This document shows, one piece after another, positions 1 through 64,000 of a stretch of DNA of 64,000 nucleotides (the stretch's first letter is position 1; the number at the start of each line of letters is the position of its first letter). The position numbers were made by a program, and so were the translations under genes. The stretch spans positions 6,086,139 through 6,150,138 of the forward strand of contig OZ004596.1 of the NCBI GenBank assembly GCA_963924555.1. The letters are read 5' to 3'. The notes under the pieces are model-generated. The model was not told where the DNA came from. It searched no databases and saw nothing but the letters and a program-made list of their open reading frames with translations. This stretch comes from Crambe crambe. Taxonomy: Eukaryota > Porifera > Demospongiae > Poecilosclerida > Crambeidae.

Positions 1-2697
1 ACGTACCAAAATACTTTGCTCCAATTATTTCCAGAAGAAAGTGGAAGAACAAAGAGGAGATACAGCATAGATAGTGGGAGGGTTAAAAGGAGATCAGTTA
101 TGAGGATCATCCCATCACTTCCAAGTAAGACCAATGCTAGCTGACAGCCTCTTCAGAGAATCTCGTGTATTGTAACTACTTTGTCTTGCATGACAGCGAT
201 TGACAATGTGCTGAGTCTCTTTGGCAGGACTAATTCTGAAAGCATTATAAAAGCACGACTAGCAACTATCAATGAGTATTGTCAAGTAAGCTAGACCTTA
301 ATTTAGTGTTCACAACAAATGATGGTAGTTTATAATAACAGGTCCTACTCCTTCATTTGGAGTCACAAATTTCAAGATCACCTTACGTCCTTAACTTCTT
401 CAGGCCCACAATAGGAGACATACAACACTCGAAGTAAGACAGTCGTGCCTATCACTAACATGCATATTTGGATTCTAAATAAACAACCTTTGGTCAAGAA
501 CTTAGTGTTAAGTAAATAGATTGTGTGTACTTTAGACTGCAGTAAAAACTGATCTATGTCAGCCTTTTAGCTGTGTTTTGATCTTGCAGATTGAAAAGGA
601 AGGAAAATTCAGTCATGAATTTGTCAATTCTTTCTGTCTACCCCCAAAATATACCAGCAGGTATGACATTATCAGTTATTAAGTGCTATCTTGAAACTTT
701 ATTGGAGAGCAGGAAGCATTTTTGAAGAGTATGTGGTTTTGGCGGACTATGATGGAAATGCAGCTGGTGAGATATCAGCAAATGCTGGAGACAGAGTCAA
801 GGTCATCAAAAAGGAAGAGTCAGGTAATGAGCAGCCATGGAGCTATTCATTCATAGATATCTCTCTCTTAAACATTGCTCCTTATAGGTTGGTGGCTGGT
901 GAGTAAACCTGCAGCAGCTCATGAATCCTGCAAAAGAAACGAAGAAGAAATTGGTTACATCTCAAGAGAATACTTGAAAGCACATCAAGAATATGAACAA
1001 TGCAAAATGGGAGAGTGTTTTAGCGATAAAGAAATGGACATGGAGGAAATCACCTCAGAAGAGTTGAAATATGAAGCCATTGAAGACTACCACACTGATG
1101 ACCCACGACAACTCTCCATGGAGAAGGAGGAGGTGATTCTGGTGATAGAAAAAAGCGAAGATGGTTTGTAAGCATGCATGGCTGTGGCTAGTTGTGATAG
1201 AATCTATGAGCAAATTGCCTGTGGTCGTAATTGAGTGGGTTAGACAAGTTTCTATTTGGAATTCCTTTGATAGTCCATAAAATAGCTACTGTTCAGTCTC
1301 TTATCTTAATGAGGTATCCATATTGGTCAGACCTAAAGACATGTTGTCCAGAAAGAAAAAGGTCTTAACTATTTGTGTCAATTTAATTTAGCAGCGGGTG
1401 ATTAATTCTCTCAATCTTTGCTTATTATCTGGCATTTAATTAATACCTCTATCCGATAATGTGTTGGACATCATGATAGGTTGGTGGTTGGCTGTTCGTG
1501 AGGGGAAGCAGGGTTGGGTTCCTGGATCCTACCTCACACCTTTTGCTGGAGAAATGAAGGAAGGTACAGAAGATCAAGAAGTACATCAGGATGATCATAA
1601 AGAAAATTCAATAGTAGCATTGGAACAAGGTTTGTTTATGGAAGCAATGTTGCACAATAAACGACTATGATCATTTTAGAAGCACGAGGGGAAAATTATA
1701 TTGCAATAGATGATTACAAAGGAGAACAAGTGGAAGATATTTCCTTCCCAAAAGGTGCCACCGTTGAAGTCCTGGAGAATAATATCAACGGCTGGTGGTT
1801 GATTAGGTAAGAGATGCAAGTCTGTCTCAGCTCCATGCAACAGGTTTCTAATTCCACCCATTATTTTGCAAGGTATGAAGGGAGAATTGGAGTGGCACCA
1901 GCTTCATTTCTTGCTCTTCTTTCTTCTCCGGTTGTGTGTGATTCTGTAACTCCAACTGAGATGAGTATGGTACGAGCAACTTTCAAATAAGTTGTTTCTG
2001 AAACAGATATTTATTGTGTCCACATATTTTTCTCCCAAAAATCAACGGAAGCTGATAGGAAAGAGGAATTTTAATCATTATTGAATTAATTAAAATGATG
2101 TTGGGTTGTTAGCTGAATGGAGGAGAGTTCCCATGATCCATGATGGGATGTTAATTGTATGCATGCTAGAAATTTTTTTAAAAACATACCTTCATTACGA
2201 TCCAGGATATGGGCCATTGCATTTCTGGTATAAAAGATCCACCCCCCAGAAGGTGAGGAGATGTTCAAAGGTCACAGAAGGTAGAATATTTCATTGGTGG
2301 GGATTCAGTTCCTGTGATCATGTTCTCTTCTGTAGGGGCTTTAGCCAGAGGGCTTATTTGACAATTTATCGCTTTATTTGTGTGCAGTGAGATCTTCCGT
2401 AACAGTACTAGAAGAAAAATCTTGCAAAGATCCCTAAATAATACACCTGTTGAAAGTGTGGAGCAAACAACAAAGCTGGACACAGATGATTGCATGAGAG
2501 GACCCAGTGATCACACAAGAGGACCCAGTGATCACATGAGAGGACCTAGTGATCACATGAGAGGAGGACTCAGTGATTCAAGTCGAGGACATCAGTCATT
2601 ATTGGGTCTCAAGCTCAAATCACTAATGAGAAGTCCGAAAAAGAGACCAGGAAATCAAGACAGCAAAACTTCTCTCTTGAAACCCCCCAAAACATAA
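1..2697 (+). CDS. PX and triple-SH3 adaptor protein (Tks/p47phox-like), 5' end outside the window
   Basis: Cytoplasmic scaffold of the SH3PXD2/p47phox type: PX domains of this family bind phosphoinositides and the SH3 domains bind proline-rich partners. Exons I can support: 1-124 (PX, ending SVMRIIPSLPS), 197-285 (PX end, IDNVLSLFGRTNSES, INEYCQ), 590-660, about 702-823 and 888-1163 (SH3-1 EEYVVLADYDGNAAGE with GWWLVSK, then start of SH3-2 KYEAIEDYHTDDPR), 1480-1629 (GWWLAVREGKQGWVPGSYL), 1680-1806 and 1873-1969 (SH3-3 NYIAIDDYKGEQVEDISF, NGWWLI, GVAPASFL), and a last exon of about 2388-2697 with RGPSDH repeats. Exon phases agree with the neighbour at 2841 except that no exon of the right phase (2 to 1) is visible between 660 and 702, and the link from 1969 to the last exon is unresolved. 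It is a tandem paralogue of the next gene. Confidence 0.8.
2494..2575 (+). repeat. 21-bp coding tandem repeat (RGPSDHM units)
   Basis: Four imperfect copies of a 21-bp unit encode RGPSDH followed by T, M or M and then a lengthened RGGLSDSS copy. They stay in frame within the last exon of the first PX-SH3 gene, so the array lengthens a disordered, basic C-terminal tail. Confidence 0.8.
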
Positions 2698-2718
2698 TAG
2701 CTAGCTTGCAAATAACTG

Positions 2719-2726
2719 AGCATGCG
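2719..2726. promoter_or_regulatory. Half NRF1-like motif upstream of second PX-SH3 gene
   Basis: The sequence GAGCATGCGCAG contains the GCATGCGC core of the NRF1 palindrome and lies about 115 bp before the ATG at 2841. It is a partial match only; assignment is by resemblance to the fuller copies further along the window. Confidence 0.35.
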
Positions 2727-2840
2727 CAGAAGCGAGAGGTGTGGTATAATCAATTACTATAAAAGTCAAAGCAAAGCTAATCTTTATATTGAATAATCAG
2801 AAGTTTTCCAACGTCAAGTACACGTAGCTAGCTTATAACT

Positions 2841-5800
2841 ATGCCGTGGAAAAAGAAAAACACTAGGACGGAGATAGTTCACATAGTTGTGACAGGTTAT
2901 CAGAAGAAGAAGATGCCCAGCAAACACTATGTAAGTGCATAGCTGCTCACACTCACAGGTGAACTACAGTGAGCTAGGTTAACTAACTGGATAGTATAGT
3001 ATCATATGCATATATAGCTAAACTTAAAACTTGCAGGTATTTGTGATTGATGTGACCTGGAACAGCAGTGAACGCTTTGAAGTGTATCGAAGGTACAGCG
3101 ATTTCTTTTCATTTCAGGTGAGAAGAGGGCTGTAAAATTTTCAGCCATTAACACATAACTGATGTGAATGGCGTACTAAATCGTTGCTATGATAACCATA
3201 GACAATGCTGAAAGCACTATTCCCAGGAGCTGCTGGCCGGAGAAAAAGCACCAATGAAGAACGTATCATTCCTCAGCTCCCTAGTAGGTTTGATACCACA
3301 ATACAGCTAGCTATATATCACTGTAGTGATCTGACAGAGATGCCTTTTCTCTCAATTGTTTGGTCTACACTAGGTTACTACTTTGCCCATATTTAACTAT
3401 GTGTAGCAGGCTAACATAGCTACACACCCATTGCTAGAAGTCAAGTCAAAAAAAAAGAAGAAGAAGCTATAATCCTTTAAATTTAATATCATACACACAT
3501 GTTGTAAATAGCTAATGTTATAACTATAATAAGCAGAATAGCTAGAGAAGTTGGTACTATTATGACTGATTATTCAATGGTCCTATGACGACTCTTTATT
3601 CTTTACTATATACAGAGCGTATCTTTGTTGGAAGAAGCCATGTAGCCAAAGTGGCAGAAGCCAGGCAGGAGCAAATTAATCGATATTGCCAAGTGAGTTA
3701 GAGCCGGTTTGTAAACATAGCAATTGCTGCAGTCCTCAGATTCATAGAATGCGTTCAGCAGTTGTCCAATAACTAAGCCATTTTCTCAAGAACTGATTAC
3801 CCTTTCAGAGGATGGGCTTAACATTTGCATGTAGCGGCTAGTATGGAGCCTATTATTGGAGGGGAGATTGGGGAGTATAGGATCTATTAACAGTGGGATA
3901 CTATTCTTGGAGCTAATTAGGTGGGAATGTGGATTCCAAGTATACTTCACTGCTTAACCTTTTAACCTATAGACACTGATCAGTCTTGATCCTAGGATCT
4001 CGGAGAGTGCACATGTGGTCGGCTTTTTCAGTCCTCGAAAAGGAGACAAGGAACTTCCAAAGTATGTCACACTAGCCAGAAAAAATTTAAAATAACAGCA
4101 CTCCATTGTTTATTTCAGATTACATCTGCACCAGCCCGCATCTCTCCATCCGACTAAGATTCCTATTGGTAAGGCAGCACTATAGCTAATATTGTAGAGA
4201 GAAGAGTGAGCACTAGAAAGTGATTCTTGCTGAAGATTATTATGTCATGTTTTTTTAATGCATGCATACATGTATGCAAGATAATAGATATCCTGCATTA
4301 TGTTCATGAAACAGGATATCATTATACTCAATAGTGACATCAAAACCTTTGAACCAGTGGCATTGTACATGACCCAACCCTGGTGTGATTACTCATCAGA
4401 CCAGTTAAATTTGTCAATTGTCTTTGTATAGTTATAGTTAATATAATAGTCCACTGCTACAAATCACAGTTAGTATTGATTCAATTTTCTTTGTACTGCA
4501 GGAGATGTGTTTGAGGAGTACTGTGCATTGGCAGAGTATGTTGCTGAAGATGCTAGCCAAGTGAACTTCCAACCTGGTGATAAGGTCCTGGTGCTCTCAA
4601 AGGATGAATCAGGTAAGAATGCTAATAACAATCCACTTATAATTGCATGGCATGCAGTAAAAAGGTTTCTAGAACAATTAGCTACTGTTGACATATCATA
4701 ATGACAATATTTAGCAAAACCGACAAAGGAATGGATGGGAAAAAACCAGAGAATTTCCTGAATTTAGCCTGTGCCATACCCAAAAAGTGGACAATTTGTA
4801 GTAGCATCTGTTGAGTTGTCCATTTAGGGAGCCGGTTGTGTGACCACAGAGAATGTATTGGCCAGAACAGTATGTGGTCTGTTGGTGTTTTGCCATAATT
4901 GTTTTGTATGTCTTCCCCTAGTCACTCATATACATGCCCGACTCATCACACCCTAAAACACAGTGTATTGCCACATGTCATTGTGTATGTTATCAATGGT
5001 TGCTATTCCATTACTGCAGGGTGGTGGATGTGCAGTGTGGATGGATGTATTGGTTGGGCCCCACCCTCCTATCTGAAGAAGTGTGAAGGGAAAATGGAGG
5101 ACATTGAAAGTGATGATTCAGATGAGGAGTTTCTTGGAGACATGATGTGTAAGGAAGCCATACATTCAGGCCCTGGGGAGGGGGAGAGGGGAGTGGCAAT
5201 GGGGGAGGGGAGAGGGGGGAGTGGCAATGAGGGAGGGGAGGGGGTGGATGGGGAGAGGGGGGAGTGGGAATGAGGGAGGGGAGGGAGGGGATTAAATGTG
5301 AGTGCACACATAGCTCATTTTATAAGGAGAAAAATAACCTCTTTATCCTTCAGATGTAGAATCATAATACCTTTATGCCATAGCTCAGAAGGACAAGGAT
5401 TCTGATGACAGTGGTGTTGGGGACCAATCTGCCAGTGAGCCCAGCACTCCTGCCTCTGCTGCCATTGACGGTTTCTTGGCTCCAGAGATAGAGGCCCAAG
5501 CCTATAAAGCTATCGACTCCTATCAGGCTGAAGGACCTGGTCAAGTGAGCTTTGAAGTTGGAGATGTCATTCACGTGCTGGACAAGTTAGAAGATGGTAC
5601 GTCTAATAGAATTAGAGCTGTATAGGAACAAGGGATCCAATTCATAAGATTGGGTTTGGCCATTTTCTTAAAAGGTCAGCAATGACCAGAGATCAGGTAG
5701 CTATTTTGTATCCTATAATCGAGTTAAATTAGTTTTATTCATTGATTGATTGGGCAAACCAAAAGTGGTTTCCTGTTGTTGCACATAAGGTTGGAAGCCC

Positions 5801-8273
5801 TTGTGTGTAGCTAGCACTTTCATGTGGGGGGAGTGTGGGAATCAGCAGAATATCACTCGGTACTCTTAAGAGTGTGTGTGTAGCTTCATGCACTCTATAA
5901 GTGGAAGTGCATTATACCAAATACAGGAAGAAAAAAAAGGAGCTATCATTTCCTTGCATCAGCATAATTACCGTAGTTACTAAACAGGGCCGAGAAACTA
6001 AAATCATTCCTTTATACTAGCCATTACTGTGTATGCAGGTTGGTGGTTTGTCAGTAATGGCCAGGAGGAAGGCTGGGCTCCATGCAGTTACTTGGAAGGA
6101 GACCAAGAGGAAGAGATAGTGACAAACCTTGGTGAGACTTCAGGAGCTACCTAGCTAACTCAATTGTGCATCTTTGCTGCTATCATTCCATTATTCCCTT
6201 CTTCTCACTCATGCATTCACACTTGTCAATTAAGATGTTGAGAAGTATTGCACTGTGGATGACTATAAAGCTGAAGAAGATGATGAGATTTCCTTCTCAA
6301 AAGGATTGACCATTGATGTTCTGCAGAAGTCTCTTGATGGATGGTGGATAGTTAAACTGGGAGATGTGGTAGGACTGGCTCCAGCTACTTTCCTGAAGAA
6401 GTTAGAAACTCAAGACACTAGTTCTTCACCAGTGAGTGAGGGTGCTTAGCATGCATGAGAATGATTAGCTATTTTAAAGCTACTTGGCTCCCTAGACTCT
6501 GATGTGTGTGACCTTTTATTTCTTATGTACACAGAACGTGGAACGTAAATTCACTCCTCCTTCCTCTTCTCTTTCCCCACTCCACACCTTTCAGCAACCT
6601 CCTCGAAGGTAAGATTCTTTAAAAAGCTCCTTTAATGTTTAAGCTTTCACAAATTAACACTGAAAGGACGTGGAATTCTCTCCCTCTCTTATTTGGGGAT
6701 TTGAATCACACAATGTGTCTTTAGTCTGAATAAAAAAGTGATTGGATTACTAGAGCTGATTGACCTGTTGGCACACACTCACTACTTGATCAGCTTCTGT
6801 TTGAAGGTGGGAGGGTAACAGCATGTATGATGTGTCACATGCATGCAGTTATCCTGTCGATATATCCTGCCATCCCAATGATGCCCAGCCAGCTCTATTT
6901 ACCCAATCATGGCAAGACAAACTGAAAACCTTGCTAAAGATAGTCATGTCATGTTTTAGCTCAATCATCTTTATAATATGCTTGAGGAAATCTTTCACAA
7001 GCATGCATGCATGTTTTGTTGGTGTGATTACAAGAAGAAGCGTCAAGTTTGTGTGTGTCTGTTTCCTCTGAGCTCATCTTGATTCTTGAGAATGATTTCA
7101 TGATCAAAGGAAATGAATGGGTTGAGAAAATTTCCTTTCCTATTGTACTTTTTCATGGGAAAGATGCTTAATTGGGAGCTGGGAGATCTCCCTGGACGTT
7201 AATATTCATACTGACTCTAACTGTGGCTCTCAACTTTTAGGGTATCGGTGAAAGCTCGTGCTAGTATGACAGACAGACCTGTAAGGAAACCATCTTCCAA
7301 GAACTCTTTGTCTCTCCTCTCTTCCATTGCTACTGATCCACCATACATGCCTACCCCAGCAGAGAAACAGAAGCACATTAACCCAGTGAGCAAACCTGAA
7401 CCTAGAAAGCCAAGAATGGCAAAGAAACCCAACACTCCTGAACTCTCAGACTCTGATCCGGATGACACTTACATAAACTGTAGCTTTGAAAGGCTTTCAG
7501 TCCAAGCTCCAGGCAGTCCTCACAACAAACAGAACAGAAGGGCATCGAAGAACTCCGAAAGTGAATCACCTGCAGAGGATGGAGGAAAACTGAAACCACC
7601 CATTGCTACACCACGAAAACAAAAACCTGTCATTCCGCCAAAAAAATCTCTGGAGAATAGATCACTTTCCCTGGACAACACCCTCTCTGGCCGTCCTCCT
7701 CTCCCTCCGAGACCGAATGATCCAACTAAAAGTCAAGCCATTCCCAATATCAAGAAGCACAAGTCGGTGGAAGAGGACACACCCACAAGGCCAGATAAGA
7801 GACCGAGAAAGAGTGAGATCAAGAAGGCAAAGGAACGTGCAAGACAGATGAAGAAAAGCACTCCTGCTTTGAGCATTGTGGATGAAGATGAACGGATGAG
7901 TGTCAGCAGCTCCAGATCAACCAACAGCTCGAATAGTTATACCAGTTCCAAATCAGCTCCAAGTGATGCGAGAAAGAATCCAGCTGTGAAGAAGAGAAGT
8001 GAGACAACATTGAGTGATGACCCAGACAGAGCCAACCTACTCACCCCTGAAAGACCTCGCAGAATCCGTCGGAAGAGTGCCGGAGATACAACAGACCAAT
8101 CAGCAGCAGCATCTCCATGTCAAGGAGAGAAGTTGCTAGAGGGAGGAGGGATAAATACTCAAGTAGCTGAGAGTTTATTGAGGTGCATATTATCATCAGA
8201 GGATGAGAATTTGAAGGATGCTCTAAGGGACTTGATAACAAAGGACTCTGAAGCACTCACACGCATACACTGA
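2841..8273 (+). CDS. PX and triple-SH3 adaptor protein (SH3PXD2/Tks-like)
   Basis: Membrane-recruited scaffold; Tks4/5 and p47phox relatives use the PX domain to bind phosphoinositides and SH3 domains to organise NADPH oxidase and actin regulators. Thirteen exons join in phase: 2841-2930, 3037-3117, 3202-3283, 3616-3692, about 3974-4061, a short exon near 4119-4170, 4502-4612, 5020-5148, 5384-5596, 6039-6131, 6235-6431, 6535-6608, 7241-8273. PX: FEVYRRYSDFFSFQ and GAAGRRKSTNEERIIPQLP. SH3-1: EYCALAEYVAEDASQVNF with GWWMCSVDGCIGWAPPSYL. SH3-2: YKAIDSYQAEGPGQVSFEVG with GWWFVSNGQEEGWAPCSYL. SH3-3: YCTVDDYKAEEDDEISFSKG with GWWIVKLGDVVGLAPATFL. The large last exon is a basic Ser/Pro-rich tail with PPLPPRP-type SH3-binding motifs, which could allow autoinhibition as in p47phox. 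ATG 2841 opens MPWKKKNTRTEIVHIVVTGY, a typical PX start. Human Tks4 has four SH3 domains and Tks5 five; this has three. Confidence 0.88.
5163..5290 (+). repeat. Purine-rich G/A tandem repeat in an intron
   Basis: About 125 bp of GGGGAGAGGGG and GAGTGGCAATG units lies in the intron between the exons ending 5148 and starting 5384 of the PX-SH3 gene. It has nearly no pyrimidines on the + strand. The strand asymmetry is all that can be said. Confidence 0.75.
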
Positions 8274-8580
8274 GTGACCTTATCACACACAACACAGCTA
8301 TAATAATTATAGCTTCAATGTCATCAGTAAATGTTTTTCATTCTAAAGTTCGGAATCTCTCATCCCAATCCTGTGCACAGTATCTAGTTACAGCTATAGA
8401 GATGTAGCTACCCTTTGTTGTAAGTATTTACAGGTTATTTGTACTATGAAAGTTGCATGTGCTGTGTTCATAATATTCTACACTCTAATGTTATGCCATC
8501 ATAATATTATTATAATTATCAAATTATAAGAAAAAATTTCCTTCACTATAATTATACTGAAGTTGCTATGGAAATAATTA
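8274..8580. other. Convergent intergenic region
   Basis: AT-rich spacer between the stop codons of the PX-SH3 gene (+) and ACAD10 (-), presumably holding both 3' UTRs. I see no ORF or RNA gene in it. Confidence 0.6.
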
Positions 8581-11500
8581 TCAGTTTGAAACATTCTGCA
8601 CTGTGCTTCTCTTGAGTTCCATCCTTCCCACAGATCTCAAATGGACCTCGTCTGGTCCATCAGCAAAACGGAGGATGCGCGCCCACGAGAAGAACTGGGC
8701 CAATGGACGGTCAGCACTCAATCCAAGTGCCCCATGAGCCTGTATAGGTCAAAATTACCATCCCATCACTAACAACATTAATTAAGGAGTGGGCATGTCT
8801 TGGTGGGTGGGCCCCTTGGAATTTCCACCCCAAAATATTGTCTAGCCAAAGAATGAGAGGTCCACACAAAATTGCTCCAAAAAATTAGGAATGATAGATC
8901 ACCTTTCCCACAATGTACTCAAGGAATCCAGAGCTATATTAACTAACTAGCAAGGTCTTGATATATCCTCCCCTACCTGGATGGCTCTGTCAATAACTTT
9001 CTGGGCCATCCATGGAGCTGCTACTTTGATCATGGCTATCTCGCGTTGTGCTTCCTTGTTGCCAAGGGTGTCCATGAGGTGAGCTGCCTTCAGAGTGAGG
9101 AGGCGTGCCTGCTCCACCTCCATCCGTGACTGGGCCATGTCTGATAAGATCGTACCCTGCTCTGAAAGCAGTTTACCAAATGCCCTCCTCTCTTGAACCT
9201 GTGATAATAATTAGAGGGAAGCCCCTGTTAATTAGGACTCAGATGTGAAAAGATCAGACATACTCGACAGGTCATCATTTCCAGCGATCTTTCAGCCATT
9301 CCTATCAGCCGCATGCAATGATGGATCCTCCCTGGTCCCAAACGCCCCTGGGCTATTTCAAAGCCACGCCCCTCTCCAAGGAGAAGGTTATTTCGTGGCA
9401 CATGGACATCCTTGAACTCAATTTCAGCATGTCCCCCTGGAGCATCGTCAAAACCGAATACAGTAAGAGGGCGGAGGACGTTGACTCCAGGCATGTCCAT
9501 GGGTACGAGTATCATCGATTGCTGCTGGTGTTTGAGGGCCGAGGGGTCTGTCTTCCCCATGAAAATACAAATTTTGCATCGGGGGTCCATGGCACCTGAA
9601 ATCCACCACTTTCTGCCATTGAGAATGTAGTTGTTGCCATTGGCAACAATGGAACTTTGAATGTTGGTGGCATCTGAAGATGCCACATTTGGTTCAGTCA
9701 TGGCAAAACACGACCGAATCTCTCCAGCCAAAAGTGGTGCCAGCCAAATATCCTGAGAAAGAAAACAGTAAAGCAAACACTGTTTATTTTCCACTCAAGA
9801 CTGACCTGCTGTTGCTTCGTGCCGTACTTGACCAAGACCTCCATGTTCCCTGTGTCTGGGGGGCTACAATTGAATGCCTGGAGGGTGTCAATGTTGGTCA
9901 ATTATTGTGATCTGCCCTCTCCCTCCTTTCATTTGCTCACCTCAGAAGCAAAAACAGATCTTCCCATGATTTCTGCTAAGTGTGAGTATTCCAAGTTAGT
10001 CAGGCCAGCTCCGAATTTGGAGTGAGGATCTGTCTCTAATGGCAGAAAGAGATTCCACAAGCCTTTCTCTTTTGCTTTGGTCTGGGCAGTGAAGGGTAAA
10101 ATTATATCACCTGAAGCTCACCAGTAGTTGCTACCTTTAACCTTCATGTCCTCTACAATTGGGTGTGGTTTCCACCGGTCATGTGACATCTGGTGATCCA
10201 TGAGTGTTCGCTCGGCAGGATACACAACTTCTTCCATAAAGTCCAGCAGTTTGCTACAAATGTCTCTCAATCTTGGGGGGAAATTGGCCACGTCTCCTGT
10301 CATTAGTGCAATTGGAACGCTCCCAGCACTTGTGTGGCTTGAAGATGTCTGTATTTTAAGAGAAGGGGGTACCTGGTTTTTATGAAGAATTGGTGTCAAG
10401 GTCGAGTACGATCTTCGAGGAACAGTGGAAGTAGTGGAGGAGATAGTGGTGAGTTTATCTTGTCTGATGGCAAACCCCCAGCCCTGCTTGGCAAACTTTT
10501 CAGCCATAGCCCCCACAGCACGTGCATTATCAGCACTGGCCTGGTCTGCAGTTGGGGGTGGGGTGGGGTGGGGTGGGATATGGTCAAATGATGGAGCTGA
10601 CATGGTTGAGTAAGTGAGATAAAATCAAGGGGAGACGTTTATTTTTTTCATCCCCCTTCCCCTCCTTTCCCCCTGCATCAGACCCTTTATTCCACACAAT
10701 TCTGGCAGCAAAAAATATTCTATATTACAAAACATTATCCATAATTGTGATGATATCATACTTAACATTGGAGGCAGGAGAGGTCAGTCACAAACATGCA
10801 GCTAGTGAAGCAAGGGCCGACTGACTGACTGACCTTGGAGTGACCTTTTGTACACGCCCTGCAGAATAGCCGCCACACGAAAGAATGTGAAGGCCAAGTA
10901 GAAGTTCCAATGTTTGCTGAAGTCGGCACTTCCTGTCAGCTGGCAATAAGTGGAGATGAAGTCGCCCTCAGATGGGATGCCGTGGGATTCTGGATCAAGA
11001 CCAGACACACCTGTGAAGTCAAAGACAGATGGTTAATGATTGGGTGGATATTGGGGGGGGGGGGGGGGGGGGTTTAGTGACCTTTGAGATGGACTTGATT
11101 GGTGGGGAGATGGTAGGTCATGCAGCAGTAGGCCAGGTCAGAAATGGGGTCGCCCAATGTAGATAACTCCCAGTCCAACACTGCCAGGACTTCAGGTTTG
11201 TCCACAGCAAAGATCAGGTTGTCCAATCTGAGGAAAGAGTATCAAGATTCTAAACGGAGCAGAGCTCAGCTAGCAGTGGTGGCCCAAGCCTCGTACCCAG
11301 GGGCCTGGGCATGAGGCTATGGTGGCCCAAGCTTTTAGTCCTGGCCATGTGGTTGCAGGATGTACCTGAAGTCTCCATGGACAACAGTAGTGCGTTCATT
11401 CTGGGGTGTGTTTTGAGGCAGCCAGGACATCAGGTTATCCATGTCTCTCATCTCATGAGTCTTGCTGGCCTTGTACTGCTTAGACCAGCGGCTCACCTGT

Positions 11501-13364
11501 CTACTCACGTAATTGCCTGGGGGGGGGGGGGGGGGGGGGGGAATGGATGAAAACAAAGGAAGAGGGGGGATGGAAATTGGAAGAGGAAGGGAAGAGGAAG
11601 AAGGGGGAGAGATAAGGAAGTACTTTTCTTCTTACCTTGTTTGCCAAAGTCTTCTAAGCCAGCCTTGGTGACGTCAACATTATGAATGGCTGCCAATACC
11701 TTACACATGGCCAAGTAGTAGCCATGTCTCTCTTCTGGAGCCAGTTCTGAGAGGGTGGGGTCTTTGAATACTCGCCCTGGCAGGTATTTCATCAAGTAGA
11801 ATGGAGTTCCCAGTACACTGTGGGAATGGAGAATAGGATAATGAGGAATAGGGAACAGGGAACTGGGAAAGATTGAAGTGAAATGGTTTTTTAGTCTGAC
11901 CTGGCATCCTCACAGAGTGACATAAGTTCTGGAACAGGAACATTGTGTCTTCCAGCTGCTTCCATCACACGATACTCCCTCTCTACTGCATGAGCTGAAG
12001 GCAGCAGTTTGCCGGGCTAAGTGGCAAAAGTATACAGCAGTGTCTTTATGTAATATTATACTGTTTGGACTCACTGGTTTCTTCCGTAAGACCATTTCCT
12101 GTCCTCCGTAAGCCACATAGTAGGTGGGATTAGACTGACCATGACTAAACTGTCGTATTACCAACTCTTCATCATTATCGCTCAGTCCATGTTTCTCCTG
12201 CAGATATTGCACCAAGTCTTTCTTAGGCAGCTGCAACTTGGGGGAGACTTCAGATGTGCCTGGGACATGAAGGTCGAGGGGGTCGCTTGTATCACTCACA
12301 ACCTGCTCCAGTGACTTCATGGCATCAGGAATATCAGAGACCTGGTAAAGGGTCATTACAAACATAACACAATAGCCTGGTTAGAACTTAGCAAGCGGGC
12401 CGGGGGTGCAGGTAGTTTGTTACAAATATGCATACTTTGATGGTAGTCATTCCCATGAGTCGAGCAGTCTTCAAATTCCTGCCCAAGTCATCCAAGAACA
12501 CAGCTTCATGGGGCTCCACCTCTAGTTTCTTCAGTATCAAATCAAAGATCGGTTGTTCAGGCTTCTTTAAACCCACCATACATGATTGTACCACCTGGGA
12601 GCAAAAAACAACAACAACAACAAACAACAAAAAACAACAACAACAAAAAACAACAACAACATTCAACCAAGTCACTAGAGGGTATTATTCAGATGGTCTA
12701 GATGTTGTCGTCCATACAGAAAGAGACTTACCACGTCAACATTTTCAAGAGTTTGGTGAGGGAATACGGTCCGTCCATTGTCATGGCGGAAGTTGTTAGT
12801 CAGAACGGCAACCTTAATCCCAAGGGATTTCAAATGCCGGAACATTTCCAAGACTTCGTGGTGGGGGGTCAACTTGGTGAAATCCGAGAGCTGCTGGATA
12901 AACTCTTGCACCTGCTCCATTGAGAGGTTGTGACCAGTGTACAAGAGGTACTCATTCCTGAATGGCTCACAAAACTGCTCTACTGTCAGCTCTCCACGCT
13001 CCATCTTAGCAAAGGATCCTCCATTGCCGGTGGCTTTGATGGTGTCCACCAGTGCACCCTCCTTCAAACCATGCTTCTCTTCAAATCTGTCGAATATAGC
13101 CTGTGGAGAGGGCACTACTACCCCACCTAGATCAAATATGACGGCCTTGGGCTTGGAGGTGGCCGATGCTGGTCTGCTCAACACGGTGGAGTAGTTCAGA
13201 CTCAATGAAAGGTCAGTGTTGAGTGCGCATTCTTGCAAAGATCTCGGCGTCTTCAGCGGCCGAGAGGCAGTGAGGAGAGTATTCCTATGCCTGCTAAGTC
13301 TGAGGAGAGTGGATAATGACCTGCTGCAGTGTTGGTGTCTAAGCAAACGGATCACTGAAGACAT
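8581..13364 (-). CDS. ACAD10: ACAD10-type HAD / aminoglycoside-kinase-like / acyl-CoA dehydrogenase fusion
   Basis: Flavin-dependent acyl-CoA dehydrogenase fused to two N-terminal domains; human ACAD10/11 act in mitochondria or peroxisomes and use the kinase-like and HAD parts in 4-hydroxy-acid catabolism. Fourteen exons join in phase to 1105 residues (human about 1059). Exon limits, 5' to 3' on the minus strand: 13364-12732, 12594-12436, 12341-12075, 12016-11901, 11817-11636, 11516-11366, 11227-11082, 11010-10834, 10545-10142, 10081-9941, 9877-9806, 9752-9264, 9198-8977, 8739-8581. Residues 1-70 are Arg/Ser/Leu-rich, like a mitochondrial presequence. The HAD domain starts at [15 protein letters not shown] and has [13 protein letters not shown]. 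The kinase-like domain has HGDFRLDN (exon junction at 11366/11227) and [12 protein letters not shown]. The ACAD domain has [28 protein letters not shown] and [14 protein letters not shown]. The start at 13364 is chosen because it precedes the presequence and sits 100 bp from the divergent ASPDH start. Confidence 0.94.
11053..11072. repeat. Poly-G run (20 nt) in ACAD10 intron
   Basis: Twenty consecutive G on the + strand, that is C on the transcribed strand, inside the 71-bp intron between exons ending 11082 and starting 11010 of ACAD10. Confidence 0.9.
11519..11541. repeat. Poly-G run (23 nt) abutting an ACAD10 splice acceptor
   Basis: On the transcribed minus strand this is a run of C leading directly into the CAG acceptor of the exon starting at 11516, so it serves as the polypyrimidine tract. 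Confidence 0.9.
12603..12663. repeat. CAA-rich simple repeat in ACAD10 intron 1
   Basis: CAA and CAAAA units fill about half of the short intron between exons ending 12732 and starting 12594. On the transcribed strand it is TTG-rich and lies just before the acceptor. Confidence 0.85.
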
Positions 13365-13464
13365 ACTGCTGCAAAGATGGGAAATGGTCGTCAAGCCTGC
13401 AGACTCACTAAAGGAGAATGGTAATGATCGTCTAAGTGCAAAAGTATCTTTTGGGTATGAGAGA
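13365..13464. promoter_or_regulatory. Shared bidirectional promoter region, ACAD10 / ASPDH
   Basis: Only 100 bp separate the start codons of ACAD10 (-) and ASPDH (+), so both 5' UTRs and promoters must lie in or overlap this interval or the opposite gene. No NRF1-type palindrome or TATA box stands out. Confidence 0.7.
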
Positions 13465-14648
13465 ATGGGTTGCAGAAAAGTAGGGATTGTTGGATTTGGG
13501 AAACTAGGTAACTTCAGTGATGTGCATAAATTGTCATCAATTATTGTATTGCAGGTCAATATCTCTATGAAGAAATTGGAAAAAGAAGTGATCTTGAGGT
13601 GGTTTTTGTATGGAACAGAACCAGAGAAAAGATGGAAGGAAAAGTACCAAAGGAGCTGATACTGCAAGACTTGGCTAACTGTTCTTCCAGGTTTATTTTC
13701 CTCCCCCTTTGCATGATTATGTGATTATGGTCTGTGTCCAGGTCACCTGATCTCATTATCGAAGTGTCTCACCCACTTATCGTTGCAGAATATGGAGTGT
13801 TATTCATCCAAACAGCTGATTTCCTAGTTACGTTAAGGCTTCTCTCTCTAATTCCTGTGTCATCATGCCACTCCCCTTATAGGTGGGGTCTCCCACAGCT
13901 CTGGCTGATGATGCAGTATGCAAAGCTCTGACAAAGGAAGCCAAGGGAGGCAGTCATGGTATGTATGTGGCTGCAGGAGCTCTATGGGGAGCTCACGACA
14001 TACAAAAAATGGCAGACAGAGGAACACTGCTGGTAGGGATATAAGTCATAAATTTTTTTAATGATTTGTGTCACATAATAGGGATTGAAAGTATGCATGA
14101 AGAAGCATCCTTCTGCCTTCAAAGTGTGTGGACGTTTAGTTGAACTGGTGAGATTGGCCGAGAAGAGTGCCATCACTTTGTATGAAGGTTGGACTAAGCT
14201 CTTAGTCTTGTGCTTACTCAAATACCTCCCTCTTTCAGGACCTGTGCGAGAGTTATGTTCTCTGGCCCCCAATAACGTCAACACCATGGCCTGTGCCTCT
14301 ATAGCTGCCCACAATCTTGGTTTCGATGGAGTGGTGGGTCACTTAGTGGCTGATCCTAGGTAAGTCATGAGGGCAAGCCTGAGGGAATTTAAGAGATTAT
14401 TTCATTAGTTTGTCAAGTCACATTGTGGAAGTGGAAGTCAAAGGTCCGGGGACAGAAGGGAATAGATTTATGGTGACTACTGTTAGGATTAATCCTGCTT
14501 CTTCTGGGGTCGTTACTGGGACACTGACATTCGGGTCATTTTTGAGCAGTGTGCTTAGTAAGTTACACTTCTCTTTACTCTCTTTACTGGTGTGATTCAT
14601 CATTGTGTAGGTGCAAAAGGAAGAGGGGCTGGTGTGCACATATGTTGA
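13465..14648 (+). CDS. ASPDH: Aspartate dehydrogenase domain-containing protein
   Basis: Predicted NAD(P)-dependent L-aspartate dehydrogenase family enzyme. Eight exons join in phase to 275 residues (human ASPDH about 283): 13465-13507, 13555-13690, 13742-13826, 13883-14032, 14082-14187, 14239-14359, 14409-14557, 14611-14648. The N-terminus MGCRKVGIVGFGKLGQYLYE is a Rossmann nucleotide-binding GxGxxG-like motif. Next come EVVFVWNRTREKM, IIEVSHP, GSHGMYVAAGALWGAHDIQ, and in the C-terminal catalytic domain APNNVNTMACASIAAHNLGF and the predicted end FGSFLSSVLSAKGRGAGVHI. The start is fixed because the dinucleotide-binding motif begins immediately after the ATG. It may share regulation with ACAD10, but no pathway link is shown by the sequence. 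Confidence 0.93.
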
Positions 14649-14693
14649 TGGAATTCACTTAAATACACTTTTAGCTAGCATTCACAGTAAGGT

Positions 14694-14766
14694 GATTCCG
14701 TGGTGTAGCGGTTATCACGTGAGTCTAACACACTCAAGGTCCCCGGTTCGATCCCGGGCGGAATCA
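14694..14766 (+). tRNA. tRNA-Val (anticodon AAC)
   Basis: A 73-nt cloverleaf can be drawn fully: acceptor arm GATTCCG pairs with CGGAATC plus discriminator A; D arm GTG...CAC; anticodon stem TGAGT/ACTCA with loop CTAACAC, giving anticodon AAC; variable loop AGGTC; T arm CCCGG TTCGATC CCGGG. Internal A and B boxes (TGGTGTAGCGG and GGTTCGATCCC) are intact. No intron and no encoded CCA, as expected for a eukaryotic gene. Confidence 0.97.
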
Positions 14767-14779
14767 CTTGGTTTATTAC

Positions 14780-14785
14780 TTTTTT
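14780..14785 (+). terminator. Pol III terminator (T run)
   Basis: Six T residues begin 14 nt after the tRNA-Val 3' end, the usual RNA polymerase III stop signal; a second T-rich stretch follows. Confidence 0.8.
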
Positions 14786-14899
14786 GTTATTTTTTTCTTC
14801 TTTTTCTCTCCATCCTATAAACTTTATTTTAAAAACAGCAAAAATATTCACAAGTTTTTGTTTCTAACAAGTTTTTGTTTCTAAAATAATTCTTCGTAA

Positions 14900-17487
14900 T
14901 CAAACAGCTGCATGGTCTCCTTCTAAGGCTGCAATTTCCTCTTCCAAGATCTTGGTAACAGAGAGGATCTCCCTTGCTTCCGGGATGTTCATATTCTCCA
15001 GAGCTGTGCGAGCAGCATTCCTCACAACAGAAATGAAGTCATTCCTCCTGTGATGAAAGACCAGAAAGGGATAGGGTGTAAATTAGGCTTGGGTAGAGAT
15101 TTCTACAGTAATTCTATTCCACAATGCTCCAAAATGCTACCTATTATTCCCTTGAATGCACCAAAGTAGATGGTGAAGTCTTTGTTTTCAGGCTTGCAGC
15201 AGCTATGCTTACATTATTCTTGACTCCAGGAAGTCCCCAAAATTATCTACCTAAGCCCATGCTAATAGACAAGCAAAGTAGTACACTCTTGATAAAATTG
15301 TGGCAGGAAGTGGTGACCTATACAGAGACACCACACTCACCAAATATGGCCTATATGGGCAGCAGCTTTTGCAGCTTTCATAGCACCAAGACTCAGACAG
15401 GCACTCTGTCTAACAATACGATCATTATCCTTCAGCAACTTAATGAGCTCGTCCACAACTTTATCATCCTTACAGCCTGTTCGGCCCAGAGAAATGGCCG
15501 CCACAGCACGCACATTGGGATCTGGGTCATCCAGCAACTTCAACAGGGCTTCTACCACAGCCTGGTTCTGGAAAGCAGCTAATATCCAGAGAAATATCCA
15601 GAGAAATTATAACAATAAATAGCTCCTGATAATGTTACTTACCCAGCTTCTCTATGGCTGTAAGTCTGACAGAAGAATTCATATTGAAGACTTCTTTCAT
15701 ATTGAATTTTTCCACTGCTATTTGGCTGACCACCTTCCAGAAGGCATTTCTCTGCTCAGAGTCTCCTCTGACCTGCATGAACATCTCCTTGGTCACTTTC
15801 TCTGCATCCTCAAAGACATCTATCTTCAGCATATCCAACAACCATGGAATGTTCTCCTCATCAAAGAGATCTACAATTCAAAGACTTAGTCACATGCAGG
15901 AGATTCCAATGGTGGTGGGTGCCCAAAACTTAATATGGAAGGGTGTACATGTTTTGTCTGTACTGTACTTATAATTAACACCAGCACATTATCCTGTTGG
16001 GAAAAATTTATCTACTTCAAATAGCTGATGATGGTAGCACTTAGCAACACTATACCCTAGGACTTCCATAACACTTAAATAATCATTTGGGACTTCTCTT
16101 ACTTGATAGTTGAGTCTCATAGTCATCCAAAAAGCACTTTTGGAACTTGTACCATGGCACTTCTTCTTCAGAAGGGAAGTTTCTGTCCCAAAAGGTCTCA
16201 ATTTGAGGCTGATCCTCTCCAAGCTTGATATCTTGTAAGGTGGTTTGTCGTAGCTTTGTGTTCAACCTCCCTCCTCTTCTTTTGATGAAGGCTGAAGAGT
16301 CACTAGCAGCAGATGAAGTTACCTCATCTTCCACCTTCTTGCATTGACTTCGAGCTTCCTCGATAAACATTTTGATCTTTTCATCTTGTTGTGACTCCTC
16401 ATCAAAGATGGTCCACGGGATTTGTTGCAATGTCATCTTCCTGCACACAGAACAGAGATCTAGGGCTCAGATGGATATTCTAAAATCAGTTACTCTATTG
16501 CCATGGAGTTCTATAGATAATGACAAAATTGTGTTACATTCTATTGAAAGGGATCATCATATCCACCCAAAATACTTGTACTTTGACCCTGTACCATGAC
16601 CATGCATAGTTAATTATATAAACCCAGTCCCAAATAAAGCCCCAGAGCAACTCCCAAATTCCCCATTGGCTTACATTCCGACAACAAACTCTTTGAGGAG
16701 TACAATTTTGTCCCCCTTAGCAGCCACAAGAATGGGTTTGTTGGAGATATATGCCAGGGAGAGCAGGTCCTGTCCAACATTGTTCTTGGCTGCATCCTTA
16801 CTGGCAAGGTAAACGATACACTATTGGGAGAAAAAAGTGTCATATCATTTTTAGCAAGCTATTCAAGGTGTTGGGAGTTGGATACCCCAACCTTGCTACT
16901 TGTCCCACCAGGGCCACTTAAATGTGCTATCCCTCAAGGAAATACATGCCAATGCACACTCAATGTAGCACAACAGAGAGACCATCAGACCTTTGCATCC
17001 ACCACCATCTTTCCTGCCAACTTTGCAGCCTGCTCACTGACTTTGGAATGGATGTAAGCCGAGACAGAAAGATTCTCCAAACCATCTATACAGAAACATT
17101 AGTCATAATATGGGGTGAGTGATCAGTGCAGCTATGAAATATATTTATTGACCACTTCAAAAGTTGTACAATTACAGGTAATCAAGTCTCACTGAATGGA
17201 GACACATACCTTTAATTAAACTTGCCAATTCAAGATCAGCACTGCTACTTGTGGAGCTGATTAAAACTTCCACTGTCTCTGGAGGGTTTCCTAGCTCAGG
17301 TTCTGCACCGTCCACGGAACAAAATACACAGTATCATATTTCAGCAGCTAGCTAGCTGGAGCGATACAAGCATACCTGCTGCATTGGTGACTGCCGGAGA
17401 CTTAGAATCAGATTTTCTCTCCGATTCTGCGGGAGGCTCTTCATGATGCTCTTCATGATGCTTGTGCTTGGATTGCTTGTCACCCAT
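14900..17487 (-). CDS. TIR-like and HEAT-repeat protein
   Basis: Eight exons join in phase to 465 residues: 17487-17376, 17302-17210, 17085-16991, 16820-16675, 16440-16103, 15870-15643, 15578-15341, 15047-14900. Residues 1-40 are charged and His-rich (HKHHEEHHEEPP). Residues about 45-165 look like a TIR fold: VEVLISSTSS (strand A), LENLSVSAYIHS (strand B), CIVYLASKDAAKN (strand D), VGQDLLSLAY and NKPILVA (strand E). A central part has FWDRNFPSEEEVPWYKFQKC, a WxxxF...VPWxxF pattern. Two or three HEAT repeats follow (ALLKLLDDPDPNVRAVAAIS, LIKLLKDNDRIVRQSACLSL, FISVVRNAARTALENM). HEAT parts suggest a protein scaffold. TIR signalling or NADase activity is only suggested: the usual catalytic Glu position appears to be Asp (GQDLL). 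I cannot assign an orthologue. Confidence 0.8.
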
Positions 17488-17684
17488 GCCACTGCTCAAC
17501 TCTGGAAGTGAGATTTGTATGGCGGTAGATTAGTGTCAAAATTGCCGTACTATTGGGGGTGTGTTTTTCAGAGGGGGAGGGGTCCTTTTTCTGACATAGA
17601 TTTGGAATTTTTAAGGTGTGTCATCTCGAAAAACTTTGCGCGCGCATAATTAGATAGGAAGGGTCAAAGTTCATCTCGTTTTAT

Positions 17685-17694
17685 ACGCATGCGT
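17685..17694. promoter_or_regulatory. NRF1-like palindrome ACGCATGCGT
   Basis: A palindrome matching the NRF1 core lies between the divergent TIR-HEAT gene (ATG at 17487, minus) and the PH gene (ATG at 17859, plus), about 165-200 bp from each start. Confidence 0.5.
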
Positions 17695-17858
17695 GAGATT
17701 AATCAAGCATGCGATTTCCCGGTGCTTGTTCTTTGTTCCTTTTTGCATGACTCTTAAAGCCGCCAGCGGAGGATCCATTTGTAGATGTTACTTGCATAGT
17801 TGGGCTCCGCGGTGACTGAAATGCTAAAAATCATCTAGTTTGTTAGAGGGGGCGCGCC

Positions 17859-19104
17859 ATGTCGACGGCTCATTCTAGTCGAAGCATCAATCTATCAGAC
17901 CAGAGAAAACCCTCCTCAGATTACGTGCAGCCTGGAGGATGTCCCTTCAAATCAAGACAAGAGAGAAGAGACGGTAATCCCACTTCAAAAGTAAGACCCA
18001 GAATTAATATCCAAAGCATGGAAGACATTGAGAAATATTTGGAGAAATTTTCCCTGCAAGATCCCATTTGTGAAGGATATGGTTGTAAAGATACCAGTAA
18101 ATCCAGAAATTTTGAGAGATTTCGAAGAAGGTACTTTATTCTGTTCGAAGGTCTCTTGCTCTATTATGAACACAAATCTCAATACAACAGAGACAAAAAA
18201 AATGGCCTAGTAAGTTTGTGACGAGAAAATAGATAATGTGAGGGGAACCCAGAAGGCTTTGTGTGGTTCCTTGAGAGGATAAATATTGTGTGTGCGCGTG
18301 TTTACTTACACATCCATTTAATTTTTGCTTAGTTCACACCCCTTTTTGTGATTCAAATGGAGGTGATAAATGGATAGGTATTTGTATCAAGGTTATTTTC
18401 TTCTTGGTTGCTATGTTTTTGTATGAATACAGCTCTATCTTTAAGGAAGCATAGTATTATACATACATTAATACATGACTGTCCCAGACTTGAGAGTAAG
18501 TGCTTCCTTTAGCTGTTTCTGTAACTTGTTTAACTATCAGGAAGTTAGAACTAATTAGAGTCAGTGCATGACTCTTTATCAAAGGTTCCTCCACCACTTA
18601 TTCATCCATCTTCTAAATTTGCTGTCATAATAATAATACACTTTTTTCTAATAGAGAAAATCAAGAACAGTAATTCTTGAAGATCTCTTTCTCAGCAAAC
18701 CTGAATTTTTTCCCAGTGCAGCTGGATTCCCTTTCTATTTAAATGTTCCTCATAAACTAAACAAACGACAGTGAGTGCACTCAGGAAAATTTATGCCATA
18801 AGTGTCAGTTTAAAAATGTCACTTGACCAAAATTAGTCTACGCTTCCTCATGTGGTCACTCCTTATGTCAGATATTTCCTCCTCCACACCTTTTCCAGTA
18901 GACCCAACAGACCGTATCCCATAGATTAATTTTCCAGTATTATAATACAACATGATTACTGTTATACTTTTTTGCTGCAGTAAAATATTGATAGTGTTCC
19001 AAACCAAGAGTTGTAGGCAATTCTGGACTGAAAAACTGCAAGAACAAAATCCAAATTTATTGACTCCTAAGCCAATAAAAAAGGCAGTTCTCAAATCATC
19101 ATAA
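17859..19104 (+). CDS. Small PH-domain protein, paralogue 1
   Basis: Three exons (17859-18209, 18655-18770, 18981-19104) join in phase to 196 residues. A basic, Ser-rich N-terminus (about 60 residues) precedes a PH-like domain: SRNFERFRRRYFILFEGLLL then YYEHKSQYNRDKKNGLV across the first junction, SRTVILEDLFLSK, AGFPFYLNVPHKLNKR, and the C-terminal helix CRQFWTEKLQEQNPNLL with its conserved Trp. PH domains bind phosphoinositides or proteins; nothing else is visible. ATG 17859 is the first in frame. Exon borders match exactly those of the paralogues at 23643 (+) and 20780 (-). Confidence 0.88.
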
Positions 19105-19175
19105 GTTAATGTCATAATAATTGTTATTACTGTATTTTGACTGCATAAAAATGAAGGTAGAATTCATTAGCTGCA

Positions 19176-20780
19176 TTAGTTTTCTGTGTCACTGCTTCCT
19201 TCTCTAACATCTAAGGTCTGAGTTTCATCGGAGTGCAAACCTGCAGAGCTATCTGACCTGCACCTTTGCCTGGGTACCTGAAATATAATATTTCTTAATT
19301 ATTATGGATTACTGCTAAACATGCATAGTCCACACTGTTAGCCATTCTGCATTAAGTGAACATACCTCTAAAGTGGCACTTCCATGTCCATGTTCATGGC
19401 TATGTCCATGTTCATGGCCATGTCTATGTCCATGTCCATGTTCATGGCCATGTCCATGTCCATTTTCTTTTTCTAACAAGGCTGGGTTCTGATCCTGTAA
19501 TTTTTCCATCCATTGTCTTTTCTGCTCACGATTCTCGGCCACAAGTAGTATCTCTCTGGAAATATGGTAGCTCTAATAACTATAGTACCATTTTTAGAAG
19601 AACTCAAAACAGCAATAAACTGCTGGGGTTTTATCTATTATGCCCCATTTCCCAGTAGTTACGTACTGCAACTGTGATCTTGGATTCTTTGTCAACATAT
19701 ATCCCATAAAAACGTTATTCATCATGCTGAAGTAGTAAGCTGCTAAATGGCCTCACTTTCTGTCATTGAGTTTGGAAGGGACGTGGACTGTGAAACAGAA
19801 CTTTGCTCCTTGAGGCTTCTTTGTCGGTTTTGTCAAATAAATGCCATCCAAGCAATAACCTTTGTCACGGTGCTAAATGGGAAGAAATTACAAAATTTGC
19901 AGAGGATGTAGTATTAACTTTAACATAATGTAATGAAGTTAACTAAAAATAATGCCAAAAGTAAACCATATAATTGAAATGAGACGACCAATGCCAGGAT
20001 GAGGCTGCCCTGACTGGTGCCAGGATGAGGCTGCCCTGACTGGTGATGATGCACCGCACCACCCTGATTTAAGAGCCAAAATCAGCCAATCCGATGTTCT
20101 GGCCATTATATAGATGCATATTAATCTGCCACACCTCCTGAGTTGTAATTGGCTCTTCAATTGGAATAATTACTGGTACCCATTACTAGTCTGGCATGGT
20201 TACCCATTTACCGGCAAATCCGTCTATCCAAATTCATCTTTCAGACCACTCCGGTTGGTCCGGTTTTCACCGGACTGCTTTTATTATCCTCATGCCTGCA
20301 GAGTTAGCTAAGTATACGAAGCACCATGACCTCAAGAATCATGATCGCATTATCGAAACTTCTTGTGATAGCTAAGTGGGTGAAGGATAAAGTGGGCATG
20401 GTGATCCCACGCACAAGCATGCCAGGTCACTCAAAATTCTGTGGATACACCCCTGTCTAGGAGTTAGATCATGCATGTTCATATGTAGGCTGGCCAGTTT
20501 TGGCATTTTATAAACAAAAACTGAACTGTCTAGTGTGCATTAAATGACAATCAAGGAGACTATGGCGCATGCATGCATCAGAACTTACTTCCAAAGTCCC
20601 TCTTTCTAAATCTCTCAAAAAGTTGTGCTCGTGGTCATAATAGACCAGGACTTTCGGATAAAGAACGAAGTACCGCTTGTTGAAGGACTGATGAAGATGC
20701 GCTTGCTTGAACAAGTGTCCCTTTAAGATGGGTTTGGTTATATCAATACCAGCGATCAGGTTCTTTGGGTGAGAAGACAT
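19176..20780 (-). CDS. Small PH-domain protein with Gly-His-rich tail, paralogue 2
   Basis: Four exons (20780-20589, 19872-19757, 19555-19366, 19277-19176) join in phase to 199 residues. The PH domain begins ILKGHLFKQAHLHQSFNKRY, continues FVLYPKVLVYYDHEHNFLRD, and ends with the helix ENREQKRQWMEKLQDQNPAL. Then comes a run of GHGHEHGHGHRHGHEHGH type (about 27 residues, mostly alternating His with Gly or Glu) and a short polar end SSAGLHSDETQTLDVREGS. The His run is the kind of sequence that can bind Zn, Ni or Cu; that role is inference. It starts 115 bp after the ABHD11 stop on the same strand. Middle exon length (116 bp) and phases equal those of the other two PH genes. Confidence 0.87.
19378..19461 (-). 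repeat. CATGTC/CATGTT hexamer array coding Gly-His and Glu-His
   Basis: Tandem 6- and 12-bp units (CCATGT, CCATGTTCATGG) read on the minus strand as GHGHEHGH. The array is in frame and makes the His-rich tail of the PH protein. Confidence 0.9.
19993..20044. repeat. Perfect 26-bp tandem duplication in an intron
   Basis: The unit beginning GCCAGGATGAGGCTGCCCTG occurs twice in a row, without mismatch, within the 716-bp first intron of the PH/His gene. Confidence 0.9.
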
Positions 20781-20895
20781 GACGATAGCCACTCGAGCAA
20801 GCAGTTCATGAATAACATTAAACGATTGTGACCATAGAAACCTAAAGCCCTTAAAAATGTGACGGTTTGAATAATTGATACATGATACTATACTG

Positions 20896-23295
20896 TTATG
20901 AGATAAAATTTTTGATAACATCCAAAAATTCTTTTGGTTTTTCTACATGAACCCAGTGACCAGCATCAGCTATGTGAACAATTTCAGCCTCTGGAAATAG
21001 TCTTTTTATCTCGGCACTGTTGTCCACTCTAGAGATGTAAAAATAACATGGAATAATAACAGGTCAAACTATGAAAAAGCTAACGTGATATAGTTTGATT
21101 TCTCTCCTCCGATGAAAATGGTAGGCCCATTGAAACTGGTGTTCTGTGAGGGGAAGTCTTTCAAGGTAAGAATATTGTTAGCTATCACGTCCAAGTTGAA
21201 CTTCCATCTCAGCCCACCATCCTTTGCTGCCCTTCGAATCAGATTGGTCAGGAGAAAATTTCTGATAGATGGATTCTGAAAGGGAGACACCAACAAAGTA
21301 CATTAATTTTACTCTACGGAATAAGGGATGTGGTAACAATGGTTAAGAATGTTAGTTAATATGTATACTCTCTTACTAACTGATCAAGAATGTTCCATAA
21401 TTTATCCCTAAAGACCTATACTAATGAAGTCAAAGTATGTTTACCTGGAACCATACCGGATACCTAAGATCTACGTAAGAGCACAAAAAAGTGTGCATTT
21501 CTCTGTTCCTGTACTTAGAGTGAACTGTCACAGAAAAGTGTGCATGCATTAAACATGAAGGATTGGGTTCCTGTACTTACAGGGATGCTCAATTGTCACA
21601 GAAAAGTGTGCATACATTTCCTTGGTTCCTATACTTACAGGGATGCTCAACTGTCACAGAAAGTGAACATGAAGGATTGGGTTCCTGTACTTACAGGGAT
21701 GCTCAACTGTCACAGAAAACTGATACTGTACTAATACTCAGAAGGATGGATTGGTTCCTGTACTTACAGGGATGCTTGACTGGATGGCAGTGTCAGCTTC
21801 CTTTCTGTTCTGAAGTGATGAAAGCTTTAGATTTCTCATGGCCTGCAGCATGTCTTCAGTCTCTCCAGTGCCAGGTGCACGAACAGGAGCCACATCCACG
21901 ACCACCAGCTTCCTCACCAGCTGTGGATAGCTGAGTGCTAGTACCATTGCCGTCTTTCCTCCCATACTGTGACCTGGGAGTATAAGCACAGAAAGATCAG
22001 CTCAATCATGCACTGGTATAGGAACGGGTGGCCAAGGCCAGCCTTAATTTTTGAGGAATAGTCATCTATCACTTGACATTGTGGTACATAGCTACCAACA
22101 AACAAATTGTGTGTTGCATTACAATTACACTCAATCTCCAAGAGACATCTTTGAAGTGATACGTGTATGGTCACAGATGTGATTATTGTGAGTACACTAC
22201 AGATGTGTCATGTATACTTAGACTTTTTTCTATTCAAAGAGGCATCGTGCATGGTCACAGGTGTGACTATTAAAGTGACTATTACCTTGAAAGTATACAA
22301 CCCTTGATACACAATATGGATGTGTTATGTATAATTTTTTTTCTAGGTCAAAATACAGTGCACTATTTAGCTACGGGCCTGGCTTGGGAACAAAAGGGTG
22401 GTTGCAATCCCCTCAATCCCACCCCTGGATAGTCGTGCCTGGACATATCTTTGGGCCTGGGTAGGAAGCTATATCAAGCAGGAGTGGCACATGTATTTTG
22501 TGTGTGTGTGTGTGTGTGTCGATTTCATGGACATGACAGTGGGATAGGAAGATGGTTTTCCTTAGGGTGGCCAGGCTGGTGGCATAAAATTGGTTTATGA
22601 TTGCAATCTTGTGTCAGATAACCATGACACTTGATCACAGTTTGATCCTATTTCCAACAGCTGTGGTAGAAGTATGTTATGATATTGAGTTGCTTCTAAT
22701 CGTGCACTCTTGTCATTAAAAAGGTGTTAGACATCAACTCAAAAATATCATGTTTGTGTAAACTTCAGGATCAGAGGAGTGCAAAAGATAGATGAAAAAC
22801 TTCAGCTCTAACAGGGATAGACTAGTCTTGCAACTTTGCAAGTCAGGCTCAGTTCTTTCTTTGGGTTATGGCTTATTAAGACTAGGCATGGAGGGTTTTG
22901 CTAATGCTTGCCTATTAAAATCATCTTTTCCAGTTGATGCTCCTTACAAAACTCCACTGTGTCCTTACACATCAAGTGGTAGTCCATCTTCATTATGTGA
23001 TCACTGTTTCCATGATTCCTGGAGTCTAAGGCATAAACCTATAACAATGGAAACTAAAAACAGTCAATATCTTTCTAGGGGTGGTTTTATAGTGGAAAGA
23101 AAAACATCTACTTAATAAACTCACAAGGGAAAAAGTAATCATAAACTTACCACAGTTTCTGCTTTAGATGCAAGTGCCTTCCCTAGATGCCTCCAGTTAT
23201 TGCTTGAGCCAAACATTCCATGGAGTATCAGAATTGGAGACTTGGTTCTGGAATGAGACCCAAACACCTGATAAGCTAGTCGAATTGGCTTTGAC
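20896..23295 (-). CDS. ABHD11: ABHD11-like alpha/beta hydrolase, 5' exon not resolved
   Basis: Serine hydrolase of the ABHD11 family (mitochondrial in vertebrates, protecting lipoylated 2-oxoglutarate dehydrogenase). Five exons join in phase: 23295-23151, 23038-22912, 21973-21768, 21275-21085, 21028-20896. Motifs in order: SPILILHGMFGSSNNW (oxyanion hole), VYALDSRNHGNSDH, the nucleophile elbow GHSMGGKTAM, LVVVDVAPV, GPTIFIGGEKSNYI, and the catalytic His in IADAGHWVHVEKPKEF. The exon 23038-22912 uses a GC donor (AG|GCAAGC). The first exon, which must end with two bases of a split codon, would lie upstream of 23295 in the 348 bp before the divergent PH gene; I cannot place its ATG. The acceptor at 23295 follows a run of C. 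Confidence 0.88.
21535..21768 (-). repeat. Minisatellite made of copies of an exon end and its splice donor
   Basis: The + strand word GTTCCT(G/A)TACTTACAGGGATGCT recurs three times in the intron downstream of the real exon/intron border at 21768/21767, each time followed by CAA(C/T)TGTCACAGAAA. On the coding strand every copy reads AGCATCCCT|GTAAGTA, a strong 5' splice site; donor cores are at 21762-21767 (real), 21689-21694, 21633-21638 and 21575-21580. A weaker copy lies near 21505. Confidence 0.85.
21974..22911. other. Large ABHD11 intron
   Basis: 938 bp between the GC donor at 22911 and the acceptor at 21974. It contains a (TG)10 repeat near 22500 and short GCCTGG-type words near 22375-22475 that may be remnants of the foldback element family noted at 36977. 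No coding potential recognised. Confidence 0.6.
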
Positions 23296-23560
23296 CTGGG
23301 GGGGGGGTTGAAAAATGTAGGTGTGTGATCTTCTTTAATTTGCTAAACTAAGCAATTACATGTTTGATCTGGAAGTCCTAGCCTAGGTTCAAGGTTCATT
23401 TCAGTATAGTTCATTGTATAGATCGACTACGTATAGGTTACGTACGTATAGGTTACGTATAGGTACTAGGTTACGTCTATAAGCCCCGTTTACACGTAGG
23501 ATTCAAACCCGGATTCAATCCATACATGATGACAGCATGCAGCAGGTGGCCACATTATTG

Positions 23561-23571
23561 TGCGCATGCGT
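23561..23571. promoter_or_regulatory. NRF1-like palindrome TGCGCATGCGT
   Basis: It lies 72 bp upstream of the ATG of PH paralogue 3 and on the 5' side of the divergent ABHD11 gene. The interval 23400-23500 before it also holds repeated TACGTATAGGTTACG words of unknown meaning. Confidence 0.55.
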
Positions 23572-23642
23572 TAAAATCTATATAAGCGCTACATTGCTGA
23601 ACTTACTCTATCTAATAGTAATTGTCTACGCAGAGAGCCACA

Positions 23643-24569
23643 ATGTTCAATACTAAAGATCTCAAGGAAAGATTTACTTCATCACTAAAAACTCTGACAA
23701 AAAATCAGCCTTCTATTTATCCCAAACCACAACGTTCAAAGAGCCGCTGTAGATGTAGTACTGTTCCCGCTGAAGAGAAAGCTGATATCCACAACAAGGC
23801 AGACGTAGCAAAGTATTTGGAGAAATATTCACTTCAAGATCCCATCTATGAAGGGTATGGCTGCAAGGACATCAATAAAACCAGGAGTCTTGAGAGATTT
23901 CGCAGAAGATACTTTGTACTGTATGAAGGTGTTCTACTCTATTACAAGCACAAATCGAATTATCAGAGAGACAAAAGGAATGGCCTGGTGAGTTTGCATG
24001 CAGTGATTATCATGATAGTGTAATCATGGCAATTGATGCATTGTCCTACAGAAAAAATCAAGAGCAATAGTTCTTGAAGATCTCTTTCTCACCAAATCTG
24101 CTTCTTCTTCCAATAATACTGGATTCTCTTTCTACCTACATGTTCCTCATGAGCTGAATAAAAGACAGTAAGTGCATAGAATGGTGTGCATTGTAAGCAG
24201 TGGATGCCAGAGTACCGCTACTCATAATAAAAGACAATACAGTTATGCCAAAACAAGAGTGTGTACTTTATACCAAAACAATTCATAAGAGTAAAACCCT
24301 GTATGCAGTTTAGATATCTTACTGTTTATAGAGCACATTCCTTTGAGAATGTAGTAGCCAATACATGGTGGCTATAGATAGCATATAGATAGACATAAAA
24401 AAAACAACTGTATGTACTGTATATCTTCTGCATTAGCAATGCCATTCTTGTATCGTTTTATAGTAAAATACTGATAGTGGTCCACAACAAGGGATGCAGA
24501 CAAGTGTTGACAGAAAGACTGCAAGAACAGAATCCCAAGTTATTAACTCCTAGTAACCAGGAACAATAA
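23643..24569 (+). CDS. Small PH-domain protein, paralogue 3
   Basis: Three exons (23643-23987, 24052-24167, 24464-24569) join in phase to 188 residues. The N-terminus MFNTKDLKERFTSSLKTLTK is basic. The PH-like domain has VAKYLEKYSLQDPIYEGYGC, LERFRRRYFVLYEGVLLYYK, SRAIVLEDLFLTK, GFSFYLHVPHELNKRQ and the last helix CRQVLTERLQEQNPKLLTP. It is closest to the PH gene at 17859, with the same 116-bp middle exon and the same pre-PH segment LQDPI(C/Y)EGYGCKD, so the two derive from a recent local duplication that spans the inverted ABHD11 and PH/His pair. In the last helix the Trp seen in paralogues 1 and 2 is Leu. Confidence 0.88.
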
Positions 24570-25368
24570 CTCCTCTCCTTCGCTAGCATTCACACATTCA
24601 TTATCATGATTCATCATGTAAGGTTCTTATCAGCTGTGTACATCATTCCACAGTGTGCAGGGTTCTATCTACTGGCCCCCCAATATTTTTTTTATAGGCT
24701 ACTCCCTTACCTGTGGTCACCAAAAGGGAGTCCAATTTGGGATACTTCAGAGTTAGTACTGTAAGCATTTTTAGTTTCGCGCTTCATGCGGGAGGGGGCA
24801 CATCATGCCCCTCCCACACCCTCCCCCTTGCCGTGGCCTATGGCCATGCAATCAGTACCTTCTCCCCCAAGGTGAAATTCCTAGATGGAACCCTGGACAC
24901 TGTGATCATAGATGAAAGATGAATCCCATGACTATGCTTTATAGAGAGGTTGGCCTCTTTTTGGAGGTTACTGTTGAGTGTATTCACAATGGCACTTTTT
25001 TTATCCTTTGAGCTGAGCGGTTAGTCCCCTTTTGGAGTGAGGTTCCACTGCGGTACATATTATAATTATAGTTGTGCATGAGATACCTTTAAGGAAGTTC
25101 GCACACTCATGACCTTGCATTGCAACCCGTAACTTCCGCGCTTGGCTTCCTAAAACATGCCGTCAGGAAAGTAAATAAACATCAAAGGAATGCATGCCAC
25201 GCCGTACATGCGGTGGCTAAACGTGCGTGTCACGTTACACAAGTACAAAACGAAATAAAACAAAAAATTAGCTCCGCCCTCGGGGCCGGCCGGGGGCGGG
25301 GTTGACATGTCGCTTGTCTCCCGATTCGCAGCTGCATGCATATAGGATCGAGAGGGGAGGGGCTGTGA
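24570..25368. other. Intergenic region
   Basis: About 800 bp between PH paralogue 3 and the GAS2-like gene. I find no long ORF with family resemblance and no RNA gene. GC content rises towards 25260-25340, next to the GAS2-like start, so the promoter of that gene is probably there. Confidence 0.5.
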
Positions 25369-26231
25369 ATGGAGAAGTGTGAAAAAAAGCCACACTGTTA
25401 CACTGTAAATATGCCACAAGCCGCAGAGGAGCTTGCTATAAAGGAGAGAGAGGCTTTAGAAGTGATCAAAGAGGATCTTTGCCAATGGTTAGCTGAGCTT
25501 CTGCACATAGATGTCACCACAGCCACTTTCTGGGATGCTCTGGACACTGGAGTACTTCTCTGCAAGCTAGCTAAGCTTATACAACAAAAAGCTAAAGTGA
25601 AAAAGGGTGAAGTAAATCTAGCTATTCCAAATAGCGATGTGAAAGTAAATGAAAAAGCTACTCCTGAATCATTTGCTGCTCGTGATAATGCATCAAACTT
25701 CATTTCATGGTGTCGGCAGCTGGGTGTGGAGGAAGCTGTTATTTACGAGTCTGAAGGATTGGTACTGCACAAGGATGAGAAGAGAGTGATTCTATGTCTT
25801 CTTGATGTGGCTCGATTTGCAGAAAGGGTTGGAATCTCTCCACCTCAGTTGGTTCGCATGGAGAAAGAGATTGACAATAAATCTCTGGAGAAACCATCAC
25901 ACAAGGGGCCCAAAAGATCACTTCAAGAAAAGGTGATGGTAAAGTTGAGCAGCTGTAAATGTCCAAGAAATCCACTTCAAGTCCTCAGTTCAAATGAAAG
26001 TGGAACATTTGTCATATCTGGAGGCACAATTAGAGGAGAAAAGACACTTTATGCTAGAGTGAGTTTTGATCATGATTGATCTGTGCATGATTCATTCTTT
26101 TTCTTTTCCCCTAGGTGTTGAGTGACCGTATAATGGTGCGTGTTGGTGGAGGCTGGGATACACTAGACCATTTCCTTTTGGTGCATGACCCATGCAGAAT
26201 TCATACTTTCATGTTACAAATAAAAGCATAA
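25369..26231 (+). CDS. GAS2-like protein with full CH and GAR domains (gene A)
   Basis: Actin-microtubule linker of the growth-arrest-specific 2 family: the CH domain binds F-actin and the GAR domain binds microtubules. Two exons, 25369-26058 and 26115-26231, give 268 residues (human GAS2 313). CH, residues about 28-165: [97 protein letters not shown], residues about 185-262: [31 protein letters not shown], then after the intron [20 protein letters not shown] and PCR. ATG 25411 (MPQAAEEL) is an alternative start. The intron inside GAR is at the same place in genes B-E, so A represents the plain form of the family. Confidence 0.94.
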
Positions 26232-26350
26232 CTCACAGACTCAAAGCTAGCCTAGCTGGCTATAGTCCATATACACGTACACACAATTAATGTATAGTCA
26301 CGTGACAAAATTCCTGCGCGCGCGCATCAATAGTATTGCAAGCAGTAGAT

Positions 26351-27835
26351 ATGGCAAGCCTAACAGTCGAGCTCCATACCGTGCAGCTTTTTCAGCTTAA
26401 AGATGTGTATGCCATAGCCCAGGAGGTGGGCGAGCAATTCCATGGACTCATACAGCAGTTTGGAAACTCATACTTATCGGACTTAGTCAACACAGTGGTC
26501 CATACCCTGGAGCTCTTGGAGACTTCTGTAGGGAACAATCAGGAATTACAAGCACGAACATGCAAGTTGTTACTGGATAATGATACCCTCGTCAAGGAAA
26601 ATCAACGGTTAAAAGTGGAAGCTCAAAAAAATTCTGTAAGTTAGAGCCATTATCTTGCAAGTTAATCAAACTGGAGCCCCACCCATTTCTAAATTAGTCT
26701 ATCCCTGTATAAGCCCTGCCAAAACAGATTTTCAGATAAGGGAGTTTATTGTATCAATCAATCTTTCACTAGGCAACCTTGGCATCAGTAGAATCAGAGA
26801 AGAAAAAACTATTATTACAACTAGAAGCTGAAAGGGAGATAAATAACGAGTTACGGAAGAATTTTGAGGAAACTGCATGCCAACTGGACAGAACTTATAA
26901 GGAAAATCCAGAAAGTTTGCATGATGACAAGGAAGGTAGAGTTGAAGACATCAATGAAGGGGCTAATAATAGTCCGAGTCACATGGATACCAAGACTGAT
27001 ATCATGGAAATTCCCAGGATGAAGCGAAGACTAGCACAGATGGAGAATGAACTCAAAAGAACTAGAAGCAAGCTATTGAGTGCACAGTCTACACTGAAAG
27101 TAAGAGTGAAAGTAAAGTTTAGATATGTGTATGCCTTATAAAGGGGCTGTTATAATATTCAAGTGCATAGTATCAGAAAATAATGTACTGAAGGCACAAT
27201 TAGAGGACTCTAAAGCAGAAATTGGTCTGCAATCACTACAGGTAATGTTTGAATATAACATACTTCATTATAAAGTCATTATTATTATTATTATTCTTAG
27301 CTGACAAAAACTGAGGGAAGATGTCATGGCCAAGAATCGCCTAAGTTTTTTAAGAAAGATCTACTTGCAGTCTTGAGGGAGAGGAATGAATTAAAGGAAG
27401 AAGTGGACAGTCTCAGGGATGAACTCAACCTGACAAAACTGTAAGGACAAAGGCTCAATAGTTCCAATTATGTAACCTGTCTGTGCTGATGTCATACAGT
27501 CACCACATGTATTACTGTAGCATATCAATAGAACTATATATACTTTTAATTTCAAGTCTGATAGTCTGATAATAATTTTTTAGACAAATTCGATACCAGT
27601 ACCACCAACATGACAGCATTGATTCAGAAGCTAAAGGACTAGAAGCACAAGACACAGGTTTACAGAGAACCAGATCAAACACTAAAGTTAGGGATATGTA
27701 AGTATTAGCTAATGATGATACAGTGTCCGTAGGAGTATCTCATGGATTTCTTCATTCCTCAGAGTAACTTCATTAGCAAATCCTGCTCAAAAGGACAAAA
27801 AGACTAAGAAAGCCTCACGAAAGTCAGTTTCTTGA
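26351..27835 (+). CDS. RILP-like protein (RH1 and RH2 coiled-coil adaptor)
   Basis: Family members bind Rab GTPases and dynein or kinesin partners and act in lysosome, ciliary or centrosome transport. Six exons join in phase to 338 residues: 26351-26635, 26773-27099, 27164-27241, 27301-27440, 27584-27697, 27763-27835. RH1, residues about 13-65: FQLKDVYAIAQEVGEQFHGL, IQQFGNSYLSDLVNTVVHTL, ELLETSVGNNQELQ. A coiled coil follows (KKKLLLQLEAEREINNELRK, MKRRLAQMENELKRTRSKL). RH2 near residue 260: FFKKDLLAVLRERNELKEEV and DSLRDELNLTK, the ERNELK core of RILPL1/2 and JIP3/4. The C-terminus is Lys-rich. A poly(A) signal AATAAA is at 27914. Assignment as RILPL rather than RILP is by length and motifs only. 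Confidence 0.82.
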
Positions 27836-27986
27836 TCAAAATTAAAGTATAATAATTATTAGCTATAACTTCATTTTCATTTTGAAACCACTTCATTGAT
27901 ATATTTGAACAATAATAAATTATTTATAATAACAGATTAGTTGCAGTGATTGAGTATTATATATAATTATAGTTAGGCTTAGAATT

Positions 27987-28949
27987 TTAAGAAGTTAAAG
28001 AGTCATGTTGTAGCAGTGTCCTTTGCTTTGGTTCATTAAGAATGAGCCCTTCCAATTTGATCCCCTTGAGAAATGCAATGACCTACATATAAGTAATGTT
28101 GCATAGCTAGAGTACCACAGATTGTCAGCTGTAGGTACTGCTATAGTAATAGCTAAACATCTAATGGCTAGTCAGTAAATTTGGTTTTACAGTAAGTAAA
28201 TGATGTGTGCGTTAATTCCTACCCCATGGACATTTCCCGTTGTCCAGGGGGGAGGGGGGGGGGGGTAACGGTCTGTCTGACATAGGATATCCAAGTAAAA
28301 CTGTTTGTCCAGTCTGACACTATCATAATAGTATAACAGGTATTTGAAATCAAATCTCAGGTCAACTATGATTGGCCCTAGCTATATGGTACATACCTTC
28401 TTATGTTTCCTGTCCCGTTTATGTTGCCACATTACCCTTCTCAGCCCGACCTCCTTACAACGAATAGCAATCACTCTCCCAATATTGAAAGCAGCAGCCA
28501 CATCAGATGTCTTGTACAAGTGCTTGGAAATGCAGAACTCATTAGTAGAGGCCTCTACCACTTTCATACCATTGTTATGATTCACATAAGCAGAAAAGTG
28601 TCGTTCAGAGACATTCACCATCAACCTAAACATATGTGTACATGAGCACTGAAAACAGCCTTCAAGTGTAATACCTATGGTAGTAATCCACACGCATATT
28701 ATGTGTAGCATATCCTCTTGGTTTATCTGCTGTTCCTAGCAATTCTGCACTCCGTGGGTTGCGATTAAAGAAGTACTTGGTGACATGTTCTCCATTTGTG
28801 GCCTGCACTGTATCGTCCACAGGTTTTGTGGCACAGGTATGAGGGTCAAAGGAGAGTTGTCTGGCTCTGAGAAGTACAGGGAGTATTTCTTGATAATTGG
28901 TCATCTTTGGTCTACAGAAATGGCGCAAAAGAACAGCAGAAGCCACCAT
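27987..28949 (-). CDS. MRPL18: Mitochondrial ribosomal protein L18 (uL18m)
   Basis: Component of the large mitoribosomal subunit. Three exons, 28949-28675, 28625-28397 and 28082-27987, join in phase to 199 residues (human 180). Key segments: N-terminus MVASAVLLRHFCRPKMTNYQ, plausible as a mitochondrial targeting region; NRNPRSAELLGTADKPRGY; HNMRVDYYHRLMVNVSERHF across the first junction; VEASTNEFCISKHLYKTSDV; AAAFNIGRVIAIRCKEVGL; and the end IAFLKGIKLEGLILNEPKQR. This follows the order of human MRPL18 (VEASTREF..KKHLY, IGRVLAQRCLEAG). It converges on the RILP-like gene (stops 151 bp apart) and is head-to-head with gene B. Confidence 0.93.
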
Positions 28950-29057
28950 CTTGGTGTGAATTTATTAAGTTCAAAGGTCAACGAAGATTGCGTTGCGCGC
29001 ATGCGTGTTAAGCGTGCAGCGCTGAAGGGTGGGCTAACGCTCTAAAGAGCTCTCAAG
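28950..29057. promoter_or_regulatory. Bidirectional promoter MRPL18 / gene B with NRF1-like palindrome
   Basis: Only 108 bp separate the two start codons. The palindrome GCGCATGCGT at 28997-29006 sits in the middle, 48 bp from the MRPL18 ATG and 52 bp from the gene B ATG. NRF1 controlling a mitochondrial ribosomal gene fits its known role in vertebrates; sharing with gene B is inference. Confidence 0.65.
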
Positions 29058-32000
29058 ATGTACTTGGTTATTGAAGTAATAAAAGGTCTGCTTCCCAAGC
29101 AAGCAGCAGTACTGGCATGCAAGGTCAAACCTCCAGAATCAGAATATTTCACAAAGTGTAAGATGCGCTTCCGTAGAGCTGCATCAAGAAGTTCTGTCAT
29201 CAAAAAATGTCCAATTTATTTCTTTAAATGTGAGAAATATCCAGAACAATTGAAATTTCTGTTTACAGTGGTAACTAGAAATCGCGAAGTAATTGCTTAT
29301 GGTGAATATCCTCTGACTTTCAATAAAGCATTCTTCAGTAGAATCACCACCCTCCCTACCAAATTAAATGGAAAAATACAAGTGCTGGAGCTCACCCCTA
29401 GAAAAATTGATTATGATGAAGAGATTCTTCTCTGGTTTAGGATTAGGGAGACTAAACCTAAAGATCCATCAACTCGGAATCCAAATAGATCACCACAAAC
29501 TGCTTATGAGACTCCTGCTCTAACTGCTGTTGAAACCAAGGCAGATCCTATTGCTGAGTCTGACTCTGAAAATAGAAATGAATCAAATGATGCTGTGAGA
29601 TCTACTGATACAATTAATAAGTTACCCAAGTTGAACCTCAACCTCATTGATCAATCACCCAAGATCACACCTGCAGAACCCAATTTAAACAGAGCTCATG
29701 ATAAACAATATATGGACAATCGGTTCCTCAAGTCTCCGTTAATAAAAGAAGAGTTACTAACTCCTAGTGTTAATTCCCTTAAATCGCCATTAACTCCTAG
29801 TGATCAGTACTTTGCGTCTCTGTTACATTTGCAATCAACGTCTGTTGATCATTCTCCACTCCAATCTGTTGATCTAGATCAGTACTTAAAGTCTCCACTC
29901 CTATCAACAACATTAACCCCTATTGATCAGTACCTCAAGTCCCCATTCCAATCTGTTGACTTTGATCAGCTTCTCAAGTCTCAACTCCAATCTCCTGTTC
30001 ATGCTGCTGATCAAGACTTCAAGTCTTCTTTACAAGATGAAACTCATGATGGTGATCAGGTTCTCAAATCTCAATTTCAACAGTCAACTCTATCACCAAT
30101 GTTGACCCCCAGTAATCTATACATCACATCTCAACTACAGCAATCAAAGTTAACTCCTGGTGACCAACATCTCCACTCTCAATTAAAAGAGTTAACTCCT
30201 GCTGATCATAAGTCTCCATTACAAGAATTGACTCCATTGAAAGAGTTAACTCTTGATAAACAACATCTCAAGATAGATCCGACTTATGATCATCATCTCC
30301 CAGTAGCTCCATGGTTTAATCATGGAGGCCTTACTCCTGGTTATCATCATTCTCCACAATTTGATTACAACAACCTTACTCCTGGAGACCAGCAAATGCT
30401 ACATGGTATCTTCACTCCTGGAGACCAGCATCTCAAATCTGGTCAACTGCCACATGGTGACTTTACTCCTGGAGACCAGCACCTCAAATCTGGTCAACCG
30501 CCACATGGTGACTTTACTCCTGGAGACCAGCACCTCAAATCTGGTCAACCGCCACATGGTGACTTTACTCCTGGAGACCAGCACCTCAAATCTGGTCAAC
30601 CGCCACGTGGTGTTTTTACTCCTGGAGACCAGCACCTCAAATCTGGTCAACCGCCACGTGGTGTCTTTATTCCTGGAGACCAGCACCTCAAATCTGGTCA
30701 ACTACCACATGGTGGCCATATTCCTGGAAACCATCTCAAATCTGTTTCAGCTGGTCAACCACCACAATTTGCTCATGACAACCTTACTCCTGGTGATGAT
30801 CACTATCTCTCAGCTGGTCAGTTTACTCATGGTGGTACTACTCCTGGAGACCAGCATCTCAAGTCCGTTCCAGCAGCTCATGATAACCTTACCCAGGGTG
30901 ATCAATCTGATGACAGGGTCTTCAAATCTGGTCAACCAGCACAGTTTATTCATGACAACCTTACTCAGGGTGATCAATATACTCCTAATGACCAGCTCTT
31001 CAATTCTGTTCCAGCTGGTCAACCAGCACAGTTTACTCATGATAACCTTACTCAGGGTGATCAATACACTTCTAGTGACCGGCTCTTCAAATCTGTTCTA
31101 GCTGGTCAACCAGCACAGTTTACTCATAGCAACCTTACTCAGGGTGATCAATATATTCCTAGTGATCGGCTCTTCAAATCTGTTCTAGCTGGTCAACCAG
31201 CACAGTTTATTCATGATAACCTTACTCAGGACAATCAATACACTCCTGGTGACCAGCACTTCAAATCTGTTCCAGCTGGTCAACCAACACATGACAACCT
31301 TACTCAGGGTGATCAATATACTCCTAGTGACCAGCTCTTCAAATCTGTTCCAGCTGGTCAGTTTATTCTTGCTCCTGGAGACAGATATGTTCCAGCACAA
31401 TTCACTCGGGATGGAGTTCAAAACCAGCATCTCAAACTTGTTCCAGCACAGTTCACTCATGACAACCATACTTTTGGTGACCAATCTGTCCCTCAACCAT
31501 CACCTCATGGTGACATTAATCCTAGTGATCACCATTTCAAATCTTTCCTAGCTGCTCAACCATTACCTCATGGCGACACTAGTCCTAGTGATCACCATCT
31601 CAAATCATTCCCAGCTGGTCGATTACCATGGCTTACCTTTACTCCTGGTGACAAAACTACCAGTCCTCATGAAACAAGTAGGGTGAAGCAAATTCCAAAG
31701 AGTCCTGTGAAATACAAGAGCAAATCTAGAAATAGTGGTAGAGTGAGTTCACAGTCCCAAAGTAAAAGGCTAATAAGTCAAAGCAGGCCATATTCCGATG
31801 CCAAATCTAGAAACCAGTACTTAAAACCTATCCGTGCCAATAATAGATCATCAAAGCTTGCACATGGTCCTGGCAATCAAGGTGTCAAATCTAATAATTC
31901 ACCACAGACTGCTCGTGGAAGTCGTACTCCTAGTAATCAACGCTTTAAAACTAATAACTCACCACAGTCTCCTCGTGGAAACCTTGGTCCTAGTGATCGG

Positions 32001-35000
32001 CGTTTCAAATCTAGTAATTCACCACAGCGAGCTCGTGGAAGTCGTACTCCTAGTAATCAACGCTTTAAAACTAATAAATCACCACTGCCTCCTCGTGGTC
32101 CTAGCAATTGGCATCCTCCTCGTAGAAGTCTTACTCCTAGTAATCAACGCTTTAAAACTAACAAATCACCACTGCCTCCTCGTAGAAGTCTTATTACAGG
32201 TGATCGGCATTTCAAATCTAAACTCACTAATAAACAACTTAAGACTAATGGTTCTATACTTGCTGATGGATCAACTGGTGGTTTCCCAGTGGCTGGTTTC
32301 ACCCTGACTTCTGATAATCAGTATCTCCAAACTGATAAATCCTCATGGTTCACTCCTAGCATCCCTATTCCTGATACATCATTACAGTTCATTAATGGTG
32401 ACTTCACTCGTGGCAATCAGTATTTCAAATTTGCCTCTGCTGGTCAGTCATCACAGGCCACTTTTAGTGCTGTCACTCCAGATGCAGAATATTTCAAACT
32501 CAATTTTGTCCCTGTTGATCAACCACCACAAGTTACCCGAGGTGATCGTACTCCTGGTGAGCAGTATCTGGTCCCAGCTGGTCATGGTAATTTTACTCCT
32601 AGTGACCGGTATCTGGTCCCAGCTGGTCATTTAGATGTCCTTACTGATGGTGATCAATATCTCCCAGGTGATCAACCAACATTGCTTGCATCTGCCATCT
32701 TTGAATCACCTGATTATATCAGTATGAAAAAAGGTAGTGCACATGCAGATGGTCAGTTTATATATCCACCTCATCAAGCCAATGATAACCAATCATCTGG
32801 ACCCACCAATGTTGTTGAACCACAAGAATCAATCAAATCCAGTGATCAGCACCTTGAGTCTCCTCTTATTAGTGATAATCAACAGCTTACTTCTAGCGAT
32901 CAGCAACTTAAGTCTTCTTCATCACCTACTACTACCGTCCATGAATTTGCTAACGATCAGCAGTTGACATCTACAAGTCAATCATCTGAGTTTCCTATAC
33001 CAGATAATTTCCAAAAAGTCACTTCCTCTGATCACTCACTAACTGGTGATCAACATCTCAAGACTTCTAGTGATCAACATTTGGACTTTACTGGTGACCA
33101 GACTCCTGGTGATCAACAGTTGGAGTCTACTTTCCTGATTCCTGCTGATCAGGCTCAGATTTCTACTGCTGACCAGACTCCAGCTAATCAGACTCCAGCT
33201 GACCGGACTCCAATTCCACCTGCTGATCAGACTTCACCTGATCAGACTCCACCTGACCAGACTCCACCTGCTGATCAGACTTCACACATTCCAGCTGATC
33301 AGACTTCTCCTGGTGACCGGACTCCAGCTGAACAGACTCCACCTGCTGATCAGATTTCACACATTCCAGCTGATCAGACTTCTCCAGCTGAACAGACTCC
33401 ACCTGACCAGACTCCACCTGCTGATCAGACTTCTCCTGCTGCAGCTGAACAGACTCCACTTGCACCTGCTGATCAGACTCCACACATTCCAGCTGATCAG
33501 ACTTCTTCTGCTGACCGGACTCCAGCTGAACAGACTCCACCTGACCAGACTCCACCTGCTGATCAGATTTCTTCACCTGATCAGACTCCTGCTGACTGGA
33601 CTCCAGCTGAACAGACTCCACCTGCTGATCAGACTTCACATATTCCAGCTGACCAGACTCTTGCTGACCAGACACTTGCTGACCAGACTCCACAAGCTGA
33701 TCATACTCAAACTGACCAGTCTCCTGCTGATCAGATTACTCCTGCTGATCAGACTCCAGCTGTTGACCAGACACTTGCTGACCAGGCTTCACCTGGTGAT
33801 CAGACTTCACCTGGTGATCATACTCCAGCTGACCAGTCTCCTGCTGATCAGATTCCCACTGACCAGACTCCAGCTCATCAGACTCCTGCTGATCAGACTC
33901 CAGCTGACCAGACTCCTACTGATCAGACTCCTGCTGATCAGACTCCAGCTGACCAGACTCCTACTGATCAGACTCCTGATCAGACTCCTGCTGATCAGAC
34001 TCCTGATCAGACTCCAGCTGACCAGACTCCTGCTGATCAGACTCCAGCTGACCAGACTCCTGCTGATCAGACTCCAGCTGACCAGACTCCTGCTGATCAG
34101 ACTCCAGCTGACCAGACTCCTGCTGATCAGACTCCAGCTGACCAGATTCCTGCTGACCATGATCAGCATCTGATCAAGTCCACTCTTGTTGGCCAATCAT
34201 CAAAATTTGGTACTCATCGCCACTTAGTTACTAGTCAAGTATCTCTTACTGCTGACCAACCTGAACCTGATCAGTGTCCTGCTACTTCAAGTGATGTAGA
34301 TAAGCTTTCCAATAGTCGTTCAAAGCACCGTAAAAAAAAATCTGTCATACGATCACCTTCCAATCCATCTCCTAAGCTTTCCAAATATGATTCTGTTAAT
34401 CAGATGCCTATAGCAACCATATCATCCATACATATCCCTGGAAATCGGTCCCCTACTGAGTCCAATGAGCAAAGACAATCATCCTCTGCTTTTTTTCCAG
34501 CCATACAAAATATTGCTCATCATTCAGTATCTGCCTCTACTGTATCGTCTGCCAATCGGTCACCTCTCAACAAAAAATCAATCCGAAATCTCATTGAACA
34601 AGAACAAACTGAAGACCACGCACAAATTATTTCTCAGTCCATACAAAAAACTACTCGAGTGTCCAAATTTAAATGGCTTGAGTTATTACGGAATATATTT
34701 GGTCAGAAAACTCATCAACAACCAGTGAAACCTGCCACAGATGAAGTGGTCGGTTCTACGTCTGCTCTAACAATGTCTACTGTAACAACCAAGTCTAAAT
34801 TTAGTATCCAAGCATTGCGAAATATATTTTCACGAAAAGCCCAAAGCAAGCAGTTGGTTACTACTCAGTCTGAACAAAGTGCTAGTGCTAATGTGGTGAA
34901 ATCTGAAACTATTGATCATGTGGATGGATCTGCGTCCGGTATTACAGTGTTTAAAACAGTAACTAAATCGAGATTTAATTTTCAAACATTACGAAATAGA

Positions 35001-37220
35001 TGGATTCAACGATTTCAGCGTAAAAAAATTGCTATTGCTCAAATTGATGAGCGTGCTAATACTCTCAGAAGCAAGGTTGTGAATTTATTAGAGCCCACTG
35101 AATCTAGACTGTCTGCTGCAACTGTGTCTACCACAACAACAAGATCAAGGCTTAGTTTTCAAGCATTGCGAAGGAATTTTTCTCAGAAAATCCACTCTGG
35201 TGGTAGTAGACTGGCTGACTCTTTGCCAGATCAGTCTTCTGAACCTGAACTTGGATTTCATTTGACGAAGTCATTCCACTCCACACATTCTGAAACATTG
35301 TTGAAGGAAACTTCACCAGAATCTGTTAAAATAACAGCCTCGTCCCATGATGATGTTACGCTAGATATTGACACACTAGAAACTTTCAGCACCCCATCGA
35401 ACCTTATTGATAGGTTCAGAGAACTAATGATCATAATGGGATTGGAAATAGTCAATATACATGAAGACAGCAGTTACTCAAGGAACAAGAATATAAAGAA
35501 ACAATTCTGTAGACAGATTGGTGTGCAGGAGGCTGCATTATTTGACCCTGAGGGTCTAGTGCTGACTAAATATAACAGGAAAATGATTCTATGTCTTCTT
35601 GATGTGGCCACTTTCGCCGAGGCAATAGGAATTCACCCTCCTCATTGGGTTCACGTGTTTGATAAGTCACAAAAGAGAGAAACTAAGTCACATGAACCAG
35701 AAAAGGCACTGCTAAACAAGAATGTATGTGCAGCTAGATGGAGTCTTTGTTCTTTTACTATTAATATTATGCAGGTACTGAAGAAATGGTGGGACTGTAA
35801 ATGTCAGACCAATCCACTTAAAATCACTTCAAGAGGAAGCAAAACATTGATCATCTCAGGAGGTAGAGTTAAAGGTGAAAGGATGGTCCGTATACAAGTA
35901 TGTTGGATAAATCACTATTTCATTTCATGATTGGATGCTATAATGTTGCCATGCAGGTGCCAGAGTTGAAGGCTCGTGTGTACATAGACAACATCCTACA
36001 AATTGACTATGATGCGATAATGGTTCGTGTTGGGGGAGGTTGGGAACCTCTGAGCAACTTTCTCCTGGAATATGATCCATGCAAAGCACATAAATCTCAC
36101 TCAGGTACATAGTTACTTGTTATTTTTCCCCCCTTTATTACAAGTTTGTGATAATTGCTTCATTAGTTGCCACAACTCTCACATCCTTAAAGGATAATAA
36201 CATCATGCCGTCATACGATGAGGAAATGAATGATCTTGCCACACCATCCTCTGATCATGAGGAGGAAGGAAGATACTCTGGCAGTTCTTCATGTCCATTA
36301 GCCAACATCCAGGAAGAAAGTGGTACTACAAAATTTATAGAATCCATGAAAATGATGGGATTGGAGATTCTCAATATGAAGGAAGAATTAGGATCAATGA
36401 AGAAGTGGGGCGTGATCCAAATGACATCTCATAATTGTAACATTTCTTGGAGTTCAAAGATGGGTGTTGAGGAAGCTAATATTTTTGGTTCTGTGGGCCT
36501 GACACTAGAAAAAGATGAAAAGAAGATGGTCTTGTGTTATCTAGATATGGTTCACTTCACTGAGACAATGGGAATCACCCCCCCCGAGGTCATTAAGTCT
36601 TTCACAGATGCATCACAAACACATTATGAATCAGAAGAGACATTGGAAGAGAGGGTATGTATCAAGACCCAGAATAGTAGTTAAAATTAATAATAATTTT
36701 AGGTACTCAGGACAGTGAGGGCCTGCCGATGTCTGACTAATCCACTTGAAATCACTCCAGAAGGGAATGGTGTTTTTATCATCTCAGGGGGAAATATTGG
36801 ATCTAATAAAAGATTACTCACTCGAGGACCTCAGAATGATTGCAAGCATTTTGATGGAAGAGGTAGACATCATATCGCTGTACGTATCGGAGGAGGTTGG
36901 GTTAATTTGAACAAGTATCTCCTGGAACATGATCCATGCAGAATTCAGAAATTTATATCAGGTAGCTAGTTAAATGTAGCCTCGTTCCCAGGCCTTCCTC
37001 TCTCACTTGTAGTCTCTCATCGAAGAAAAGTACAGAGACTACAAGTGAGAGAGGAAGGCCTGGGAATGAGGCTAAGTTAAATGCATAGTAATATGTATTC
37101 ATAACAAGTGTTAGCAAAAGCTAGCTAGCTAATGTAATAATAATTATTATTTTATTTTATACAGTTGGAGCCCTCTATGGAAAAATCTGCGTTGAAACAA
37201 GAGTTATCCAGAGAGAATGA
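29058..37220 (+). CDS. Giant repeat protein with two half-CH/GAR units (gene B)
   Basis: Six exons join in phase to 2579 residues: 29058-35723 (one 6.7-kb exon), 35775-35897, 35957-36104, 36167-36654, 36703-36961, 37165-37220. Residues 1-135 form a C2-like beta domain shared with genes C-F (LPKQAAVLACKVKPPES, CPIYFFKCEKYPEQLKFLF). Residues 150-1700 are low-complexity repeats with (T)PGDQ and (T)PADQ units. A basic amphipathic motif recurs four times near residues 1870-2050. Half-CH 1 is near 2120-2200 (QIGVQEAALFDPEGLVLTKY, LCLLDVATFAEAIGIHPPHW), GAR 1 follows (CKCQTNPLKITSRGSKTLII, VRVGGGWEPLSNFLLEYDPC), then half-CH 2 (KMGVEEANIFGSVGLTLEKD) and GAR 2 (VRIGGGWVNLNKYLLEHDPC). The GARs predict microtubule binding. 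The CH keeps only its C-terminal half, so actin binding is doubtful. I know no named orthologue. Confidence 0.88.
30405..30712 (+). repeat. 51-bp coding repeat (FTPGDQHLKSGQPPHGD)
   Basis: About six near-identical 51-bp units, each 17 residues, lie head to tail in gene B. Looser relatives (GDQ..LKS, NLTQGDQYTPSDQLFKSV) continue on both sides from about 29800 to 31700. Changes between copies are mostly third-base or conservative. Confidence 0.93.
33160..34155 (+). repeat. 15/30-bp coding repeat (TPADQ)
   Basis: About one kilobase of ACTCCAGCTGACCAG and ACTCCTGCTGATCAG units encodes tandem TPADQ, with PPADQ, TPDQ and IPADQ variants. From 33880 to 34150 it is an almost perfect 30-bp repeat (TPADQTPADQ). 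Deletions of multiples of three keep the frame open. Confidence 0.95.
36977..37074. mobile_element. Short foldback (MITE-like) insertion in gene B intron
   Basis: Two 40-nt arms, 36978-37017 and 37034-37073, are inverted copies with one G/A difference, around a 16-nt loop. The element is flanked by a 9-bp direct repeat AGTTAAATG (36968-36976 and 37075-37083), the mark of a target-site duplication. It sits just after the exon 5 donor at 36961. A 9-bp duplication is typical of Mutator-like elements, but no transposase is present to confirm this. Confidence 0.85.
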
Positions 37221-37316
37221 ATATTATAGTTACTACCTAGGTACATTGATATAAACACTCAACGTTTGGTCATAGCATACTGTAGTGGCCGATCGCGCGC
37301 ATGTGCATTTCATTAT

Positions 37317-37326
37317 GCGCATGCGC
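37317..37326. promoter_or_regulatory. NRF1-like palindrome GCGCATGCGC (gene C)
   Basis: A perfect match to the NRF1 consensus core (T before, T after) lies 55 bp upstream of the gene C ATG. A related GCGCGCATGTGCA word is at about 37295. Confidence 0.65.
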
Positions 37327-37381
37327 TATAATAGTATAATCAACACGCGTACGCAGCGCAGCTAGCACGACTCGACTCGCA

Positions 37382-40495
<3,114 letters not shown>

Positions 40496-40506
40496 TTATA
40501 ACAGAA

Positions 40507-40510
<4 letters not shown>

Positions 40511-40600
<90 letters not shown>

Positions 40601-40612
40601 TATTATTATTAT
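40511..40612. repeat. (TAA)n(TTA)n inverted simple repeat
   Basis: About 46 bp of TAA units run directly into about 55 bp of TTA units, with one interruption, so the whole forms a near-perfect palindrome. It lies between the gene C stop and the gene D NRF1-like site, 100-200 bp upstream of the gene D ATG. Confidence 0.95.
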
Positions 40613-40659
40613 AAAAATAATTAATAAACACTCGAGCAGCGCGCAGCGCCGCAGTTACT

Positions 40660-40669
40660 GCGCATGCGT
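40660..40669. promoter_or_regulatory. NRF1-like palindrome GCGCATGCGT (gene D)
   Basis: Lies 41 bp before the gene D ATG, in a GC-rich island (GCGCGCAGCGCCGCAG) inside an otherwise AT-rich gap between genes C and D. Confidence 0.65.
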
Positions 40670-40710
40670 TATTGACGCGCGCAACATAACAGGTATACTA
40701 GCGCCGCACT

Positions 40711-43700
40711 ATGTATGTTGTTGTTGAAATAATAAAAGCCAGGCTTCCTAAGCAAGCAGCAATACTGGCCTGCAAGATTAAACCTCCAGAGTCACAATAC
40801 TTCCCGAAACAAAAAGTGCGTTATCGTAATGCCACCAAAAAAAGTGGCACCTCTCTGCATGGCCTTGAAAAATGTCCAATTTACTTCTTTAAATGTGAGA
40901 AATATCCAGAAAAATTTACACTTATTTTCACAGTAGTAGATAGGAATCGTAAAGTGATTGCAAGCTGTGAGAACACTCTGACTTTTGCCAAATCATTCTT
41001 CAGTAGACAGGTTACATTCCCTAAAGAATTTCAACGAAAAGTACATGTGGTAGAGCTCAACTCTAGAAATATTGAGAAGGATCTCTTCCTCTGGTTTAGA
41101 GTTAGGGAAACAAAACCTAGAGACAAGACTCAGCCATCCAATCCAACTTCCAATGAAGATGTCACATTACCTGATGCTGTGTTACCTTCTGATATTGCAT
41201 TACCTCCTGATAATGAATCTCCTCTGCCAATTCCAGCTTGTAGATCTCCTGATAAATCAGCCCTTATGAATATCAATGAATCATTGAGTGATGATGATAC
41301 AGCCTCCTCTGCCAAGAGTGAATTACATAAGTCGGATTTATCTGAGATTATACCTGTTGAACAGCACCATCCAACATCCAGTGAGATACCTTCCCATCCT
41401 GCTGATCAATACTTAATTACAGCCAGCCCTCCAGCTGATCAGCCTCTCAACCCTTCTCTAGTTCCCGCATTCAGTGAATTGCCTTCCCATCCTATTGACC
41501 CCTCTCCTCTGGTTCCCACTTCCAGTGAGTTATCTTACCACCATCCTACTGGTCAATACTTAATGACAGCCAGCCCTCCAGCTGATGACCCTTCTCTGGT
41601 TCCCACATCCAGCAAGTTACCTTCCCATCCTGCTGATCAATACTTAATGACAGCCAGCCCTCCAGCTGATCAGCCTCTCAACTCTTCTCTGGTTCCAACA
41701 TCCAGTGAGTTATCTTACCACCATCCTGCTGCTCAATACTTAATGACAGCCAGCCCTCCAGCTGATGATCCTTCTCTGCTTCCCACATCCAGTGAGTTAC
41801 CTGCTGAGATCATAACCAGGCCTTATACTACAGCAGATCAGCCTCTTGACCCTTCTCTGGTGCAAACAGAATTTACACCCACTGAACACAGCTCTCCATT
41901 ACAAATTTTAATACAATCACTATATTATCTTGAGTCAATAACTCCTGGTGATGAGCATTTGAAGTCTCCGTCATTTGAACCAACACAATCAAGTGAACTA
42001 ACTCCTAGTGATCAGCAATTGAAATCTCAACCAACACAATCAATTGAGTTATATCTTGGTGATAGACATCTGAAGTCAATATTACAGGAGGTGTCACAAC
42101 TAACTCTTGGTGATCAGCAATCGAAGTCCCTATCATTACAATCAATTCCTGGTGATCAACATCTCAAGTCTTCATTAATGAAATCATCTGAGTTGATTCT
42201 TGGTGATCATCATCTCAGGGCTATACTACAGGAAGTATCGAACTCACATTATGGAAATCAGCATCTCAAATCTTCATCTCTTGATTTAACACAATCAATT
42301 CTTGGTGATAAGCATCTCAAATATTCACCTAGTGGAGCAATAAAATCACCTGAGTTAGTTCTTGCTGACAAGTATTCATCAAATGAATCTATAAAATCAC
42401 CTGAGTTGATTCTTGGTAATAAATATTCACCAAATGGATCAAAAAAATCGTCTGAATTAACTCTTGGTGAGAAATGCCGCAAATCTTCAACAACTAAATC
42501 ACCTGAGCTTATTCTTGGTGATAAAAATCTCAATTCCTCATCAAATAAATCAACACAATCACATGAGTTAATTTCTGACGATAAATCTGAGCCAAGTATT
42601 TATGATAAACACCACAAATCTCTTGAATCAATGATATCTTCTGAGCTAATCATTGGTGATAAACATTACAAATCTTCATCAAATAAATCAATACAATCAC
42701 CCAAGTTAATTATTGGTGATAAGTCTTCATTTCCTGAGCTGATTCTTGATGATAAACATTCATCTCCTGAATTAAGAAAGTCACCTGAGTTGATTCTTGG
42801 TGATACACATCTCAATCTTCAGTTGATAAAATCATCTGAATTAATTTTTGGTGATAAGGATCTCAAATCATCATTGAACGAATCACCCAAATTGATCCCT
42901 GATGATCAATATCTCAAGTGTATGATACTCCAAGAAATATCACAACCACTCAAATTAACTCCAGATCAGTATCCATCACTTAGATCGACAAAGTCACATG
43001 AGTTGATTATGGGTGGGGACAAATCTCCATCACTTAAACTGACAAAGTCACATGAATTGATTCTAGGTAATCACTTTGAATCTTTATCCTTAAAATCACA
43101 CGAGTTAACTTCTGGCGATCGCCATCTAAAGTCTTCATCACTCGAAGTAGTGAAATCTTCTGATCACGGATTGATATTCAGTGAACAACATCTCAAGTCT
43201 TCATCATTCAACTTAACAAAATCACATGAATTAACTCCTGGCAATCACCATCTTAAATCTTCATCACTTGAAGTAGTAAAATCCTCTGATAGTGAGTTGA
43301 TCTTTAGTGAACAACCATTCGACTCGAATAAATCATCCAAGTCAACTTCTGATGATCAATATCTTAAATCTATGTTACAGGATTTAACAGAACCATTAGA
43401 GTTAATTCCAGGTGATCTAAAATCTTCATCACCAGAGTTAACTCCTGGTGATAAATTTCTCAAGTCTATGCTACAGAAATTAACACGACAACTTGAATTA
43501 ACTCCAGGTGATCAATATCTCAAGGATATAATACAAGACTTGATCCAACCACCACCACCAAAGGCAGCTGCTTATGATCTTAAACTTCCACTAATCAAAA
43601 CACCCAATTCTTTTCCTAGTGAGTCTCCTGAATATCCTATTAACCGTCCTATTTCTACCACCCCTGTGGATCAATTTCCTGAGATCGCATGTGATCCAAC

Positions 43701-46700
43701 TCTAAAATATGTCACAGCTGCTGTTAAGTATGTGCCACTCAGCAATGTGTCACCAACCTTTGCTGATCGACCTATTGCTATAGCACCTGAATTTACTCCT
43801 GTTGATGAGCATGCAATATTTTCTCCCCCTAATCACTCAGCAAGGATTTTTACTCCAGGGGATTCACATTCCAAGTATGTAAATAACTTCATATCAGGAG
43901 ATTATCATCTCAAATTTGTCCCCACTGACCATACAATATCCGAACCTACTCAGGGAGATCACCACGTCAAATCCACACCTATTGAGCATACAACATCCGA
44001 ACCTACTCAGGGAGATCACCACGTCAAATCCACACCTATTGAGCATACAACATCCGAACCTACTCAGGGAGATCACCACGTCAAATCCACACCTATTGAG
44101 CATACAACATCCGAACCTACTCAGGGAGATCACCACGTCAAATCCACACCTATTGAGCATACAACATCCGAACCTACTCAGGGAGATCACCACGTCAAAT
44201 CCACACCTATTGAGCATACAACATCCGAACCTACTCAGGGAGATCACCACGTCAAATTCACACCTATTGAGCATACAACTTCTGAGTTTACTCGAGCAGA
44301 TCATCGTCTCAAACTCACTTCTACTCAACACAGAACATTCAGTCAAAGAAATCATCGTGTTAAATCCGCCCCTACTGAGCATAGAGCATTTACTCAAGGG
44401 GATCATCATGTCAAATTTATCCCTACTAAGCATAGAGCATTTACTCAAGGAAATCATCGTGTTAAATCTGCCCCTACTGAGCATAGAAGATTTATTCAAG
44501 GAAATTATCGTGTTAAATCTGCCCCTACTGAGCATAGAAGATTTATTCAAGGAAATTATCGTGTTAAATCTGCCCCTACTGAGCATAGAGCATTTAATCA
44601 TGTCAAATTCATCCCTATCAAGCATAGAGGATTTACTCAAGATCATTGTGTTAAATTTATCCCTACTGAGCATAAAGGATTTAGTCAAGGAAATCATCGT
44701 GTCAAATCTGCTCCTACTGAGCATAGAGAATTTATTCAAGGGGATCATCGTGTCAAATCTGCCCCTACTGAGCATAGAACATTTACTCGAGGAGATCAAT
44801 GTGTTAAATTTATCCCTACTAAGCATAAAAGATTTACTCAAGGAAATCATCGTGTTAAATCTGAGCATAGAGAATTTATTCAAGGGGATCATCGTGTCAA
44901 ATCTGCTCCTACTGAGCATAGAGAATTTATTCAAGGGGATCATCGTGTCAAATCTGCTCCTACTGAGCACACAACATATGAGATTACTCTAGGAGATCAT
45001 CGTGTCAAATCCACCTCCACTGAGTATGGAATATCTACTCCAGGAGATCATTCTGCCCCTACTAAGCACACAACATCTGAGATTATTCTAGGGGATCGTC
45101 ATCTCAAATCCTTCCCTACTGAATATACTCAAGGAGATCATGATGTCAAATCCACCTCTGCACCTGAGTCTACTTTAGGAGATCATTATCTCAAGTCTAT
45201 CCCTGCAGACCATTTGATATCTGAGTCAACAAAATCTGTCTTAGATAATCAATCATCTGAGATTACTCCTGCTGATCAATCTTCTGAGTTTAGTTCCACT
45301 GATAATCTGCAGCTACTTCCCAAGTCCACCCGATCTCACAAATCAGGTGTATTATTTCGATTGCTCAAATCTGCCCACCTTCTTCGATCTCGTATACGCA
45401 AACTCTCTCACCTTGGATCAGCTCACAAAATCACACATTCTGACCAGTCTCATCCACAAACTCCTAAATTTAGCTCTCTAGAGACTTCTCCCACTGTTGA
45501 TGATCAGAATCTCCTTGCTGATCAGACTATTCTTGTTGATAAGCATGCAGAGCCCACCATTGCTGGTCAGCTACTGGTGTGTTCTGAACATCTCAAGTGC
45601 TCAGTGGCACAGAACACGATAGCTGGCTATGAATATAAACAATGCACTCAGTTGCCTAGGGCTGGTTTTGACAAGTATGCTCAGTTGCCTAGGGCTGGTT
45701 TTGACAAGTATGCTCAGGTGCCTAGGACTGGTTTTGACAAGTATGCTCAGGTGCCTAGGACTGGTTTTGACAAGTATGCTCAGGTGCCTAGGACTGGTTT
45801 TGACAAGTATGCTCAGGTGCCTAGGGCAGGTTTTGACAAGTATGCTCAGTTGCCTAGGGCTGGTTTTGACAAATATGCTCAGTTACCTAGGGCTGGTATT
45901 GATGAGAGTGTTCAGTTGCCTAGGGCTGGCATTGACGAGAGTGCTCAGCTGCCTAGGGCTGGTTTTGATCAGTTTCCAAAGAAAAAGCATCACATGAAGT
46001 CTCATGTCATTCGATCTGCCAGCTCTCATTCTGGTAGATTTCCCCCCAAACCTTCTGACCAATCCAGTCATCAGTTGCTCAAATACATCTCTGTCAATCA
46101 ATTGCCTGAGGTCACTCGGTCATCCATACATATCCCTGGCAATCGGTCCCCCACTGAATCTGATCAGCATGAACAATCTTCCTCTGCTACATTCTCAAGT
46201 TCCATACAAAGTCATTTGTCAGTGGCAGCATCTGTACCATCAGATATCTCACCTAGAAAGGCTCAGAAAACTGCTTCAACATCTAAATTGATCCGAAGTA
46301 AATCTTCTAAAGATGAAATGTCACCTATAAAGCCTCAGCAAACTACTTTCATATCTGAATTGATCCCAAGTAGATCTCAAACTCCGTCTAAAGGTATTAT
46401 TGATGAATCTGTATCATCAGATATGTCACCTAGAAAAGCTCAGCAAACTACTTTCACATCTGAATCTCAAACTCTTTATAAAGAATCTGTACTATCAGAT
46501 ATGTCACCTAGAAAGGCTCAGCAAACTACTCCTACGTCTGAATTGATCCAAAGTAAATTCGATCAAGAAACTAGATCTAAAGCCACCACCATTGCTGATG
46601 AAGAACTTTCAAAGTCTAGGGGTCCACTGGTTGAATCAACTGCTGTGAATCCTGCAACGACAAAACTTCATTATTTGAATAAGTCTAAATCTACCCAAAC

Positions 46701-49166
46701 TGCCAAGTCTAGATTCAGCATTCGAGCATTCCGAATGCATTTTTCTCGGAAAGTCCATCCTGATGATACCCCAGCTGATAAGCATACTGCATCTCATGAT
46801 CGCCGATCTTCTGAACCAATGTTTTCTTTAAAAGGATTGAAATCATTTTTTGCTAAAAGATTTCATTCAAAAGTAAAAACAACCTCTTTAAAATCTAAGA
46901 AAGAGCTTCAAGTTTCAGCAAGCCCATCCTGTGATAAGACACATATGAAAACAGTTACATCCCATTACAATGAAGACATAAAGAGAAGCACATCAAAGAA
47001 AAGTGCATTCCACATAACATCCCACCTTGAAGATATAAAGAAGAGCACATCCCATATAAAGAAGAGCACATCCCATATAAAGAAGAGTATATTCCACCCT
47101 GAAAATATAAAGAAGAGCACATCCCACCTTGATAAAGACAAAAGCAAAAGTACTGAAGACACAAAGAAGAGCACGTCTCACCTTGATAAAGATAAAAATA
47201 AAAAGCTTGAAGATGTAAAGAAAAGCACATCCTACCTTGAGGACATAAAGAGCACATCTCACCACCTTGATGGAGAGAAAAAGAAAAGTGCATCCCACCT
47301 TGAAGATAATAAGAGCACATCCCACCTTGATGGAGAGAAAAAGAAAAGTGCATCCCACATTGAAGATAATAAGAGCACATCCCACCTTCACATTGAAGAC
47401 ATTGAGAAAAGCACATCCCAAGATATAATATCATACCATGAGACTACATCCAGCAATGAAAAGACTCTCCCATCTTATGGTGGTGCTGTAGAGACTCTTG
47501 ATGAAGGGGATGTAATGGGATTACCACTAATTGATGAAGAAGATAAGGTAGAAGAAGTTTCTAGCAGTCCTGTGCAAGACATAAGTTTTTTCAATGCTGC
47601 ACTCCTAATGAGTAAGTTCAAAGATGTAGTGGAAAAGATGGGATTGGAAATAGTTAATATACATGAAGACAGCAGTTTCTTGAGTAACAAGAACATGAAG
47701 CAACACTGTAGACAGATAGGTGTGCAGGAGGCTGCGTTATTTGACTCTGAGGGACTAATGCTGACTAAAAATAACAGAAGAATGATCTTATGTCTTCTTG
47801 ATGTGGTTAGTTTTTCTGATGCACTTGGAATTCACTCTCCTCATTGGGTTCATGTGTTTGATAAGACACAAAAGAAGTCACATAAACCAGAAAAGCCACT
47901 GATGGATGATAATGTATGTCATACCACTAGATCTTATACTCACTAATTATTTTAAGTACTGTCTTCAGGTACTGAAGAAATTGTGGGACTGTAGATGTAC
48001 AACCAATCCACTTAAGATCACTTCAAGAGGAAATAGAATACTGATTATTTCTGGGGGCAGAGTTAAAGGCGAAAAGATCATTTATATTCAAGTAAGTTAG
48101 AAGCCATTACTTGAACCCATCACGTAGCATTGTGTGTATTGCATTGCAGGTACCAAAATGGACTAATGCTGATAGCGTACCTAAACTCCAACTATTCAGC
48201 AATGATATACTGGTTCGTGTTGGAGGAGGTTGGGAACCTCTGAACAATTTTCTCTTGGATTATGATCCATGCAAAGCCCCCCAACATCCATCAGAATCTA
48301 TTATTCCATCTTTTGCTGGAGAAGTGACCATACAAGATGAACAGACATCTAAGGAGGAGGAAAGGAGATACTGGAATTCTTTGTGTCCATTTGCCGACAT
48401 GCAGGGAACAAGCTTCACTACAAAACTGAAAGAATCGATGAAGATGATGGGACTAGAGATTCTCAATATGAAGGCAGATAGCGATGGATCATTGAAGAAG
48501 TGGGGCGTGATCCGAATGACATCTCATGATTGTAACATTTCTTGGAGTTGGAAGACTGGTGTTGAGGAAGCTGTTATTTTTGGTTCTTTGGGCCTGACAC
48601 TAGAAAAAGATAAGAAGAAGTTGCTCTTGTGTTATCTAGATGTGGTTTGTTTCACCAAAATGATGGGGATCTCTCCCCCCAAGTGGGCTCAGATCAATAA
48701 GCCTCCAGATACATGCAGAAACACATCATGGACATTAGAAGAGAGGGTATGTATCAAGACCCAGTAGCTAAAAGTTAGGTAATTTTTGAAACATAGGTAC
48801 TCAGGACAGTGAGGGCCTGCCAGTGTCTGACTAATCCACTTGTAATCACCTCAGAAGGGGATGGAATATTTGTCGTCTCAGGGGGAAAAGTCGGATTCAA
48901 AAAGAGATTATTCACTCGAGGGCCTCAAAATGACTGCAAATATCATAACAAACAAAGGAGACAGTGTGTTAGAGTCCGTGTTGGAGGAGGATGGGTTCCA
49001 TTGGACAAGTATCTCCTGGAACATGATCCATGCAGAATTCAGAAATTCATATCAGGTATAAAACTGCCAGCCATCATCATGATGAGTATGATAATTATTA
49101 TCTTATACAGTGGGATCTCTTTATGGAAGAATCTGTTTTGAAACTAGAGTTTTACCTACAAACTAA
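40711..49166 (+). CDS. Giant repeat protein with two half-CH/GAR units (gene D)
   Basis: Five exons (40711-47913, 47969-48091, 48150-48746, 48797-49055, 49111-49166) join in phase to 2745 residues. Same plan as gene B: beta domain 1-135 (LPKQAAILACKIKPPESQYF, CPIYFFKCEKYPEKFTLIF); Pro/Ser repeats (TASPPADQPLN, ELILGDKH..KSS); a 19-residue exact repeat near 1080-1190; a degenerate RVKSAPTEHREFIQGDH series; an 11-residue AQVPRAGFDKY array; the island SIHIPGNRSPTES; basic motifs SRFSIRAFRMHFSRK and MFSLKGLKSFFAKRF; a KKSTSHLED array; then half-CH 1 (QIGVQEAALFDSEGLMLTKN), GAR 1 (VRVGGGWEPLNNFLLDYDPC), half-CH 2 (TGVEEAVIFGSLGLTLEKDK) and GAR 2 (VRVGGGWVPLDKYLLEHDPC). The intron that splits exons 3 and 4 of gene B is missing here, the two being fused in 48150-48746. 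Predicted microtubule-binding giant linker. Confidence 0.88.
43931..44284 (+). repeat. 57-bp perfect coding repeat (PTQGDHHVKSTPIEHTTSE)
   Basis: Six copies of a 57-bp unit, identical but for a single C/T change in the last, lie in gene D. The near identity, including silent positions, points to very recent expansion or gene conversion. Diverged relatives (RVKSAPTEHREFIQGDH) extend to about 45020. Confidence 0.96.
45647..45970 (+). repeat. 33-bp coding repeat (KYAQ(L/V)PRAGFD)
   Basis: Ten units of 33 bp encode AQLPRAGFDKY with V/L and A/T alternation at fixed sites and a terminal I-D-E-S variant. In frame within gene D, directly before the basic SIHIPGNRSPTES island. Confidence 0.95.
46975..47425 (+). 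repeat. Lys/Ser/His-rich coding repeat (KKSTSHLED)
   Basis: Irregular units of 24-66 bp with the core AAGAGCACATCCCACCTT encode KKSTSHLED(I/N)K and GEKKKSASHLEDNKSTSHLD in gene D. The stretch is highly basic and Ser-rich, so it could be heavily phosphorylated. Confidence 0.9.
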
Positions 49167-49218
49167 CATTGAACACTTAGCGCCTTTATTATAATGAATG
49201 GCGTGGCTATACTGAATT

Positions 49219-49228
49219 GCGCATACGT
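49219..49228. promoter_or_regulatory. Near-NRF1 palindrome GCGCATACGT (gene E)
   Basis: One mismatch from the palindrome, 60 bp before the gene E ATG; followed by an ACGCGCGCGCACGTACGCGT stretch. Confidence 0.4.
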
Positions 49229-49288
49229 AGATGCACGACAACGCGCGCGCACGTACGCGTAAACATCAACTGCTCAACACCATTAAAA

Positions 49289-52200
49289 ATGTACATCAAG
49301 GTGGAGATAGTAGACGTCCAGCTTCCCAAGACGGTGAAAGTCCTTGCCTGCAAGATTCAACCTCCCGAGTCAGCCTTCCTTCTGGACTGTATTGTAAAAA
49401 CTCATCGTGTGTTTACTGGATCCAGCACCAACAGAGTTACATTCCCAGTTTTTTACTTTGAGTTTGAGAAATACCCTGATCATTTACTATTTCTATTTAC
49501 AGCTTCAAATAAATCTGAAGAAATTGGTCAGGGTACCTACCTTCTAACTTTCACGAAGCCACGCTTCCGCAAACCCATATTCCCAGAGGAACTCTCCGGA
49601 AAAACCCAAGCCATTACAATAAATTGCAAGGATCGAGATCGAAGGACATCTTCAAGTGGCAAAAATAGAGTCATATGGTTTACTATTTCAGAAGTGAAAC
49701 AAATCCCCCCTGAACCAACTACAAGAAGAAAACGAATGAAAGCATCATATGAAAATCAACCACAAAATGTCCCTTCTGATCGTGAACTATCCCCCTATGA
49801 TGACACAGCTGATTCCATCCGCCTTCATCGATCATCCATTTATCAGCACCAATCATCCATTCGATCAAACATCCGCCAGTACCAATCATCCATCCGCTCT
49901 TCTGTTGATCGCAGGGAATCCACTGCAATGTCTGTTAAACACAGGGAGTCCACTGTTAAACGCAAGGAGTCCACTGCAATGTCTGTTAGATCAGCAGCTG
50001 AGGTAACACCACCACCACACAATTCTAAATCTCTTTTGAAGAGACTAAGTTTCAAATTACTAAGACGAGGTTCAAAGAGTAACTTTATTGGTACAAACCT
50101 GATCTCTAGAGCTAGCAGTGTTGCATTCTTTGCCACTTTGGTTAACGAGTACATGACTGCTTTTGTCACCTTCCATTCTATCACTACACTGAGATCAGAA
50201 CTCATACATGATGATATTCTTACTCTAGCCTGTATTGGATCTTTAGTCGATATCAAAGAAGATTCGCTATTTTATGAAGGAAAGGGGCCCATTCATACCA
50301 TTCCTACCTTAAAACCATTCGTACTGAAATGCAGCGAAGAGCACGGACCAGTGTTGGAACTGCATGTGGTTAAAAAGGGAGTCGAGAAACCTCTTTTCTC
50401 TGCTTCTTGCCCTCTTTTTGATCTTATACCTTTCAAGCATTATTACTGGGAGTACAATCGGAAATGGCTTCCTGGTTTGAGTGGCTTCAATCCTGCACAT
50501 TCTCAAGGGCTTCAGCCTAATGTTGCTGTTTCCATTGTGTTCTGGCCCTCAGCTGCTACTTACCAGGACTACGAAGGACTAGAGGTCTATATAGGAGGAT
50601 TTGAAGCAAACCTTCTTTCAGAAACAAATATTGTCGTCTGTTGTCAACTTTCAAAAACCAGGAGCCAAAGGAGAAGTGGAAATGAAGATTTCAACATTGC
50701 AGTGTTACACCACTCTGACAGTCAGATGGACTCTGTTCCCGCTTACTTCTTTTATCCTTCATTTCCACATTTTAACTCTGGAGAAGACCATCAAATTGTG
50801 TTAACCTTCTATGCTGCCACCGATGCCGACCTTTGGTGGCACACAGACATAATGTCTTCAGCAATCATTGATATCCCCCGAGAAGTGGGACAATTGCTAT
50901 CTTCTGAGGAACACCAAGAAGGTGTGAGATGGGAGATGGAAGATGATATCACCCATGCTTCAGATAAATTTCCAGCAGTCAAGAGAATATATGGCATTTT
51001 ACGTTGGAAGCAGAAATTTATGCCATTTCTTTCATCTGCTGATGTTGCAAGGATATCAGAACGCCCAACTTTGGACAGAGCTACTAACTCAACATCTAAA
51101 ACAACTGTGACAAAGGCAAGCCAATCAGTCGATGACAGATCCAAGGGAAGTCTATCTATTCTTGACGACAAGTCAAAGGCAAGCCTTGACGAAAGGTCAG
51201 GGATCACTCCTCCCGATGAAAAATCCATGGCTAGTCTAAAGTCGGTTACAAGTTTACCTCGAGAGGAAAGATCGAAGGCTAGTGTCTCGAAGACTAGTGT
51301 CTCTCTTGATGACAAAAGCTCATCCAAAACTCAGTCATTTGATGATGGAAAGTTCAAGCTGATTGTATCTGATAATGAGGACTGTGAAGTTGACACAGCT
51401 ATACTCTCTCCTAGTAGTGGAAATACTAAGATTATTGTGTATCATGATAGAGGTGGTTGCATGGAGGAACCAAAGGCACCCTTTGATGAGTCCAAGTCAG
51501 AGACTCTTTCTCCTAATGCAAGTGCAAAGAAGACTCTTCTTCAGGATACAAGTGATCTATCTCTTGGTGCAATGGAGGAAACTTCACCCCCTTATGAAAC
51601 ATTAGAAGAAAATACAATGGTCCAAGAGAGTACGAAAAGTAATGCAATGGGAACCATTCCTAGTTCTGCAAATCATGAAGATATGAGCACCCTCAAGACT
51701 GAGATGACATCAAGTGAGGAACAAGATGGAAATAATATGTTAAGACCAGTACAAATTTTTGAAGGATCAGGTGATCATGCAGACAGTAGAAGCAAGCAGG
51801 GTATGTTACAGACTAGGAAAGCTCATTCCCTTGATCAGTGGGTGACAAGAGATGAGATGTCTGAAAATGATAATGCACTTGTTAGAACCAGGAAAGCATC
51901 ATCTCTTATAGAACAGGGAAAGATCATGAGAACATCATCTCTCGATGAAAAAATCTCATCATTAATAAGTTGTAGGAAAGCTGCACAGCAGGAAGGATCT
52001 TTTTCAAAGGATGCAAGCTTTTTGACTCTTGATGATATCAAGAGGCTGTCCTCAGATGATAAAAACTCAAACAATAGTGAGGTTAAGAGTCCCGTGGATG
52101 TAAAAAAGAAAAAGAAGTTCAAATGGGTACACCACATTGAGCAAGATCCAAATACTACAGAGACCATCAACACCTTGTTACAAGACGAACAGAATACACA

Positions 52201-54762
52201 GTTAAAGGAAACCACACACCCTCCATCTAGCATAGAGCTGTTTTCTGATGATGGAGAAAAACTTACAGATGTAGCATATGAGGCTAAAGGAGAAGAAACC
52301 AGATCATCTAAAGAAAGAAATGCAGAATCCAAGCATGATACCGAAGCTGAAGAAACCAACACTCCTCATAAGACCTCTGAGAGTACACAAGAGAAAGAAA
52401 TTCTGCCCCCCGACAGATCAAATAAAGATATTGAGACCCCTAAAAGTACACAGGACAAAAAAATTCCGCCCCCCGATGAATCAAATAAAGATATCGAGAC
52501 CTCTGAAAGTACACAGGACAAAAAAATTCCACCCCCCGATGAATCAAATAAAGATATCGAGACCTCTGAAAGTACACAGGACAAAAAAATTCCGCCCCCC
52601 GATGAATCAAATAAAGATATCGAGACCTCTGAAAGTACACAGGACAAAAAAATTCCGCCCCCCGATGAATCAAATAAAGATATCGAGACCTCTGAAAGTA
52701 CACAGGACAAAAAAATTCCGCCCCCCGATGAATCAAATAAAGATATTGAGACCTCTGAAAATACACAGGACAAAAAAATTCTGCCCCCCGATGAATCAAA
52801 TAAAGATATCCTTAATTCTGAAAGTACACAGAAGAAAAATCTAGATACCCCTGACAAAGATCCTCAAACTTCTGAGAGTATGCCAGACAATAGTCTAGTA
52901 CCACCCGCTGATAAACAGGCAGTTCCTGATGTTAGGGATAATACCGGTGATAAGTGTGAGAAAAACGTATCTCCCGACATTAAGGATGCATCTGGCTTAG
53001 CTCCCTCCACTGATGACACCTCTGAGATCAATCTACCCAATACTGATAAGCCCGAGTCAATTATGTCCATCAACCTTCTTGAAGGTAAGAAAGAGTATTC
53101 TGAAATATCAGAGAATGGTGACGAAGGCCAAAAGAAAGACTCCAAGGGGGAACTAGTCCCATCCAGTGATGAAAGAGAGATTGTTCTGTCACACAAGGAC
53201 AAAGGAGAAGAATATTCGCCTGCACCACTGGGCGGTGTTTCCAATGCAGAAAGAAATATCATAATTACAATAAGTGATCACAAAGATGAACAAAATAGTC
53301 CTCCACCCATTAATGAACAGTCTTCACCAAGCAAAGAACTCTCTTGTAGTGTGAAAGAGATAAAAAAAACAAAGGGAGATAAAGTGGATGCATGGACCTG
53401 CAGCAATGAGGTTCCATCACCTAAGACCATCTTGTCAACAGATAAATCTGACTCCTCCCCTACACTTGGGGCTGATTCCAAAGCAAACCTGACAATGGAT
53501 GAAGAACCTTACTTTCCTTACTACAACAAGAAAGGTGCTAGACCACTGATTCAGGATGAAGATTCCTCTCTCGGCACAGATTCTAAATCAACACTAACAG
53601 AATCTGACTTTTCCTACCTAGAAAGAAGGATCAGAAAGGGCAACCAGAGGCGGGTTAGAATAGATTCATACACTGTCCGACCCCAATCCCCTGATAGAAG
53701 GGACATACAATGCAAGACAGCCTTCCCATCACTGCAGGATAAAGAATCTGGCCATCAGAGAGTTAAACTCGAGAGAGAACACCATGGAGATAGGCAGCAA
53801 AGATCAAACAGTGAGAGCCAAGTGCGGGCCCCCTTAAAGAGGAGCAAAAGAAGTAGAGCTACCCTGCCACTATGCAAAAAGAATCAGAGTCGTATTGATT
53901 CCAGCTGTGCTACTACGACTGTCAAATCAGAATCCAATACAAACTTAGAGGAGGAAATGAAGAAAATTGGATTGCATCTTTTAAATGTAACTAGTGAAAG
54001 TACTGCAAGGAAAACCAACTCTGAATTAGGCGCATGGTCTCCACAAATGGATGTGGAGGAACTTCAATTCTGTGATTCAGAAGGACTCGTAGTGAACAAG
54101 AATAGAAGGAAAGTGATGCTGTGTTATCTAGACGTGGCAAAGTTTGCAGAAAAGATGACATTCGCCCCCCCAAAATGGATTCAAAAGTGTCAGGCACAAA
54201 AATCCAATCCCAGTCCTTTTCCACAATTAGTACCTGAAAAACCCAATGGGGAGTTCATAGAAAAGGTTTGTTTGATAACCCTTTTCTATCTTTATATATT
54301 CTTGTTACTGTACAGGTAATATCGAAGTTGAGGCAGTGTAAGTGTCAGAGAAATCCACTTAAAGTAATCAGTTCAAATGTAAATGGACATTTTGTTATCT
54401 CTGGTGGCAGAATTACAGGAAAGAAGACAATTTTAATTAGAGTAAGTGGGGAAATCGACAGATATAAAGCTTCAATAATGTGGCTGTAATGATTATGTTG
54501 TTGTAGGAGATACCAAGGATGAGTTGTAATTACTGTAAAAGGATTCGTTCAAGTGGTGTCTCTACTTTCATGGTACGCAGAGGAGGGGGCTGGGTACACT
54601 TAGATCACTTTCTACAAGAGTATGATCCATGCCGAATGCATATGACAGGTAAGCATGGATTACTTTATTATAACCAGTGTCATCTGATGGACTTTGATTA
54701 CAGCTGAACCATTCTCAAGAAGAACTATTCTAACTTCAGCACGCTACACTAGATACACGTAG
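49289..54762 (+). CDS. Multi-C2-like, repeat, half-CH and GAR protein (gene E)
   Basis: Four exons (49289-54265, 54316-54441, 54507-54648, 54704-54762) join in phase to 1767 residues. Residues 1-150: shared beta domain (LPKTVKVLACKIQPPESAFL, FPVFYFEFEKYPDHLLFLF). Residues about 155-280 are basic (RRESTAMSVKHRESTVKRKE; LLKRLSFKLLRRGSKS). Two further beta-sandwich-like domains, about 285-430 and 435-590, are shared only with gene F (FHSITTLRSELIHDDILTLA, FSASCPLFDLIPFKHYYWEY, FFYPSFPHFNSGEDHQIVLT, GILRWKQKFMPF). Residues 600-1550 are acidic and Ser-rich with a 20-residue repeat. Half-CH near 1553-1635 (DVEELQFCDSEGLVVNKNRR, LCYLDVAKFAEKM). GAR 1660-1757 (CKCQRNPLKVISSNVNGHFV, MVRRGGGWVHLDHFLQEYDP). 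ATG 49289 is chosen because its N-terminus aligns with B, C, D and F. Gene F starts 90 bp after the stop. Confidence 0.88.
52431..52811 (+). repeat. 60-bp coding repeat (ESTQDKKIPPPDESNKDIET)
   Basis: Six head-to-tail copies of a 60-bp unit, the middle four almost identical, in gene E, flanked by one degenerate copy on each side. Acidic and Pro-rich. Confidence 0.96.
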
Positions 54763-54821
54763 TAACAAAAATTAAAATTAATAATATCCGGATCAAAATG
54801 TCCGGATATCCCCGCCTATCG

Positions 54822-54831
54822 GCGCATGCGC
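54822..54831. promoter_or_regulatory. NRF1-like palindrome GCGCATGCGC (gene F)
   Basis: Perfect palindrome 21 bp before the gene F ATG, in the 90-bp gap after the gene E stop. A second palindrome, ATCCGGATCAAAATGTCCGGAT, lies at about 54786-54808 and contains two TCCGGA words. Confidence 0.65.
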
Positions 54832-54852
54832 AAGAACGCCATTAGCGCAAAG

Positions 54853-57800
54853 ATGCCTGCAATTCAGATAGTTATTGAGAATGCTACTCTCCCAAAGAGA
54901 ATAGAAATCATAGCCTGTAAGGTAGAGCCTCCAGAGTCAGAAGTAGTTATCGAATGCAAGGTATCTTCACACGTATCTCACATGACAAAGACGAAGTATC
55001 CAATTTTCTATTTCGGATTCAAGAAAATCCCGAGATACCTGGTATTTAGGTTTGTGGTTGCAAATAGAAATGAAGAAGAAGGACATGGCAACTTTGCTAT
55101 GCAATTTGATGCTCAGAAATCCGGTTTTTTAAATTATAAGTCAGTAATTCCTCAAGCGATATCTGGAAAAACTCAAATAGTGCACCTTGTCTCCTCAATT
55201 CCAGGCTGTGACCCCTCAAAAGTGATCGGAAAGCTATGCTTCAATATAGTTGACTTGAACAGCATCCCTCCACAGGCTACTTCAACTCCCTTGCAACATA
55301 TTGGAATGCCTCCTACTCAGCAAGACAAGGACATTCTTGATCTGATTTCCAGAGAGAAAGGACTGGAATGTGTGGCTCCTTTGATCACTGATTATCCAAC
55401 TGTACTCATCATTTTCCATTCCTTCTCAACTCTGAGATCAGAGCTTCTACCTGAAGATATCATCAGTGTTGCGTGCTTGGGAACATCGTACTGCAAAATT
55501 AAGGAGGACCCTGTCTTGACCAAAGAAAAAGGACCAATTAACGTGATTCCTAACCTAAAACGTGTTAAATTAAGATGCCACAAAGAAAGAGATCAACTAT
55601 ATCTGGAACTGCATGTGTTAGACAAGGCAAACTCGTGCTCTTTTTTCTCAGCTTCATGTCCCATTGTCGACCTGATTCCCTTTCAATACTATAACTGGGA
55701 ATACAGCTGGAAAATGCTGCTTGGTACAAATCCAAGCAGTTTCACCTCATCATCACAAGAAAATAGTGCAACTGTCACCCTTGCTTACTGGCCTGCACTC
55801 TCAGATTATCCAGAATACAAAGGGCTCGAGTTTTTTATTAGATGTCCTGAGATTAACACCCATTATGAAACAGCAGATTTGATTCTCTGCTGTCAACTTA
55901 GACCTAAAAGGCAAAGTCTTTTGAATTCTGATATCGTATATAGCATACCATTTGTACATCTCCAAAGAGAGGATGAAGTGATCCATGAAAAGGTACAAAT
56001 AGCAGTGTTGCGAAGCTATTCTGATGGTTCAACATTGCATGCCCTTCCTGGATATTTTTTCTTCCCTAACTTTAACTTTGGAATTGACCATCAAGTTTTT
56101 TTGACCTTTTATGTGTGCCCTCAGTACGATCCTGGTGTTTGGTGGGGCACCAAAGTGGTTTCTTTGGCTGTATTGAATATTTACAGCGATATGAAGCAAG
56201 TTTTAACTAACCAAGAAGGCATGAGGTGGGAGTTGTGTGAAGAGGCCATGTCTCACTCCACAGAGATCCTTCCACCCCTCAACAAAATAAGTGGTATTTT
56301 ACGTTGGAAACAAAGAAATATGAAATTTCTCTCTGCTGATACCATATCAAAGGATTTTTCAAGACTCCCATTAATAGAAAATGCAACACATGGTTTAACA
56401 GAAAAGAAGATCCACAATACTAAATTACGAGAAGAAGTGAACAGACTAAGAAGAGTTATAACTTTAACACAAGACTCCCTTTCTAAAGATATCAAACACC
56501 AGAAGAAGGAGCTCTCTAAACAGTTAGAAATGCCAGTACAGCAGCAGTTCCACAGTGACTTGGATAGGGAAAATTTAGAGTTACATAGAGAAAACTCAAG
56601 ATTAAAACAGAAAGTTTTGACTTCCAGCAGGGAGTCACTTAAAATTCTCTCAAGAGATATCCAAGACCAAGAAGAAATTATCCTAGAGTTTCGTAAAAAA
56701 TACGAAGAACTAAAGAAGAAGAACGAAGAGTATGAGAGGTGTATTAAAAGCATGGAAACTTCTATTGAAGATACTAAGCAAGATCCCACACTATTAATAA
56801 TGGAGGATGATATGGCCGAGTTACGTGAAGAAAATTCAAAACTTAAAGCAGAGATTTACAAATATGAGCAATTTATGAAAGATATGGAAGCATCGACGGA
56901 GGCTGTCAAGCAAGACCCTACAATGTCCATGGAAGACATTCATACTAGTATAGGATTCATCTCTAACCGCTTACAGTGTGAGATAAAATCCAAGCAGCTC
57001 CTCAAAAGGAAAATGGATAACAGTATTGCCACTTTAAATAGAGACAATCTAAAACTGAAAAAGGAGATTGAAAAGCGTGAGAAACACATAGAAGTATCCA
57101 TCAAAACTGCCAGAAAAGAAGACAATAAACTCTCAAGAAAAGATCTTCTTAATAAGATAGGGTACATTTCCAACTGCTTAGAGATGGAGATGAAAGATAA
57201 AGAACTCCAAAGAAAGAAAATGGAGGAAGATATTCTCCAGTTACGTAAAGAAAATTTACAACTGAAGATGGTTACAAGTCTGGAATTATCTGAACCAGAT
57301 CATACATCATCAAAAGAAGAACTTCTTAAAAAGATAGTGCTCCTCACAAATCACTTGGAGACAGCAATGCAATCAAAGCTGCTCCTTGAAAAGGAAATGG
57401 AGGATTTGAAGGAAGAGCATGAATTGTATCTTAAAGAGATAGAAATATGCACTGAAGATACCAGCTATCAAGATAAACTCTCTAAACAGAAGTATGATAA
57501 ATTTGTGTTCGTCTCAAACTGCTTGAAAGCGGAGAAGAAATCCAAACAGTTACTGAAAGAGAAACTGGATAAGGAGATATTTGAATTACGCAGAAGAAAT
57601 AGAGAGTTAGGAGAGGACAAAGAATGTGAGAAATATACAGAGCTTGATGAATATAAGAAGAAAGTTTTTGAGTTAAGTGAAGAAATTCAAGACTTGAAAA
57701 AGGAGAAAGAAAGTTTAATGGAAGACACTAGATCCACAAAACAAGATCTCACACACTGTCAAGACCTTCTGGATGAGATAGAGTCCATTTCCACATCACT

Positions 57801-60800
57801 GGAGTCAGAGAGAAAATCCAAGCGACTCCTCGAAAAGAAAATGGAGGAAGATATTCTCCAGTTACGTCAAGAAAGTCTGGAACTGAAACTGAAGAATGAG
57901 AAGTTAATGGAAGCTGTGAAACAAGATTCTATATCCATGTGCTCTGAGGAAGAGATAGAATTCGACCAGCTCCTTGAAGATGAGAAATTTCTCCAATTAT
58001 ATCGAAAATATTTGAAAATGAAAACAGAGAATGAAGAGAATAGAAAATTGATTGGACATTTAGAGGCATCCAGTGAAGGCTCTACACAATCCAAGAAAGA
58101 CCTTCAAGATGAGATAGACTCCATCTCCAAATGCCTGGAGGCAGAGATAGAATCCGAAAGGAAAATGGAGGAAGATATTCTCAAATTACAGCAAGAAGGT
58201 CTGAAACTGAAAAAAATGAATGAACATTATGAGAGGATTATTGAAGATACAGAAAAATATATTAATCATACACTGTCCAAAGATGATCTTCATGATCGAA
58301 TAAGCTCCATCTCTGGTCTCTTGGCTAAAGTAAAAGAATCACATGAAGAGAAGAATGAAGGAATGAAAGATCTGGCCAGTGAAGAAGACAGCCAAAATTA
58401 CATAGTAGACTTTCAGAATAAGGTAGAGTCCATCTCCATGTGCCTGGAAGTAGAGAGAAAATCCAAGCAGCTTCTCAAAATGAAAATGGAGGAAGATATT
58501 CTCCAGTTGTATCAAGAGAATCTGAAAATGAAACAGGAGAACGAGAAATTAATGGAAGGAGTTACGATGACATCCATTGAAGAAGATTCCACTTATAATA
58601 AAGACCTTCTGGATGAGATAGAGTCCCTCCACATGTGCCTGGAGGCAGAGAGAGAATCCAAGCAGCTCCTTCAAAAGAAAATGGAGGAAGATATTCTCCA
58701 GTTGAGTCAACTGAAACAGGAGAATGAGAAGTTAATGGAAGATATGGTGAAGCAAGATTTTACGCTATCCAAGGGAGAACTTCAGGATGAGGTATATTCT
58801 CTCTCCAAGTGCTTGGAGGCAGAAAGAGAATCTAAGCAACTCCTTGAAGAGAATATTTGCCAGTTACATCAAGAAAATTGGAAACTGAAACAGGTGAATG
58901 AGAAGCTAATGGAAGACATGGAGACATCCATTGAAGGTTCGATACTCTCCGAGGAAGAGCTTCAGGATGGGACATATTCACTCTCCAAGTGCTTGGAGGC
59001 AGAAAAAGAATCTAAGAAGCTCCTTGAAAAGAATATTTGCCAGTTACATCAAGAAATTTGGAAACTGAAACAGGAGAATGAGAAGTTGATGGAAGACATG
59101 GAGGTATCTATTGAAGCAGCTAAACATGGTTTCATACTATCTGAGAGTAAAGTAGAGTCCATCTCCAAGTACTTAGAAGAAGAGAAGGAGTCAAAGCAGT
59201 TTCTTGAAGAAAAATGGGAGGAGGAAATTTTTGAGTTACGTAAAGAAAATATTAAATTAAAAGGAGAGAACAAAATGTTTAAAACATCTCAAGAAATCAA
59301 AGAATTGCAAATGCAGGAAGATATTTTCAAGTTAAGTGAAGAAAACAAAAAATTGCAAGATGAGAATGAAATGTGTGAGAAGTTCATTAAAGATTTGGAA
59401 AAATCAAATGAAGCAATCAAAGAAGACTTTTATAATCAGATAGGCTTCATCTTAGAGACAGAGATGCAGTCCAAGGACCTCCTTGAAGAGAAATTCAAGG
59501 ATGTAATTCTTGAGCTACGTAAAGAAAATGTGAAGTTAAAGGAAGAGAATGAGGAGAGTAATAAAGACGAGAAGACATCCAGTGAAGTCCAAGAGAATAT
59601 CCTCAGGCTAAATGAAGAAAATCTGAAACTGAAAAGGGAGAATGAAGATCTTAAAAGGTTTAATGAAGATACAGGAAAATCCAATGAAGCTCATCACCTT
59701 GAACATAAAGGAGATATTCAGAGATTGGAGAAAGAGAATGAGAAATATGCAAATTTAATTGAAGACACAAATAAATGTACTGAAGTCTTCAGAAAAGAGC
59801 TTTCCTTTTTATCTAGTCGTTTAGATGCAGAAGTAAAATCCAAGGAGCTCCTAAAACAGAGAATGGAGGAGGATATTCTTGAGTTGCGCAAGGAGAATGT
59901 GATACTAAATGAGGCAAATGAGAAGTATGAGAAGCGTGTTAAAACCATAGCAACATCTGATAAAGCTGAGAAACTTAAAATGGAAGAGGACATCATTGGG
60001 TTAACTGAAGAAAATGAAACACTGAAAAAAGAGAACAACGATCTTAGGAGATTAAATGAAGAGGTGGAAAAATCCACCGAAATACGTGAACTGGAACATG
60101 TAGAATCCAAAGAAGATCTTCATAGTCAGATTAAATCCATCACTGACTGCTTTGAGGCAGAAATGCACTCCAAGAAGCTTCTTGAAAAAGAGTTGGAGAA
60201 AGAAATGCTTAAGTTATGCGAAAAAAATGAAAAATTGAAAAGGGAGAATGAAAATCTTATGAAAATAAATGAAGAGACAGAAAAATCTGCTGAAGCACGT
60301 GAACTGGAGCACATAGAATCCAAAGAAGATCTTCATAGTCGGATTAAAGCCATCACTGACCACTTAGAGGCAGAAATGAGTTCCAAAAAGGTTCTTGAAG
60401 AAGAATTGAAGAAGGAAATGCTTGAATTATACAAAGAAAATGAAAAACTGAGAAGGGAGAATGAAAATGAAGAGATAGAAAAATCCACTGAAGTTGATGA
60501 ACTGGGACATAGTTTGGAGTCCGAAGAAGATCTTCATTATCAGCGTAAATCCATCACTGACCGCTCACTGTGCTCAGAGACAGAAATGCATTCCAGAGAC
60601 AGTCTTAAGGAAGAGACAAGAAAATCATCTGAAGTTAGTGAACTGAAACGTAGAGAATCTGAAGATCTTTATAGTCAGAGTAAATCCATCACTGACCGCT
60701 CACTGTGCTCAGAGACAGAAATGCATTCCAAAAAGGACAGCCTTAAGGAAGAGATGGAAAAATCATCTGAAGTTAGTGAACTGGAACATAGAGAATCTGA

Positions 60801-63800
60801 AGATCTTTATAGTCAGAGTAAATCCATCACTGACCGCTCACTGTGCTCAGAGACAGAAATGCATTCCAAAAAGGACAGTCTTAAGGAAGAGACGGAAAAA
60901 TCATCTGAAGTTAGTGAACTGGAACGTAGAAAATCTGAAGATCTTTATAGTCAGAGTAAATCCATCACTGACCGCTCACTGTGCTCAGAGACAGAGATGC
61001 ATTCCAAAAAGGACAGTCTTAAGGAAGAGACAGAAAAATTATCTGAAGTCAGTGAACTGGAACGTAGAGAATCTGAAGATCTTTATAGTCAGAGTAAATC
61101 CATCACTGATCGCTCACTCTACTCAGTGCGTTCCAAAAAGGACAGTGTCGAGGAAGAGACAGAAAAATCAACTGAAGCTAGTGAACTGGAACGTAGAGTA
61201 TCTGAAGATCAGAGTAAATCCATCACTGACCGCTCACTCTACTCAGTGCGTTTCAAAAAGGACAGTCTTGAGGAAGAGACAGAAAAATCAACTGAAGTTA
61301 GTGAACTGGAACGTAGAGTATCTGAAGATCTTTGTAGTCAGAGTAAATCCATCACTGTGTGTTCCAAAAAGGACAGTCTTGAGGAAGAGACAGAAAAATC
61401 TACTGAAGCTAGTGAACTGGAACGTAGAGAATCTGAAGATCTTTGTAGTCAGAGTAAATCCATCACTGACCGCTCACTCTACTCAGTGCGTTCCAAAAAG
61501 GACAGTCTTAAGGAAGAGACAGAAAGATCAACTGAAGCTAATGAACTGGAACGTAGAGTATCTGAAGATCTTTATAGTCAGAGTAAATCCATCACTGTGC
61601 GTTCCAAAAAGGACAGTCTTAAGGAAGAGATAGTAAAATCAACAGAATCTAGTGAACTGGAAACTAGAGTATATGAAGATCTTTATAGTCAGAGTAAATC
61701 CATCACTGACCACTCACTCTACTCAGTGCGTTCCAAAAAGGACAATCTTAAGGAAGAGACAGAAAAATCAACTGAAGTCGATGAACTGGAACGTAGAGAA
61801 TCTGGAGATCTTTACAGTCAGAGTAAATCCATCACTGACCGCTCACTCTGCTCAGCGACAGAAATGCATTCCAAAAAGAACAGGCTGGATGAAAGTGAAG
61901 GCAGACATTTTGGTCTGCCAAGGCGAATGTTTCCCTCATGGGGGCCCATCATTGACCGATCCCAGGAAGAGACAGAAAAATCATCTGAAGTTAGTGAACT
62001 GGAACGTAGATTCTCTGAAGATCTTAATAGTCAGAGTAAATCCATCACTAACCGCTCACTCTACTCAGTGCGTTCTAAAAAAGACAGTCTTAAGGAAGAG
62101 ACAGGAAAATCTAGTGAACTGGAACGTAGAGAATCTGAAGATCTTTATAGTCAGAGTAAATCCACCACTGACCGCTCACTCTACTCAGTGCATTCCAAAA
62201 AGGACAATCTTGACGAAGAGAATGGAAAATTAACAGAAGCTAGTGAACTGAAACGTAGAGAATCTGAAGATCTTTATAGTCAGAGTAAATCCATCACTGT
62301 GCGCTCCAAAAAGGACAGTCTTAAGGAAGAGATAGTAAAATCAACAAAAGCTAGTGAACTGGAACGTAGAGAATCTGAAGATCTTTATAGTCAGAGTAAA
62401 TCCACCACTGACCGCTCAGTGCGTTCCAAAAAGGACAGTCTTGAGGAAGAGACAGAAAAATCAACTGAAGCTAGTGAACTGAAACATAGAGAATCTGAAG
62501 ATCTTTATAGTCAGAGTAAATCCATCACTGACCGCTCACTCTACTCAGTGCATTCCAAAAAGGACAGTCTTGAGGAAGAGACAGAAAAATCAACTGAAGC
62601 TAGTGAACTAGAATCTGGAGATCTTTATAGTCAGAGTAAATCCATCACTGACCGCTCAGTGCGTTCCAAAAAGGACAGTCTTGAGGAAGAGACAGAAAAA
62701 TCAACTGAAGCTAGTGAACTGAAATGTAGAGAATCTGAAGATCTTTATAGTCAAAGTAAATCTATCACTGATCGCTCACTCTACTCAGTGCATTCCAAAA
62801 AGGACAGTCTTGAGGAAGAGACAGAAAAATCAACTGAAGCTAGTGAACTGGAACGTAGAGAATCTGGAGATCTTTATAGTCAGAGTAAATCCACCACTGA
62901 CCGCTCAGTGCATTCCAAAAAGGACAGTCTTGAGGAAGAGACAGAAAAATCAACTGAAGCTAGTGAACTGAAACGTAGAAAATCTGAAGATCTTTATAGT
63001 CAGAGTAAATCCATCACTGACCGCTCACTGTGCTCAGAGACAAAGATGCATTCCAAAAAGGACAGTCTTAAGGAAGAGACAGAAAAATCAACAGAAGCTA
63101 GTGAACTGGAACGTAGAGAATCTGAAGATCTTTATAGTCAGAGTAAATCCATCACTGACCGCTCACTCTACTCAGTGCGTTCCAAAAAGGAGAATCTTGA
63201 GGAAGAGACAGAAAAATCAACTGAAGCAAGTGAACTGGACCGTAGAGAATCTAAAGATCTTTATAGTCAAAGTAAATCCATCACTGACCGCTCACTCTAC
63301 TCAGTACGTTCCAAAAAGGACAGTCTTGAGGAAGAGACAGAAAAATCAACAGAAGCTAGTGAACTGGAACGTAGAGAATCTGAAGATCTTTGTAGTCAGA
63401 GTAAATCCATCACTGATCGCTCACTCTACTCAGTACGTTCCAAAAAGGACAGTCTTGAGGAAGAGACAGAAAAATCAACTGAAGCAAGTGAACTGGAACG
63501 TAGAGAATCTGAAGATCTTTATAGTCAAAGTAAATCCATCACTGACCGCTCACTCTATTCAGTGCATTCCAAAAAGGACAGTATTAAGGAAGACACAGAA
63601 AAATCAACTGAAGTCAGTGACCTGGAACGTAGAAAATCTGAAGATCTTTATAGTCAGGGTAAATCCACCACTGACCGCTCAGTGGGTTCCAAAAAGGACA
63701 GTCTTGAGGAAGAGACAGAAAAATCAACTGAAGCTAGTGAACTGAAACATAGAAAATCTGAAGATCTTTATAGTCAGAGTAAATCCATCACTGACCGCTC

Positions 63801-64000
63801 ACTCTACTCAGTGCGTTCCAAAAAGGAGAGTCTTGAGGAAGAGACAGAAAAATCAACTGAAGCAAGTGAACTGGACTGTAGAGAATTTAAAGATCTTTAT
63901 AGTCAAAATAAATCCATCACTGACCGCTCACTCTACTCAGTGCGTTCCAAAAAGGACAGTCTTGAACATAGATTATCTGAAGATCTTTATAGTCAAAGTA
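54853..64000 (+). CDS. Giant C2-like and coiled-coil repeat protein, open at the window's 3' edge (gene F)
   Basis: One uninterrupted reading frame of at least 3049 codons with no intron. Start MPAIQIVIENATLPKRIEII aligns with genes B-E. Residues 1-150: shared beta domain (VEPPESEVVIECKV, YPIFYFGFKKIPRYLVFRF). About 185-310 and 315-490: two more beta domains as in gene E (FHSFSTLRSELLPEDIISVA, FSASCPIVDLIPFQYYNWEY, FPNFNFGIDHQVFLTFYV, GILRWKQRN). Residues 510-1875: coiled coil rich in Glu, Lys and Leu with a repeating unit of 58-65 residues (SISKCLEAE.ESKQLLEKKM, EEDILQLRKENLKLK). From about 1879 to the window end: roughly 27 copies of a 38-46 residue unit (ESEDLYSQSKSITDRSLYSV, RSKKDSLEEETEKSTEASEL). 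No half-CH or GAR is reached; by analogy they may follow downstream. Likely a long filamentous scaffold. Confidence 0.85.
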   Translation, partial: MPAIQIVIENATLPKRIEIIACKVEPPESEVVIECKVSSHVSHMTKTKYPIFYFGFKKIPRYLVFRFVVANRNEEEGHGNFAMQFDAQKSGFLNYKSVIPQAISGKTQIVHLVSSIPGCDPSKVIGKLCFNIVDLNSIPPQATSTPLQHIGMPPTQQDKDILDLISREKGLECVAPLITDYPTVLIIFHSFSTLRSELLPEDIISVACLGTSYCKIKEDPVLTKEKGPINVIPNLKRVKLRCHKERDQLYLELHVLDKANSCSFFSASCPIVDLIPFQYYNWEYSWKMLLGTNPSSFTSSSQENSATVTLAYWPALSDYPEYKGLEFFIRCPEINTHYETADLILCCQLRPKRQSLLNSDIVYSIPFVHLQREDEVIHEKVQIAVLRSYSDGSTLHALPGYFFFPNFNFGIDHQVFLTFYVCPQYDPGVWWGTKVVSLAVLNIYSDMKQVLTNQEGMRWELCEEAMSHSTEILPPLNKISGILRWKQRNMKFLSADTISKDFSRLPLIENATHGLTEKKIHNTKLREEVNRLRRVITLTQDSLSKDIKHQKKELSKQLEMPVQQQFHSDLDRENLELHRENSRLKQKVLTSSRESLKILSRDIQDQEEIILEFRKKYEELKKKNEEYERCIKSMETSIEDTKQDPTLLIMEDDMAELREENSKLKAEIYKYEQFMKDMEASTEAVKQDPTMSMEDIHTSIGFISNRLQCEIKSKQLLKRKMDNSIATLNRDNLKLKKEIEKREKHIEVSIKTARKEDNKLSRKDLLNKIGYISNCLEMEMKDKELQRKKMEEDILQLRKENLQLKMVTSLELSEPDHTSSKEELLKKIVLLTNHLETAMQSKLLLEKEMEDLKEEHELYLKEIEICTEDTSYQDKLSKQKYDKFVFVSNCLKAEKKSKQLLKEKLDKEIFELRRRNRELGEDKECEKYTELDEYKKKVFELSEEIQDLKKEKESLMEDTRSTKQDLTHCQDLLDEIESISTSLESERKSKRLLEKKMEEDILQLRQESLELKLKNEKLMEAVKQDSISMCSEEEIEFDQLLEDEKFLQLYRKYLKMKTENEENRKLIGHLEASSEGSTQSKKDLQDEIDSISKCLEAEIESERKMEEDILKLQQEGLKLKKMNEHYERIIEDTEKYINHTLSKDDLHDRISSISGLLAKVKESHEEKNEGMKDLASEEDSQNYIVDFQNKVESISMCLEVERKSKQLLKMKMEEDILQLYQENLKMKQENEKLMEGVTMTSIEEDSTYNKDLLDEIESLHMCLEAERESKQLLQKKMEEDILQLSQLKQENEKLMEDMVKQDFTLSKGELQDEVYSLSKCLEAERESKQLLEENICQLHQENWKLKQVNEKLMEDMETSIEGSILSEEELQDGTYSLSKCLEAEKESKKLLEKNICQLHQEIWKLKQENEKLMEDMEVSIEAAKHGFILSESKVESISKYLEEEKESKQFLEEKWEEEIFELRKENIKLKGENKMFKTSQEIKELQMQEDIFKLSEENKKLQDENEMCEKFIKDLEKSNEAIKEDFYNQIGFILETEMQSKDLLEEKFKDVILELRKENVKLKEENEESNKDEKTSSEVQENILRLNEENLKLKRENEDLKRFNEDTGKSNEAHHLEHKGDIQRLEKENEKYANLIEDTNKCTEVFRKELSFLSSRLDAEVKSKELLKQRMEEDILELRKENVILNEANEKYEKRVKTIATSDKAEKLKMEEDIIGLTEENETLKKENNDLRRLNEEVEKSTEIRELEHVESKEDLHSQIKSITDCFEAEMHSKKLLEKELEKEMLKLCEKNEKLKRENENLMKINEETEKSAEARELEHIESKEDLHSRIKAITDHLEAEMSSKKVLEEELKKEMLELYKENEKLRRENENEEIEKSTEVDELGHSLESEEDLHYQRKSITDRSLCSETEMHSRDSLKEETRKSSEVSELKRRESEDLYSQSKSITDRSLCSETEMHSKKDSLKEEMEKSSEVSELEHRESEDLYSQSKSITDRSLCSETEMHSKKDSLKEETEKSSEVSELERRKSEDLYSQSKSITDRSLCSETEMHSKKDSLKEETEKLSEVSELERRESEDLYSQSKSITDRSLYSVRSKKDSVEEETEKSTEASELERRVSEDQSKSITDRSLYSVRFKKDSLEEETEKSTEVSELERRVSEDLCSQSKSITVCSKKDSLEEETEKSTEASELERRESEDLCSQSKSITDRSLYSVRSKKDSLKEETERSTEANELERRVSEDLYSQSKSITVRSKKDSLKEEIVKSTESSELETRVYEDLYSQSKSITDHSLYSVRSKKDNLKEETEKSTEVDELERRESGDLYSQSKSITDRSLCSATEMHSKKNRLDESEGRHFGLPRRMFPSWGPIIDRSQEETEKSSEVSELERRFSEDLNSQSKSITNRSLYSVRSKKDSLKEETGKSSELERRESEDLYSQSKSTTDRSLYSVHSKKDNLDEENGKLTEASELKRRESEDLYSQSKSITVRSKKDSLKEEIVKSTKASELERRESEDLYSQSKSTTDRSVRSKKDSLEEETEKSTEASELKHRESEDLYSQSKSITDRSLYSVHSKKDSLEEETEKSTEASELESGDLYSQSKSITDRSVRSKKDSLEEETEKSTEASELKCRESEDLYSQSKSITDRSLYSVHSKKDSLEEETEKSTEASELERRESGDLYSQSKSTTDRSVHSKKDSLEEETEKSTEASELKRRKSEDLYSQSKSITDRSLCSETKMHSKKDSLKEETEKSTEASELERRESEDLYSQSKSITDRSLYSVRSKKENLEEETEKSTEASELDRRESKDLYSQSKSITDRSLYSVRSKKDSLEEETEKSTEASELERRESEDLCSQSKSITDRSLYSVRSKKDSLEEETEKSTEASELERRESEDLYSQSKSITDRSLYSVHSKKDSIKEDTEKSTEVSDLERRKSEDLYSQGKSTTDRSVGSKKDSLEEETEKSTEASELKHRKSEDLYSQSKSITDRSLYSVRSKKESLEEETEKSTEASELDCREFKDLYSQNKSITDRSLYSVRSKKDSLEHRLSEDLYSQS
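57770..59500 (+). repeat. Degenerate 174-195 bp coding repeat in the coiled coil of gene F
   Basis: The motif (E/V)SISKCLEAE.ESKQLL recurs at about 57775, 58111, 58420, 58615, 58789, 58975, 59149 and 59440. Regular spacings are 195, 174, 186 and 174 bp. The repeats are diverged, so this is an older amplification than the tail array. Confidence 0.8.
60490..64000 (+). repeat. Serine-rich 114-138 bp coding repeat array at the 3' edge
   Basis: About 27 units built on ESEDLYSQSKSITDRS, then an optional LYSV or LCSETEMH piece, then RSKKDSLEEETEKSTEASEL. Units differ by in-frame loss of the optional piece. The array continues past the window end. Confidence 0.93.

Follow-up and report, generated by a model that had tools for sequence, protein, structure and literature searches.

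Several described systems come close to the locus analysed here. GAS2, of the GAS2/GAS2L1-3 group, combines a CH3 domain with a GAR domain. In the available part of the source report, its actin contacts are assigned to residues 13–31 (ABD1), 107–111, and 127–145 (ABD2), its GAR inserts into the tubulin intradimer groove, and the substitution K266E raises the Kd to ~10.6 μM (PMC12084551). The spectraplakins MACF1 and dystonin are very long and carry a C-terminal GAR. CCDC33 and Tetrahymena C2D1 combine C2 domains with microtubules at ciliary tips, and the available portions of the two reports mention neither CH nor GAR for them (PMC11870508, PMC11642885). Trypanosoma SNAP1, which belongs to a microtubule structure and is not a GAS2 protein, has a C-terminal GAR-type domain that lacks most zinc and tubulin contacts; the term "C2 domain" is absent from that report (PMC10656233).

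Here we describe four genes of the sponge Crambe crambe (B–E) that encode very long proteins with a C2-like head and a tail made of the C-terminal half of a CH domain (half-CH) and a GAR. The literature searched by title and abstract holds no published description of a C2 plus GAR architecture, in agreement with an earlier note on this DNA, which knew of no family with this order of parts. We establish the anatomy of these proteins, the joint descent of head and tail, and constraint at both ends; the fusion architecture and its origin by local gene capture are very probable. We regard B–E as cytolinkers in which local gene fusion has combined a GAR tail with a new head.

Organization of the cluster

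The window is the whole stretch of 64,000 nucleotides that was analysed (C19:6086139–6150138), and the genome searched comprises 143 Mb in 119 contigs. Open reading frames place genes A and B–F on the forward strand within 25369–64000, with B–E at 29058–54762 on that strand. B–E share one plan, in which a head of ~136 aa is followed by a giant open exon and a C-terminal half-CH and GAR.

Gene B (29058..37220, forward; six exons, 2579-aa model) comprises the C2-like head (29058..29465, forward; ~136 aa, fold taken from the predicted model of F), a low-complexity linker, and two forward-strand half-CH–GAR tails, the first at 35403..36104 (introns 35724-35774 and 35898-35956) and the second at 36167..36961 (intron 36655-36702; GAR without internal intron). 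Gene C (37382..40173, forward) has a head, a linker, and one half-CH–GAR tail (introns 39692-39810 and 39934-39990); its 871-aa model is taken to 40173, and a further 3′ exon is possible. Gene D (40711..49166, forward; five exons, 2745-aa model) has a head, a linker, and two half-CH–GAR tails. A perfect (TC)n array of 127.5 copies (40178-40432) lies directly upstream of it. Gene E (49289..54762, forward; four exons, 1767-aa model) has a head, two more beta domains, a linker, and one tail. Gene F starts with an ATG at 54853 and runs forward through 54853..64000, remaining open to 65802 in the flank; it encodes a head, two more beta domains, a helical/coiled-coil region, and long repeats. A seventh gene, G (66079–70629), lies beyond the window in the flank; as in F, its head is accompanied by two more β domains and helical repeats. 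From B through G, the spacing between a stop and the next ATG is about 90–540 bases.

The head of D gives at least six matches in its own genome, every one within the cluster. The earlier note's view of B–F as consecutive same-strand genes with a common N-terminal domain holds, with two corrections: B and D are two-tailed, and the series continues past the window (F to 65802, then G).

Gene A (25369..26231, forward; 268 aa) is a plain GAS2-type gene with full CH and GAR, as first noticed, and has a single intron within the GAR (26059-26114, forward). It matches human GAS2 (9kbx) at E 1e-35 over GAS2 residues 18–169. The earlier note placed A next door to the family; a RILP-like gene with an RH1 domain (PF09744, E 7.5e-15; exons in 26306..27304, forward), outside the family, sits between A and B. 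Upstream of the window, on the opposite (reverse) strand, lies a further plain GAS2-type gene, H (L010; about -7000 to -5488 in window coordinates; CH and GAR, 413-aa model).

An NRF1-like palindrome, TGCGCATGCGCA, occurs 32–72 bp upstream of the heads, with at most two mismatches before five of six heads and three before B, compared with 19 of 600 background stretches drawn from this region. Sites lie for example at 37316, 40659, 49218, and 54821; further ones, beside other genes, are near 23561 and 26315. Because the motif was picked post hoc and is present near other genes, it is only a hint that the head genes may have separate promoters.

Continuity of the gene models

The 16 introns of genes A–E and H were placed by hand; each has GT–AG ends and preserves the frame. 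Thirteen measure 48–65 bases, and the other three 119, 172, and 203. The giant exons of B, C, D, and E contain 2222, 770, 2401, and 1659 codons without a stop, and each of the other five frames across them contains 32–323 stops. The second tail is joined via a 62-base intron in B and via an open exon in D, and both genes end in a common short exon, FISVG(A/S)LYG(K/R)IC.ETRV.

Exon joins chosen by hand from genomic sequence alone could in principle bring together separate genes or transcripts, one with the head and giant frame and another with the GAR exons. We consider such an artefact very improbable: in all four genes a single unbroken exon carries head, linker, and half-CH, the frame of B continues open through its first intron into the GAR, a single open exon of D (48150-48746) holds the end of GAR 1 and the second half-CH, and the head and tail trees broadly agree.

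The half-CH and GAR tails

The half-CH of D has at least eight matches in its own genome: B1, B2, C, D1, D2, E, A, and H (1 and 2 denoting first and second tails). A profile of the six half-CHs scores 84.9 bits in A and 83.7 bits in H, the best of 1000 shuffles reaching 7.6 bits. By these scores, the half-CH is homologous to the final ~60 aa of the CH domain in A and H, and the proposed kinship of the local tandem family with the nearby GAS2 gene is borne out. B1 matches human GAS2 at residues 118–168 only (E 1.5e-8). A profile of the N-terminal CH half matches A and H only, with F, G, B, and the relatives described below at 2.0 bits or less, and PF00307 is listed for none of the six tails at E values up to 10 under HMMER filtering. 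B–E resemble GAS2/GAS2L1-3 in the C-terminal CH half and the GAR, but no more than the final ~60 aa of the CH domain were found in them, and B–E stand outside the GAS2 family because the complete CH3 is missing. They differ further from GAS2 in the added C2-like head, the length of the models (871-2745 aa), the doubled tail of B and D, and an acidic residue at position 266.

Could B–E be GAS2-type cross-linkers, with CH on F-actin and GAR on microtubules? The half-CH partly keeps the ABD2 region (GAS2 127-145), including R144 in B1, but ABD1 (13–31) is absent, ABD2′ (107–111) is degenerate by alignment, and the N-terminal CH half is not found in B-G. An actin–microtubule linker is distinctly unlikely because this half is missing, and the actin linking suggested by the earlier note is not upheld.

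GAS2/GAR (PF02187) scores above the curated cut-off in all six joined tails, the alignment covering the C-terminal part of the GAR only; B–E thus do end in a CH fragment and a GAR. The genome contains at least ten GAR pieces, namely eight domains on C19 (A, H, B1, B2, C, D1, D2, and E) and two that belong to one gene on C15. A spectraplakin-like gene on C15 (L014, G000:C15:1878000-1887999) has, by visual reading, spectrin-like and EF-hand-like exons beside a GAR; its GAR is split at a different position from the C19 genes.

The intron positions of the tails, first described as the same throughout, agree in part. An intron immediately 5′ of the GAR is present in all six tails and missing from A and H. 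The intron inside the GAR, which links B–E to the local GAS2 genes, is common to A, H, B1, C, D1, and E; the second tails, B2 and D2, lack it.

The GAR retains CxC, DPC, R252, GGG (with G255 among the contacts), and W257 in all six tails. Position 266 (GAS2 numbering) is E or D in all six; it is V in A and K in GAS2, MACF1, and H. The spacing from CxC to DPC is about 73–78 residues in B–E versus 63 in A and 60 in H, and the 10-15 residues by which the GAR of B–E exceeds that of A sit before the MVRVGGGW strand. The acidic residue and the longer GAR speak against lattice binding, and some GAR-like domains, such as that of SNAP1, do not bind microtubules; recruitment of another partner is reported for GAS2L3 and suggested for SNAP1, as far as the available part of the source goes (PMC10656233). 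The tails may thus be docking modules, with the GAR recruiting another partner off microtubules. We judge this unlikely, as the zinc pattern and the contacts R252, G255, and W257 are retained in B–E; SNAP1, by contrast, is reported to be without three of four zinc ligands and four of five basic contacts (PMC10656233). Microtubule binding, which the earlier note had assumed, is likely, but in a modified form.

Heads, beta domains, and relatives

The models predicted for the head regions of F and E are of low confidence (pLDDT 53 and 62, respectively). Structure comparison of predicted models suggests a C2 fold for both the head and the third domain; for the head, C2 matches are listed for F's model and none are among the best 50 for E's. 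The C2-like head that had been proposed is thus supported by structure prediction. The second beta domain has no structural match of its own. CEP120 C2A is among the structural matches, no higher than other C2s, and kinship with CEP120 was rejected. Pfam lists no C2 family in the heads, giant exons, or relatives; its other matches are CH and GAR, as expected, low noise, an Apg6 coiled-coil match to G below the cut-off and, far below it, an extensin-like match to the B repeats.

Besides G (P0002), eight database proteins of 892–1215 aa (P0003–P0010) are relatives. They can be aligned across the three-domain region, which is followed by an apparent coiled coil (visual reading). With gene C as the query, the protein database yielded no match other than C itself among candidates between 0.55 and 1.75 times as long, and E residues 1–580 returned G and three relatives; an alignment query returned seven proteins, five of them new, among the best 7994 candidates scored. 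In the genome, P0004 matches E, F, and G at E 1e-72 or better and the rest only at E 0.025–0.34. By profile, no half-CH is found in P0003–P0010 (best 3.8 bits) or in F and G, and the F/G stretch has no GAR match.

Like CCDC33 and C2D1, the proteins F, G, and P0003-P0010 have C2 domains and, by visual reading and a helix in a predicted model, a coiled coil. Since CCDC33 and C2D1 bring C2 domains and microtubules together at ciliary tips, these are an attractive setting. E, F, G, and the heads might then be CCDC33/C2D1-type ciliary-tip proteins, and B-E ciliary-tip chimeras in which the C2/coiled-coil part gained a GAS2 lattice module with a half-CH stripped of actin binding; if so, the lineage would have made very long membrane-to-microtubule springs, one- and two-tailed, via a captured neighbour's tail. 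This reading, which overlaps the best explanation, given below, is rather unlikely. Many other C2 domains score equally well or better against the models; 9nw3 (9nw3_3A) is one of many C2 matches and is absent from those listed for E's better model. PDB sequence searches with the E/F/G family return 0 matches for P0004 and 5 and 21 for others, mainly coiled-coil noise, with no axonemal protein among them. There is no X-box enrichment upstream of the six heads, where the best sites have 3, 3, 3, 4, 4, and 4 mismatches against a background of mostly 3–4. In addition, the authors of C2D1 term it nonconserved in the accessible text (PMC11642885). C2 folds are common, and the CCDC33/C2D1 link is a lead only.

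Linkers and repeats

The low-complexity linkers of B–E span some 500–2100 residues. A GDxxLKS-type motif, the pattern picked after the sequences had been seen, is common to B (10 matches) and D (25), with shuffle means of 0.08 and 0.1. A basic motif, KSRFS..ALR..FS.K, occurs in four copies in B (residues 1865-2051) and one in D (residues 1997-2016), where it beats all 500 shuffles (14.0 versus 4.1 bits; profile made from the B copies). The repeats described earlier as private are therefore in part shared between B and D. Two elements are possible binding motifs: the KSRFS..ALR motif and a SSIHIPGNRSPTES block (NRSPTES, B 1796, D 1811) conserved between the linkers of B and D.

B–E are very long and end in a GAR, as do MACF1 and dystonin. 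However, spectrin, EF-hand, plakin, and tandem CH families give no Pfam match at E <= 0.01 in the giant exons of B–E and in F to 63999. By these domain searches, B–E are not spectraplakins.

Joint descent and constraint

The heads group as ((F,G),(E,(C,(B,D)))) in their tree, and bootstrap values are 97–100%. In the tail tree, B1 groups with D1 (100/99), C joins them (81/85), B2 groups with D2 (100/99), and A with H (97/95); the E tail clusters with A and H, apart from the other fused tails, with weak support (81/86). On these alignments, the two trees broadly agree.

Values of dN/dS are 0.37 for the B/D head, 0.39 for the B1/D1 tail, and 0.62 for the middle; for F/G, they are 0.35 for the head and 0.23 for the second and third domains. 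These ratios indicate that both ends are constrained and the linker less so. Between F and G, dS is about 0.10 in the second and third beta domains versus about 0.35 in the heads, as if by recent gene conversion.

Proposed origin of the fusion

The earlier note proposed that a GAS2-like gene grew into the giants. We favour the reverse: tail gain by a C2/coiled-coil gene is likelier because all eight database relatives have the three-domain region without a half-CH. The starting gene would have had three beta/C2-like domains and a coiled coil, a form preserved as F and G. From a GAS2 gene nearby it would have taken over the 3′ part, comprising the C-terminal CH half and the GAR with its intron. 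The resulting E-like fusion would then have been duplicated, the B/C/D line, which has long low-complexity linkers, losing the second and third beta domains, and the tail doubling may be placed in the ancestor of B and D.

Discussion

We propose, at about even confidence, that B–E are long microtubule tethers or bundlers with a C2 anchor. The GAR tails would bind the microtubule lattice, the half-CH would no longer bind actin in the GAS2 manner, and the C2-like head would fix the opposite end to either a membrane or a partner. With the tail on the lattice and the head as anchor, each protein would therefore form a long flexible microtubule tether. The two-tailed B and D may bundle microtubules, linking two of them or binding with added avidity, and this may make up for the weakened contact at 266.

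The locus would be a case of domain capture between neighbours that is still readable, with likely donors (the GAS2 genes A and H), the kind of recipient (F and G), and products (B–E) within about 78 kb; the shared intron and the broadly agreeing trees back it. It adds giant GAR proteins without the actin-binding N-terminal CH half, and these may offer a natural test of which parts of CH–GAR microtubule binding requires.
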